A stretch of DNA of 64,000 nucleotides, from NCBI RefSeq assembly GCF_932294415.1, contig NC_065537.1, forward strand, positions 65,858,290-65,922,289. The letters run 5' to 3'. Positions 1 to 64,000 of this stretch are shown one piece after another; position 1 is the first letter of the stretch; each line of letters opens with the position of its first letter. The notes under the pieces were generated by a model. It ran no database searches, had not been told where the DNA came from, and was given only the letters and a program-made list of their open reading frames with translations. The stretch is from Quercus robur (taxonomy: Eukaryota; Streptophyta; Magnoliopsida; Fagales; Fagaceae). The position numbers were made by a program, and so were the translations under genes.

Positions 1-296
1 AAATTGTAAAACTTTAAAGGAAAACATAATTTCCTTCAGTTCCCAATTGCTATTTTTGCTAAAGCCATAAAATGGAGCCCTAAAATTCCTTATTTGAAAT
101 GCATGCCAAGTCAAGAATTATTGTTGATACTAGGAGCTTTTAATTTTAATTTTTTTTTATTGATGGTAAAAATATAGATCAAATCAACTTTGTTTATCCC
201 TTAAAAGTTACCATGGCTTTTGAGTGAAATTGTGATGTGCCTTTATGTTAAAACTCATTTCTCTCTCCCTTATGCGCGTGTGTGTGTTTGTTTCTC

Positions 297-327
<31 letters not shown>

Positions 328-330
328 AAA

Positions 331-532
331 TCAACTTTGTTTGAGGACTATTTAACCTTTTGTGTTAACTATTCAAGGAATAATGTTTTCGAACATATAT
401 TATAAACAAGTATGGAGATTACATATCAAAAAAAAAAAAAAATCAACTTTGTTTGATGACTATTTAACCTTTTATGTTAACTATTCAAGGAATAATGTTT
501 TTGAACATATATTATTAACGAGTATGGAGATT

Positions 533-554
<22 letters not shown>
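331..554 (+). repeat. Tandem duplication of a ~112-bp unit ending in poly(A)
   Basis: Two consecutive copies, about 331-442 and 443-554, share the same text beginning TCAACTTTGTTTGA and ending in GGAGATTACAT followed by an A run. The copies differ at a few positions. The A run closing each unit could reflect slippage or duplication of a small poly(A)-ended insert. The cause is not visible. Confidence 0.75.
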
Positions 555-568
<14 letters not shown>

Positions 569-3103
569 ATTCTAGTTGTTTTCCAAGCTATTTTTTTTAT
601 TAGGGTTTGTCTTTGCCCCAAGTATAGATGACAGCTTGATAAAATATAGCTTAAAAGTAGAGCATACGTAAAATGAGGCTGTCAATCTTGTTTTGGTTTA
701 TCAATTTATTGTCAATCATTTTTACATTTAGTTGCTATTCTTTTCCTTTTTCTCTATAATAATTCTTAAATTTATTCTTTCATTTTTTACATTTAGTTGA
801 GCTCTACGATTCTTGATCCAATCTTCAAAACCCTCTCAATGATCCTATGTAAGATCTTGATCTTGACAATCATCTTGATTCAACGTGTAAGTGACAAATA
901 TATTAGTCCAAAAGATTCAGCAATGAACAAGTGAACAAAATATTTTGTTTATACACTTTTCATAATTTCACTATTATCAGTTTATGCTAAATTTCTTATT
1001 TTGTTTAAAAAAAAAAATTAACGATGAAGATAAATTAGAGAATGATCGAGAATGGCATATTAATAATGAGAATAACATTACTCATTTTTTTAAATGATTC
1101 CTTCTTTCTTTAATTACAAAGGAGGGAACAAAATATAAAGCACATAGATGAATTACACACACAACCATATTTATTTATTTTTGTTTGGGGGGAGGGGGGA
1201 GCAGATGGAGGAATGTAAATTCCATTTGTGACTAGTTTTCTTCTTTCAAATGTGATTAAAAAGTTTATTAGAATGCAAATCTCTAAAAAAAAGTTATATA
1301 TAGATATATATATATATATATATATATTTATTGAAAATAGAACAAAGTTTTCTAGTAGATGTCTTACGATTAATTCTCACCAGTAAAAATTTAGTTAACT
1401 AGTCAATCTGTGACATAGAGCATTCACATTTATGTGGCTAGAACTTGATTATGGACCTTAATTAACTATTAAATGAAATCCAAATATGATTATTAATTAT
1501 GTGATTATGCTTTTAATTACCAAATTTCTAACTCATCTTACAAAAACAATCATGTAATTATGTTTCCATTACAAGAACATAACAATGATCCTCAAAAGAT
1601 ACTTTTTTCATGAGACTTAAAGGTCAGTGAGGCATATACATGTACACCCTTTCTATCTCTATAATGAAGGACATAACTATCCAAAATTTAGTCATTAATT
1701 TTACTTCCAAAATTTCTTCCAAAAAGAGATTATATATTTTCTTTTTCTTACTATAACGATTTCACTAATATCATTTTATCTCTGTTTTAATTTAATGAGT
1801 AAAATTTAAACTTATGATATCCATTCTTTAATTATTATTTTGGAATGTTGTGAAATAAGATGCAAAATTACACTTGTGAAGGGAAGTAAAAAAAGTAACC
1901 TTCCGGTGACATTTGCCCGGTTCTATGGGGTTTAATTCTGGGTCAAATATTCTTATTGACAATTTAGAAGAAAAAGTTGAGTTTTAATATTTTTCCGCTG
2001 GTGAGATCTTCTTATCAAGCTTTGAGTTGGCATGGAATAGTAGGTTTCTGGAGAAAGACTCTCCTTCCAAACAATTAATTTGTATATATCAATATCTTTT
2101 ATATTTTATGGTGACCAAGAAAAGGAAAGAAGAATGAAACTTATTATGATTGAGCTACAAACTTAGTCAGTACAGCACCTACTGTTATGACTTGTGATTC
2201 TTAGAATCCATCATTTAATCATGATGAGTTGTCCTACATAACAACATATATTTTTCGATAATTTCTTTTGGATTTAGATCCAGTACAATATCGGGTATTA
2301 CACCGGGTGCAGTTACCCCATATCTCTCTTACAATTTGTTTTTATTATTCTCACTTAGAAAATTGTTTCTTTTAACTTTTAATCTCAACCACTGAGTGCA
2401 ATTTTATCAAGTGCAATATTTAAGGTATTGCATCTAATCTCAATCTAATTCTTTTTGCTAGAAATATTCTTCAATAATTTTAAAATAATTGATTGTCTCA
2501 AAGGCACCACAGCCTCAGCCAGTATCACCACTCAAGATTCTGATCGTTAATACTAATTAGGCAATTAAAGCCAATTTCTAATTTCTTAGATATGGAGCTA
2601 TCTGCTCTAGAAGCTTTGCTCCTTGAACCTATTTGAAAGCGCAAGAGAAACTTATATGATTCATCACAGAGTGGATCGAGCTTTTCTATTGAGTTGCACA
2701 AAATCCTTTTGTGATCTTTACAGATAATCTCATATACAATGTACTTGTTAGAGACGTAAATGAGTAAGATAGGTGCTATTCTAGTATACCAAATATGACT
2801 TATTTAAATATTTTAACCTGGAAAAACCTCCATGCCGACTTGAATTCATGCCAACTTGAATTTAACCCGAAAATTAAATCAAGTACCCTTTTTAATATAT
2901 TGTTAATTTTTTTTTTTCATTACATCAAAGGATAAGATTTGAACCGGTATTGTATGCTCAATAGTCATCACGATGTATATTAGGTCAAGACAAATGGGTA
3001 AACTTCGGTTCATCCGTACCACATTTAAAATGATCAATTATCATTTAATGGGATGAAGTTTTTCTTTAAACTTGTTTAGAAGAATCTCCTCCGATTCATG
3101 CAA

Positions 3104-3107
<4 letters not shown>

Positions 3108-3178
<71 letters not shown>
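3108..3178 (+). repeat. Compound (CT)n-(AT)n microsatellite
   Basis: About 25 CT dinucleotides run into about 11 AT dinucleotides and then a T run. It lies about 490 bases upstream of the MADS start codon. Confidence 0.95.
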
Positions 3179-3186
<8 letters not shown>

Positions 3187-3574
3187 TTTTAATTTATTTT
3201 AAACAAATCACTTGACTCATTAAATAGGTAAGTTGACTAAAAATATACATTGATAAATTATCATTAATTTTCATTCAAGCTGGTTTTCAAGTAATTTTTT
3301 CTTTTTAATGACATTTGGATGTACTAGAAATTAAACTTTAACCATGAAATAAAAATTTCAAATTCAAATTAAAAGGAGAAGATCACATTAGAGTACTATA
3401 AATAAAATCTCATTAATAGCCAGGTTTAGACATAATGTCTACAATAAATTCAGAAACCTAAATGAATGTTCCTTATTATTAGAATCTTAAAAGGTCATTA
3501 ATTATCCAACCAGTCATATCTCTGGTAATTGAACCACGTGATTTTCTACATTAACAGTGGCATCTTTTTGAACT

Positions 3575-3583
3575 CTATATATA
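3575..3583 (+). promoter_or_regulatory. TATA box of the MADS gene
   Basis: The sequence CTATATATA lies 88 bases upstream of the ATG at 3671. At the usual 25-35 base spacing this gives a leader of about 55-65 bases. It is the best core-promoter match immediately upstream of the coding region. Confidence 0.6.
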
Positions 3584-3670
3584 CCTGCTTTTTGAGGAAA
3601 CATTTCCACAAGAACCTGCCTAACCTTCATCTATCCCATATTTTCCTTGTGAAATCATCTCTAGCTAGCC

Positions 3671-4432
3671 ATGACTAGAAAGAAAGTTAAGCTTGCATAC
3701 ATCACAAATGATAGTTCTAGGAAGGCCACCTTCAAGAAAAGGAAGAAGGGGCTTTTGAAAAAGGTAAGTGAGCTTAGTACCCTCTGTGATATCAAGACTT
3801 GTGCCATAATCTACAGCCCCTATGACACACAACCTGAGGTCTGGCCATCCCCCATGGAAGTCCAAAACATAATTGCAAAGTTTAAGATGATGCCCGAGAT
3901 GGATCAGAGTAAAAAAATGGTGAACCAAGAGAGTTTCCTGAGGCAAAGGATTGCCAAGTCCGAGGAACAATTGAAGAAACAACAAAGAGATAACCGAGAG
4001 AAGGAAATGACCCAAGTCATGTATAGGAGCTTGGTTGGTGAAGGGCTACAGAATCTGAATATTGTTGATTTGAACGACTTGGGTTGGGTAATCGACAAAA
4101 GCATAAAGGAGATTGATGAGAAAATTAAGTCATTGCTTGAACAACAAGCGGTTCCTCCTCCTCCTCCTCCTCCTCCTCCTGCTGCTGCTCCAGCTCCACA
4201 AGTTGTGACCATGACAAGCCATGCTAGTAGGACTACCAAGCAGGACATGTTCAATGATGAGGCTGCAGCAAGGAACACCAATACAGATTTGGCTACTGAT
4301 TCATCACAGAATCAACAGTGGCTGATGGATTTGCTGAAATCAAATGACAACATGGGTTTTGGAAGGAACGATGACATGCTACCCTACTCACTTCACACCA
4401 ATAATTTTTGGTCGAATTTTCCTTTCCCTTAG
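3671..4432 (+). CDS. Type I MADS-box transcription factor, Mgamma (AGL80/PHERES-like)
   Basis: This is a 253-residue protein encoded without introns, as usual for type I MADS genes. Residues 1-60 form the DNA-binding MADS domain, beginning MTRKKVKLAYI and containing the KRKKGLLKKVSELSTLCD core. Residues about 75-150 are a charged helical region in place of the K domain of type II proteins. A CCT/GCT triplet run gives nine prolines followed by alanines near residues 162-175; this run may vary in length between alleles. The C-terminus is rich in Asn, Gln and Phe. Mgamma proteins usually pair with Malpha partners and act in the central cell and endosperm, so a role in female gametophyte or seed is likely but not shown. 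The frame is fully open and appears functional. Confidence 0.88.
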   Translation: MTRKKVKLAYITNDSSRKATFKKRKKGLLKKVSELSTLCDIKTCAIIYSPYDTQPEVWPSPMEVQNIIAKFKMMPEMDQSKKMVNQESFLRQRIAKSEEQLKKQQRDNREKEMTQVMYRSLVGEGLQNLNIVDLNDLGWVIDKSIKEIDEKIKSLLEQQAVPPPPPPPPPAAAPAPQVVTMTSHASRTTKQDMFNDEAAARNTNTDLATDSSQNQQWLMDLLKSNDNMGFGRNDDMLPYSLHTNNFWSNFPFP

Positions 4433-4488
4433 GTATATATGGTGCTTTCTTGTCCATCTTGGTCTGCCTCATCTTCGTTTTGGATTTA

Positions 4489-4494
4489 AATAAA
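4489..4494 (+). terminator. Poly(A) signal of the MADS gene
   Basis: AATAAA lies 57 bases after the MADS stop codon, in a normal position for a near-upstream polyadenylation element. Confidence 0.55.
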
Positions 4495-4559
4495 AGAACA
4501 AGACCGTAAGGCCGTGCAATTGTGAAGTTAATCTGCATCAAATCCACAGATGAATGGAT

Positions 4560-6098
4560 ACACCCAACAATGTGTATGCCAGTCTTGCTGTTTCCTACAT
4601 AAATGAATCATGTAGTTTTTTTCCCCCTTATTAATTGTCTTATTGTTAAATGTTTCTGAAGTTTGTAATCCCAGAATATTATCTTGAATATTTTATTTCA
4701 GTTTCATTATCTTCATATTTTCTTCTAATGATACCTATTAATCACCAAAATAAGCTTATGGGATTACACATTTACACTACTAAGCATACTCTAATTTAAT
4801 ACCTGTTAGGGTCCTTTTGTTACTGAATCACACGTTGTATGGGTTACTCTTAAGTTACCGTGGTGTTTCCTTAAGAGTTTAGACAAAAAAATAATTCAAT
4901 GAGTGATGAAAGTTAAAAAAAGAAAATAGTATTCTTTTCTCAAATAAGTAGGCTTCAAAGTAAAGAGATGATGAAAAATGTGAGCTTTTTGTTAGAAGGC
5001 CAAACAAATATATTTAGTAATAAGGTTAAATATATTTCACAATGTTCAAATAAGTGTTTTCAACTCTAGATTAGAGTCAATCAATATATTTAGTAACAAT
5101 ATATAAACAAAAAATATCCACCAATAAATAAATAAAGTGAAATCAAATGAGAGATGAAAGATTTGAATCATGAATATCTTCGTTGGAAACACCAAGAGAT
5201 ATTAGTTAAGTTATAAGATTTAGTAATACATTAGTAAAGCATAAAATTGGAAAAAATAAAGAAATTTTATAAATGCGAAAATTAATGTTTCTTAAAACAT
5301 ATCAAATGAGGCATAGAAGATGACGTGAGGTAGGTGAGAGAAGGTACAGTAAAGAAGAGGTGAGAGTGAGCTTTAAGTAGATAATATTTTTCTTATGAGC
5401 AGGTGATGGAGTCACATAGAGACCAAGGTGGCCAAGGCCACCCAAGTTTTTGAATCTATTTTTTTATTACATACGTAAATATAGTTATATTCAAATGTAA
5501 TTTTAAAGAAAACTAGCATTTCACCCTCTCAAAATAATTAAAATTTTAGTATCCTTGTTAGAATAACCATATGTATATATAAGCACACCCAAACAAATTA
5601 AGCCATAATCCTCTTAAAGTATATATATCAATTGATGTGATATATATAAAATTTTCTTTTGCTTATGAAAGGATAAAAAATTCAGAATATCAAATATAAA
5701 ATAAATTCTTTAAATTATTATAAATATAAAAGATAATGACGGAGTTAGTGAGCTCAAGCTCAACTAGTACCTTCTTTCTTTGTAAGTTTTACATAGAGTG
5801 TGAAGATGTAGATTTAAGATCCTCTGGATGCATGTATAACTTACCTATAAAAATAATGTTGTAATTAGTTTTTTATTTTTATTTTTATACATTATAAATT
5901 CATAATGATTCAATATTATATAAAAGGATTATTTTTTATAATTTTGAATATTCATTGTAAACATCTTACACTGAAGCAATTTGTCATAGTTCAAAGTGAT
6001 TTCTTTTTAAATGAACTTTATTTTGGAGATAATTACTGTGTGGGTTATTTTTCTTATATTTAATATTTCGAATATAAAATAATTCAATTCAATTCATA

Positions 6099-6107
<9 letters not shown>
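4560..6107. other. AT-rich intergenic DNA
   Basis: No gene or clear element is seen. The piece around 5400-5460 contains a small inverted text (GGTGGCCAAGGCCACC). It could be a worn transposon fragment but lacks a partner end. Confidence 0.6.

Positions 6108-6156
<49 letters not shown>
6108..6156 (+). repeat. Compound (AT)n-(GT)n microsatellite
   Basis: An AT run passes into a GT run directly before the putative solo LTR. A related GT-rich run follows that LTR after 8083, as expected if an element inserted into a microsatellite. Confidence 0.9.
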
Positions 6157-6161
6157 CTATG

Positions 6162-8079
6162 TGTTGATGATCATTTTCGGAAGCCCAAAGAAAGAAGAAG
6201 CCCAGCAACATGGGCAGAAAAGAGTTAGTAAGTGGATTGAAAAACCATTAAGCCCAAATGACAGGAATAATGGATTGTAAGCCCATGAAATAAACAAATG
6301 GGTCTTAAGGAAGTAGACGGGCTTAAAGGAGCCCGGAAAGAGAGAAGAAGCAAACCCATGGGCAGTATGTGATGTAGAAAAGTGAGAATGGGCCACAGCA
6401 AACCCGAAGTAATGAAAATAAGGAAAGTAAGGCATTGATGGAAAGTCCATGAGCCCCAAGTATGAAAGATAAGGTAATTGGGCCAAGGAAGCCCAAAGGA
6501 GTTAGTAAAAACCCATAGGAATGCAAAGTTAGGAAAATGGCCAAAAGGGCCCAAGGAAAGTAAATGGGCCAAGGATGCCCAATGTAACCAAAAAAGCCCA
6601 AATGACTATACTGAGTCATTGAGGGTAGAATAAGAAACAAGCCTAGAGAGGCCCAGCAGACTCAAGTCAAATAACGCGACAGTAGGAATGGCAGAGCAGT
6701 ACGGCAGGATACACAAAGACTGCAGAAAAAAGCAAGAGAGTGGGCTAAAGGAGCAAAAGCCCATGGCTAAGCAAAAGCTCAGCCCTAGAAGGAGCAGGCT
6801 TTAAAGAATGAGAAGCTAGAAAATGGTTCATGCCATAAGAAGCCAAGGATGGGCAGCAGGATGTGCAGACAATTCTCCAGACCACGGCGGACGTGTGAGC
6901 AGTAGGCACATTTCGGATATACATGGAAGTGAAGCACGCGCAAGGCCTAGACATCACTAGCTTGTACCTAGCCAATACAGGAAGTGGTGAGGTCATGGGT
7001 CAGAGGTAAGAGGGCATGGTCTGGCGGTGGGGAGAGGGGAAACCTATTTTGGGGTTCCTGCTCAAGTTCTTTTGGGGGAAACGTCTTACTGGGATGACAT
7101 ACCACTCAAAGAAAGCAAGGATGAGCAAGGACCACTAGGTGCATGTCATGAGAGATAGGAAGAGAGAGAGAGAGCACTCACATTGTAGCACGGCAGGTAA
7201 ACAAACAAAATAACCTTCTTTGTCTGGTGTCACGGCCAACACAGGTAAGTGGTAGTAGCTGAGTGACTGGCAAACCAGTAAGTGGTTGGCAAGGACACTC
7301 AGACTAGATAAAGGTTGTTAAAGGCTAAAATAGTGAAATCCAGTCACAACGGGCACTATAAAAAGGGGCCTTGCCGTGCACAACAGGGGGCGAGGGTCAG
7401 GATCATAATCACAAAACACTGTAATAGCAACGTCTAGGAGAGAATCGCAACAAAATAAGTAAACACTGAGAAAGAAAAGGAAGAAAAAAAGAAAGAAAGG
7501 AAAAACTAGGAAGGATAGAGAATAGAGAGTATAGAATGGCAGGCATGCACCAATAGGTTGATCTTCTCTCTCCCTTTAAAGCCCTGCTCTCTATTGAAAA
7601 AGACAAAGGATCCTCATTGAACATAAACCATTTAGGCCCATTCCCTCAAAGCAATTAATTTCTTTTCCCTGGGAGATTAGTCACGTTGAGGAAGTGGTTT
7701 ACCTTCTTGGTTTTAGCTCCGTAGCATTACTTGGCATGGCAGACTGATTTTTCTCTCTTTAATTCAATAACCCCATTATTATTATTCCTCATTTATTTCT
7801 CTACTTTCGGCCTACGGGGTGCCTCTTGTCGCTCCCTTTTATTCATTTTGTCTACTATTTCCTGTATTGTCTTTATTATATTTGCTTGCTATAACTTACC
7901 CGTAGCAGCTTTGCCTGCCATGGGCCTGTGATCAAAGTCTGGCAAATGGAGCATAGTTTGTGCACAAGCCGGACCAAAGTGAGTTGCAGTTGGACCGATC
8001 CCGACTCTTTATTCAGAACATTTAGGTCTAATACTGCAGGAGGCAGCCCAGCCCAACATTGTAAAAAAGGCCCACTACA
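6162..8079 (+). mobile_element. Probable solo LTR of a Gypsy-type (Tat/Ogre-like) retrotransposon
   Basis: This 1.9-kb block differs from its surroundings: it is richer in G+C and crowded with GGCCCA/TGGGCC words. It begins TGTTGATGATCA and ends CCCACTACA, giving the TG...CA termini of an LTR. Flanks are CTATG before and ATATG after, a five-base duplication with one mismatch, and both flanks are GT-rich microsatellite. A promoter-like CTATAAAAAG lies near 7350. No primer-binding site, gag or pol follows, so it reads as a single LTR left by recombination between ends. Family assignment rests on length and composition only. Confidence 0.55.
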
Positions 8080-9810
8080 ATATGTGTGTGTGTCTGTGTG
8101 TGTGGTGTTTTTTTTACGTATAAGACTGAATTAAAGATTCTAAAAAAACAAAAAGATTGAAATTAATAACAGCTCCTCTAAAGTAAATTTGTTGGCTCCG
8201 CTATTGGTATGAGCAAACAAGGGGATTGAAAATTTGGAAATATAGTAATTCGGTTGGTGCTGCTAAACTGGGAGTATCTAAATTTTTATGGACTTACTAA
8301 AATAGAGGGAGTGAGTATAGGAGCTCCTCATTAGTGAAGGAAAGTAGTATATGGTAGGAAGGAATTAATTCCCTCCTCTAGCTAGTTCTTGTTTTTCATT
8401 CCCTTTTATGTTGCTAAGTAAACGCGTGAAAGTTAACTTCCATTAGATAACCTTTGCAAGGTGTTTGATATTGGAAAGTGAGATTTTGAGGTTTGGTATG
8501 GGTTTCTTCACCAAACCATTGATTTCTCATCGTATTCAGTTTCTCCCCAACAAACTCCAGGTTCACTCATTTGTGTGGGTGTGTTGGAATATATAGATCG
8601 AGGATAATGATATATAGACTTCAAATAGAGCAATCCAAGATCAAGATAACTAGAAAACAAGATCAAGTTTATCTAGATTGCAAGATAATGAGAGTGAGCT
8701 CTTTCATTTAGCCCACATATGTGTCTAACATTTAATCAAACACTTGATGTGCTTGACCTTATAATCGGTTGAAAAATTCACAGTTTAGACGCTTAGTATC
8801 TGTTTTATACCAATTTTAACAAACTGATCAAATTAGGTTCAAGCAAATAATTAACCAATTACAATTCAACAAGGGTAAAGCAAAATCATAGCAAAAAAAA
8901 AAGTATAATACAGAAAAAAATAAAAGTTAGTTAGTCAAAAATAAAAGTAAATAATACATAAATTCTTAAGTTTACACACTCTATAGTTCACCATCACCAA
9001 TATAAATAAATAAATAAAAACAAAATGTCATAGACCAATTTTTTTTTTAGGTATGGTATATCATCACCATATGTACTAAATATTCATGTAAAATTGTTAA
9101 GAATGAATATGATGTATTGCCCTATCTAAATATGATACGTGGAAGAAAAAAATAACATTAAAAACGGGTTGGATTGAGTCGGGTCACAGGCTAATCTGAC
9201 TTGACTCGAAGTTAAGCATGTTGGGTACAGGTCAACCGTTTTTTTACACTAAGTAAAAAAATTCCTAGGTCAGGTTGGGTATTTTTCTATGAGTTCAAGT
9301 CGGATCATCAAGGTTTTTTTGAACTCTATTGAACTTGCCTGACATTGAATTTTCACTTGAGAGAAATCTTGTTCTATTACTTGTACACTTTCTTTTGATT
9401 TGATTATCTTGACACAATATAATTACAAATGAATAAATTTCAAATACAAGGAAATAAGTGCAATTAAAACTGAATTTTTTTGACACAGAATTTAGCCAAC
9501 ACTAAATATCCTAACACAAATATTCTATCACGTGAGTTGAGTCATAACATGAGCTCAGCCCACCGAAAACATCAATTAACATTTTTTTTTTTAACGTACC
9601 AATAAACCTGTTTTTTAGTTAAAGTTCAGTATGTATTTTTAAAATCTAAAAGAAAGAAAAAATAAATATCGTATAGAGAAAATACAAATTAAAGGTTAAT
9701 GTAGTTCATTCTAACAACTCTAAATGGCTGCATCTTTATTTTGTTGAATTGTGTATACAATAAACTCTAAATAGGATATATATATAGATATATATATACA
9801 CACACACACA
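8080..9810. other. AT-rich intergenic DNA
   Basis: No gene is supported. It contains a GT microsatellite at the left edge, scattered A-runs, and an AT-then-AC microsatellite near 9776-9810 that abuts the next candidate element. Confidence 0.6.
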
Positions 9811-10992
9811 TAGGGCTGGCCTAACAAAATTTGGGGTCTTAGTCGAAAATTTTATATGGGACCTTTTTATATATAAATATTAATTAAATAAAATTATATA
9901 ATACTAATTAAATTAAGACTAATTTGATGTAAATGCAGAAATTGATGAATAATATTAACTAAACTAAAGTTAATTTCATATAGAGGATTGATTATTATAG
10001 CTGAACCATAAATTTAAACAAAAAGAACTAAAAAAAAATTATATAAAAAAAAAAAACTTATTTTAACTTGGATATATGACTATGCATAGTTAAATACAGT
10101 TATAATTTAAATATAGATTTTATATATTCTTTTTAAAAGAAAGAGATAGATGGATATTATTAATTTGGTGTGTGAGTTTGTAAGAGATTAGTTTACAAAA
10201 ATTAAAGTCTCAAACTATTAGAGGAGATTAGTCATTAATGATGATCTATCACATTTGTAGCATTTTTTTTTTTTTGAAATATTTTAGGGTTTCAATTGTT
10301 TTAAACTATAAATTTCTATTGGTTTACTATTTTGGAAGTCTTGTTAAAAATGAAAAAGAAAAATACTAAAGATACTACAAAATGTTCACAATATAATGTG
10401 ATAATGACTGTAATTGATGAATTTTAATAACTTAGTGTGTGTTTGGATAGAACTTATTTTGCTGAAACTGAAAACTGAAAACTGAAAACACTGTAGCAAA
10501 ATAATTTTTAAATGTGTGAATAGTATCGTGGGACCCATTTTTAATGAAAAAATTGATAAAAAATGAAATTTGTGGGTCCGTGAACAGTGCACGAATGCAC
10601 TGTTCACGTTAAACTGGTCAAATGTTGCGGCTACTGTTCATGTACCGTACATGAACAGTAGCCGCTTAACAGACACAAAACGCGTGAACCAAAAAAAAAA
10701 AAAAAAAAAAAAAAAAGGAGAAAACGTAGAAAGTGAAACGCAACGCAACAAACGCGAATACAAACAGAGCCTTAATTTATTTGTATTTGAATTATTTTTT
10801 TATGTGATTGATAATATGTTAATTAAAGTTATAGTAAAATTTGTGATATCTTTAGCATCATTTAAAAAAAAAGTACTAATTATTTAAAAAATGTTATATT
10901 TTTATAAAATTTTGTTCGTTTAACAGATGGAAATAGGGCTTTTTTTAGTGGAGACTTTTTTGTTGTTGTTGTGGGGCCTTGGACCGGCCCTC
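9811..10992. mobile_element. Possible non-autonomous hAT-like element
   Basis: The left end reads AGGGCTGGCC and the right end, reverse-complemented, reads AGGGCCGGTCC. Such AGGGCYGGYC ends are common in plant hAT MITE-like elements. The interior is AT-rich and non-coding. An eight-base target duplication cannot be recognised, because the left flank is a CA microsatellite. The ends are therefore suggestive only. A Tourist-like MITE lies inside. Confidence 0.35.
10435..10771. mobile_element. Tourist-like (PIF/Harbinger) MITE with two perfect hairpins
   Basis: A 337-bp element is flanked by TTA at 10432-10434 and 10772-10774, the usual PIF/Harbinger target duplication. Its right end, reverse-complemented, reads GGCTCTGTTTG and its left end reads GTGTGTGTTTGG, matching the Tourist pattern of a GTTTGG-type terminus. 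The interior contains two exact inverted repeats (10579-10591/10596-10608 and 10627-10644/10648-10665) and a long A run. It encodes nothing and would depend on a Harbinger transposase elsewhere. Confidence 0.7.
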
Positions 10993-11462
10993 TATAAATG
11001 TATAAATAAATAAATAAATATATATATATATATATATATTTATATAACTTCACCTACAATATATTTGAACCTCTTTGACTATTACATATCTGACATGTAT
11101 AATGGCCACACATACACCAATCAAAGCTAAAAGAGTGCATTATTTACTTAGCTAGGAGAATGAGGCCAGGCCACATCCATTTCGAAATGGTCATAATCAT
11201 TAATCTTAACATAGCTTTCATCTTAATAATAACCACACACAAAAAAGAAGCTTTCCTCCACAAGCAAGAAAAGGAGAATGGGAAAACGAGTAAGCTGTGT
11301 GATGATCTCAGCGGTGATGGAATTGCCCAAGCACTTGTCAACCGTATAAGACCCGAGATGTATAGGAAGCAATAAAGAAGAAGCATGCATGAAGTATCCA
11401 ATTCTGACGCGTGACTATGACGTAGAAGAGGAGAGGCCCCCATCTTCTTCTCTTTTGAATTT
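10993..11462. other. Short intergenic stretch left of the giant MULE
   Basis: It contains an AT microsatellite at about 11010-11040 and otherwise ordinary sequence. The last nine bases, TTTGAATTT at 11454-11462, are the left copy of the MULE target duplication. No gene is supported. Confidence 0.6.
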
Positions 11463-11557
11463 GGCCAAAATGGGCAAATGCCCTTTTTTCGGAAATTAAA
11501 CATCTTTGTGCCCTCATTCTGAAACTAAATAGGGAAATGCCCCTCTTTTGTAACTCG
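11463..11557 (+). repeat. Left terminal inverted repeat of the giant MULE
   Basis: This repeat aligns with the reverse complement of 54151-54245 at about 85 of 95 positions by eye, including GAAACTAAATAGGGAA and CCCCTCTTTTGTAACTCGA. Weaker similarity continues inward through the first AACTCGAT palindromes. Confidence 0.85.
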
Positions 11558-11822
11558 ATTATCCTAAAATCGAGTTATATGAAATACTCGATACTCCAAT
11601 AATCGAGTTATACACAGGTTTTTCCCGCACTGCTGGCATTTTTTTTTTTTGAATCTCTACATAACTCGATTATTTAAAAATCGAGTTAGTTATACTGTTA
11701 TAAACCCTGATTTCGTACTGTCTTTGTGTCAGGTGGAGTGTTTCAATGTAACTCGATTCCTGGAATATCGAGTTATAAAGTATACTTGATATCCGTAAAG
11801 TCGAGTTATTCTCTTATAATTT
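11551..11822 (+). promoter_or_regulatory. Array of AACTCGAT...ATCGAGTT palindromes, left end
   Basis: At least three imperfect palindromes of the form TAACTCGAT-spacer-ATCGAGTTA occur here, plus single half-sites such as ACTCGAT and TCGAGTTA. The array starts inside the terminal repeat and ends about 80 bases before the ATG of the first resident gene. By position it could be both a transposase-recognition region and a promoter element. Function is inferred. Confidence 0.6.
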
Positions 11823-11902
11823 CTGCACACCTTCCGCCACTCAGTGTGCCTTGCTCTCTGCTGAACTGAAGACTTTCTGCTGAACTGAGTTGGAACTCCT
11901 CC

Positions 11903-12839
11903 ATGGATCAACAACGGCTTTCTTCAAACTCAATTGAAATTTGTATCACCTCAGGTAAAAAATTCACATCACAATTTTAGGGCAATGTTATTTTCATTTG
12001 ATATTGTACTAAATTTTGATTTTTTAGGTTGAATGAATGTGAAGTAAGTACATTGGTGTGATTTTGGTTATTTGTTGTAGTAAACGTTGGTGAGAAGAGA
12101 ATGAAATAATTTCTTTACTATAGCAACATTTTGTATTGCACATAATCATCATTGGTCAGACATTTACAACAACATTTAGTGTTGAAGACAATGTGTAGAC
12201 ATTACCAACAATGTCTATTGTTTATGGTCAAATGTTGGTGTTAGTGTTAGTATTTCATTTTTAGCATGCAATAGTACACAATTTTATGAATGTCTTTGTT
12301 GTGTACCATTCTATGCAGGATTACATTATTTAGCAACAGTTGATACACACTGTTAACTTGATCATTTGGTGTTATTGTATTCAGTGTCAATGTCTGGTTC
12401 TGGCAACCCACAACTCTATAGGCCTCATGATGTGTTCACTGCTATGGGTCGTTGTTGGGTATTGGAAGATGAGTTCAGCTATCCAATCAATCCGAATTTG
12501 CGAAATAGTGCTTACGTTCACAATACCATGAGACAGGAGTGGGCTTGGTTATTTCGTGAATAACAAATGTTTTATGATGAGTTGGTTGGTTTTAAGTTGC
12601 CAGTGCCTCGGCGACTCGCATCACAAATGCCCAGAGACAGCATCGACGAACTTCGTAAAGCATTGAACCGCATAAGAGAAGAAAATAATCGAATGAAGAT
12701 ACGTTTTAATCGATATCGGACCCAAGTCGAGATTCGAGAGTCAGTGCAGGAAGGGTGGTACGAGCATGCACAGTTCATGCAATCACTTCTTGCTGATCCC
12801 ATTTATCAGTCAGACGTGGAGATGTCAGATGAAGAGTAA
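11903..12839 (+). pseudogene. MULE small gene A (family shared with genes B and C), interrupted
   Basis: Exon 1 (11903-11954, ATG then 17 codons) ends at CAG|GTAAAA. Exon 2 runs from CAG| at 12385 to the stop at 12837-12839. An in-frame TAA at 12561-12563 splits it into an N-terminal part of about 57 codons from MSGSGNPQLY and a C-terminal part of about 90 codons. The second part has GFKLPVPRRLASQMPRD, then RIREENNRMKIRFNRYR, a likely coiled helix, and an acidic end (DVEMSDEE). Genes B and C of this element share the spaced motif PR-x(n)-ENNxMxxRxxR. No known domain is recognised. It lies directly after the left palindrome array and converges on gene B. Without the stop it would encode about 165 residues. 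Confidence 0.55.
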
Positions 12840-13099
12840 TCGTGTCGTGTCGTGGTGTAATTAGATTTTGTTGGAGAACTATTTTGCTTAACTATGTGTT
12901 ATATGTATGGTTGCATTTGTACTATGTAAACCTTATTATTGATTATGAGAAGCATGCACGTTATTCGTAATGTAGATTATTCTCACATAAGTCATAAAAG
13001 TCAAATATTCTCACACATGATGTTTTTCAATAAGCACGTACGACATAACACAGAAAGCATAAAATAACTTACACTAACATTATTAACTTAACCATAGAC

Positions 13100-13102
<3 letters not shown>

Positions 13103-13142
<40 letters not shown>
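13103..13142 (+). repeat. (AC)n microsatellite
   Basis: About 20 AC dinucleotides lie between the convergent genes A and B, just past the stop codon of gene B. Confidence 0.95.
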
Positions 13143-13143
<1 letters not shown>

Positions 13144-13153
13144 ACAGTGGTAT

Positions 13154-13534
13154 TCATTCTGATAGGTAGTCCTCGTAGTTGAGGACATTGTTACGTTCTG
13201 CCGGAGTGAGTTGCCTGTTTGTTGCAACGGCTTGCTCCTCCGCCAATTGTAGCATATGATACCTGGACCTACGAAGTATCATAAGATTGTTCTCTTTTTT
13301 TATTTTCGTCACTGCACGCTCATATTGGTGCATGTTTTGTCGTGGCAGTGTGAGCGAGCTACGCTCGACAAGAGGCGCTCCGATTTGCAGGAGATCATTG
13401 TGCAGAGCGTTGGACTCGTTCACGCGAAAGTCCCACTCTTGTTGCAATCCGGCATAGTATTCCCTCTCGTCAGAATCTCTTTGTGTTCTATAGTTATTTG
13501 GAAAACGAGGTAGCATCCAATTACGCATTGACAT
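13154..13534 (-). CDS. MULE small gene B (PR-x-ENN-M-R family), unknown function
   Basis: This is an open frame of 126 residues. After a short N-terminus (MSMRNWMLPRFPNN) it has QQEWDFRVNES near residues 31-41, matching the QEW of gene A. LPRQNMHQYERAV and IKKENNLMILRRSRYHM follow near residues 62-95, aligning with the same segment in genes A and C. The charge pattern suggests a helical or coiled-coil domain. The frame is intact and could include an unseen upstream exon. It converges on gene A with a 315-base gap. The name is positional; no characterised relative is recognised. Confidence 0.5.
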   Translation of the reverse strand: MSMRNWMLPRFPNNYRTQRDSDEREYYAGLQQEWDFRVNESNALHNDLLQIGAPLVERSSLTLPRQNMHQYERAVTKIKKENNLMILRRSRYHMLQLAEEQAVATNRQLTPAERNNVLNYEDYLSE

Positions 13535-14212
13535 TGGAAAATGTGACTTTAGATCGGTATGTGTAGAAGTTTTGCAAGGGTAGATGTATGTAAATGGGAC
13601 TTCGATATGTGTAGATGTTTTGCAAGGGTAGATGTAAATGGGACTTTATATAGGGGTTTTGCAAGGGCAAGTATTCAGGTGGATGTGAGTATAAGTATTC
13701 ACGTGAATAAAGATGATATGAGTTGACAGTATATTGTTCAGTGGCGTCTGTTGGTGCATGTGATTCGTTGAGGTAGCTGTTTCATATGGCTATAGCTTGT
13801 GCTACAGTAGCGGGCTGGTGATGTGTACTGCAAAAGAGGTTGCGTATTTATTCACGTGAAGACTATTCAACATTGATGTGCTTCATCTGACATGATTTGA
13901 CGAGACAATGTTGAGCTGTGTTAAATGTATCATAAACTTCTCAGGGATGCTATAGGTACATCCTTTAAAAATGCTGCATTGCAAAAGGATGCATAGCTGT
14001 GTATTGACGTGCGTGTAGGTGATATGACTGGATAGGGTTCAACAGTGCAAAGCTATTGAGCAGCACTACGAACATCAATGTAGCAATAGGACCAATAACA
14101 CTCGAAATTGATGCACAAAATTTTCTGCGTTGCTATGTGTATTGACGTGAGTGTGGATGGGTACTTCTGGTCAGGGTTCAACAATACTGAGCTATCCACC
14201 GTAGCTACAGTC

Positions 14213-14980
14213 ATTGCTCCCTATGGTGGAATTTGGCAAGTGTGATTGAAGAAAGCTGATAACAACATTAGGTTTTGTAATGGTTGGCAGGATTTCGCTG
14301 AATACCATTCTATCTGTTATGGTTATTTTTTAGTCTTCAGATATGAAGGAAATTCAAGCTTCCATATTGTTATATTTGATAAGACTGCCATTGAGATTCA
14401 ATATCCACGTAGGAAGAATTGTAAATTGGAAGATCATCAGGTAAAAATATCAAAAACTTAGATGAAGATGATACAAACATTTCTTCCTTAATGTACAAAC
14501 CCATAAAACATGAAGTCAGAGAAAAGTTTGTTCTTAAAAAATTACAGATTATGTCCAGAGGAAGAGAGAGAGAGCAATCCAAGCAGACAAAAAATTGAAG
14601 CCTAAAAATCCTTCTTTCATGGGTATCTCGTGGCCACATAATATGGTGAGCCTTTATACATAATGTGATTATGATGTTCTCTTAAATATGGCTTGGAAAC
14701 ATATATGGGAAGCAAGTATATTATTGGGAAGCAATTTGTCACACATCAATGTCTTGTGCTATTACCCTCCATCAAAACATATTAAGCAATGAGATTCGGG
14801 GAAGGCTGGGTTGCATTTTCGAAAGACAATAATTTAGAAAAATGAGATGTCACTGCCAATGAGGTGATCGAAAGGACTCCTGTTGTGATTAGTGTCTCAA
14901 TATTTCACTTGGTTGACCATCAGAGTTTGGACAAGGATAACCTATTTAAAATTGAAACTAGTGATGTTTATGCTTATATT
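14213..14980 (+). pseudogene. Decayed two-domain B3 (REM-like) gene
   Basis: Reading the plus strand from about 14222 gives GGIWQV, then an in-frame TGA, then KKADNNIRFCNGWQDFAE...YFLVFRYEGNSSFHI, the C-terminal two thirds of a B3 domain. Around 14590-14640 KPKNPSFMGISWPHNM resembles the start of a second B3 domain. Around 14800-14930 GWVAFSKDNNLEK, an in-frame stop and VISVSIFHLVD match its end. The order matches the intact B3 gene at 23830-25681, which has the same YEGNS-F segment. It is a paralogue with at least two in-frame stops and probably lost exons, so it is not functional. Confidence 0.7.
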
Positions 14981-16510
14981 TAATTAGGGACTTTGATCAC
15001 TACTATGGTTTATTTCTCTGACCAGTTTGGTATGTCTTGTTCAAAACTATTCAGAATTCCTGTGCTTCATCTGACATGACTTGTTGAGACAGTACTGAGC
15101 TGTGTTCAATGTATCATAAACTTTTCAGCCATGCTCTGCATCCTTGAAAACGGTGCATTGCAAAAGAAGGCATATCTGTGTATTGACTGGACAGGGTTGA
15201 ACAGTGCGAAGCTGTTAAGCAGCACATGTAGCACTACGAACAACATCTGTGTACCAATGGTGGACAGCTCACACCCAAAATTGATGCATAGCCAATTCAG
15301 GGATGCTCTGCCTCTTCGAAAACGGTGCATTGCAAAGGATTGCACATATGTGTATTCACGTGAGTGGGGATGGGTACGTGTGGTCAGGGTTCAATAGTTT
15401 CGAGATGTTGAGTATCACATGCAGAACTACATCAATCAAGTGTAGCAATGATGGACAGCTTACCCCCAAAAATTTGCTTACACTTTTGAAGGGTCCTCTG
15501 CATCCTTGAAAATAGTGCATTGCAAAATGTTGCATATCTATTTATTCACGTGAGCATGGATGATATGACTGGACAGGGTTCAATAGTGACCAGTTGTTGA
15601 GCAGCACATGCAGAACTGCGAACATGACTTCGCCGAACAGTGCCGAGCTGTGTTAGCCTTTTCCAACGTCACTTGCCAAATGCTAGTATTACGAGCAGTG
15701 AGTGTAGCAACAGTAGAGAGTTTTATCCCCCTGTTTCCCTACAAACTTTTCAGGGAGTCTTTGCAGGTAGAAAATGGAGTTACATTTTCTCAACATCAAT
15801 GTAAAATTACATGAAGAAAACTATGCTTCCAAGTTTTACATCAATGGCTTCCGATCATCACAATTGCAATATTAGGGAGCTTTCAAGCAATGCTACAACA
15901 AACCAATAACTTGAATGAAACATTTGAAAGGCTGATCAGGCTTTTAGGCCTTTACTCTATTTTTAAGCAAACCAAATATCCCAAGAATAGTGAGAGTGTG
16001 TTGGGTGAGCCATATGGATTTTCAGTGAGTGAGTGGTTAGTCTGGTTTGGACGAGTCTTTATGTAATGTATCTATATAAAGTAGGACACTATTACAACTA
16101 AGATACACAGATACGTGCATATTATATTGTGACTCAAACAACTCATATAAAAGAATTATTCGAATTATTGAATCATATGCGCGGTTGGTCTATGTGGTTT
16201 GGATCAGTCTGTATGTATTGAATCTATTAAATTTTCCTACAAGTAATGTGCAATAAATATAATTTGGAGGCATTTCACTTCCTAAGGTTTTCCCTACATT
16301 ACAAAGCAAAGGACATTGTTCGTCCATGACCCACATTACTTGAATGTAGCAACAAAGAACACGTATGAAAAAAATGAGAAAGTGATTTCACATAAACTTA
16401 GCCAAAAGTAATAAACAGTTAATCTTTAGAGTTGCAAAAGTTGAACATACATAATCATCATTTGTCACATATTAACAATAACATCATGTATTGCACATAA
16501 TGTGTAGACA

Positions 16511-17125
16511 TTAACAACAACGTCTAATGTTCGTAGGTAGAAATTTTTGGAAATCATCATTGCTTGAATCTGAGAAGTCTGAAATATCTGTTTCATCATC
16601 TAACGCAGTAATTTCATTAATAGACTTCATGGCTCGCTCTTGCGCCTTCCCCTTTAGATGCTTCCTAGCTTTTTGGATTGCGTGAAAACGGTCTAGTCGC
16701 CTTTGCATTTGATTGTTCTCTTGTTCAAGACGAGCAAGTATGTTGGCAGGTTCATCTCTAGGTAACTCGGCAGAGCGTGCCTTAGGAACTCGTAACCCGT
16801 GCCATCGACAATACACCTCTAACTCACACCTCTTCTCGTATAGGGTTGACCATGGTGGTTCTGCTATAGTGAACTCTATTGCGGTGGTATCTGTACTTAG
16901 TTTTGTAGGTTTGCCGACCATGATGTGTCCGACGCTTCCAAGACTCTCATACGTGTATATTGGCATATTAACGAAATCTCTCTTCTTTCCAACCCATTTT
17001 CCTCCATAGTGGTCTGTGTATGTATGTAGTTGTTGATCTGTTGGAACTTGTGATGATGCATTTGTTGAAGTAGGTCCAAACTTGTTTCGCATTGTACAAT
17101 TTGATGTTGAGGCATTGCGACTCAT
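16511..17125 (-). CDS. MULE small gene C (PR-x-ENN-M-R family), unknown function
   Basis: This is an open frame of 204 residues. The N-terminal 80 residues (…HYGGKWVGKKRDFVNMP…) have no recognised domain. Residues about 92-150 (PPWSTLYEKRCELEVYC, then GLRVPKARSAELPRDEP and RLEQENNQMQRRLDRF) align with genes A and B. The C-terminus is acidic and serine-rich (DDETDISDFSDSSNDD), which could be a transactivation or interaction tail. The frame is intact. Unlike gene A it has no AACTCGAT array directly upstream; its upstream region carries the degenerate 170-200-bp repeat instead. Confidence 0.5.
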   Translation of the reverse strand: MSRNASTSNCTMRNKFGPTSTNASSQVPTDQQLHTYTDHYGGKWVGKKRDFVNMPIYTYESLGSVGHIMVGKPTKLSTDTTAIEFTIAEPPWSTLYEKRCELEVYCRWHGLRVPKARSAELPRDEPANILARLEQENNQMQRRLDRFHAIQKARKHLKGKAQERAMKSINEITALDDETDISDFSDSSNDDFQKFLPTNIRRCC

Positions 17126-17534
17126 AGCTTAATTAATCTACGAAGTTAGCGGGGTAGAAAGTTAACATTATATCACTGGTGCATTTATAACCTCATTTCA
17201 CGGTCCAGGCATTACAATTTCACTTATTAGGGCCTGTCATGTCAAACCCTTCAGGAAAAACACTATATGAACAGGATTTTAAATGTTCCTAATGTCACAT
17301 CAAAGGTGGGCAGTAGTTGCAACAGTAGATGTAAATGAGACATCTGTGCATCCAATTTCACAATTCTGTATTCACGTGAGTGTGGGTGTGAAACAGTGTC
17401 GACCTGGGTATCCACATCGTGTAGAGCACCGAACATGACTTGACTAAGCAGCAGCGTCTGTTGGCACATGTGCTGCGATTGAAGGAGTTTGATATGACTA
17501 CAGTTGGTGCTACAGAAGCAGGCTGGTGACGTGT

Positions 17535-19106
17535 GTTTAGAGTTGGAACTTGGTCACCTTCAAACTTCGCTATATTAATTGTGTTTTGTCTTTCACCAGC
17601 AAGTTCGCAATATTAATTTATTAATTATGTTTGGTCTTTCACAAAATAAATTATGAAGATCACAGTGTTTTCTGTGATTTGGTCATTTTGAATGTCTGTA
17701 AACATCATGGTGTGTAAATATGATGGTGTTCATTATCTTTGGTCATTAAACATTTACAGGTTAAAAGCATCACTTTGGTCTCAGAACCGTCACTCTTACA
17801 AATTACGTAGCGCCATAGGTCATGTACAAGTGTACTTTCTCTTGTAATCGTAGCCAATTGATGTGAGACTGCATTTGAGGGAATACCTACTTACTCGACT
17901 ATTCGATCAAACATCGTGGTCAAAGACTTGTCGGTTTGAAGCGAGGCCCAATTTGGTCTGAATACCACATCTGTTATACCGTAGATGTTGGTGGTGGCTT
18001 GAGCTCCTGGTTATATCTGTTTAATTGTGGACTTTACCTTTACAAAATCTTAAACATCATTAGTCATTGTCGTTGGTCATTTTCAAGGATGGTAGTCAAA
18101 ACGCTCTTCCCATAATTCGTGACTGTTGGTTAGAAGAGATTGCATATAGGTAAAACCATGTTCAACCCTGAAACTAAGCTCTCAAACAAACGCGTGCCAT
18201 AATAATTTACAGGTTCAAAGCACCACTTTGCTCTTAGAACTTTGATGTTAGTGGCTTGAGGTCACTGTTATATCTGTTTAATCGTGTTTGGTCCTTCACA
18301 ACATACTTAAACTTCACGATGTTTATTATCTTCAGCTCACTGTTATCTAATATATTATGTAAGGGGCCACCACTTCAGGTTTGGATTCCTCATATTTGAT
18401 TAAAAAAAATCCGTTAGACCTAATGCTAGAGTGAATGAGGTCATGCCAAGTGTCGCTTTTATCTTTTTCGACGAGTCTGCACTGCAAGGTTTCATCAATA
18501 AATTTTGTAATGAAAATATGATGCATGAGGAATAGTCCAGGCGAGGATCAAATTCAGAATAATATAATTGCTGATTTAAGATCGACAAAAATATCCAATT
18601 AGTGGAAAATACATGTAAGCTCAGCAAAACCTCCAATAAAAATAGTTGCCTGAAGTCAAGATATAGCTTCAGCCATTGTTCCAAGGAAAATCTCCTAGGT
18701 GGTTCATCGTTAATATCAAAACCTATAAACGAATTGTTCTTTCACAAAACCTTCCATTTGTATTAATAATTACTATAATCTAAAAACACGTGAGCGACGT
18801 ACAGAATTATGAAATAAATGTTATTTACACACAGACTTGGATCTACTTGATATTATATAGAATCACATAATAACATAAAAAATTCTTAGACCATTACATC
18901 CATTTCAATAATACTAATGATAGTAACGATGGGCATGAAACTAACCATCATATTAATATATCAAATTACTTTCAACGGATACCATGTTCTTCAAATTGCC
19001 ACTAAAATAAAAAAATATAGAACTGTCATACAATTCTCCAAATATGTTATAGCAACCACGAACTGAAAATCGTCCCCCCCTTGGGTACAATACCCAATGG
19101 GAATCA
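17535..19106. other. Non-coding MULE interior with degenerate repeats
   Basis: Two diverged copies of a unit of about 450 bases are seen around 17750-18010 and 18200-18310. They share TTACAGGTT-AAAGCA-CACTTTG and GTTATATCTGTTTAAT. Nothing codes convincingly; the minus-strand frame at 18400-18684 has no family features. Confidence 0.45.
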
Positions 19107-20240
19107 TCAAGAGTCAGATGGTGTAGAAGGTGGAACAGGACGTCTATAGTGAGCTAAGTCCGCTCGCATAGCTCCAACCTCGGCAAGAAGACCATGTAGA
19201 AGCTGACCATGGGCTGCCTGAGTCGTCATAATGGTCTCCATCATAGCATGAAGAGAGGGAGGAAGAGGGCATGTATGCGCTGCATCAACAGTGTCAACAT
19301 CTATCTCATCATCACCATCCTCGGCAACAACAGATGTGGGATCCCCATGCATGTCCTCATCTTGAACATCTCCAGTAGTAGACCGTACTCGTGGTCTGTT
19401 GGATGGACCAACACTGAGGTCGACAACCTTCTTTTGGGCAGTTCGCTGTTTCAGAAATTTGGCTCCTATAGGGGCTTGGATGTGAACCAACTCGTGGGAA
19501 GGAAAGTTCTTTAATCCTAAATATTTGAGGACCCTATGGATGAGAACTGGGAAAAACAAAGCATGCCTCTTATACTTGCTCCTACGCACCTTGACAATGG
19601 TTTCGATGAAAAGGGAAGGAAAACAAATGGAACTATTGGTGACAAGGGCGTAAAGCAAGATACACCTGTCTACAGGGATTGTATGGATATGAGAGATAGG
19701 GAAAATGTTGTGACAAGCTATCCTAAAGAAGATATAATTAAGCTCAGTCAACTCACTTGAGCTAATACTTCGGCCAGAATTCCGATTGTTTGATCGTCCA
19801 CAAAGAACATCCATAACATCATCAATACGAGGAGACATAGAGTTTGGATAAGTAGGTGTACAAATTATAGGTACATCAAGGGCTTTAGATACGTGCTCCC
19901 TAGTTATTGTAAACGGTACACAACGTATGGACGATGCCACCTTGTGACCACCAAGATCCTCATGCACCGATAGATTCGAATAGAATTCTCTAATCAAGTC
20001 AGCTGGAGGGGGTTGTATGTTTGTACATAGGGACAGCCAATGCCTAGACTGTAGATTCTCACGAACAAAAGGATGCAGTTCCTGTAAATTGATTTGCCTT
20101 TCTCCCCAAATACGCCTACGCTTAATCAATGTTTCAAAGGTTTGCTCATTTTCTGGCGTGAGGAACCTTAATTGATCAAACACCACTTCAGGTTCGGATG
20201 CAGCTTTGCATTTTCCCCTCTTAGTCCTCTTCGGACCCAT
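19107..20240 (-). CDS. 'Putative plant transposon protein' family gene carried by the MULE
   Basis: This is an intronless open frame of 377 residues with a basic start (MGPKRTKRGKCK). Residues about 75-245 hold the family core, with DLIREFYSNLSVHEDLGG, FTITREHVSKALDVP and a hydrophobic block around FFRIACHNIFPISHIHTIP. The C-terminus is acidic, then helical (SLHAMMETIMTTQAAHGQLL). The gene inside the nested Copia element shares the same order: IREFYSN, a V-D/E-HV-ALGL/DVP segment, a basic N-terminus and an acidic then helical tail. The family is widespread in plant transposons and has no established activity. An AACTCGAT array lies about 800 bases upstream. The frame is intact. Confidence 0.65.
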   Translation of the reverse strand: MGPKRTKRGKCKAASEPEVVFDQLRFLTPENEQTFETLIKRRRIWGERQINLQELHPFVRENLQSRHWLSLCTNIQPPPADLIREFYSNLSVHEDLGGHKVASSIRCVPFTITREHVSKALDVPIICTPTYPNSMSPRIDDVMDVLCGRSNNRNSGRSISSSELTELNYIFFRIACHNIFPISHIHTIPVDRCILLYALVTNSSICFPSLFIETIVKVRRSKYKRHALFFPVLIHRVLKYLGLKNFPSHELVHIQAPIGAKFLKQRTAQKKVVDLSVGPSNRPRVRSTTGDVQDEDMHGDPTSVVAEDGDDEIDVDTVDAAHTCPLPPSLHAMMETIMTTQAAHGQLLHGLLAEVGAMRADLAHYRRPVPPSTPSDS

Positions 20241-21036
20241 AACTAATCGATGGTCAGTAGTGCAAACACGATCAGCTCACACAAAAACAGAACGAAAATG
20301 AAGTTTGAAGCAGAGAACAAAAATTGAAGAGTAACCAGCTACCATGTGTAGAAAATCATGCACACAATATACTGTCTAGAGCAGTTTACAACAACACAAT
20401 GAAAACCAAATATTCTTATTCACGGGTTGTTTAGTTGGTGCAATAATTGTAATGCATTTTGGTCCGAGTCAATAATTTGAAGTTAGAGACCTAGAGTATA
20501 TAACAGAAGTCTTATCATATAGGAAACATACAAGTGGATTTAGGAACTGACATATATCATACCATCGTAGCTACATGTAGTAAGTTTCACCAGCTTCTAC
20601 AAAAAACAGAAAATAAATTGCACAATGTACAGTTCAGACATACAACCAGCATATATCTATACCACACACATATGGAGCCACTGGCAAGTTCATTTTGTGG
20701 AAGGAAGACAACCTATGACATAGGCAACCTTACTAACAACAATGCATTTGACTAGGCAAACACCCAATTTCATCACAATCTTCATAGACATAGACATAGA
20801 AGTGTGAAGCATGAAAATGCAAAATTTGAGAATAATGCACCAACAATGTGTAATTTCAAAGACAGCAACCGTTAAAAGAGTCTTACTATGTAAAATCCTC
20901 GACGAATTTGCGCGGGAAATTGTGGGTTCTAGCCGGATGAAGCGAGAGCAATCGAAGATGTAATTTCGGACAGCTGCAAGTTCTGCAGAACTGGGGAAGA
21001 GTTAATAAAAATGGGTAATAGATTGTAATGTCCATA
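20241..21036. other. Upstream region of the plant-transposon-protein gene
   Basis: No coding signal is seen. It separates the gene start from the palindrome array and probably contains its promoter and leader. Confidence 0.5.
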
Positions 21037-21633
21037 TAACTCGATTTTATGGAAATCGAGTTACATGCAATCAAATTTTCAGCACAAGGGCTTGCACATA
21101 AATCGACTGTCCGTAAATCGAGTTATGTGTAGCACAAATAACAAGAATCCAGTTAATGGTGGAACGGCTATCCCATAACTCGATGTTACAGAGAACGAGT
21201 TAATTTCAAATAACTCGATTATACATAACTCGAGTTATTTTTCTGGGCCCCCAGATATTTGGACTGGTCCAGATGCAGTCCAAGACGAATCGAAGTTTAA
21301 AGGTAGGCCTGCCACAATACTCGATTCTACTTGAATCGAGTTCTGTAAGATGCTTACACTCACAAGAATTCAAATTCCTCGAGATTTGGGAAATCGAGTT
21401 ACGTTGTACACATGCACCCACCCAGCCCATATATTTGGACTGGTCCAGATGCAGTCCAAGAGGAATCCAACTGTATATGGCTACCTCGCACAAAACCGAA
21501 CTCCGGTAAAATCGAGTTATTTGCAGTAGAATATCTCAAGAATGCAATTTCTGTGTGTAATGGCTTGCATATAAATGGATACATCATAAAGCGAGTTATT
21601 TGCAAAGTTACTCAATCACGTAGAACTTGAGTT
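21037..21633 (+). promoter_or_regulatory. Internal array of AACTCGAT...ATCGAGTT palindromes
   Basis: It contains about six or seven palindromes or half-sites, among them TAACTCGATTTTATGGAAATCGAGTT-type pairs near 21037, 21100, 21215 and 21320. It also has two copies of the text ATTTGGACTGGTCCAGATGCAGTCC (near 21255 and 21430), which contains the near-palindrome GGACTGGTCC. The same companion text occurs in the 25.8-27.0 kb array. Located upstream of the minus-strand gene at 19107-20240. Confidence 0.6.
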
Positions 21634-21639
21634 ATTTTC

Positions 21640-22544
21640 ACTGGTCTCCCTTAATCTTCCTGTTAGGTGTAATCATTTCTCAACATTAATTGACAATAAC
21701 AAGTACTCTTCTAAGTTGTTCCAAAAATCATGCGGAGCCTTTTTATTTAATATTTTTTATTTACTTCTTTTTTAGTGGTATGATTCTCAATAAAATGTAA
21801 GTTTCACAGTTTTCATGAAAATTTCAGCAAGAAAATGGATTTAGAAATAATCCAGACTCATGATTCCTTATGACAATGATAGAATTACTTGCATTTCTAC
21901 CGTGTGGATGACCCACTTTCATAAGCAGTTAATGGCAGCAATTATGGTAGGAGTCTGACAGATGTTGTTTGCAGGTTTGTTTAGTTCAAAGATGATGTTT
22001 TTCTATAAATGGCGGTGTTTTGAATGCTTCTGTGTATCCTAAATCTCTCTCCTTTTTTATTTTCCCCTTATATTCATCCTTGCCTTTGCAACGCTACTGT
22101 TCTTTTGAAGGACTACTGCAACAAAAAAAAAAAAAAATATCATCCATTTTGTGTAGATTTGATTTCAATATAATTTAATTATCTTATCCAGAAGCATGAG
22201 TATGGTCTCGAATTTTAATGTTGAAGACAAGGAGGAAAATCCCCCTTTTCTTAGAAACAGAGAGACAAGGAGGAGAATCCCCTCCATAGTCCCCTCATTC
22301 AATAAAACAGTACATCTTTTAGTCCTTGCAGTTTACAAGAAGTTCCAACTTCATTTATAACATTTGAAAAATTGCTACCAAGTGAAATTTTGAAAATTTA
22401 GCTATCAAGCATTTCAATTTGCCACATTATATTGATTGACACAATTGATGGATTAACTTCTCACTTATTTTTTAAACATCTAAATTTGCAAACATCAAAA
22501 ATAATGACTAAAAATTATTGCACATGGTGTTATTTATTTTTTTT
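21640..22544. other. Non-coding MULE interior
   Basis: Ordinary AT-rich sequence with small A runs. Nothing is recognised. Confidence 0.5.
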
Positions 22545-23408
22545 GTTTTTTTGTTTTTTTGAAAACGCCTCAAAACTTTCATTCATTAAAATTGAAGGGA
22601 GTCAACATACAATGCCTCCAAGGCTGGTGGAGGAGAATCCTCTAACCAAACTACATCATCAACAATATTTTTTGCATAACGTGCTAAGGAGTGTGCTACA
22701 CCATTTGCATTTCTATTTACCAGCTTGACTTCTACCCACAGTAAACCAACCATCAAACATTGAATAATAGCTCCTACAACAGAACACTTGAGGTCATGGA
22801 AAATGGCTGCATCAAAGTTCAGTTTAAACCTTGAATTCGGTGGAGGACACCATCTGCTCACTGTGCTGGTTCTGCTGACTGTTAGCTGTTCTTGTGCTTG
22901 TCGAAACTCTGTGAGAAGATCAAATGCTCTTTTGTTCAGTTGGGTTGGTGACTGAAGCTTGCCTCCATGTGAAATCCTGTTTCGTTGGGACCATAAGAGC
23001 CAGGCCTGGACTAAAAATAGCTCCAGTTCTTCCCTGGTCAGCCGGCCTTGCATCTCTTCAAATAATTGCATTGAGTCTTGTTGACCTCCAGCACATTTTT
23101 GGAGCTTCACAAGGCTGATAGCCCACACATCCCTCGCCACCCCACACTCCCATAAGGCGTGAATCACTGTTTCTGAAGTACTCTTGCAGAGTTCACATGT
23201 GTCATCATCTATAATTCGTCTATGGACTAAATTATCTCTGGTAGGAAGAATGTTTTGGCATACCCTCCATCCAAAAACCTTGATTTTATTTGGGACCTTG
23301 AGCTTCCATAGCATTGCCCAGACTTTAGAACCACTCACCCCTCTTGAACTTTCTGTCCAATCCGCCCCCCTAAGAACCTGTGTTGCCACATAGTAACCTG
23401 ATTTCACA
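22545..23408 (-). mobile_element. 5'-truncated LINE (L1-type) fragment with RNase H
   Basis: The minus strand encodes the C-terminal end of a plant L1 ORF2. A reverse-transcriptase-associated zinc-binding segment (KVPNKIKVFGWRVCQNILPT…CELCKSTSETVIHALWEC) is followed by an RNase H-like segment (FKLNFDAAIF…RNANGVAHSLARYAK). The RNase H part is internally shortened: the central Leu-Ala-Glu-Ala stretch of the family is missing. A T-rich run at 22540-22566 on the plus strand is the poly(A) tail of the minus-strand element. No target duplication was found. Confidence 0.8.
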
Positions 23409-23829
23409 GAATACAAAACATACAATATATACAATATATTGTATTAAAGTGTTACAATATATACAAAACATACAACAATGTCATCTGAAAAGAACAAAAT
23501 CCTATAGCAATAACAATGTTGACCCCCCTAAAATAAAATCCAAGAGTCGCCATTCAATGTAATATAATTGATTGACATGCAAAAAAGGCCAAAATCCAAA
23601 CAAAAGCGCAGAAAAAAATACAGCATCACATTCATTTTAAAATACATATGAAAGTTCATCATATTAATTAAAAATTTCCCAAGAGTGAAACTCTAAACAT
23701 CACAAAAGTACCCAATCAATAAAGTTGCAAACTGGGATGAACAAAATAGGGATGAATAGTAAAGTTGCAAAGTAAACACACTCTAAACATCACATAATAT
23801 TATCATCACTTTGCATCCACCCTAACCAC
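23409..23829. other. Short non-coding gap with a small AT-rich repeat
   Basis: ATACAAAACATACAA occurs twice near 23411 and 23461. The rest is the 3' flank of the B3 gene. Confidence 0.5.
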
Positions 23830-25681
23830 TTAGTCTTCGCACTTGAAAATGTGGACGTTTAACACAACACCGTCCCTCATAATCAGCTCAAATATGCAAA
23901 CATCTCCTACTTGCAAACTATTTTCCCTCACAAACGCAGTCCAACCAGCTGATACGACACATGATGAACCCCCACTTCGTTCATAAATGTATAGCTTCAC
24001 AGGCCATAATCGGTCCACAATCTGGAGCTTGACAGGGAGTATACTTGCTTTGGTGTAGTCCTTGGTAAACCCATCTCTTGGTAAGTAGTTGATAATGTGT
24101 TGGGGTAAACTCTGTACAAGGAAGAATAATAGATATTTAACAAATATATTCCAGCAACAAGTATCTAATTGATCTACATCTTTTCACCTAAAAACACAAA
24201 TAAGAAAAAATCATTACCAACAAAATGTCCAGCCACAAGTATCTAGTGTGACAATCTTTCTAATTGATCTATGAAAAATGATAGTTAATGGGAGTTGCAT
24301 TTCTAAATTACAAAAATATTCCATTTTAGTGAAGCTAAAAGCTTACCGCACGATCCTTGCCATTAACGTAGGATGGATGCATGGTAACAGTGAAAAGGGG
24401 ATTTTCTGATTTAAAAGCATTGGCTATAACAAGATTTTTAGCTACACCACCGTCTTTCTTAGGATGGGCTGATCCTGAAAGAAGTTGAAAATACGAAGTC
24501 ATGCACATAAAATTAATAGAGCAGAAGCTAAACAAATCAACCAGTTGCTTACAAAAGTGTAACATTCAAACCTGAACCCTCTCCCCTATAAAAGTGTTTG
24601 ATGATTTCAACAGAGCTGTCATCACTCTCATCATCTTCGATCCTATGAACTTGGAGTTCGTCGTCTAAAGTATAGTCTATTTCTGTTGCAGTGGCATCAA
24701 ATATGAGTACATGAAACTGTGAATTTCCTTCATATTTGAAAACCAGCAAGTGCCCCACGGCTACACCATAAGAGCTTGCAAATTCGGACCAACCATTTTG
24801 AAACCAAACCCCCCCAGCATGTTGTGCCAACTTGACTTTCCATTTTCTACCATTTGGAATAGTGAGAAAGGCCATATCTGACAGGTCCACTCCAAATTTC
24901 TGCACCAACTTATCTGGAATCCGCTGTAAAAAGAATCTCCATAACATAAATGCAGGCTAGGGAAATAAACACATGCAATCAATCCTTATACACAATGCTA
25001 GAAAATAAAAGTTTGAATGATGGCAGAATACTTCTTAGTTACAGCCCCCCACCCCCACACAAAAAAGAAAAGAAAATCAAACAAAATAAAATGTAATCCT
25101 GCAACATTGACGTTATATTTAATAGCTATAACAGTAACAACTCTTATGAATTTTGAAACCAATTTATACAACCTAAACTTATAACCAAAATAACCATCAA
25201 CCTCTACACTTTTACATTTCTCTGTTGTTGTTGAAATGTAAAAAATTATGGGGAAATGTTGTACATTTGACAGGTCCACTCCAAAAGAATATATATTAAA
25301 CTGTGAATTTCCTTCATATTTTTCCTCAATCTCTACCATGCGCTTATCCCTGTTTCATTTTTTGTTCATATAAAAGTGTACGATGCAAAAGTACTCTGTT
25401 ATGTGACTGTGTTCTTCTTAAAGTGTAACCTACGTATTGCAAAATGAAAGTTTTTCTGACTACATGTAACAAATGTACATTTTTCAACAATCACAAATAC
25501 AGAAGATGAAGTGTTCGAAGTGTATATTAGCATATGATTTTCAGACAATGATAGAATTTATAAATTTGAGCATACTTACAAGCTTTCCTTCCTGAACAGC
25601 ATTCTGCAGAATAATCTTGAAAAAGTGTGGGGACCGATCAGCAGGACCATCGTCGTTGTCTCTCCGCCATTGAGAAGCCAT
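23830..25681 (-). CDS. Double-B3-domain (REM-like) DNA-binding protein carried by the MULE
   Basis: Four exons join in phase: 25580-25681, 24572-24923, 24347-24474 and 23830-24111, all with GT-AG borders. They give 287 residues with no stop. Start MASQWRRDND is chosen because the B3 domain begins 18 residues later. The first B3 domain (residues about 18-115) runs from HFFKIIL through GRKWKVKL, NGWSEFA and LLVFKYEGNSQF. The second (about 175-285) includes ENPLFTVTM, WPVKLYI and AGWTAFVRENSLQVGDVCIFEL. B3 proteins bind short DNA sites in the nucleus. Intron 1 contains scrambled scraps of its own exon 2 (near 25265-25325). A palindrome array begins only 90 bases upstream. It could be a host gene captured whole or a standing MULE gene; the decayed paralogue at 14.2 kb favours the latter. 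Confidence 0.8.
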
Positions 25682-25769
25682 TGTTCTGGTTCTCCAAACT
25701 TTCGCTGAGAAGAAGTTGAACAGTTGCTGCTTCGTACGTTTGAGCACTAAATAGTGGGTCGGTCATACA

Positions 25770-26983
25770 CATAACCCGATTATTAAGAAATCGAGTTATG
25801 TGTACTGGGACTAAAAGGAGTCCATGCTGTGCGCAGTGTATCTCAGAGGAATCCATGTTGTGTGTGGTGGTTTGGAAGTCCATTTGAAGTAACTCGATAT
25901 CCTGAACATCAGGTTAAAGTAGAATTACTCGATACTCCAGAAATCGAGTTATATGGGAATAACTCGCTTATAAAGAAATCGAGTTAAGTTACATGGGAAT
26001 AACTCGGTAACAATTGTAGACAATGGTCTTCAACGTATCTCGATGCTATATATATCGAGTTCCTCTCAACATAACTCGGTAACAGCTAAATCGAGTTAAG
26101 TTAACTGGGCTTCCTGAACCAGCCCAGATAATTGGACTGGTCCAGAGGCAGTCTAAGAGGAATCTAAGTGTAGACAATTGTCTTCAACGTATCTCGATGC
26201 TATATATATCGAGTTCTTTTCAACATAACTCGGTAACAATTAAATCGAGTTAAGTTGACTGGGCTTCCTGAACCAGCCCAGATAATTGGACTGGTCCAGA
26301 GGCAGTCCAAGCGGAATCTAAGTGGAGACAACGGTCTTCAATGTATCTCGATGCTATATATATCGAGTTTTTTTCAACATAACTCGGTAACAACTAAATC
26401 GAGTTAAGTTGACTGGGCTTCCTGACCCAGCCCAGATAATTGGACTGGTCCAGAGGCAGTCCAAGAGGAATCTAAGTGTAGACAACGGTCTTCAACGTAT
26501 CTCGATTCTGTATATATCGAGTTACTCTCAACATAACTCGGTAACAAGTAAATCGAGTTAAGTTGACTGGGCTTCCTGACCCAGCCCAGATAATTGGACT
26601 GGTCCAGAGGCAGTCCAAGAGGAATCTAAGTGGAGACAACGGTCTTCAATGTATCTCGATGCTATATATATCGAGTTTTTCTCAACATAACTCGGTAACA
26701 ACTAAATCGAGTTAAGTTGACTGGGCTTCCTGACCCAGCCCAGATAATTGGACTGGTCCAGAGGCAGTCCAAGAGGAATCTAAGTGGAGACAATGGTCTT
26801 CAATGTATCTCGATGCTATATATATTGAGTTTTTCTCAACATAACTTGGTAACAACTAAATCGAGTTAAGTTGACTGGGCTTCCTGACCCAGCCCAGATA
26901 ATTGGACTGGTCCAGAGGCAGTCCAAGAGGAATCTAAGTGGAGACAACGGTCTTCAACGTATCTCGAAGCTACAGATAGCGAG
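25770..26983 (+). promoter_or_regulatory. Main palindrome array with six ~154-bp tandem repeats
   Basis: From about 26020 the sequence is a tandem repeat. The marker ATTGGACTGGTCCAGAGGC starts at 26131, 26284, 26439, 26593, 26747 and 26901, giving periods of 153-155. Each unit carries a CTCGATGCTATATATATCGAGTT-type palindrome, an AACTCGGTAACA…AAATCGAGTT pair and the GGACTGGTCC near-palindrome. Simpler palindromes at 25770-26020 lead up to the B3 promoter. The last unit is cut by the Copia insertion and resumes at 35201. High similarity between units implies recent amplification or homogenisation. Confidence 0.85.
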
Positions 26984-28094
26984 TGTAAGGTTGAATTTAT
27001 TCAACCATCTAATTGGCTTTATTCCGTGCCAAATTTGCTTGTAATTCAGCATTTAGTAACCCTGTATTTAGGTGGGATTGTTGTAAGGGTAGTGAGTGAG
27101 ATAGTGTGAAGATTGCTCAAGAGTGTGCAAGAAAACAGAGTGTCGCGGCTGGGACTCGCGGCTGGACTCGCGGCTTCAACCCGCCAGAAGATGCACACGT
27201 GCCAAGCATGCTGGAAGATGAACAGTCATGCTAGCTGGAGCACTACAGGACAAAACAGGACAACTGGCCATACGGTTAACTCGCGACTGGAACTCGCGAC
27301 TTAGTCAAGCCGCGAGGTCAAGCCGCGAGCCACCCCTGTTTTGGAAAAACCTGACGTTTCGCATTCCACTCCTCTTCAGTATAAATACCCTTTTAACCCA
27401 CGATTGAAAGAGAGCTTCCAGAGAGAATTTTGAGAGAGAAACCCTAAAGAAAAATCAGATTGTTTCACCCACAATCTCTATCTTAGAGTCTCATCAAATT
27501 CCCTCACTCTCTTCCTCTCCATTGACAAATCCTTGAGAGGCCTTTATACCAAACCTGGTTCTCACCATTATCATCTCTGTGAGACAGACGTTTGGAGTTC
27601 TGGGAAGCAGTTAGGAAGGAGTCAATATTCATTGGTTGATGCTACGGTGAAGTAGCGGAATCCGGAAAGCTAGAAAAGAAAAAGGTTCGGCGCAACCTCG
27701 TTGGAGCAAGAAGCTTGGAGGGCTTAGGTGCATTGGGTAGATTAGGCTTGGAGGGTCTATTGCTGTCCTTGTATCCCAACTGTATTTTCTAGTGGATTGA
27801 TTACCGCTTGGAGGGCGGCGGAGAGGTTTTTCGCCGAGGTCTTCGGTTTCCTCTTCGATAACATATCTGGTGTTATCGCTGTGTTTGCATCTTCCTTCCT
27901 CTCTATCTCTGCCTTTACATTATTTGCTGTGGTTTATTTTGTTGTGGCTTAGATAGTTGTTTAATCAATTCCATGTTATAGCATATGTTAAGTTTCCGCA
28001 CACTAGTTGTTTAACATATTGCTTGTGTTGATTAAATTTGTTTTTGGGGGTCTAAACGTTCAAAAGTGTTTTTGTACACGTTTTTGAACTTTCA
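26984..28094 (+). repeat. 5' LTR of the nested Copia-type element
   Basis: 1,111 bp, TG...CA ends. A TATA-like TATAAATACC lies near 27380, and the region before it carries several TCGCG words (CTCGCGGCT, CTCGCGACT). Confidence 0.92.
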
Positions 28095-28096
28095 AT

Positions 28097-28108
28097 TGGT
28101 ATCAGAGC
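28097..28108 (+). other. Primer-binding site (initiator Met-tRNA)
   Basis: TGGTATCAGAGC begins two bases after the LTR end and is the usual plant primer-binding site complementary to initiator methionine tRNA. Confidence 0.88.
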
Positions 28109-28169
28109 GGGTACACATCTGTTTGGTTTCATTACCATTGTGTGATCCTTGACTCCCTTTCTTTTTGAG

Positions 28170-30140
28170 ATGGATAGGTCTCAATCCCTTAATGCACCTC
28201 CATATTTTGATGGAAGTAATTATGCATTTTGGAAGGTTCGTATGAGAGCCTTTTTATGCTCTATTGATGAATCCGTGTGGGATGCTGTTGAGATTGGTTG
28301 GGCCAAACCTGAGGCAGCCAAATCCACATGGGATAAGGCAGCACTTGCTGCATCTAATGCTAACAGTAAAGCACTAAATGCTATTTTCTGTGGTGTGTCT
28401 CCAGATGAATTTCACAGGATTTCTCACATTACTATTGCCAAAGATGCATGGGAGATTCTGGAAACAATTTATGAAGGCACGAAGAAGGTGAAAGATACCA
28501 AGTTGCAAATGCTGACCACTCGGTTTGAGGAGCTCAAGATGAGAGAGGATGAGTCGTTCGACTCGTTCTATGGGAAGTTAAATGAAGTGGTTGTCAGTAA
28601 GTTTAACTTGGGGGAGAAGATGGAGGACTCTAAGATTGTCAGGAAGATCCTCCGATCATTGCCGGAAAGCTTCCGTGCCAAAGTGACAGCCATTGAAGAG
28701 AGCAAAGATCTTGACGACATCAAGGTGCAGGAACTGGTTGGTTCTCTACAGACCTATGATATGTCGCTGCCAAATCAACGGAAGGGTAAATCCATTGCTC
28801 TAAAGACCGTTAATGAGAAGGTGGAAGATCAAGGCTTGTCAGGAGAAGATATGGTTGACAAGAATGTAGCCTATCTTGTTAAAAATTTCAAGAAGTTTTT
28901 GAAATTCAAAAACAATGGAAAATTTGATGATAAGAGAAATTTCCAAAATTCTGGAAGGGAGAAAAGGGATTTCAAGAGGAAAGATGGAAAAGAATCCCAA
29001 TCAACACAAGGTGTCACTTGTTTTGAATGCAACGGGCACGGATATTTCAAGAAGGAATGTCCTAACTATTTGAAATCAAAAGGCAAGGTGTATGCCACGA
29101 CTTTGAGTGATTCAGACTCGTCCGACTCAGAATCTGAGGAGAGCTGTGATGGAGAAGGGAACTATTCAGCTTTCATGACTATTGCTCATGTTGAGTCTTC
29201 GGATGAATTGAATGTACTTGTTCAAGACCTTGGAGAACATAGTGAGGATGACTCACTAGGAATTGTTGAAGAATCGGAAGCAGAAGAAGAAGAAAGCACT
29301 GTAACACTTCAAGAAAATTACAACTCACTTTTGGAGAAATCTGGTGAATACACAAGGGTGGCCAAGGCTGCTGTAAGAAAGATGAAGAAGGCTGAGGAAG
29401 ACTACAAAAGTCTCCTAATCCGGTATAGGGAGGCCAAATGCGAGATTGAAACCTTGAATGGTGAGCTCTCTGAAGCTTACACTAAAGTGAGATTTCTTGA
29501 AAATGAGGTTGTTCAAGCAAATGCAAAAATAGAAAGGGTCACCACCAAGAAGCTAGACGATGTTATATCTTCTCAAAAGAGCTTCTCAGACAAATCCGGA
29601 CTGGGATATAGCGGAGGAAGTAGTTCAACTGGAAATGTCACCAAAGAAGTGAAGTTTGTCAAAGCCAAAGATCTAGTTGTAGCTGACTCTACTGGTGTGA
29701 AGCTCAAGGTGGAGGAGAAGAAGAATGTGGTGGACCAACGGATGCTGAATCATCGTAATCAGTATGTGGGCAGGTCTGAGTCTCGTGCCAAGTCACGTCC
29801 TCGACCACAAAGGGGTCCTAGAGGAATGTATGTGTGCCATTATTGCGGACTTCAAGGGCACACTCGACCGAATTGCCAAAAGCTGAGAGCAAAGAACAGT
29901 GCTACTCCTCAAAGGTCAGGAGGACCAAGAACTGATAGGAGAACTTGGGCAGGGGATCAACCTAGAGAGCAAAATGGAGATCCCGGAATGATGGACGTGA
30001 TGAAGATGATTGGTGCATTCACCAACTGCTTGGAAAGCTTCTCACGAAGGTTTGAAAGCCCTAACTCCCGTACCCAATCCTTTAAGGAAATCACCCCAAA
30101 CGCAAGTGCCGTGTGGGTGAAAAGGGGTACTCATGCATAA
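28170..30140 (+). CDS. Copia-type gag of the nested retrotransposon
   Basis: The start MDRSQSLNAPPYFDGSNY is preferred over an ATG 21 bases upstream, because the conserved gag text begins here. Order: the N-terminal FDGSNYAFWKVRMRAFL segment (DUF4219-like), a UBN2-type region (LQMLTTRFEELKMRE, IVRKILRSLPESF), a zinc knuckle CFECNGHGYFKKEC, an acidic then coiled-coil stretch, and a second knuckle CHYCGLQGHTRPNC near the end. Family role: particle protein that packages the RNA. The frame is open. Confidence 0.88.
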   Translation: MDRSQSLNAPPYFDGSNYAFWKVRMRAFLCSIDESVWDAVEIGWAKPEAAKSTWDKAALAASNANSKALNAIFCGVSPDEFHRISHITIAKDAWEILETIYEGTKKVKDTKLQMLTTRFEELKMREDESFDSFYGKLNEVVVSKFNLGEKMEDSKIVRKILRSLPESFRAKVTAIEESKDLDDIKVQELVGSLQTYDMSLPNQRKGKSIALKTVNEKVEDQGLSGEDMVDKNVAYLVKNFKKFLKFKNNGKFDDKRNFQNSGREKRDFKRKDGKESQSTQGVTCFECNGHGYFKKECPNYLKSKGKVYATTLSDSDSSDSESEESCDGEGNYSAFMTIAHVESSDELNVLVQDLGEHSEDDSLGIVEESEAEEEESTVTLQENYNSLLEKSGEYTRVAKAAVRKMKKAEEDYKSLLIRYREAKCEIETLNGELSEAYTKVRFLENEVVQANAKIERVTTKKLDDVISSQKSFSDKSGLGYSGGSSSTGNVTKEVKFVKAKDLVVADSTGVKLKVEEKKNVVDQRMLNHRNQYVGRSESRAKSRPRPQRGPRGMYVCHYCGLQGHTRPNCQKLRAKNSATPQRSGGPRTDRRTWAGDQPREQNGDPGMMDVMKMIGAFTNCLESFSRRFESPNSRTQSFKEITPNASAVWVKRGTHA

Positions 30141-32174
30141 GCATTACAACATGTCCATGCATTAATACTTCCTATGCTTTGTGACTATGTTTGTTCGGTA
30201 TGCTTGTTGTTGTTGATTTTGTTTGTTTGTTTGTGAATATTTCTTAATTGTGTTTTATCAATCTTTTTGTTTCTTGAGTCAAAAATCCAAAAATTACATA
30301 AAAATTTGAAAATCAAAAAGGCTTGATTGACTTTGTTGAGTTTTGTCTTAAAACTCGTTTTGCCGTGTACCTTTGTGCTAATGGCTTTGTGCATTTTCGA
30401 GCATTGCTTGTTTTCATGCACTCATATCACTATGGGAAAAATCTTGAAATCTATGTGATTGTTGTAAATAGATCTTCAAACTTGTCATGAATGATTAGTG
30501 AATGGTTATGTTGATCTTGAAACATACATAGACTTGTGTCTATATCTCTTCCCATTTTTTATTTTTTTTGCTAAAAAGAGCTCACTAAATGTAAATCTCC
30601 AAATGAAAAGAGATATTGAGCTGCAAAAGCCTGTCGCACATTCTAGTATTTGACTAGGAAAAAGGGTAAGCGACCTTATATCAAAAGTGAAATTTCTTTC
30701 AAAAAGGCCAAAGGCCTGTTCTTCAAAGAAAAATGTTGTCTATACCTCTCACAATGAGAAATGATTGCCTCAAAAGATCAAATGTTATGGCTGAAAGTGG
30801 AGTCAAATGAAAGGCTCCAAGTTATGTTATCAAGTTGTGTGGGAAGTCATATATTCATATTTCTATAATTGAGATTGGTCACATGATCTAGTGCTAATTG
30901 TGTATGTCTTGGTTGAATTGATCATTGAAGTTTCACATTAGACAAAGGACTATCTCATTGTTGATATCCACACACAACACACAAGTTTATGTTCAATAAA
31001 TGCCATATTCATTTGTGTGATTGTACTTGATAAAATGTGATTTCACATGCTCAATCTTTGTTAATTCAAGCACAAAAAGATTTTTGAGTGTTTTAGGTGT
31101 TTTTGGAAAGTGTTTTGCTGGAAAAATCTGAAAATTTCAAAAAATACAGTTTTGCCCTGTTTTGGCGGCTCAGTCGCGGGTATGTCAAGTCGCGAGCCTC
31201 AGTCGCATCTTCGCTGGTCAGTTTTGGCGACTTGTTCGCGAGTGGAAGGTCCAGTCGCGAGATTCACTCAGAGATTTCCGCGGCTCAGCTCGCGACTCAC
31301 TCGCGGGTAGACCTTCCAGTCGCGAAAAACACTTAGAAAATTTTTTCAAAATTTTCCTCTTGTGTGCTTTGGCGGCTTGAGCTGGCGACTGTGTGGCGAC
31401 TTGAACCAGTCGCGAAAATCGCGTGTTTTGCAGAAACAGGAGCAGTTTTTAAAACTTTTTCAGTTTTTCCCTCGAATTTTTGTGACTGTTCATCTTCTCT
31501 CTAAACACTCTTCCTCCCAAACACTCCGTGCTCCCTTTTTCCAATCTCTTGTGTTGCACTCTTACAGCCCAAAATCGTCAAGATACAGGTATGGGTTTTC
31601 TGATTTTCACTCTTTTCTACTTGATTCTGTGCTTTTACCCTTGATTTTTCGCATTTGATTGTGTTTTTGAAATGGGTTTGTGGTTCGGTCTCTGCTCTTT
31701 GTTCTTGCTTAGCTTGTGGATGTTGTTGATATAGGTTGTGTTAATGATAGTCTTATTCCTATTGCTCTTGTGCTTAGCTAAGTATTCCTTTCATTTCAAT
31801 CTGAACTTTGAGCTGTTGATGTTACTCTTGGTTCTGTTTGAGGTTGTGAGTTTTCCTTTGCTAGATTTGCATGTCTTAGATTGTTAATCTGTGGGAAGAT
31901 TCTGTTAGGCTCAATATATTGTGTGTATGTCATATCATTTTTCCATAATCTGCCTCAATGTCATTTATTTGCCTTCAGGATAGCTTCACCATGTTGTTCA
32001 TGTGTTTCCTATCCTAGGCTTGGTTTATCCATATGTTTGAACTAAATTGCTTGCTGTTTAAGTGTTTGAAGTTCACTTGTTTGGTTGATATCTCTCTCTG
32101 TTAACTACATGGTACTGACTGGTTATGCACATATATTGTTATATGTTGTTGTGGCTTTTTCTGATTGTTCACAG
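30141..32174 (+). other. Internal non-coding region of the nested element
   Basis: Non-coding sequence where copia pol would be expected. At 31160-31425 there is a cluster of TCGCGA/TCGCGG words in both orientations, like that in the LTR. A likely leader follows and ends at a donor near 31587 (GATACAG|GTATGG). The matching acceptor (TTCACAG|) lies directly before the ATG at 32175. This suggests a second transcription unit inside the element. Confidence 0.5.
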
Positions 32175-33251
32175 ATGGCTCCTTCACCCCAGAAGAAGAA
32201 ATCTACTGCTAAAAGGGCTGACAAAAGACTTAAGATGGATCCTAGATTGTTTAGGTCAGTTCATCATTTTGAGAGATACAAGGATAACTTCTTGAATGCA
32301 GGAATCATTCAAGAGAGATTTGTGGATTTGGAAGATTTAAGGCAAACTTTTATTCCCAGTTGTTTTGAAGGAAGAGGATGGGAAAAGCTTTTGGGTGGTT
32401 TCCCTGTTGTGTGTGAACCCTTAATTAGGGAATTCTACTCAAATGCTGTGATAAAGGACAATGAATTGAGCTGCTGGGTGAGGGGTAAAGAGTTTGTCTT
32501 AGATGCTCATGTCATAGATGATGCTTTAGGACTTGAAGGATTAGATGATGAAGAATTCATCAATTACAAGGATAGGAGTGTGTCTATTGAAACAATTCAA
32601 CAAAGGATAGGTGGGCAGAGAGAAGGAAAATGTTTGAATACCACTGCCTTTCCAGTGGACATGAGGTGCCTTACCATAATCATGATGTTTAATCTCTATC
32701 CCATTAGGAAATTGACTACAATCAACTGTGCTAGAGCAGTCTTTCTGATGGATCTCAAGGAAAAGAACTTCATAGACATAAGTTCCCACATTTATGACAC
32801 CATTGTGGATGAGACCAGAACAACCTCTAGGCCTAAATTGATCTTTCCAAGTTTGCTTATGAGGATTTTTAGGAGTAAAGGAGTTCCAATCCCTCAAGAC
32901 ATCAGTCCCATGTCTACACCCTCTGCAATCAACAAGCTTACCTGCAAAAGGATAAGTGTTAGGCTTCCAGGAGAAGAAGATGAAGGTGATGAAGGAGAGG
33001 CTGCTCCAATGGAGACTGAAGCAGAAGCAACTGGACTTGCATCAACTTCAACACCTAGGAGAAGTGGCAAAAGACACAGAGCTTCAACCTCTGCAGACAT
33101 ACCTCCAGATGCTTTCCAGATCATTCTGGAAAGGCTTGATGGGATCAGGGCAGTCCAGACTGAGCATTCTGACAGGATGAGAGCCATGCAAGACCAGATT
33201 GATGTCTTGGCTGCTACACTTGACAGCTTCACAACTCAGCATGACAAGTGA
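32175..33251 (+). CDS. 'Putative plant transposon protein' family ORF in the Copia-type element
   Basis: The start MAPSPQKKKSTAKRADKR is preferred over the upstream in-frame ATG at 32085, because it follows a splice acceptor and gives a basic N-terminus like the MULE homologue. Core features: FERYKDNFLNAGIIQERFVD, EPLIREFYSNAVIKDNELS, VLDAHVIDDALGLEGLDDE, CLTIIMMFNLYPIRKLTTI. The C-terminus is acidic, then has SGKRHRAS and a coiled helix. Function is unknown. Its presence in both the MULE and this retroelement suggests a shared accessory gene. The frame is open, 358 residues from this start. Confidence 0.7.
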   Translation: MAPSPQKKKSTAKRADKRLKMDPRLFRSVHHFERYKDNFLNAGIIQERFVDLEDLRQTFIPSCFEGRGWEKLLGGFPVVCEPLIREFYSNAVIKDNELSCWVRGKEFVLDAHVIDDALGLEGLDDEEFINYKDRSVSIETIQQRIGGQREGKCLNTTAFPVDMRCLTIIMMFNLYPIRKLTTINCARAVFLMDLKEKNFIDISSHIYDTIVDETRTTSRPKLIFPSLLMRIFRSKGVPIPQDISPMSTPSAINKLTCKRISVRLPGEEDEGDEGEAAPMETEAEATGLASTSTPRRSGKRHRASTSADIPPDAFQIILERLDGIRAVQTEHSDRMRAMQDQIDVLAATLDSFTTQHDK

Positions 33252-34089
33252 CCCTTTGGCCATTCCATGTCAAAAAGGGGGAGAAAGTTCATTGATAATT
33301 GAAGCAGAAAAGCAGCTCTTGAGGGGGAGTAATTTGTTGAGGGGGAGTAATTAGTGTTTTTATGGTTTTTATGGTTTTAATACACTGGGTTTTGGTGTAT
33401 AACTGTTTCTAACTGGGTTTTGGTGTATAACTGTTTCTAACTCTTTTCATATACTCTTGGTTTATTCTTTAAATATATTTGGATGATGTTATTCAGGTAT
33501 TGGTTAGTTTGTACCCATATGCTTCTGTAAGCTTTCAGGGTTTATGTTTTATGCATAGTTTGTAGGCCTTGTGGTATGTACCATGCTTAAGTGCAGCCTT
33601 TATGCTATGTTGAAATCAGTACTTTAATCTAAATGTTCTGCATTGTGATTGTTGTACTGTCACTCTTGTGCCCTTGTAGGATTGTTCCTAGATGCATATG
33701 CCTTGTGTGCTATGCATTGGTTGAGTGTTGTACATACAAGTGTCTTGCCTTGTGCTTGTTAACTTGTATGTCCTTGTGTTCATTCCAAGTGTGAATGAAC
33801 ACTGTGATCACTACCTTGTGGTGTTCACTTGGTTGATCAAGCCATGGTTTGTTCATTAACTCCATCTTATGCTTGATCTCATATTGCCTGTTTCATATGC
33901 ATTAATACTTTTCTGCTTACAATGATCATGGTGTATTTTTGTGTTTCAGGAGTTTATGTTCATATGATTCAAGTGCTTCACAGCTTCTAGAATTAGGTGT
34001 GAGTGAGTTTTGATCAACTGTTCCCAACTCACATGTTAAGTCTAGAGTCTGTTTTAGGGTTTTGTCACGGAATAGCCAAAGGGGGAGAT
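33252..34089 (+). other. 3' untranslated region and polypurine tract of the nested element
   Basis: Non-coding sequence, T-rich, with a short repeat of TTTTGGTGTATAACTGTTTCTAAC near 33390-33440. It ends in the polypurine tract AAAGGGGGAGAT (34078-34089) directly before the 3' LTR. Confidence 0.7.
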
Positions 34090-35200
34090 TGTAAGGTTGA
34101 ATTTATTCAACCATCTAATTGGCTTTATTCCGTGCCAAATTTGCTTGTAATTCAGCATTTAGTAACCCTGTATTTAGGTGGGATTGTTGTAAGGGTAGTG
34201 AGTGAGATAGTGTGAAGATTGCTCAAGAGTGTGCAAGAAAACAGAGTGTCGCGGCTGGGACTCGCGGCTGGACTCGCGGCTTCAACCCGCCAGAAGATGC
34301 ACACGTGCCAAGCATGCTGGAAGATGAACAGTCATGCTAGCTGGAGCACTACAGGACAAAACAGGACAACTGGCCATACGGTTAACTCGCGACTGGAACT
34401 CGCGACTTAGTCAAGCCGCGAGGTCAAGCCGCGAGCCACCCCTGTTTTGGAAAAACCTGACGTTTCGCATTCCACTCCTCTTCAGTATAAATACCCTTTT
34501 AACCCACGATTGAAAGAGAGCTTCCAGAGAGAATTTTGAGAGAGAAACCCTAAAGAAAAATCAGATTGTTTCACCCACAATCTCTATCTTAGAGTCTCAT
34601 CAAATTCCCTCACTCTCTTCCTCTCCATTGACAAATCCTTGAGAGGCCTTTATACCAAACCTGGTTCTCACCATTATCATCTCTGTGAGACAGACGTTTG
34701 GAGTTCTGGGAAGCAGTTAGGAAGGAGCCAATATTCATTGGTTGATGCTACGGTGAAGTAGCGGAATCCGGAAAGCTAGAAAAGAAAAAGGTTCGGCGCA
34801 ACCTCGTTGGAGCAAGAAGCTTGGAGGGCTTAGGTGCATTGGGTAGATTAGGCTTGGAGGGTCTATTGCTGTCCTTGTATCCCAACTGTATTTTCTAGTG
34901 GATTGATTACCGCTTGGAGGGCGGCGGAGAGGTTTTTCGCCGAGGTCTTCGGTTTCCTCTTCGATAACATATCTGGTGTTATCGCTGTGTTTGCATCTTC
35001 CTTCCTCTCTATCTCTGCCTTTACATTATCTGCTGTGGTTTATTTTGTTGTGGCTTAGATAGTTGTTTAATCAATTCCATGTTATAGCATATGTTAAGTT
35101 TCCGCACACTAGTTGTTTAACATATTGCTTGTGTTGATTAAATTTGTTTTTGGGGGTCTAAACGTTCAAAAGTGTTTTTGTACACGTTTTTGAACTTTCA
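34090..35200 (+). repeat. 3' LTR of the nested Copia-type element
   Basis: 1,111 bp, same length as the 5' LTR with two base differences seen. It is followed at once by the GCGAG duplication and the resumed palindrome array. Confidence 0.92.
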
Positions 35201-35205
35201 GCGAG

Positions 35206-35485
35206 TTCTTCTCAACATAACTCGGTGATAAGGAAATCGAGTTACCTTGACTGGGCTCAATCACCCAGTCCAGCTATTTGGACTGGTCCAGATACAGTCG
35301 AAGAGGAATCTAGCTGAGTAGAGTGCTCTTCAACGTAACTCGGTACCCTATAAATCGAGGTATGTTGAAGGTAACTCGGATATGGAGAAATCGAGTAACT
35401 CAGATACTTGACAATTGAGAATGGATACAGTCGAAGGGGATTGAAAATGGACTGCAACGTAACTCGTTAGCTGGAAAATCGAGTT
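35206..35485 (+). promoter_or_regulatory. Remainder of the interrupted palindrome array
   Basis: It continues the 154-bp-type text (AACTCGGTGATAAGGAAATCGAGTT, then ATTTGGACTGGTCCAGATAC) but is more diverged than the six regular units. It ends with AACTCG…AAATCGAGTT near 35460-35485. It lies downstream of the transposase gene. Confidence 0.7.
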
Positions 35486-35489
35486 TCAT

Positions 35490-36235
35490 TTAGTATAACC
35501 TTTCTACTTGTAGTTTTGCTTGCGACTTGCACTGTTCACACCCATTCAGTATCGTGCTTATTCATGGTTAAAGTGGACCTGCTGACAACCATGCTGTGAA
35601 CAACAAGTCATCCATACAAATTATAACCAACCACATCCATCAGTAACATTCCCCCATTTGCATTACGCGAATAAAAAAATCATCCATATATACAAGCTTA
35701 TTTGTAAGTAAAGAGCCTCTATGCATTTAAATCAGTTGATGTACAAAAATAAAAAGTTCCATTTCTGCATTTTAAACAGTCATAGCAATTGTAAGTTGAA
35801 ACTTGGACAGCATCCGCCAACAATGGTTTTAGGCAAACATGGAGTCATAGCATTTGAGTGACACCTTCTTTTTGTTCTTTTCAGAAGTTGCCTCCTTTCT
35901 GAGGAGTAGCCAACACAGAAATTAGTATACAACCCATGGTAATCAATAAATTGAATTGACAAATATAGAAGAGCATTCAAGCTTGCCTGCTTAAATGAGG
36001 AGCATCTACAGTTACACCTTGGCAACAATTACAAATCTGCAGCAAAACATATACAGTTAGGGAAATAGAGACCTCATGAATACTAGAATATGTACACCAC
36101 AAACAATAAGATTGAAAGAATACTACAAATTACTACCCACATCTTAATTATAACTCATATAATGTAATATCTAAACATGTAAAGAAGAATAACTTATGAT
36201 ACCTCCTTGTTACTATGATTTGTAATTGTTACCTG
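35490..36235. other. 3' flank of the transposase gene
   Basis: Nothing codes convincingly. It probably contains 3' untranslated sequence of the minus-strand transposase. Confidence 0.45.
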
Positions 36236-38858
36236 CTACATAGCACCATGGCTTGTTGAAGCCACATTTCGAGTTGGACATGTACGACAGTTATGACCCT
36301 CTTGGCGACACAACCCACACTTCAACTTTGGTCCATTCTCAATCCACAATGAGGTTGGCAACTCCCTATCCTCGTCATCCATCTCATTGCGGATTCTCGT
36401 GGACTTGGGCCGACCTTTTTCACGGATCAACCGCTGGTTTGGCATCACGGTTCTCCTTTCTGCTGGCTCCGGCCATTCTAACCTATCTTTTAGTGGTTGG
36501 AATATAGGCTCATAGCTGTGATAGCGTTCTTCAAGGCGGTAGAAATGATCCATATACTCAGTGGCATCATGGTTGTGTTTGGCACAAACTGCTATCAAGT
36601 GGGAACAAGGGATCTTGTTTGCTTCCCATTTGCCGCACGTGCATGTCATGTCTATGAGGGAAACCCTATGGGTGTGATCTCCCCCGCCAGTGTTCAACAG
36701 TGAAGATTGTCTCCACTGTATATAACCGTTGTTGCGCACTCATCCTTCTAACAATATGGAGCTTCGCCTTCTCTTGATTTTCCTCGAACTTGTCATAGGC
36801 ATATTTGCACCACACTTGCCCCTCTTCCAACTTCTCTAGGGTTTTGTTTCGACGTTCGTCAAAGTATGAGTTCACCTTGTAAAATGTAAACTTCACCATT
36901 GCAGTTATGGGCAAGCTACGTGCGCCCTTAAGTACCCCATTGAAGCACTCTGACAGGTTGGTTGTCATTGCCCCATATCGGTGCCCATGGTCGTGTACAA
37001 GTGTCCACTTTTCTTGATTTACCTCCTTAAGATAGTCGTACGTAGCCGAGTTGACATTCTTGATGCAATCCATGGTGTTCTCAAACTTCCTAACTTGATT
37101 CGCAGTTGCTGCGTTCCATACCAAGTTCTTCAACGGCACACTATTGAAGTTAGTGTTAACATTGCTTACTAAATGGCGGAGGCAATACCGGTGATGGGTT
37201 AAGGGCGGTTGCAAGTAGCCCCTAGTGGTGTCATCGAAGCATGATTGTATCCCACGATGCCTGTCGAATATTATACACAAATTGGTGCGGTCTGTAACAT
37301 AGGTCAACAGGCATGCCAAGAACCATCCCCATGTCTCCGTGCTCTCACTTTCGACAACGGCAAATGCGAGTGGATAAACCTCGTTGTTACCATCTGTTGC
37401 CATTGCTATCAACAACTTTCCTTTGTACTTGCCATAAAGGTGCGTTGCATCTATGCTTATCACCGGCCTGCAATGCCTAAACCCTCTAATACACGGACCG
37501 AAAGCCCAAAACGCGGAGTTGAATATACAAGTCCCCGGGACATTGGGGTCACACTTTAGTGTGGTCACAGTATCCGGATCTGCATCAGACAATGCAGCTA
37601 GAAATCGTGGCAATTCTGCGTACGACTCGTCAAAATCCCCGTAAATACGTGCAACTGCCTTCTGTTTGGCTTCCCAAACCTTGTACATAGTTACATCATG
37701 CCCATGCCTTGCATGCAACATACTACGCAAGTCCCTTACCTTTCGGGTTAGGTCTTCCCGTACATACTTCTCAAGTGCAATGGAGATGAACTTTGAATCC
37801 ATCATCCGCCCATCAGTTGGTAGCTGGAGGGATGAGCAACTATGGGGACCCTTACATGTACTGATAACCCACATCTCGTGCTTCTTGCTGCAATTGTCCC
37901 GAATTGACCACAGACATGCCTCATTCTTACACCGCACTACCAGCCTATTAGTGTCAGACTTGATGACCTTGTATTGCTTATTATGCTCCACAGAGTAGAG
38001 GGTCAACACATATTGAACAGAGGCTTTATTCTTGAATAGCATCCCCCTTGTTGGGTGGTCATCTTTATGCCAACTTGTAAGATGTCCTGTACCCAATGCA
38101 GGTGATGGGTCATTAATATTGTCCCATGTGTTTGATGTGAACCATTCTGGGATAGGAACTGTTGTAAGGCAATCCTCCTCGTTATTTTCAATCAGTGGTA
38201 CATCTAAGACCTCCGCGTCGTCCACTGGTCCATCAGTATCAATGAACTCTTCATACACATCTCGGCTGGCATCAATATCAATTCCCCCGTCCATATCAGC
38301 TTGGACATGCTCATATGTGTGAGTAGACCCTCCCACATCATGTGTATTGGTGGCGCCCACCACTTCGGTGTTGTCCAAATGATCTATTGCACATGGTTGA
38401 TTATTGTAGGGGAAAGGCGTGGCATAGGCAAAGGGAGGATGCACGTCAACCGACAATGAGTGTGGCTCTTCCACCCCACTGGCATGCTGTGAACTTGCAC
38501 TACCATGGAACCCAACAGCCTCAACAGTTACATACAAGTCAGACACTATGAACTGGGGGGTCCGCTTAATCATTGCCCACATCATGTCCACGTCAGCATC
38601 GCAACCCAACGGATTTGAGTTGTAGACAACCTGAGTACTCACAAGTATCTGGGGGGCACAGTACACAATGGATATCTTATGTGACTCCTTGTCCAACCGT
38701 AGAGCTTCCATTATCTTCCGGTGCATTTTTCTCAAGTGTGTTCCCCATTTCAACTCAATGAACTTCTGCTTCACTGACTCGCCTTTATAGGACAGCCCAT
38801 GCAAGTCATGGAAATACTGTTCCCCATCATAGTAAACGTAGAAGCAGTGACGACCCAT
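36236..38858 (-). pseudogene. MURA-type transposase of the giant MULE, one frame break
   Basis: Residue numbers below count the frame from 38879. The likely start is Met8 (MGRHCFYVYYDGEQ), as a splice acceptor CAG lies just before it. Order: N-terminal PB1-like segment (8-120), acidic linker, MuDR-type zinc-binding domain (about 277-350; C317, C322, H346, C348), then the MULE catalytic core with SIDATHL (D477), CIIFDRHRGI (D539), HRYCLRHL and TNLSECFN (E644). A SWIM finger (CTCGKW…CSH) and a CCHC knuckle (CGLCRQEGHNCRTC) continue in another frame from 36739. The change of frame falls at a G run near 36690, where the family has continuous text. One insertion or an unusual splice would explain it. 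The protein would cut and join DNA at the terminal repeats. Confidence 0.82.
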
Positions 38859-38973
38859 GCCAGACCTGGATAAGGACAATTAATTGTGGTTATCATGCAG
38901 AAGATAGGGGGTTATGTTAATGCAACAGTAATTAATCTTTTACAGATGCACTATGATGCTATCCTAATTATAG

Positions 38974-39686
38974 GTGTACACACTTGATTCGTTTGGACAC
39001 AAACATTGGCCTTTTAGGGGAGACGTGCCACAACAAAGAATTAGGGTGTTTGTAAACTCGCTTGGTAAGGATGCAATATGGAGTAGGAAAATGCAAACAT
39101 GGTCAGCAAAACTTGTTCACCTCGCAGGCTTTCTTTTTCAGAACCCACACAGCAAAGACTTTCAGAACTGAAAGAGCCATACAATTTAAACCTCAGTATA
39201 CATTACACATCATTATTGTGTAGTTACGAATGAATGCATATGTCATCATATGAATTCACCGTACAATGTTTGTTTATATATATGTTTATTTAGAATGATT
39301 ATATACATATTTCCCAAAAGAATTCTCAAAAAAAATTATTATATACATTACTATATAAAACTCGACATATTTAGGAACAATATGTATACAATGTCACTAT
39401 CACACACACACACACACATATAAGATTATTCTCACATAAGTCATAAGAGCACACAATAATTAATCGTTTCTTGGACAATTTTTTCCAGGATTTTCAATGC
39501 ACTAACAGTTTTTGCAATTCCTAACAAAAATGTTTCAAAAAATTGGTGCCCTAAGCACATACATTATATGTAAACATACCTATACATGTGTGTGTGTGTA
39601 TATATATATATATACATGTGATCATATATGGGTAGGTAGCTTTGTTTATATTTACATATATTTGCATATACATACATACATACATG

Positions 39687-39747
<61 letters not shown>

Positions 39748-40150
39748 GTGTATATATATACATATATTTGGGAAAGCCACATATACATCTTATGATATGG
39801 GTAAGTACGTTTGTCTATATATACATATATCTATACATACATACATTTATGTATATATATACACACACATAATGTCAGAATAAGACAGTTGTAGAAAGCA
39901 ATCCAAATTATAAGTAGTTATGTAAGTCAATCCATTTATAAGTAGTTATGTAAGTGAATATATACCTGTCAGGGAAGATGTGCCAGAACAAAGAAGAAGG
40001 GGACCACAGCAACAGCACGCCTGGTGAAGATGCAATAATGACAAGGAAAATGGCAGAAGAGTTAGCAAACTTTGTTCACCTCATAGGCTTTCTTTTTCAG
40101 AGACCAGACAGTGAAGGTTTTCAACACAGATAGAGCCAGACACGTGCATG
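38974..40150. repeat. Two diverged copies of a ~170-bp leader-like segment
   Basis: The segments at about 38995-39172 and 39966-40140 share GTGCCA-AACAAAGAA, GATGCAATA, TTGTTCACCTC and GGCTTTCTTTTTCAGA. The right copy ends at a donor-like junction on the minus strand (CTGACAG|GTATAT near 39966), fitting a 5' leader exon of the transposase. The tract between them is mostly microsatellite. Confidence 0.6.
39393..39872 (+). repeat. Complex CA/TG/TA/CATA microsatellite tract
   Basis: Runs of CA, TATA, CATACATA and GT alternate for almost 500 bases. Long open frames on both strands here are products of the low-complexity text and are not genes. Confidence 0.9.
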
Positions 40151-40179
40151 GATTTTGAAATGTGGGGAGGGGGACAACA

Positions 40180-40347
40180 TGACTCGATATTAAGTAAATC
40201 GATTTTATATAAAACTTGATACCACATAAATCGAGTTACTGTTGACAAGACGTATTGAAATGACGGCATTTCAGAAACTCGGTTAATTAGAAGTCGAGTT
40301 ACATGTAACTCCGCATGCTATAACTCGATTTCTATAGAATCGAGTTG
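40180..40347 (+). promoter_or_regulatory. Palindrome array between transposase and RNase H1-like gene
   Basis: Four palindromes or near-palindromes (ACTCGATATTAAGTAAATCGAT, ACTTGATACC…AAATCGAGTT, AACTCGGTTAATTAGAAGTCGAGTT, AACTCGATTTCTATAGAATCGAGTT). The last ends about 100 bases before the plus-strand start at 40446. The array also lies just upstream of the probable leader exon of the minus-strand transposase, so it could serve both. Confidence 0.65.
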
Positions 40348-40445
40348 TAGCCCCATTTCCACTACAAAAGCTCACTTCACACGTTAGAAGGTGCAACCAC
40401 ATTCTAGTGCAAAGAGTTCCCACCATTGCGTTTTTGTAGAGCAGG

Positions 40446-40883
40446 ATGGGACGAACCTATGTTGTGTTTAACGGTCGTGTTCCAGGCATATACGACAGTT
40501 GGCTAGATGCGAGTAGACAAGTTCATAAATTCCCAAACGCCAATCACAAATCATATAAAGATCGAAGGGAAGCCGAAGCTGCATACATGGAGTATTTGCA
40601 TGGTAATGGTATGGGCGTGCATGGTGGTGCGTCTACATCATGGGAAACTCCAAACATATCAACCTCAACTCCACCTAGCACTTCTCAACGCGAAGGAACC
40701 AACTATGGCAGTGGAGACATTAGGCACACTTTGTTAAGGTATCAGTTGGAAGTTGCCATTGAGGAGCGTGACCACGCAAGGAGGATCGCAACGTTGAGTG
40801 CAAACATGTTGAATGAAGTGGTGGCTCATGTTGTGGGGGATGATGAAGTTGATGCACCCACGAGACAACGTACGGATGCATGA
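40446..40883 (+). CDS. Small protein with RNase H1 N-terminal/viroplasmin-like domain
   Basis: This is an open frame of 145 residues. Residues 4-52 (TYVVFNGRVPGIYDSWLDA, QVHKFPNANHKSY, EAEAAYMEYL) match the RNA:DNA-hybrid-binding domain found at the N-terminus of eukaryotic RNase H1 and in caulimovirus P6. No RNase H catalytic domain follows; the rest is a Ser/Thr/Pro linker and a helical segment (LLRYQLEVAIEERDHARRIATL). In this context it is an accessory MULE gene that may bind hybrids or long RNA, which is inference. It faces away from the transposase across a shared palindrome array. Confidence 0.72.
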   Translation: MGRTYVVFNGRVPGIYDSWLDASRQVHKFPNANHKSYKDRREAEAAYMEYLHGNGMGVHGGASTSWETPNISTSTPPSTSQREGTNYGSGDIRHTLLRYQLEVAIEERDHARRIATLSANMLNEVVAHVVGDDEVDAPTRQRTDA

Positions 40884-41734
40884 ATGCAAACGTACGACTT
40901 CTTGTTGTGGTATTTAGTAAGATATGTATACTTCCAAGTACCATCTGTTGTCATGTGTGCTTTAAGTAGAAGTGTCATCGTTTTTCAATTGTTTCACTGG
41001 CAGATATGTATATATGGAAAAATAACCTTATTATTTTCGTTTTTGGACTACTTTGGTCTTATTCGGTCCATTATATCTACTTTGGTCTTATTCGGTCCAC
41101 TGTGGTTTCTAGGAAAATCGGTGTACTACATTCTATTTACTCTATTTGATCCTATTCAATCAGCTTTGGTCGTACCCCGTCTATTTGATTCACTGCAGTC
41201 CATTATTGTGTAGTTACAAAATACTACATCAGCCTATACACAATGAGCCACAATTAACGAATGTACATGACGTAAAAAACAACAATGAATTGCATAACCT
41301 CTACATGAACGATTTGGAAATTAACTAATCGTTGGAGGATTCACTGCAATCCATACCAATGAAAGAAAATTCAAAGTTTAAAAAAGATAGGATTGGAATT
41401 ATTCATACATGATAAATCGTCCAACATTAGAAAATTATCTAAATTCTTCAAGTCAATTCTGAAAATTTTAATAGCCACAATATAGAAAGTCCAGAACAAA
41501 ATGACCATGAATAAAAATTGACACCAACCAACTAAAAAAACAAATAACACAGCTATATAAAGGTTCTTGAATCCCAAACACAGTAAATAAAACCCTAAAA
41601 TTATGATGTACCTTGTAATATTATTCTGAATTAGAAAAAAAAAATGAACACTTAAAATTTAAAAGTTACGTAAAAAGTGAACATTACATGGAATACTACA
41701 GGTTTCAATAGATACATTACTATATCTTCCCTCT
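40884..41734. other. 3' flank of the RNase H1-like gene
   Basis: Non-coding. A short repeat, TACTTTGGTCTTATTCGGTCCA, occurs twice near 41050 and 41080. Confidence 0.5.
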
Positions 41735-41868
41735 AGCTAGCTCCACTGGACAAAACAAGTTCATCTCTATGAGAGTGGTCTTGCCACTACCAATTCTGCC
41801 AACAATACGTATTTTGTGCCCTTCCTCAAATGTGCAACTGATCCCCCTCAGAACAAGTGCATCAGCCT
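41735..41868 (-). pseudogene. Captured exon of an ABCC (MRP-type) ABC transporter
   Basis: The minus strand encodes [36 protein letters not shown] and LFCPVE. This is the start of the second nucleotide-binding domain of ABCC transporters with a complete Walker A motif (GRIGSGKTT). An acceptor-like AATATAG precedes it. Only about 44 residues are present, so it is a fragment without transporter function, consistent with host-gene capture by a MULE. Confidence 0.8.
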
Positions 41869-42384
41869 ATATTTGATCTGTTTTATCAATGATATATAAA
41901 GCCATATTATAAAGCCAAGTTTGAAGCAAATAACACAACTCTCAATCATGTGAAGATAAATACAAAACCAGTCAGATTGGTAATGAATGCCAAACCATTA
42001 GTCCGCTTAGATATACATGGGAAGAGCAACTTCAAATCAAGAATCAATCTCACTTCCGTCAAAAGTGCAAGCATTCCTTTCCCACTAAATACTCCACGGG
42101 AGACAAAGAGGTATCATCATGTCTAAATTTTTTAGCAATCAAACCATGTAAAGCACAAAACATATGAGGATTACCCATGTCAACAGTTTGGTCAATTAAT
42201 GCCAACTTATAGATCAGAAGTCTTATTAAATGCTTCTTCCACTTCTAACTTATAGGAAGCTCAAAGAAAATATGTTTGGTGATCACCAAACAGACATGTA
42301 AGAAGAAAATTTTACAGCATCGTTAGTTTGCAAAATCTACAATTATTTTCATTCCCACATGATTTCAACACATTGCAGATAAGG

Positions 42385-42417
<33 letters not shown>

Positions 42418-42451
42418 AAGCACAATGAAGGAAAATAAATGGAAAAAATAC

Positions 42452-43853
42452 CTGTATGCCCAACAAAAGTATGTGTACATTTGCTTCCTCTCCAAAGTTT
42501 TAAAGTTCTATCACTTGAACCTAAAATCGTGGTAGCATAAATATGAACCCCATAAGAATAGGCTCTGCCTGTAACACAGCACCTCCTCCTCTATCCCAAG
42601 AATAGGTGGAGGTTGACATCATAAATTCAAGACCCAAAGGATCTAGGCGCACCTATAACTTAACAAGCGGAAAATTAAATTTTAACCTTCCATTCGTCAG
42701 GGAAGGGGCTTGTGGGAGCACCAAAAAAATTGTGTTATATTGCAATAATTTAGTGAACTCATATAACCGGTCATTTGTAAGGCATGTCCAACCCATAACA
42801 TCATTCTCCTAATTAAAGTCTTACAGGTCTATACATTTTATACCCAATTGCGTTTAATTTTAACTATACCTTCTCTCAAGTAAAACGTTCTCTTAAATTG
42901 TAATTTGCAGTTGCATGTACACTAGTTAACAAATAGAGAAAACCAACCATGTAGTAACTACATGTGTACATTCACCATACTACTCAATGTATTAGAAAAA
43001 AAATAAATAAAGCACATTTTTGTTATGGTGGACAAAAAACCCATCAAATATGTTGAACCTGGGAAGTATCGAGTTTGTATGGTCATCATATAAAGAATCT
43101 CACAGAGGGGTTCCCCCCTCTGTGACTAACACCACGGAACTCATGAAAGTAAAATACAATTTAACAGTTCATTTATTGCACTGAATACAATAATATATTT
43201 GAAAAGCTCTTATTTAATATGTTGCAATAAATTCTGAACAGAGTTCCTACTTTTATGGGAACATGCTAATGTTGATATGATTATTGGGTCAAACTGTAAG
43301 CTAGACTTCTATGTGTCCTGTGATCAATTAAGGTGACCTACAGGTCAATATCAACTCAAATGCAATAGAGTCCAGGAAATATTTAATTAAAAAAAAAAAA
43401 AAAAAAACCACCCAAAATCAACATACTCCGACCTTTGGATCTAAGAAATCCTTACTTTGAAAAGTAGATGATTTGAAATCATCCCAGCAGCACCTGAGAT
43501 AGCAATATTAATTAATTTCTTCTAGGTTTTTGTCTCTTCTTCCTGGGGCCTCATATTAAAAAGATTTGTTAGCCGTAGTCATTTTAGATTAAACAATGGA
43601 AGAAAAGATCTACTGATGAGCCCCATAAGTTCATAGTGAAAGACATAGTTGGATCTATGCATTCCAATCTGATGTAACCAGTTCCAACTACCAACAAAAT
43701 CTAAAACAATATCTAGCAGAACAGTCATCTACTGTGTGCACAATTATACCTGTAACAAGCTCGCCTGAAGGCAGCTTTATGACTGCTTGGATTGCTGCCT
43801 TGTGAGCCTCCCAGGATTCTGAAGGTTGGCCACTTCTCCAACGTCTTAATGTG
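42452..43853 (-). pseudogene. Captured exons of a PLAA/DOA1-like WD40 gene
   Basis: Two consecutive exons keep GT-AG borders and phase. The first, 43750-43853, gives TLRRWRSGQPSESWEAHK and AAIQAVIKLPSGELVTG. The second, 42452-42520, gives GSSDRTLKLWRGSKCTHTF and VGHT. This is WD-repeat text characteristic of the phospholipase-A2-activating-protein/DOA1 family, ubiquitin-binding CDC48 cofactors. The intron between them is kept, so the piece was copied from genomic DNA and not from mRNA. The rest of the gene is absent. Confidence 0.78.
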
Positions 43854-43869
43854 CTGTGGTGAAGGAGAC

Positions 43870-45153
43870 ATTAGATACTAACCGAAAATTATTGAGAAAA
43901 ATGCATATACCTTTGTAAGCATAGATAATAATTAAAACCCAAAAAACGGCAATACACAAACAATAAAAGTAACATTCAAACAGTATGCAAATTTTTCATT
44001 AATGCCTCCATCATTTCATTAAAGCAAATGATGGACAAGATTTGATTCATTGGCCAATGACACACACAACATATATATATATATATATACACTGAAAATC
44101 ATAAAATAAGAAGGCTAATTGATGAAAAAATCAATAATCAATTAAATGTTTCTCATTGAGTTCCCAATTTGCTACCAAAATGAAAAGGTAATATATACAA
44201 TGACAAATAACAATTACAAACCCCAAGAAGCGAAAGGAACAAAACATGCACACATAACTAAGATTTTTGCCGTTTTCAGCTTTGGGTAAGTTATATTGTG
44301 AGCTGCTCTAGAACAATGCTAGAAAAAAATATAAATTCTGTTCTCCAAAGTTCCTACTAACGAACTTGTAATCAAATGTACACAGATCTAATCATTCTAG
44401 AGAGGAGGGGATTTAAAGGAGATTAAAAATAAGAAAATGGGAAGGAGGATGTACCAATCTAGGAATTGTAGGGAAGGCGAATCAGAAAATTAGGAGAGAG
44501 ACACATACCTAGCCAAGCATTGTAGAGACTCGGATAAATGATTTGCTACAAAGGAGTTGGTTCTGCCATTGATCCGCATAAACTTCGTCATCAAACTCTT
44601 TTACAGAAAGTATCAAATTACTTCTTCTTGCTTATCAACAATACCACACATTTGTTTCTCACAAAAATAACAAAAATAAAAAAACAAATTACTCTCTTAC
44701 AACCCACTTTACTGTAGCTAAGAACATACAAAAACACAAGAAAGTTTGGCTTCAAATGAATACCAATCCAGACATTTGTCAAATTGCAATCAAAACTCCA
44801 AGTGCAGAAAAACTTCCTAATACATCAATAAATACAATACGCCTTATGGGTTTTCTCCAAAATATCAATTTCTTGACAACAAACACATTGACAGCCAGTA
44901 TTCTCCCCAAGCAATGATCCAGAAATAGATGCACAGCCACCAAGATTCTCCCCAATTAGTAGAACATTTTGCATGCTTATTCCAGTCACCTATACACATG
45001 AAGAATAAGCACACAAGGACAGTTTCTCTCAATGGCCTTTTCGTGTCCACCATTGCAGTTAGGTCTAAAAAAAAAAATACGACTTTAGAAGAAAAGTGAA
45101 ACGTAACTATGCAGTCACCTATAGGCAGGAAGTATAAGCATACACTAAGGCAT
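43870..45153. other. Non-coding MULE interior
   Basis: It includes an AT microsatellite near 44070-44090. The segment 44505-44605 has exon-like borders on the minus strand (CTTTTACAG-type acceptor texts and TAG|GTATGTG) but its protein was not recognised; it may be another captured exon. Confidence 0.4.
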
Positions 45154-48100
45154 TTAATGAGCTTTTCGTTTCCGCCCATATGCCCTGACAGGTCTAATCT
45201 TACCTGTTTCATCAGACACAACAGCATAATTAAATTAACATAATCAACTTTCATAAGCAGTACAAGTAGCTCAAGAAGATGGGAAGTGTAGACGAAGTAC
45301 ATACCATCACCGGTCCCGCAATCGGGAGCATGCGCACGCGGGCGTCGCGATCTCCGCAGAGCCTCCACCGGCTCAATGTCCTCAGCCGGTATCTGCTCAA
45401 TCTGTACAGCCTCTCCGTGGGCGGATTGAGATGGAGCTGACATGGTGGGGTCCACATGCACTAGAGGTGGGGTGGGCATGCCTGGTGTGGGGACAAATAT
45501 GCATCCACCATCATGGGCAGATCCACTGAAAACTGGGGGCGACATATGAGGAGGGCCCTCAAAGTCCGTGCTAGCACCATGGGATGTAGTGTGGGCTGGA
45601 ACAGTGCCCTGATGATCGACGCTATGGGATGGCCCAGCACCATCGCCAGGCGTGCATCGCGGTGCCCTGCCGTCGTCATCAGACAGTACCCAATCAGTGC
45701 CAAGCCATGCCTCTTCTACACCCTCCTCATTCCCTTCCTCGTAGATGGGAGCCAACTCGGTCGTACGGCTGCGACCAGCTTGACCACCTCCACGATGTCC
45801 ACCCCCACGAGACCCACCACGTTGCCCGCCACGAACTGGGGCGTGTGTATCAATGTCAACTGCTTCTGCAAGTGCATTCGCCAATTTAAGTCGGCCTAGC
45901 TCCTCCACAAGCTCTAGTGTAAATGTAAGGTCAGTGTGCATGTCAGAACCTTCATCGCACCTCTGTATAGACCTAATCATCGTCCGAACCTACAAAACAA
46001 GGGCGTCATAAAAGCAAGAACGCAAGTATGATGCAAAACTTGGATAAATCTGTTCCAAAATCAAAAGAAAAAGTAGCAAACATAGCTAATGAAATTCTTA
46101 TATTACTTATAATTATGAAGCATCTTTAAAAAAACAGTGTATAAAAATAGGGGTTGGCCCCCCCTGTGCAAAAATTTATAGTTCCAACCCAACACTCAGG
46201 AATTTTCAGTTTCCTGTTATGTTTATCGCTATGCAATCTAAACATTGAGTTGCACATGCTTCAAACACGTATAGTTGGTTGTACATAAGTTCAATCTTAG
46301 CATAAGTGAAAATATCAGAATTTCACTTCTGTATCTAGGCTTCACCAGATTTACAACTCCATTAATATCACATTGCAATCAGGACACATATTTCGAAGTT
46401 ATTATTTCCTAACGTACACGCCCAAATCAAATGAATTGAAAATATCAAACGCAAGCTTCAAGTTTCAATTAAGGGAAGTACCAAAAACTTAGAACATATA
46501 TCATACTTGAATCTAGTATAAATGCACATCTCCTTGCTGCATACTTGCAAGATTTTAAATGACCTTTAAGCTGTTGGGAATTGCATTCTACCAACAGTTT
46601 AGTAAGGGACTTCCCAATCGTAGAGGTAATATCTATCAAGGAATATGTAATACATTAATCAGTCCTGGAGGAAAGGCTATCTAAACTATCATGAAATGTG
46701 AATTCATCACTACTACACAGAGTTACACCGTCCATTTTAAAGTACAAGCCAACCAAAAACAAAAAAAAAATAAACAAAAAATAAAATAAAATACAATAAA
46801 ACCCAACCCAACCTACCCTTTTATAAAGTTGAATGTAATTATATGAACAAAGGTGTGGTCATCATTAGTCATTGCCCATTAACCATTCCTCATGCAAACA
46901 AATTGGATCAAGACAAATTCAGTTTATTATGAACAACTTAAATCATGCAGTATTTTGACTTTAAAACATAATGACATGTCATGCAGTATTTTTTGACTTT
47001 AAAACAAAATGACAGAGAAACTTATAGAGATGTAACAACGATAATTATTGTGGACTTTTGCATGCATGATAAAGCTGCTGAGGATATTTAATCCAACAAT
47101 GGTTTCATCCATAAAATAGGAATTGTTGCCTCACCGTGAGTTCCCAATACGCAGACTCTGGTGTTATGTACCGCCTTGTGTGGCGATTGTACCACATCAT
47201 GTACTCAACGAGATACGTATCATCATCGTCTAGGAGATCGGACCCGCGAACTACATTCACTCGGTTGGCCCATTGCCGAATAAAGGGATCATGTTCTACC
47301 TCCCAGTTCTTCTCCCATTTACCCTGAAGGGATATCTTGTGAAGGGTAGTCGACGTATCCACGACACTTGGAACTGGTTGCTTCATCCCAAACTGACGGA
47401 GGACTCGCTCAGGATGATGCCACTCCACTATCCAAAAGAATATCAACGGCACCTCGGCCCTCCAAATATGCTGCCCAGCAGTGCAATACGCAGGTAGGGA
47501 GCCTAGCGTATGCGTGTACGGCTCCCATACAATCTGCATAAGTAGATTATGTTTGTGATAGTGAGACATCATACTAATTTAACATTATGTTTGTGATATG
47601 TAATATGCAAAGCATGGAATTTCTTGCTTCTAGTCGTACACAAAATCTTCAGGGATTATTGGGCAGAAACTAAAAGAACAACAAAATTGACCTGCAAAAA
47701 ATATTAAAAGATCTAGGTTGTTCATGTCCACCATTTTCAGCCCCATGTTCATATGCTGGACAGGGTTCAAAGCTAACTGAAACCATCAAATACTAGGGTT
47801 TTCAATCTGAACCAAACTTAGAGGAGGGTACTAGAGCATCCTTATGGCTGTAAGATGAATCCAAGTTGATGATTTCGCAAAATCTTTTTATCGTAATAGA
47901 AATATTGTGCTACATTAATTGCATTAGTCATTAACAATGTTTCAATGAATGAGAACAAAATGACTATTATAAGGTCTACTGAAGACATTGCATTTCAAGT
48001 ACCACTTTATATTGCAAGAAATGGAAGCTATGTAAATTATTACATGGTATAATCCTCATCAAATACTGTTATTATATTTCTATGTAAATATATAATTCTT

Positions 48101-51100
48101 ATAAATTTTAGTGTTGGAAATTACGTAAGCCTTTTAGTTATCTCAAACTAATCATGTCAATGTCTAAAATTACATTCCTCTTGAAGAATATGGTGAGCAG
48201 CATATTTTGCACGCTTCTAAAATTATATGAATAAAGTACTCGTTAATAATCCATAGCTTTTAATAATTTTAGGACTATTAACGCAGCTAAAGTGGGGACA
48301 ACTTAAGGAGTTGTATGCTGCAATTAAATTGTGCTCTCCAACTTTGGTGCAAGGAGCACGAACTAACTTTTCATTTAGGTCAACAACAAGAGGTAATGTG
48401 TCAAGCGTCTTTATGTTTTCTCATATATCACTGATTAACAATTATTTGTTTCTTTAAACTTAGGCCATTGTTTTCCAAGAAGACAATCGAGGCTGTGCAT
48501 ATTCAAAATATACCACTTGAATACATAAATCGAAGTCAAACAGTATTCTACTAGACTGTAAAAATATAACCTTCAATTCAGCAAAGGTAATTTATAACGT
48601 ACAATGTAACAATGTTTTTTGCATCACAATAACAATGTTTGTAATCCTGGATACCCCTATGTTAGAAGAAGAAATACTAAATTGTCTACTTATTAGGCAG
48701 AGCAATAACTATGGTTTTAAGCTCATAACATTTTATTAATTAATTACAAGTGATTTCACAAGCTTAATTACAAACCGTACAAGCTTAAATTTTATTTGTT
48801 TAATCAAATTTGTAGCATATATTGAGACTATATGCAAAAACAACCGACTAAAGTAGAGCGTGATAGTAATCTGGTGCAATTGTACATATGAAACTTCTAG
48901 CCAAGAGAGTTCGATCGTACCTATGAAACTTATATCTATGCCCAAATGGAGCTCACACACTAAAACCACCTGCAGCACCAGTGGCGAACATCAATTGTAA
49001 AGAGCTTAGATTCACATTGACTACCTATGAAAACACCATCAACTAGAACATCCCAAACGGATGTTTAGATAACATAAAAGTTTATATTAACCTTAGATGG
49101 TCACTTAATACTAAATATTGCTATGTTCTGTCACAGGGGTAGTGAAATGCATAAACTCCAAACATTAGTAAGTTTTTGAAGGCAAAGCAACAATTGAGAC
49201 TATCTTCGGTGCTCACTCTGGCATCCTAAACAACCCCAAATCTCACAAAGGGTTTAACCTATACCCTGGACTCTCGAGTTCCTAGTGGGGGGGCACTAAT
49301 GGCTTTGTATTTTGGAAATTTCACAGTGTGGACCCAAGCAATGACAACCATCCAGCATTGGACAAGGACAAGCTATGGCAATGGCTTAGCCTATGGTCAC
49401 TCTATGACATTCAAGGCAGAGTAACTCCATCCTTTAGTTTGCTTAATTTCAAATTTCAATGAAAGCAAGAGAAGTGATCATGTGTTTTACGGGCCAATGA
49501 TCAATAATGTCATCATTCCCTCTGTTTCTGTACTTAGGCCAAAAATGCAAATTGGGGTTATATTTTTGCTCTCATGTCATGATTACACAATAAGTAGATA
49601 AAATTTTTGTAGTTTAACATTTGCAGCTTTCCCAACGTTCTAAATTTAAAGAATTTTATCATTTTATGAGATTTAACAGCCAACTATATTACAACAGTGA
49701 AGAGAAGCTCTAACTCAGCAAATTTAATTCAACGAAAATCTGGAATATAATTGTGGTAATATCTAAGTCAACCACCAAAACTATAGCGAATCCAGAAGGT
49801 GTGAAATATTAATAAGCTTCAACAGTTCTAAAAAAAATTTCTATTTTAAAGCTTTAATATTGATATTGAAGTATAACAACTATCAAAGATTCAAACTCTC
49901 TCTAAAAGAATTATGAGCACAAGTCTGGGCTAACCTGTTAAGCAAGACTCCAAAACGCATGTAAAGAAGCAGAAAGTGCAAAAACAACGAAGAAGACAGT
50001 GAAGCAGAATTCACGCAAGGATTAGGGAAAGAAAAAAATTTGGACCATTTCTCGATTTATGCGTGTCATCCTTGCGCAGGGGCCATGCGTTTTGAAAATA
50101 TCATTTGTATTCTAATATGCCTTGATTCCCTTGTTCTGAAAAGACCCATATTTGTCAAGTTTATAGTACGAAATTTGTTGTTTAGAATTTAATTGATATC
50201 TTCTGCGTTTACAATCATTCGCCTTATATAAAGTCTCAAGAAATATTGTTTTGAAATTTTTTAGTTCATTTTCATAGCTGCTGACTGTCAGTTTTGGCAC
50301 AGAAATCTGGGCATTAAGGTAATGCATTAAAAATGTTTTTGCTGTTTTCCCCAAATTTAGAACATATTTTTTCAGGCATGTTGGCTCCAATTAATTTGAG
50401 TCAGTGAGTGTATAACGATTATGATAAGTTAGTATCGTTAGCTTAATGCTGTCTGCTTTGTAGTGTTGATGTTATCAGGAAAAGTCCAATTTGTTAAGTG
50501 AGCTTTTTTAGTATAGTGAAGTCTTATTGCTTTGTATATACATTAGGTTGCTAGAAATTGGTGTAGTGGTGAGGGTTTCTACATACTGGGTTATCTTGAC
50601 TAACAAAAAAAGAAATTTTATTTTCATCATAACACTGATTCCTTAGTTCTTTTTGAAGATGGATAATAGAAATGGTAGAAATAATAATAATAATCCCTCC
50701 CAAAAAGGAAATATAATTTGATTTGTTAAATAGTCACTTCTAATTTGACTGTTTATGCAAAGTCATTAGGCATTTTACTTAAATATTTAAGTGGTGGCTA
50801 ACCCCATGCCCACTGAAGAGACCATAGCCTAGCCATGGAAAATAGTTTGAGCTCCTGGCATGCCCTGGTGTGAATATGTCATCACAGGCAGTGCCCATTT
50901 TTTAAGTAGCTTTAAAACCCAATATGATGTGTTTTTCTTCTTTTGTCACTTCCTAATTGACACTTTTCTTGCCGATTGCACGAATTGGCAAACAAGGGCA
51001 GAATTTCAGTTACAGGAGCATCAAAGCTGTTGGCAAACATTCTGTACTCTTACCGTGGAATGGGTCTGTCTGTTGGGACCATGATTGCTGGATGGGATGA

Positions 51101-53373
51101 GACGGTAAAGACATATGACTGTATCATGTCATGTTTTCACATCATCTTTTAATCAGACTCTTGTAATTTGTATTTTCTATATGGTTGTAGGGTTCTATTT
51201 TCTCATGTTAAATAGGTTGAAACGGTGTATAATGACATAATCAAAAAATGAACACAAACTTTTGATTCAGTTAGTAGCTGGAAAGAATTTAAAGATGTCA
51301 TCGTCAGTTTCGAAGATGCATCATTAAAATCAAATGAATTACTTGAGCACACAAATACAACCAAAGACAAATCTGATTATCTTCGGTATACTATTAGGTA
51401 AATTCATTTCTCATTGAATTATAACCAATTACATAATCCAATATGTGCGTCTTCTCTTCATTGCATCAGCTTAATGACATTTGTAACAATTGGTAGAGTT
51501 TTTGTTTTTTGGTTGCAACACAAGTTTGAACTCACTGTCTTGCACTAAACCAAGACTTCATGCTCAATCTTTTGCGCATGTTGCACATGCTTCAAACATC
51601 TTGGAAAAGGGACAATTTATTCTGTGTTTTTTTTTTTTTTTTCGGTGTAAATCACAAACGTTTCCGTACATAATGAAGAATATAGCCAAATTCTACTTTA
51701 TATATATATGACTAAATTTATATATAACCCATTGATTTAACCCAACTTAACCTGAGTCATGTGAGTTGGGTTGCATTGGAAAAAACCCTTCAATCCAACC
51801 CAATTTGGAAAAAACCCTTTGATTTAACATTCAAGAATTTTTTACTTTTGTTTTACTTTATGTAAGGACGAGCAAGTATTCATGCAGGTGCTACAAATGG
51901 AAGTTCTAATGTGAAGTACTTCACGATGGACATTCCAATTGAGTTAAATGATGGGATGGAAATCCAAGTATCAAACAAAATGATTGGATGGTATTATGAA
52001 ATCAACTCATTCCTACAACAATCCAAGAATTCAAAATAAAATAAAAATTGAGGGAAACGAAAATAAAAGCATGTGCGGTGCATTTGAGGGAAACGTGCTC
52101 GGCCCGTAGTCATAAGAATTGAGGGAAACGTGGTCATAAGAATTCAAACTAAATTAACCGAATACCTGCTCGGCCCGTACTGTAGCCAGTGACGCCCGGT
52201 ACGCAGCAAGGACGTGTGTGGCATGCTCTGCGGTGCATTTTGGCCCGCTCCACCTACCAAACATGAGGTGTCGACAAATGCTCATTACTGAACCTTACAT
52301 TTAACAAACTTTGCTTTTATATTTCACATCCATATACTAAGCATTGATAAGTTTCTTTCGTTTGTTAGTTTGGCATATTTTTAATTATATGAAAGAGACA
52401 AATAACGAGAACTCAATAATGGCAAGGGGCCCTGAGTGCACTGGCGGTAGAGGCGGCCTCACAACAGGGCATAATTGTGGGAACCTTGAATAGGCCCATA
52501 GCTGCACCAACAAGAGTGCTCCTCCAATCTGCATCGCATCCTTCTTCGATGCACCACAAAGTTGCCTATACAGCCAGGCCAATGCTGCACTACCCCAGCT
52601 ATACCGTCTCGCATTGCTGACTGGGTTGAGCAACTGTAGAGGCAGCAGTGAGACCCGGTCCGCAGACCTGTCCATGAACAAGAGGGCCCCCATCCGTACA
52701 AGTAGGTGGTAGCGGGCATGTTGCTGCAAGACTTCGTCAGCAGCGTCCACAACTAAGGGATCGGCAAACTGTGCATCAAGCCAGGTGTATCTTATCCTCG
52801 CCCCAGCAAGGGTAGACTTGTTTGAGTTTGGTATCGGGGGTGGAGGTTTATGGCCCAACAACTGTTCGCACAGCTCACTCCATTTGTAGTCTGTCTTCCC
52901 AGTGACAGGCAACCCATCCACCGGAAGCCCCAGCATCACCTCCATATCTTGCAAGGTGATACCCATTTCTCCATGGGGTAAGTGGAACGTGTGCGTCTCC
53001 GGACGCCACCGCTCAACCAACGCCGTGATCAAGGCGTGGTCGACCTCCATATCAGGAACCTTGAATAAACCAATCAACCCTGCTGCATCTATGTGTTGCA
53101 TGATACGTGGATCTAACCCACCCTGTGGCAATACACATTTACGGCGTCGAACCTTTATCATGCCAGGCGCCTCCTGCACACGGACGAGTATTGTGTTAGG
53201 AGATTAAACACGAGGTAATTATAAAACAAACATGTATTAATAATACTACTACATACCTCGTCAGCGGCGCACCTCCAAAGTGGACTTGACCGATGATTCG
53301 GCTGCTGGGCCAACTGGGTATCCACATCGGGTCCAGGCCGCACTCTATCAATGTATGGTTGCATATCTGACAT
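45154..53373 (-). CDS. Plant mobile domain (MAIN/MAIL-like) protein gene of the MULE
   Basis: Six exons are inferred: 53257-53373, about 52420-53173, 52166-52253, 47135-47533, 45305-45989 and 45154-45203. All junctions join in phase except the exon 2 donor, which is not clear. The product is about 690 residues. The PMD domain spans exons 2-4: [87 protein letters not shown]. The tail has an RGG-rich stretch, [16 protein letters not shown] and a basic end (GRKRKAH). PMD proteins of hosts (MAIN, MAIL1) act in the nucleus in silencing and genome stability; transposon copies are common but uncharacterised. The 4.6-kb intron 4 positions hold captured host fragments. A palindrome array lies about 640 bases upstream. 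Confidence 0.78.
46000..47100. other. Intron of the plant-mobile-domain gene
   Basis: Intron between exons 4 and 5. AT-rich with no recognised inserts. Confidence 0.55.
47974..48586 (+). pseudogene. Captured exons of a GH35 beta-galactosidase
   Basis: Plus-strand exons at 47974-48046 ([24 protein letters not shown]), about 48107-48191 (ending YIPLEEYG), 48273-48392 ([30 protein letters not shown]) and 48464-48586 ([12 protein letters not shown]…[16 protein letters not shown]) follow the order of plant BGAL proteins. GT-AG borders are kept. The second exon is badly worn and the fourth contains an in-frame stop. It lies antisense within an intron of the PMD gene. Only a short middle part of the enzyme is represented and no activity is possible. 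Confidence 0.8.
48600..50029. other. Intron sequence of the plant-mobile-domain gene
   Basis: No further captured gene was recognised with confidence. The G+C-richer piece at 49180-49440 may be a fragment of unknown origin. Confidence 0.4.
50030..50088 (-). pseudogene. 3' half of a U6 snRNA gene
   Basis: On the minus strand the text from 50088 reads GCATGGCCCCTGCGCAAGG, then ATGACACGCATAAATCGAG, then AAATGGTCCAAATTT and a T run. This equals the last ~55 bases of plant U6 snRNA, ending in its Pol III terminator-like T tract. The 5' half, including the ACAGAGA box, and the U6 promoter are missing, so it cannot give a working snRNA. It sits in an intron of the PMD gene, in the same orientation. 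Confidence 0.85.
50970..51104 (+). pseudogene. Captured exon of 20S proteasome subunit beta-5
   Basis: The plus strand encodes [19 protein letters not shown], then [19 protein letters not shown] and IAGWDET, nearly identical to plant PBE1-type beta-5 subunits. It is followed by a donor-like GTAAAG. The 5' border lacks an AG, so the piece is probably clipped. It is antisense within the PMD gene intron. The near-perfect protein match implies recent capture or slow decay. Confidence 0.85.
51105..52165. other. Intron sequence of the plant-mobile-domain gene
   Basis: AT-rich, with a T run near 51630. Near 51770 a short text, AACCCAACCCAATTTGG-like, repeats. Nothing else is recognised. Confidence 0.45.
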
Positions 53374-54014
53374 GGCAGCAAATACATTGTTAGCAATTTT
53401 CTAACAAGTAAACCACATTTAATATAAAATAAAAGCATAGATTTAGTAAGACATTATATTTTGAGCACAAGATTTTTAACATCACTTCTTAAATAAATAA
53501 GAACTTGCCATAAAAAAAATTATTTCAGAACTATTTAAATCACTTCTTAAAGCTTCGGATAATTATTAATTAACTATTTATGAAAATATAAGTTATAACA
53601 CCACTCGATTTGCCAAAACCCCTCATCAAAACCCCAAGCACATTTAAACTCATTAATGAGAAAATCATCATTGCAGCATATAAAAGACAACAAAATTCTC
53701 ATCTTCATTAGTAAATTTACTACTTCCTTAAGTTTCAACAAAATAATCAAAATCCCACACAAAACGCAACCTAACATTAACCAACATCAGAAAATATTTC
53801 AGAGGGAGAGGACCGTACCTGTAATCAGCGGCGGCGGGAACCAACGACGACTGATGGAGACTCGAGGAAGAGTGGGGAAGCCTGATCGCAGAGCAAGAGA
53901 GACAGAGTGTGGAGAGAGAGTGATGGCAGAGAGCGAGGGAAAGAGAGTGTACAGGGAGAGCGAGTGACTGAATAGCGTTGTGAGACGTTAGGGTCCTATT
54001 GATTCAAATCGCTG

Positions 54015-54150
54015 AAAATAACTTGATTTCCAGTTTCCCGAGTTATGACCGTCTACACAAACATTTTTTTATTGGGAGAAATTCGAAGGGTCAGACTAAC
54101 TCGACTATACAAATATCGAGTTATTCATTAAAACTCGATTTCTCTATTTT
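54015..54150 (-). promoter_or_regulatory. Palindrome array, right end
   Basis: Palindromes AACTTGATTTCCAGTTTCCCGAGTT, AACTCGACTATACAAATATCGAGTT and AACTCGATTTCTC…TTTTCGAGTT run into the right terminal repeat. The array is upstream of the minus-strand PMD gene, mirroring the left end. Confidence 0.62.
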
Positions 54151-54245
54151 CGAGTTACAAAAGAGGGGCAATTCCCTATTTAGTTTCAGAAAGAGGGCAA
54201 ACGAATGTTTAATTTCCCAAAAAAGGGTATTTGCCCATTTTCTCC
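54151..54245 (-). repeat. Right terminal inverted repeat of the giant MULE
   Basis: This is the reverse complement partner of 11463-11557, about 89% alike by eye. TCTGAATTT at 54246-54254 is the right target duplication. Confidence 0.85.
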
Positions 54246-54268
54246 TCTGAATTTTCTTCTATGCGTTT

Positions 54269-54759
54269 TGATGACGACGAAAATTATCACCAATAGGTCA
54301 CACCGCACTCGTGACTCAAAGCGAACCTGCACAACAGAAGCAATCGAAAGAAAACCTTTAGAGAGCACCGGTGTGGTGCCGGCCAAACACTCTCCGACGG
54401 TCAAGTTAGAATTCTTCTCACCACTCTAGAGCGTTAGAGAGGGTCAATCAAAACGTACCTCGATTTGCGAGGGGGTTAGGTCTTTTATAGTGATAGAGAG
54501 TTGGCTTTTCTTCTTGGTTTCCAAATCTTTTCCATGTGGGACTCTAATACAAATTCTTCTAAGCGTGGTGAGCAAGGATTTCCATTTTTGGATCATAGGG
54601 CTTTTCTAGGCGATAGAGATTTCGGATCATGGGCCCTTACTATGTCTGTCAGCGATGGGCCTTCAAAGCGCATGGGATCATCTTTATACAGGCCCAACAG
54701 TTCCAATCCGTCAGGCCCATTAAGGTAGGCCCATCAAGCTCTATATTTTATCATCTTCA
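54269..54759 (-). repeat. 3' LTR of the Tat-type Gypsy element
   Basis: On the minus strand it starts TGAAGATGATAAAATATAG after the polypurine tract AAGGGGGCGAC (54760-54770) and ends near CGTCGTCATCA. A promoter-like CTATAAAAGA lies at about 54483-54492 on the minus strand. The outer border could shift by a few bases because the partner LTR is not in the window. Confidence 0.65.
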
Positions 54760-55386
54760 GTCGCCCCCTTCACCCCAATGGTCCGTCAGCTTTTAGGACA
54801 AAGGATCAATGGGGTGACGATCCTAACGTAAGGGTATGACGGATATTTATTACAACGGAATGGGATCCGTGAGACAAAAAGAAGGTTTTAAGTTTATAGT
54901 CACAACTGGTTGACGGATTTATGCAAGATAGGATGACGGTTCCAGATGGATCAACCCGTCAGAAGAAGATTCATAAAGTTGACGGTTCCATGAAGGGTAC
55001 AATCTGTTGATGCGTACTGACAGGATGTCAACATTTATTGAGCATGCCACGTGTCAATCTCTGAATGGCCGTTGTATAGGATCGAAGCGTCGCTTCGTCT
55101 TCCGTGCATCTCCTATATATATAAGGCGCCTCACTCTCCCATTTTTACAATTTTCAACCAGAAATCGTTTGTCAGAGCGAAGCCGTCAACCTTGTCAGAG
55201 CACTCCGTCGAGGACGAGTATCTACCGATTACACCAACCGTCACCTATCCTCTGCTAAGTGTGGTAAGTACTTACTTTAATACCATAATCAAATTACATT
55301 TCCGTCCTTGCATTGTTGTTAGGCTTACTATACCCATCAATACTTTCAAACCCGTCAGTTTTAGGTTTCATCGTCAATTGTAGGAA

Positions 55387-58324
55387 ATGTCTAGTGCGTC
55401 AAGTAACCAGTCGGCGGTTCGTGACGGGACGGAATACGAGGATGTATACCCGTCCGGTCATAAAGACCAAGAGAGTCCTGGCGAAGATAGGAGTCCTTCT
55501 GCCTCCTCTTCATCCTCAACAAATGAGGATATGGAGATAGTTGAAATAGAGGGTTCTGATGACGACGGGAATCAAGCACTGGAGTTTGTTGTAGGTGCTG
55601 ATGGACTAAGGCAGTTCATCATGTTGCCGGAGTGGACAGTGCATAGGTTCACATCCGTCATCAGGGAGAGACATTTCAGCACTTTTAGAACCAACTTCCA
55701 AATCCCGGACTACATTTCCATCCGTCTACCCTATGTGTCGGAGAAGTGTTACTATGACGGGGTAGAAGGCGTCGGAGTATACGAGCAGGCGTTGAAGGCA
55801 GGACTTCGGTTCCCGCTCTCAACACTTCATAGGGAACTTTTGCACTATCTGGGGTTGTCCGTCACCTAGATATCTCCTAACGCCTGGAGGGTCTTCATAG
55901 CCATGGAGATTCTTTATAGTGCAATGTCGAATGGAGAAAGGAGACTGACGGTCCATGAATTTCTTCACTGTTACCGTCCAGACGAGATTTCTGGATCAAG
56001 GGGGATGTATAGTTTTGCTAGTTGAAGCCCCTTGTTGAAGGTGATCTTTGAGACCCCAGACTCAAATAGAGACTGGAAGAGTCGTTACTTCTTCCTGGAG
56101 GGTGACAGATGGATGAACCATTCAGGGGAGATGGAGTATATGCCCGTTGACACAACCTGGGCAGTGATAAATCAATCGTGTATGCACCCGTCTTAAATTT
56201 GTAATGCTTTTCATATCCGTCCATTTTTATATATACCCGTCCGGTCATAAAGACCAAGAGAGTCCTGGCGAAGATAAGAGTCCGTCTGCCTCCTCTTCAT
56301 CCTCAACAAATGAGGATATGGAGATAGTTGAAATAGAGGGTTCTGATGACGACGGGAATCAAGCACTGGAGTCTGTTGTAGGTGCTGATGGACTAAGGCA
56401 GTTCATCATGTTGCCGGAGTGGACAGTGCATAGGTTCACATCCGTCATCAGGGAGAGACATTTCAGCACTTTTAGAACCAACTTCCAAATCCCGGACTAC
56501 ATTTCCATCCGTCTACCCTATGTGTCGGAGAAGTGTTACTATGACGGGGTAGAAGGTGTCGGAGTATACGAGCAGGCATTGAAGGCAGGACTTCGGTTCC
56601 CGCTCTCAACACTTCATAGGGAACTTTTGCACTATCTGGGGTTGTCTGTCACCCAGATATCTCCTAACGCCTGGAGGGTCTTCATAGCCATGGAGATTCT
56701 TTATGGTGCAATGTTGAATGGAGAAAGGAGACTGACGGTCCGTGAATTTCTTCACTGTTACCGTCCAGACGAGATTTCTGGATCAAGGGGGATGTATAGT
56801 TTTGCTAGTCGAAGCCCCTTGTTGAAGGTGATCTTTGAGACCCCAGACTCAAATAGAGACTGGAAGAGTCGTTACTTCTTCTTGGAGGGTGACAAATGGA
56901 TGAACCGTCCAGGGGAGACGGAGTATATGCCCGTTGACACAACCTGGGCAGTGATAAATCAATCGTGTATGCACCCGTCTTAAATTTGTAATGCTTTTCA
57001 TATCCGTCCATTTATATATATATATATATATATATATCTTGATTGTCTTTCTCTGTAGGTAGACGGCGCCCGCAAGTTAGCCTTGAGGAATTTAGTTTCC
57101 TTGAAAAGATTTGCAGAAAAACTAAGCCGGAGGAAAGGACCTGGGCTAAGTTGGTGAATCCGAAGACCATACATTGGTACTGTGACGGTCCTGAGCCCAC
57201 CCAAGAGGCTATTAGATACGACGAGCGAGTTCATAGACGTAAGCCCGTCGACTTTACTTTGCCATTTGTTTAACTTAACTTAGTTTAATTTCATCCGTCA
57301 TTATTTACAGAGATGGAAGACGCAAAAAGGAGAGCTTTAATTAAATCTCAAGCCGTCAAGAAGAAGGAATCCGGCGAGGTGGTACCTAAGGGGTCGGCTT
57401 CAGCCCCGAAGAGGAAACCGACATCAAAATCTGACCGTCCGTTTAAGCAACCCAAGATCTCTCTTGAACCTGTGGTTGGCTTGATGGCTGAGGGTGCCAA
57501 GACTGTCACCCCAGCTAAGCATGGGACGGGAAAAGGTTTCATGACGGCCCTAGACGCTAAACAAGAGAGACCTCCCCTCCTCCATGACGACTCCAAGTAT
57601 GCGTTGGAGAAGCTGTCGTCTATTATCACGACGGAAGACTATGAGGATCTGGGAAACCACTCGACGGAGGCTATGGGAGAGACGGGCCTCTTTGCTGTTG
57701 CTCAGGTGAGTTATGTCCGTCAAATATGTTTGTTTCTCTTTTTCGTTGTTTAATACATTACGTGACGGGCTCTCTTTTTGTTTATAGTCCTTGGTCATGA
57801 TGAAGGGATTACTGGACCGGTGTCTCAATCGTGAGAGTACTTTGGACCGGGTGCGTGCAAAGGCAGAACAGACGGAGGAAGAGCTTGGTCAACTCCATAA
57901 ATGGAGGTCCAATATGGAGAAGAAGCTGGAGCTTTCTGAGAAGGCAAGGAAAGAGCTGGAGCAGAAGTCGGTTGAGGCGTTGACGGTTATAGAGAAGAAG
58001 GAGGAGGAGATTAAAGAACTGAAGGAAGATATCCGTCATGCTAAAGAGGTAGCCGTCAAGGAGTACCGCGACTCAGACTCCTTGTTGAGCGAGCTAGCAG
58101 ACTCTTTCCTGCAAGGCTTCGACGACTCGCTCCGTCAGGTCAAGAAGGCCTACCTCGAGCTGGATGTGTCAATGATCAAAGTTGACGACCAAGGCCAGAC
58201 TTCTGCTCTTCCCGTCGCTTCCGAAAATACGGAGGACCTCTTTGGAGACGATACAGCTCAGGGCGACGGAGAGTCAACCTTGCCGAAGGATGTTCCGGAT
58301 GCCGACCCTAAGAAAGTTGATTGA
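55387..58324 (+). pseudogene. Antisense additional ORF of the Tat element (Transposase_28-like)
   Basis: The plus strand carries pieces of the 'putative gypsy type transposon' domain (LPEWTVHRFTSVIRERHF, FPLSTLHRELLHYLGLSV, AWRVFIAMEIL), then a basic stretch and a coiled-coil segment near 57800-58100 (KARKELEQKSVEALTV, KKEEEIKELKED). Intron-like gaps separate the pieces, as is usual for this ORF. The first part is present twice because of a 787-bp tandem duplication; one copy is broken and the other reads open. Function in the family is unknown. Confidence 0.7.
55445..57018 (+). repeat. Tandem duplication of a 787-bp unit within the extra ORF
   Basis: The text starting TATACCCGTCCGGTCATAAAG recurs at 55445 and 56232, an offset of 787. 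Both copies run to TTCATATCCGTCCATTT. The copies differ at only a small number of positions, so the duplication is fairly recent. Confidence 0.9.
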
Positions 58325-58539
58325 ACTTCTGTAATTTTTATATTTTGAGGACGGTTTGTTCCTTTTTGGAGTGGTAGACTTAAATGTGTACTTTAAACAT
58401 TTATTTCTATTTTATGTCAGCCTTCATATCGAACAATGTTTTTTCCTTTGATTACGTTTATGCATATTTTTGTTGTTGATTGAGCATTTACATCTGTGAG
58501 GATTTTCCTTCTCCGTCTACTTTTAGAGGTTTATTATGA

Positions 58540-59560
58540 GGATCCGTCCACTTTGTGGTAATTGTCTTACTTCTAATTGGATTCGTCTATTAGGTGGACT
58601 TATGGATATACTATCCGTCTGCTTTGTGGTGTTTTACCTTTATCATGACCGTTCATTTCATGGTTGGCTCTTCTAACCGTTTCGATGATCCGTCTGCTTT
58701 GCGGACAGCCCTTTCATCGTCGTGGTTATCCGTCCACTTTGTGGCGTTGTATATCACTTTTAAATGTACCGTCCATTTAATGGACTTGTAAAAAATTTTA
58801 ACGTAGTTGGTGGTTCGTCCACTTCGCGGACACGTTCTTCTATTGTTGTGGTGATCCGTCCATCTTGTGGACTTTATTTTATTTCCGTCCACTTTGCGGA
58901 TGATCCATCCATCTCGTGGATTGTAAGTGGTTATCCTTCTGGGACGATCCGCGGGACTTCATTTTGTATCCGTCCATCTTGTGGATTTCAAGTAATCATC
59001 CCTGTAGGATGTTATCATCCCTGTAGGATGATCCGTCCACTTTGTGGACTTTATTTTGTGTCCGTCCATCTTGTGGACTTTGAGTTATCGTCCCTGTAGG
59101 ATGCTATCATCCCTGTAGGATGATCCGTCCATCTTGTGGACTTTGTTTTGCGTCCGTTCATTTTGTGGACTTACAGTGATCGTCCTTATAGGATGATCCG
59201 TCCATCTTGTGGACTTTGTCTTGTGTCCGTCCATTTTGTGGACTTAAAGTGATCGTCCTTGTAGGATGATCTGTCCATCTTGTGGACTTCATTTTAGGAT
59301 GTTATCATCCCTGTAGGATGTTATCATCCCTGTAGGACGATCCGTCCATCTTGTGGACTTTGTTTTGTGTCCGTCCATCTTGTGGACTTAAAGTGATCGT
59401 CCTTGTAGGACGATCCGTCCATCTTGTGGACTTTGTTTTGTGTCCGTCCATCTTGTGGACTTTAAGTTATCATCCCTGTAGGATGTTATCATCCCTGTAG
59501 GACGATCCGTCCATCTTGTGGACTTTGTTTTGTGTCTGTCCGTTTTGTGGACTTAATTTA
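58540..59560 (+). repeat. 73-bp tandem repeats with internal hairpins
   Basis: The phrase GATCCGTCCATCTTGTGGAC recurs at 59122, 59195 and 59268 (the last with one change), giving a 73-bp period. Other copies, with inserted ATCATCCCTGTAGGATG blocks, fill the region. Each unit holds small palindromes, for example GATCGTCC-TTGTA-GGACGATC and GTCCA-TCTTG-TGGAC. Tandem repeats between pol and the 3' LTR are known from Tat/Ogre elements. Confidence 0.88.
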
Positions 59561-59859
59561 GTTCCCGTTAATTTTGTGGACGATTGTAATGACATCCAAG
59601 TAGAAGATCGAAATTGTATCTGATTATAGAAATGCGTAAAGGAAAAGTGCCTGCCCCCTTTGGGCTTAAAAAAGGCACGACAAGATTGTAGCAGAAAAAA
59701 CAGTTAAAAGAAAAACTTATAAAAAACTTAAAAAACAAACTGGTTGCCGTTCGCCGTGTTACTATTACTGGTAGTATTTTCTCAAATGCTCGGCATTCCA
59801 TGGATGCGGTAGCTTCTCTCCATCTGTTGTCTCCAGGTGGTATGTTCCTTTCCTTTTCC

Positions 59860-62857
59860 ATGCCGTGACTCTATAAGGTCCTTCCTAGTTGGGGCCGAGT
59901 TTTCCCTGTGTAGGGTCTCTAGTTGCACCCATGACCCTCCTGAGTACGAGGTCTCCTACTTGGAAGTTTCTGTGTCGGACCCGGGAGTTGTAATGTCTGG
60001 CCATGCGATCCTGGTATCTAGCGATCCTTTGCTCCGCCGCCGACCTAACCTCATCTATCAGGTCCAGCTGTAGCCTCATAGATTCGTCGTTCCTGCTCTT
60101 GTCATGGTTGTGAACCCTGTAACTTGTGAGCCCAACTTCTACTGGGATGACCGCCTCGCTCCCGTATGTCAGTCGGAATGGCGTCTCTCCTGTTGGAGTC
60201 CTCGTCGTTGTCCTGTATGCCCACAGTATGCTCGGCAATTCTTCAGGCCATATGCTCTTTGCCCCCTCGAGCCGAGTCTTGATAATCTTTAACAGGGATT
60301 GGTTCGTGACTTCAACCTAGCCATTAGCCTGAGGATGGCCGGGTGATGAGTAGTGGTTTTTTATTCTTAGCTGTGTGCAGAAATCCCGGAAGTGGCCGTT
60401 GTCGAACTGCCTCCCGTTATCTGAGACAAGGACTCTAGGAATACCAAACCTGCATACGATGCACCGCCAGACAAAACTTCTAATGTTCTTTTCTGTAATG
60501 GTGGCCAAGGCTTCCGCTTCTACCCATTTTGTGAAGTAGTCAATACCCACTACCAAGAACTTTAGCTGCCTTACCGCCGTTGGGAAAGGTCCCATGATAT
60601 CTAGTCCCCACTGAGCGAACGGCCATGGAGCCGTTATAGGGGTTAGCTCCTCAACTGGCTGTCCGATAAAATTACTGAACCTCTAGCATTTGTCGCAGCT
60701 TTTAACGTAAGACTCGGCATCCTTCTGCATGGTTGGCCAGTAATACCTAGCTCGTACCAGTTTGTGCACCAACGACCGAGATCTAGAATGGTTCTCGCAT
60801 ATCCCTTCGTGTACTTCCTTCATTACGTAGTCTGCCTCTTCAGCCCCGAGGCATCTTAGATAAGGACGGGAGAAACCTCTCTTGTAAAGAATGTCTTTTA
60901 TTAAGACGAACCTTGCCGCTTGGACTTTTAGCTTTCTTGCTGCCTCCTTCTCTTCTGGCAGTAACCCGTCCTTTAAGTATGAAGTTATCTGTGTAGTCCA
61001 GTTTCTTTCGGAGTGTATTTCCTGCATGTTGTCGGGGTCTATTAGTGGAAAAAGTTGAACAAAATAAAGTACATTACCCGGTGTCACCATATGTTCTGCT
61101 GAAGCGGCTTTGGCTAGCCGATCGGCGAGCTCATTTTCTCCCTTGGGGATTTGGACGACCATTGCTTTTAGTCCGTCGACTCTCGCCCTTACTTGATCAA
61201 GATATCTCTTCAACCTTTCCTCCTTGCATTCATAATCTCCGTTTACTTGATTGGTCACGACTTGAGAGTCGCAGTAAACGACCACACTTTTAGCTCCGGC
61301 GGCTTTGGCTAGGTCAAGTCCTGCCGCCACTACTTCGTATTCCACTTCATTGTTGGTAGTGGGGAAGTCGAGACGGACCATACATTCAATCTTGTCTCCT
61401 TCAGGTGACAGCAATACTATGCCGGCTCCTCCGGCTCGCCGATTGGATAATCCGTCGGTATATATGCTCCACTGGGGGGATTCTTCTGCCCCCTTGTCCT
61501 CGTCACGCGTAAACTCTGCTATGAAGTCGGCTACAGCTTGTCCTTTAATGGCCACACGTGGACGGTACTTGATATCAAACTTACTCAATTCTATTGCCCA
61601 CAGCGTCAGCCGACCTGCGGCTTCAGGATTACTCAGTGCCCTTCGCAAGGGCTTGTCAGTCATTACGTTCACGGTATGGGCTTGAAAGTAGGGCTTGAGC
61701 TTGCGAGCCGCCGTGACCAATGTAAAAGCGAGTTTCTCCATAGGCTGGTATCTTTCTTCGGCACCGCAGAACGCCCGGCTGGCATAGTATACAGGCTTCT
61801 GTGCATTATCCTCTTCTCTAATTAAGGCCGCGCTGACTGCAACAGAGGAGACAGCCAAGTAGAGGAAAAGTTCTTCACCAGGTTGCGAGGGACTCAATAA
61901 GGGTGGTGAAGATAGGTATGCTTTTAATTCCTCGAATGCTCGCTGACACTCGTCCGTCCACTCGAAAGACTTCTTTAACGTGCGAAAGAAGGGCAAACAC
62001 TTGTCTGTGGCTCTCGACACGAATCTATTTAATGCCGCTATCTTGCCGTTAAGGCTTTGTATCTCCCTCACATTTCGCGGTGGGGTCATCTCTACTATGG
62101 CTCGGATTTTGTCCGGATTAGCCTCAATCCCCCTCTGGGATACCATGAATCCTAGGAATTTGCCTGCCGTTACGCCGAATGCGCACTTTCCCAGATTGAG
62201 CTTCATGTTGTAGGATCGAAGCGTACCGAATGTTTCCTTAAGATCTTCCAGGTGGTCTTCTTCCTTCCGGCTTTTCACCAGCATGTCATCGACATAGACT
62301 TGTACATTCCTCCCGATTTGCTGTGCGAACATCTTGTTCATTAGCCTTTGGTACATTGCCCCCGCATTCTTCAGGCCGAATGGCATTACTTTGTAACAGA
62401 AGAGTCCTTGACTGGTTACGAACGAAGTCTTTTCCTGATCGGCCTCGTGCATGCGGATCTGGTTATAACCCGAGAAAGCGTCCATGAAGCTTAGTAATTG
62501 GTGTTGAGCCGTCGAGTCTACCAGGACGTCGACCCTTGGAAGGGGATAGCTATCTTTGGGGCATGCTTTGTTAAGATCGGTGAAATCCACGCACATCTGC
62601 CACTTGCCGCTCGCTTTCCTCACCATTACCATATTCGCCAGCCAATCGGGATAGTAGACTTCCCTGATGAAGCTTGCCTCTTGGAGTTTGCGGACCTCTT
62701 CCGCTATTGCTTGGTCTCGTTCCGGCGCGAACGCTCTCTTCTTTTGTCGGACAGGTGGAAATGAGGGCAATACATTCAATTTATGTACCATGACCGAGGG
62801 ATCGATTCTTGGCATATCGTCATGGCTCCAGGCGAATACATCCTTATTGCTCCTCAA
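59860..62857 (-). pseudogene. Gypsy pol: reverse transcriptase, RNase H and integrase
   Basis: On the minus strand the order is reverse transcriptase (MCVDFTDLNKACPKDSYPL, FMDAFSGYNQI, YVDDMLVKS), RNase H (YTDGLSNRRAGGAGIVL), integrase zinc-binding region, integrase core (FTKWVEAEAL, VSDNGRQFDN) and C-terminal part (GETPFRLTYGSEAVIPVE). This is the standard Ty3/gypsy order. The copy is broken at a few points in the integrase part, while the reverse transcriptase to RNase H part is open over 700 codons. Confidence 0.88.
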
Positions 62858-62947
62858 GAAAGCTACGAGCTCTTGACGGATTGCAGGTTTGGCAAGCGTT
62901 CCGATCTTGGTTGTTCTGTCCGGGTTGGAACTGTCGAGAGTTATCTC

Positions 62948-63982
62948 CTATAGCTTCTCTGTGGGTTCTGCCATCGTTCGGTGCTCTTCTATGTTCAAGG
63001 CCTGGATTTGGTCTTCCATCTCCATCATAACTACGTAGCATTCTCGTGCGACAACTTGACTTCCGCGTAGCTCTCCTACCCCATACTCCGTTGGGAACTT
63101 GATCATTAGGTGGTAAGTTGATGTTACCGCCTTCCACGAGTTGAGCGTAGGTCGTCCAATAATAGCATTATAGGCAGATGACCAATCGACCACCAAGAAT
63201 GTCACGTCCCTGGTGATTTGTTGGGGGTAATCTCCTACTGTCACCGATAACGTGACCGCGCCCAAAGGGAATACCCTACTCCCTCCGAAACCAACGAGCG
63301 GGGCGTTTGTCGGTATTAGCTGCTCCCTGTCAATCCTCATTTGCTGGAATGCCGGATAGTACAAGATATCGGCCGAGCTGCCGTTGTCGACCAACACTCG
63401 GTGTATGTTGTAGTCACCTGCCCGCATGCTAACGACGAGGGCATCGTCGTGTGGATGGTGTAGGCGCCGTGCATCCTCTTCCGAGAACCCGATAATGGGG
63501 CCTTCCCTTCTTGCCATCTTTGGCACTGTACCCGCCAACTGGACATTCTGTACCATCCGAAGGTATGTTTTGCGAGCCTTTTTTGACGATCCGGCCACAG
63601 ATGTTCCTCCGATTATCATCCTTATGTCCCCTAATGGGGGTCTTGGTCGCTCGTTTTCTCGGCGGGGGTGTTGTTCTTGTGGGGGTTGATCCGTTCTCTC
63701 TTTGCTGACGAACTTCTTCAGCTTCCCTTGTCGGATAAGGGCTTCGATTTGTTGCTTCAAGTCGTAGCAATCGGCCGTGTCATGACCATGGTCACGGTGG
63801 AAGCGGCAATATTTGTCTCTGGACCTTTTGTTGGGATCACTCTTCAGCTTTCCTGGAAACGTCAGGGACCCTTCGTCCTTAATCTGCATTAGGACTTGGT
63901 CTATCGGAGCGGTTAACGGGGTGAAACTTGTGAACCTTCCGCTCATGGGTTTTGGACGTCTCTCCTCCCTTCGGTCTCCCAT
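62948..63982 (-). pseudogene. Gypsy gag C-terminus and protease
   Basis: The gag end has a zinc-knuckle-like CRFHRDHGHDTADC and a basic linker. The aspartic protease follows with VLVDNGSSADILY as its active-site motif and AIIGRPTLNSW near its end. The N-terminal gag and the 5' LTR are outside the window. Confidence 0.8.
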
Positions 63983-64000
63983 CCTTCCTTTCTTTCTCCC

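What the first reader, a model, noticed from the sequence alone, without database searches (positions are those of the whole stretch)
11463..54245. A ~42.8-kb, gene-rich Mutator-like element with matching ends and 9-bp target duplication
The terminal repeats (about 95 bp, about 89% alike by eye) and the 9-bp flanks TTTGAATTT/TCTGAATTT bracket a transposase, a PMD gene, a B3 gene, a plant-transposon-protein gene, an RNase H1-like gene and a three-member small-gene family. MULEs of this size and gene load are rare or undescribed to my knowledge. It resembles a giant cargo transposon more than a standard MuDR.
Basis: partly seen in the sequence, partly recalled or inferred. Interest (0 to 1): 0.92.

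Follow-up and report, generated by a model that had tools for sequence, protein, structure and literature searches.

The report
Giant gene-rich jumping element in oak
This stretch of oak DNA is one copy of a very large "jumping gene" element, usually about 32,000 bases long, that carries its own cutting enzyme plus at least seven other genes and appears to have spread recently to dozens of places in the same genome.

Summary
The finding holds. Of the 40 best matches to each end in it, 38 pair on the same strand, 10.6-42.8 kb apart, median 31.9 kb. Thirty-seven of 38 have a 9- or 10-bp target duplication at exactly these ends; mispaired flanks reach 8/9 in 1 of 1,406. Two copies lie beside an uninterrupted relative of their own target. 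Five copies read in full are 99.6-99.9% identical over ~31.8 kb, each with one 881-codon MULE transposase frame. The window copy is 42.8 kb because of later inserts, mainly an 8.2-kb copia element; its transposase frame is broken. A sister family (transposase 70-72% identical) keeps T32 downstream in 11 of 11 and PMD upstream in 4 of 11. A 9-base motif lies upstream of 8 of 9 genes and in none of the coding DNA examined. I read this as an autonomous giant MULE with a conserved gene set and perhaps its own regulatory motif. My searches listed no paper on such a MULE.

The parts
11454..11462 (.). left target duplication TTTGAATTT
   Evidence: 8/9 match to the right one; family-wide TSD test
11463..11610 (+). 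left terminal inverted repeat, begins GGCCAAAATGGG
   Evidence: homology with other copies starts here (give or take chance-matching bases) with different flanks
11552..11774 (.). motif cluster AACTCGATT / AATCGAGTT, subterminal, upstream of small gene 1
12360..12839 (+). small coiled-coil-like gene 1 (cc1); one stop in the window copy, open 160-codon frame in the five copies
   Evidence: 97-bit match to the C-terminus of a Rhododendron MULE protein
13154..13645 (-). small gene 2 (cc2)
14186..14617 (+). second, smaller B3-like stretch (B3b), perhaps a gene fragment
   Evidence: PF02362 E 2e-5, below the curated cut-off
16511..17128 (-). small gene 3 (cc3)
19107..20276 (-). T32 gene (PF20167 Transposase_32, 'putative plant transposon protein')
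   Evidence: E 7.6e-24; in 36 of 38 paired copies
21038..21518 (.). motif cluster upstream of T32
22539..23436 (-). insert seen only in the window copy among six read in full: zf-RVT retroelement piece
23839..25735 (-). B3a gene, two-B3-domain (VRN1-like) protein in several exons
   Evidence: exons taken from matches to Quercus suber models P0024, P0105
25789..26980 (.). motif cluster with 154-bp tandem repeats upstream of B3a; the array resumes at 35201-35396 after the copia insert
26981..35200 (+). nested copia LTR retrotransposon (LTRs 26981-28094 and 34087-35200, 99.7%), with gag and its own T32-domain frame at 32070-33251
   Evidence: absent from five copies
36236..38879 (-). MULE transposase gene (DBD_Tnp_Mut, MULE, SWIM); frame broken in the window copy, one 881-codon frame in the five copies
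40229..40346 (.). motif cluster between the divergent transposase and RNase H1-like genes
40440..40883 (+). gene with an RNase H1 N-terminal (Cauli_VI) domain
   Evidence: E 2.7e-15
42557..43615 (.). insert seen only in the window copy among six; splits a weak WD40-like remnant (42312-42556 and 43616-43870, -)
45303..53203 (-). PMD (plant mobile domain) gene, exons ~53203-52388, 52255-52160, 47578-47108, 45989-45303
   Evidence: full-length Q. robur protein P0121, PF10536 E 4e-80
54097..54245 (-). right terminal inverted repeat, ends CCCATTTTCTCC
54246..54254 (.). right target duplication TCTGAATTT

Best explanation
This is one copy of a giant autonomous Mutator-like element (MULE), inferred host Quercus robur, ~32 kb in its usual form. 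Shown by sequence: the element is bounded by ~145-bp terminal inverted repeats, inserts with a 9-10-bp target duplication, encodes a MULE transposase that is unbroken in all five copies read in full, and in those copies spans PMD, B3, T32, RNase H1-like and three related small genes. Inferred: the transposase binds the two ends, cuts the element out or copies it, and joins it to staggered breaks 9-10 bp apart. The other genes are element genes that help it, not passengers. The motif AACTCGATT/AATCGAGTT, found in both ends and upstream of 8 of 9 genes, may be the shared binding site through which an element protein (B3a is my first guess, a cc protein or the transposase next) switches on or un-silences the element's genes together, as VANC proteins do for Arabidopsis VANDAL elements. 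Copies in which no transposase was found (10.6-42.2 kb) keep both ends and target duplications and were perhaps moved in trans.
For: 38 left-right pairs from the 40 best hits of each end, median 31.9 kb. TSD in 37 of 38: 28 at 10 bp (25 exact, 3 at 9/10), 9 at 9 bp (7 exact, 2 at 8/9, one of them the window); 1 of 1,406 mispaired controls reaches 8/9 at either of two offsets, 0 at the fixed offset. Homology with other copies begins at the claimed end with unrelated flanks. A paralogous empty site next to a 35.7-kb copy (84% across the junction, one target) and a weaker one for a 20.6-kb copy (77%, gap at the junction). Five full copies collinear, 99.62-99.95% identical. Transposase found in 31 of 38, all 31 antisense to the element's orientation; 23 of 31 without a stop in residues 161-843, of which 2 have stops in the N-terminal piece, so 21 of 31 without a stop in either piece. 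PMD in 35 of 38, T32 in 36 of 38. Candidate DDE residues are in place in the 881-codon frame (motif assignment recalled). Sister family, transposase 70-72%: T32 3.5-5.0 kb downstream on the same strand in 11 of 11 (chance ~0.002 per locus), PMD 19-20 kb upstream in 4 of 11. Fifteen protein models (12 Q. suber, 1 Q. lobata, 2 Lithocarpus) join two or three neighbouring genes in the order PMD, transposase, B3a, T32. Motif: 36 sites in copy E2, 0 in 9,018 coding bp, 35 within 1.5 kb upstream of a gene; circular shifts mean 11.4, P 0.005.
Against: No transposition has been seen; recent movement is inferred from near-identity of copies. The window copy itself has a broken transposase frame, and its own empty allele was not available. 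One of 38 copies (C39:16080171) has no TSD. For 7 of the 11 sister-family loci no PMD was found (62 PMD places compared), and their ends were not read. dN/dS against one other copy is below 1 for six of the seven gene segments with a defined ratio, but PMD exon 1 gives 1.87 on 7 changes. Melon joins transposase and PMD in the other order. No expression, methylation or binding data bear on the motif; the 1.5-kb limit and the gene starts were fixed after the clusters were seen, cc3 has no motif upstream, and one of the 41 window sites lies in a window-only insert. B3a, RNase H1-like and the small genes were followed only in the copies read in full and in protein models, not in all 38.
Confidence: 0.93

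Rival explanations
1. The two ends belong to separate short MULEs that happen to flank unrelated DNA.
For: A region near one other copy (L006) holds short TIR-like stretches.
Against: 38 pairs, five of them read in full with the same interior, and TSDs at 37; self-comparison of the window shows no other partner for the outer part of either end.
Confidence: 0.01
2. A large repeat spread by segmental duplication or assembly artefact, not by transposition.
For: Copies are up to 99.95% identical over 31.8 kb.
Against: Homology stops at the TIR ends, flanks differ, and 37 of 38 sites have their own 9-10-bp duplication; paralogous empty sites.
Confidence: 0.02
3. An ordinary MULE that picked up host gene pieces as passengers (Pack-MULE-like), with size an accident of captures.
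For: A weak WD40-like remnant is present; MULEs are known to capture gene fragments (passages); PMD exon 1 shows no sign of constraint in the one comparison made.
Against: T32 follows the transposase in 11 of 11 sister-family loci and PMD precedes it in 4; 15 models from Q. suber, Q. lobata and Lithocarpus repeat the order.
Confidence: 0.12
4. The AACTCGATT clusters are transposase-binding or replication sites, or repeat expansion without function, rather than a regulatory site of an element protein.
For: Clusters lie in both TIRs; part of the excess comes from 154-bp tandem repeats.
Against: Clusters also lie upstream of internal genes and none of 36 is in the coding DNA examined; tandem arrays of a short motif in noncoding DNA are what VANC targets look like (passages).
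Confidence: 0.4

Closest known systems
MuDR/Mutator-like elements (MULEs) of plants
   Same: MULE-domain transposase with MuDR DNA-binding and SWIM domains; long TIRs; 8-11-bp TSD (criterion seen in passages of PMC3903597)
   Different: ~32 kb with eight clear genes plus a second B3 stretch; autonomous plant MULEs are a few kb to perhaps 20 kb (recalled), and Pack-MULEs of one survey did not exceed 7 kb (PMC6431247 passage)
MULEs carrying PMD genes (rice, grasses, Amborella)
   Same: PMD with a MULE transposase; use of PMD in anti-silencing has been suggested (PMC5418596 passages)
   Different: There PMD-C is described as fused to the transposase; here PMD is a separate spliced gene some 12-14 kb away in the same element, with B3, T32, RNase H1-like and small genes
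VANDAL elements of Arabidopsis with VANC anti-silencing proteins
   Same: Short 9-bp motif in dense, partly tandem arrays in noncoding DNA near element genes (PMC5735166 passages)
   Different: A review places Ulp1-carrying Vandals among non-TIR MULEs (PMC13317346 passages); here TIRs are present, no Ulp1 domain was found in the frames scanned, and no binder has been shown
Giant DNA transposons of other groups (KDZ/EnSpm/Sola-1 of Ectocarpus; Starships and Teratorn, recalled)
   Same: Tens of kb with accessory genes (Ectocarpus passage, PMC12477816)
   Different: Other transposase or recombinase superfamilies

Membership tests
Mutator-like elements (MULEs) | MULE-type transposase | tested here: met
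   PF10551 E 2.6e-19, PF03108, PF04434; 881-codon frame in five copies
Mutator-like elements (MULEs) | long terminal inverted repeats | tested here: met
   ~145 bp, 85%; same outer 8 bases at each end in 38 of 38 paired copies
Mutator-like elements (MULEs) | 8-11-bp target site duplication | tested here: met
   37 of 38
Mutator-like elements (MULEs) | transposase acts on these ends | not testable with these tools
   needs a binding or excision assay
Pack-MULE | non-autonomous, carries gene fragments, no transposase | tested here: not met
   transposase found in 31 of 38; the other 7 could be non-autonomous derivatives
VANDAL (non-TIR MULE) | no long TIRs | tested here: not met
VANDAL (non-TIR MULE) | Ulp1/VANC-type genes | tested here: inconclusive
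   no such Pfam domain in the 30 proteins scanned, but not every exon was scanned
VANDAL (works like) | element protein binds a short motif and un-silences the element | not testable with these tools
   only the motif's placement was tested
Starship-type giant cargo element | tyrosine-recombinase captain gene (recalled) | tested here: inconclusive
   no such domain in the proteins scanned; a MULE transposase and TSDs were found instead

The most novel reading that the evidence does not exclude
Plants have a lineage of giant (~32 kb) MULEs with a conserved multigene set and an element-wide regulon: an element-encoded DNA-binding protein reads AACTCGATT clusters in both ends and at nearly every gene to switch on or un-silence the whole element, which lets a DNA transposon far above the usual size keep moving. 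The order PMD, transposase, T32 predates the split of two oak families, and transposase models joined to PMD (melon) or to a cc1 relative (Rhododendron) hint at an older, wider group.
Probability: 0.35. Interest if true: 0.93.

Novelty: new variant of a known kind. Interest (0 to 1): 0.86.

Why it matters
One review states that DNA transposition loses efficiency above about 6 kb of cargo (PMC6431247 passage). Dozens of ~32-kb MULE copies with clean target duplications, five of them shown to be nearly identical with an unbroken transposase, suggest that this limit does not hold here. The recurring extra genes offer a way to ask what PMD, B3, T32 and small coiled-coil-like proteins do for a transposon, and the motif gives a direct test of coordinated anti-silencing outside Arabidopsis. 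It is also practical: some oak protein records are chimeras of these neighbouring genes under host-like names.

Tried and rejected
Distant homology of T32 and PMD was tried by profile comparison and not supported (hhalign probability 0.3%). Whether another MULE family (P0073, 71 loci) lies beside a T32 of the P0294 clade (124 loci) was tested: 0 co-located within 60 kb. A scan of viral contigs with the transposase found nothing. An empty allele of the window copy could not be sought: no second haplotype. dN/dS from one pair of copies has too few changes to be strong; the third PMD exon block gave no usable frame there. Only 40 of 1,674 and 40 of 1,048 first-look candidates were scored for the two ends, so 38 is a lower bound and says nothing about more divergent copies; likewise 54 of 1,747 (transposase), 64 of 1,885 (PMD), 109 of 6,659 (T32) and 59 of 2,459 (P0127), so a missing hit is not proof of a missing gene. 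Rows entered by hand from these outputs: 54 transposase places (the 52 other rows are N-terminal pieces), 45 of 67 PMD rows (first exon only), 108 of 112 T32 rows (second pieces dropped). In one search I entered only 6 of 149 P0127 rows, picked by eye; one search repeated the comparison with 62 places and gave the same 4 of 11. One PMD (C4:9686889, 87%) lies on the wrong side of a sister-family transposase, 22.9 kb off. The flank-joining script removed 10 bases for every copy; for the 20.6-kb copy, whose duplication is 9 bp, redid it with 9: the match still spans the junction, with an 8-base gap there.

Full report
What was checked. The inverted repeats 11467-11610 and 54097-54241 match at 85% over 146 columns (120-nt ungapped arms at 85%); the best local match of the outer parts is 92.5% over ~92 bp. 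The outer bases differ between the ends in a fixed way (GGCCAAAA at the left, TTTTCTCC at the right) in 38 of 38 paired copies. The window's flanks match 8 of 9. Pfam confirms a MULE transposase with MuDR DNA-binding and SWIM domains, PMD, B3, Transposase_32 and an RNase H1 N-terminal domain. The three small genes are related to one another.

Which genome. I therefore call it Q. robur; this is an inference from lengths.

Other copies. The left 238 bp gave 40 scored matches of 1,674 candidates, all full length, 93-100% identical; the right 238 bp gave 40 of 1,048, 94-100%. Paired by strand and distance, 38 pairs result; two left and two right ends stay single. Spans run from 10.6 to 42.8 kb, median 31.9 kb; the window copy is the longest. 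Flanks were in hand for all 38. A target duplication is present at 37: 28 of 10 bp (25 exact, 3 at 9/10) and 9 of 9 bp (7 exact, 2 at 8/9, one of them the window copy). Of 1,406 mispaired left-right flanks, one reaches 8/9 at either of two offsets and none at the fixed offset. The copy C39:16080171 has none. This rules out two unrelated short MULEs and segmental duplication as the general explanation.

Empty sites. Two copies lie in repeated host DNA whose other copy is uninterrupted. The 35.7-kb copy at C37:30257673 sits in a repeat whose neighbouring unit aligns across the junction at 84%, with one target. The 20.6-kb copy at C5:41269528 has an inverted repeat that aligns across the junction at 77% but with an 8-base gap at it, so it is weaker. 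The window's own empty allele was not available.

Interior. Five copies were read in full (L039-L058). They are collinear with the window and differ from one another by 17 to 120 substitutions in ~31.8 kb, 99.62-99.95% identical. The one large stretch the window lacks is ~0.9 kb near 22.3 kb; it has five inserts the others lack, chiefly a copia element at 26981-35200 whose LTRs are 99.7% alike. In all five copies the transposase is one 881-codon frame; in the window it is split between two frames. By an own-genome search, 31 of 38 pairs carry the transposase, always antisense to the element. Twenty-three of the 31 have no stop in residues 161-843; two of these have stops in the N-terminal piece, leaving 21 (that tool reads through stops, so its frame lengths alone prove nothing). 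PMD exon 1 is in 35 of 38, T32 in 36 of 38. The seven pairs without a transposase hit (10.6-42.2 kb) all have target duplications; they may have been moved in trans, though a missing hit in a capped search is not proof of absence.

Conservation beyond the family. Among 332 proteins returned by three searches, 15 models (12 Q. suber, one Q. lobata, two Lithocarpus) join two or three neighbouring genes of this element in the order PMD, transposase, B3a, T32. I take them for annotation chimeras, some under host-like names, and for evidence of the order in other species. A melon model joins transposase and PMD in the other order; two Rhododendron models join transposase and a cc1 relative (97 bits). 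In the own genome the transposase search also found 11 loci at 70-72% identity, a sister family; five of the 11 main stretches have one or more stops. All 11 have a T32 gene (57-59% identical) 3.5-5.0 kb downstream on the same strand; chance is about 0.002 per locus. Four of 11 have a PMD gene 19-20 kb upstream on the same strand (62 PMD places compared). Of 12 further relics or unpaired copies at 80-98%, nine have T32 downstream. Against this, another MULE family (P0073) showed no T32 of a different clade nearby. So the order PMD, transposase, T32 is older than the present burst.

The motif. AAYTCGAKW occurs 41 times in the window against 4.3 expected from shuffles, and all 41 lie inside the element, one of them in a window-only insert. 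In copy E2, AACTCGA(T/G)(A/T) has 36 sites in seven groups: both ends, upstream of cc2/B3b, of T32 and of B3a (with 154-bp tandem repeats), between the transposase and the RNase H1-like gene, and one site in a PMD intron. None is in 9,018 coding bp (10.2 expected); 35 of 36 are within 1.5 kb upstream of a gene start, 8 of 9 genes are served (cc3 is not), and circular shifts give P 0.005 and 0.016. The distance limit was chosen after seeing the clusters, gene starts are frame starts, and one of the nine 'genes' is the B3b stretch, so these P values are indicative only. The pattern resembles VANC target arrays in VANDAL elements (PMC5735166, passages), and that is why I infer a shared regulator. 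Nothing here shows which protein binds.

Selection. Window against E2: dN/dS 0.17 (cc1), 0.09 (cc2), 0.28 (cc3), 0.50 (T32), 0.32 (transposase), 0.29 (RNase H1-like), but 1.87 for PMD exon 1 on seven changes, undefined for PMD exon 2, and no frame for the third PMD block. This hints at constraint and no more.

Against the literature. Library searches for giant or large MULEs, PMD with MULE, B3 with MULE and oak with MULE listed no title or abstract start about a ~30-kb plant MULE; the library is open-access only and I read no paper whole. Passages seen: PMD fused to MULE transposases in grasses and Amborella (PMC5418596); Pack-MULEs up to 7 kb and falling efficiency above 6 kb (PMC6431247); giant KDZ, EnSpm and Sola-1 elements in Ectocarpus (PMC12477816); a gene-capture review in which the word 'giant' does not occur (PMC13317346); the TSD criterion for coding MULEs (PMC3903597). 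Of PMC9168764 I saw the abstract and outline; a term search in PMC6446971 gave no passage.

Verdict. A real and, by the near-identity of its copies, recently mobile giant MULE family with a recurring gene set. Membership in MULEs is tested and met except for a biochemical assay; that it works like VANDAL in its regulation is a hypothesis at about one in three. The class is known; the size and gene set are not described, as far as these searches reach.

Noticed in passing
32070-33251 and 19107-20276: The nested copia element carries its own T32 (PF20167) frame, so the same domain family is in a retrotransposon and in the MULE; T32-like first-look candidates number over 6,500 in this genome.
   Followed up: partly
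22223-23436; L040:1607-2371: The window has a zf-RVT piece at 22539-23436, while the five other copies have ~0.9 kb with an RNase H (RVT_3) frame nearby that the window lacks; perhaps different remains of one old retroelement insert.
   Followed up: partly
42312-43870: Weak WD40-like remnant on the minus strand, cut by a ~1.06-kb insert in the window copy; possibly a captured host gene piece.
   Followed up: partly
family-wide ends: Target duplications are mostly 10 bp rather than the 9 bp usual for MULEs (recalled), and the third and fourth bases of the two ends differ in the same way in 38 of 38 copies.
   Followed up: partly
G000: Another MULE family (P0073 relatives, 71 loci scored) is abundant in the same genome, many loci without stops in the matched stretches.
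   Followed up: no
55384-62947: Right flank is retrotransposon DNA with a 794-bp direct duplication at 97.7% (55442/56229), tandem repeats at 58.9-59.6 kb, and RT, RNase H and integrase frames.
   Followed up: no
3665-4432: MADS-box (SRF-TF) frame in the left flank.
   Followed up: no
L006:1886-2400: Short TIR-like stretches (84-85% to the left end) lie next to another copy, maybe a small non-autonomous relative.
   Followed up: no
protein databases: Q. suber records named b3 domain-containing transcription factor vrn1, abc transporter c family member 10 or 60s ribosomal protein l18a-like match several neighbouring genes of this transposon.
   Followed up: yes
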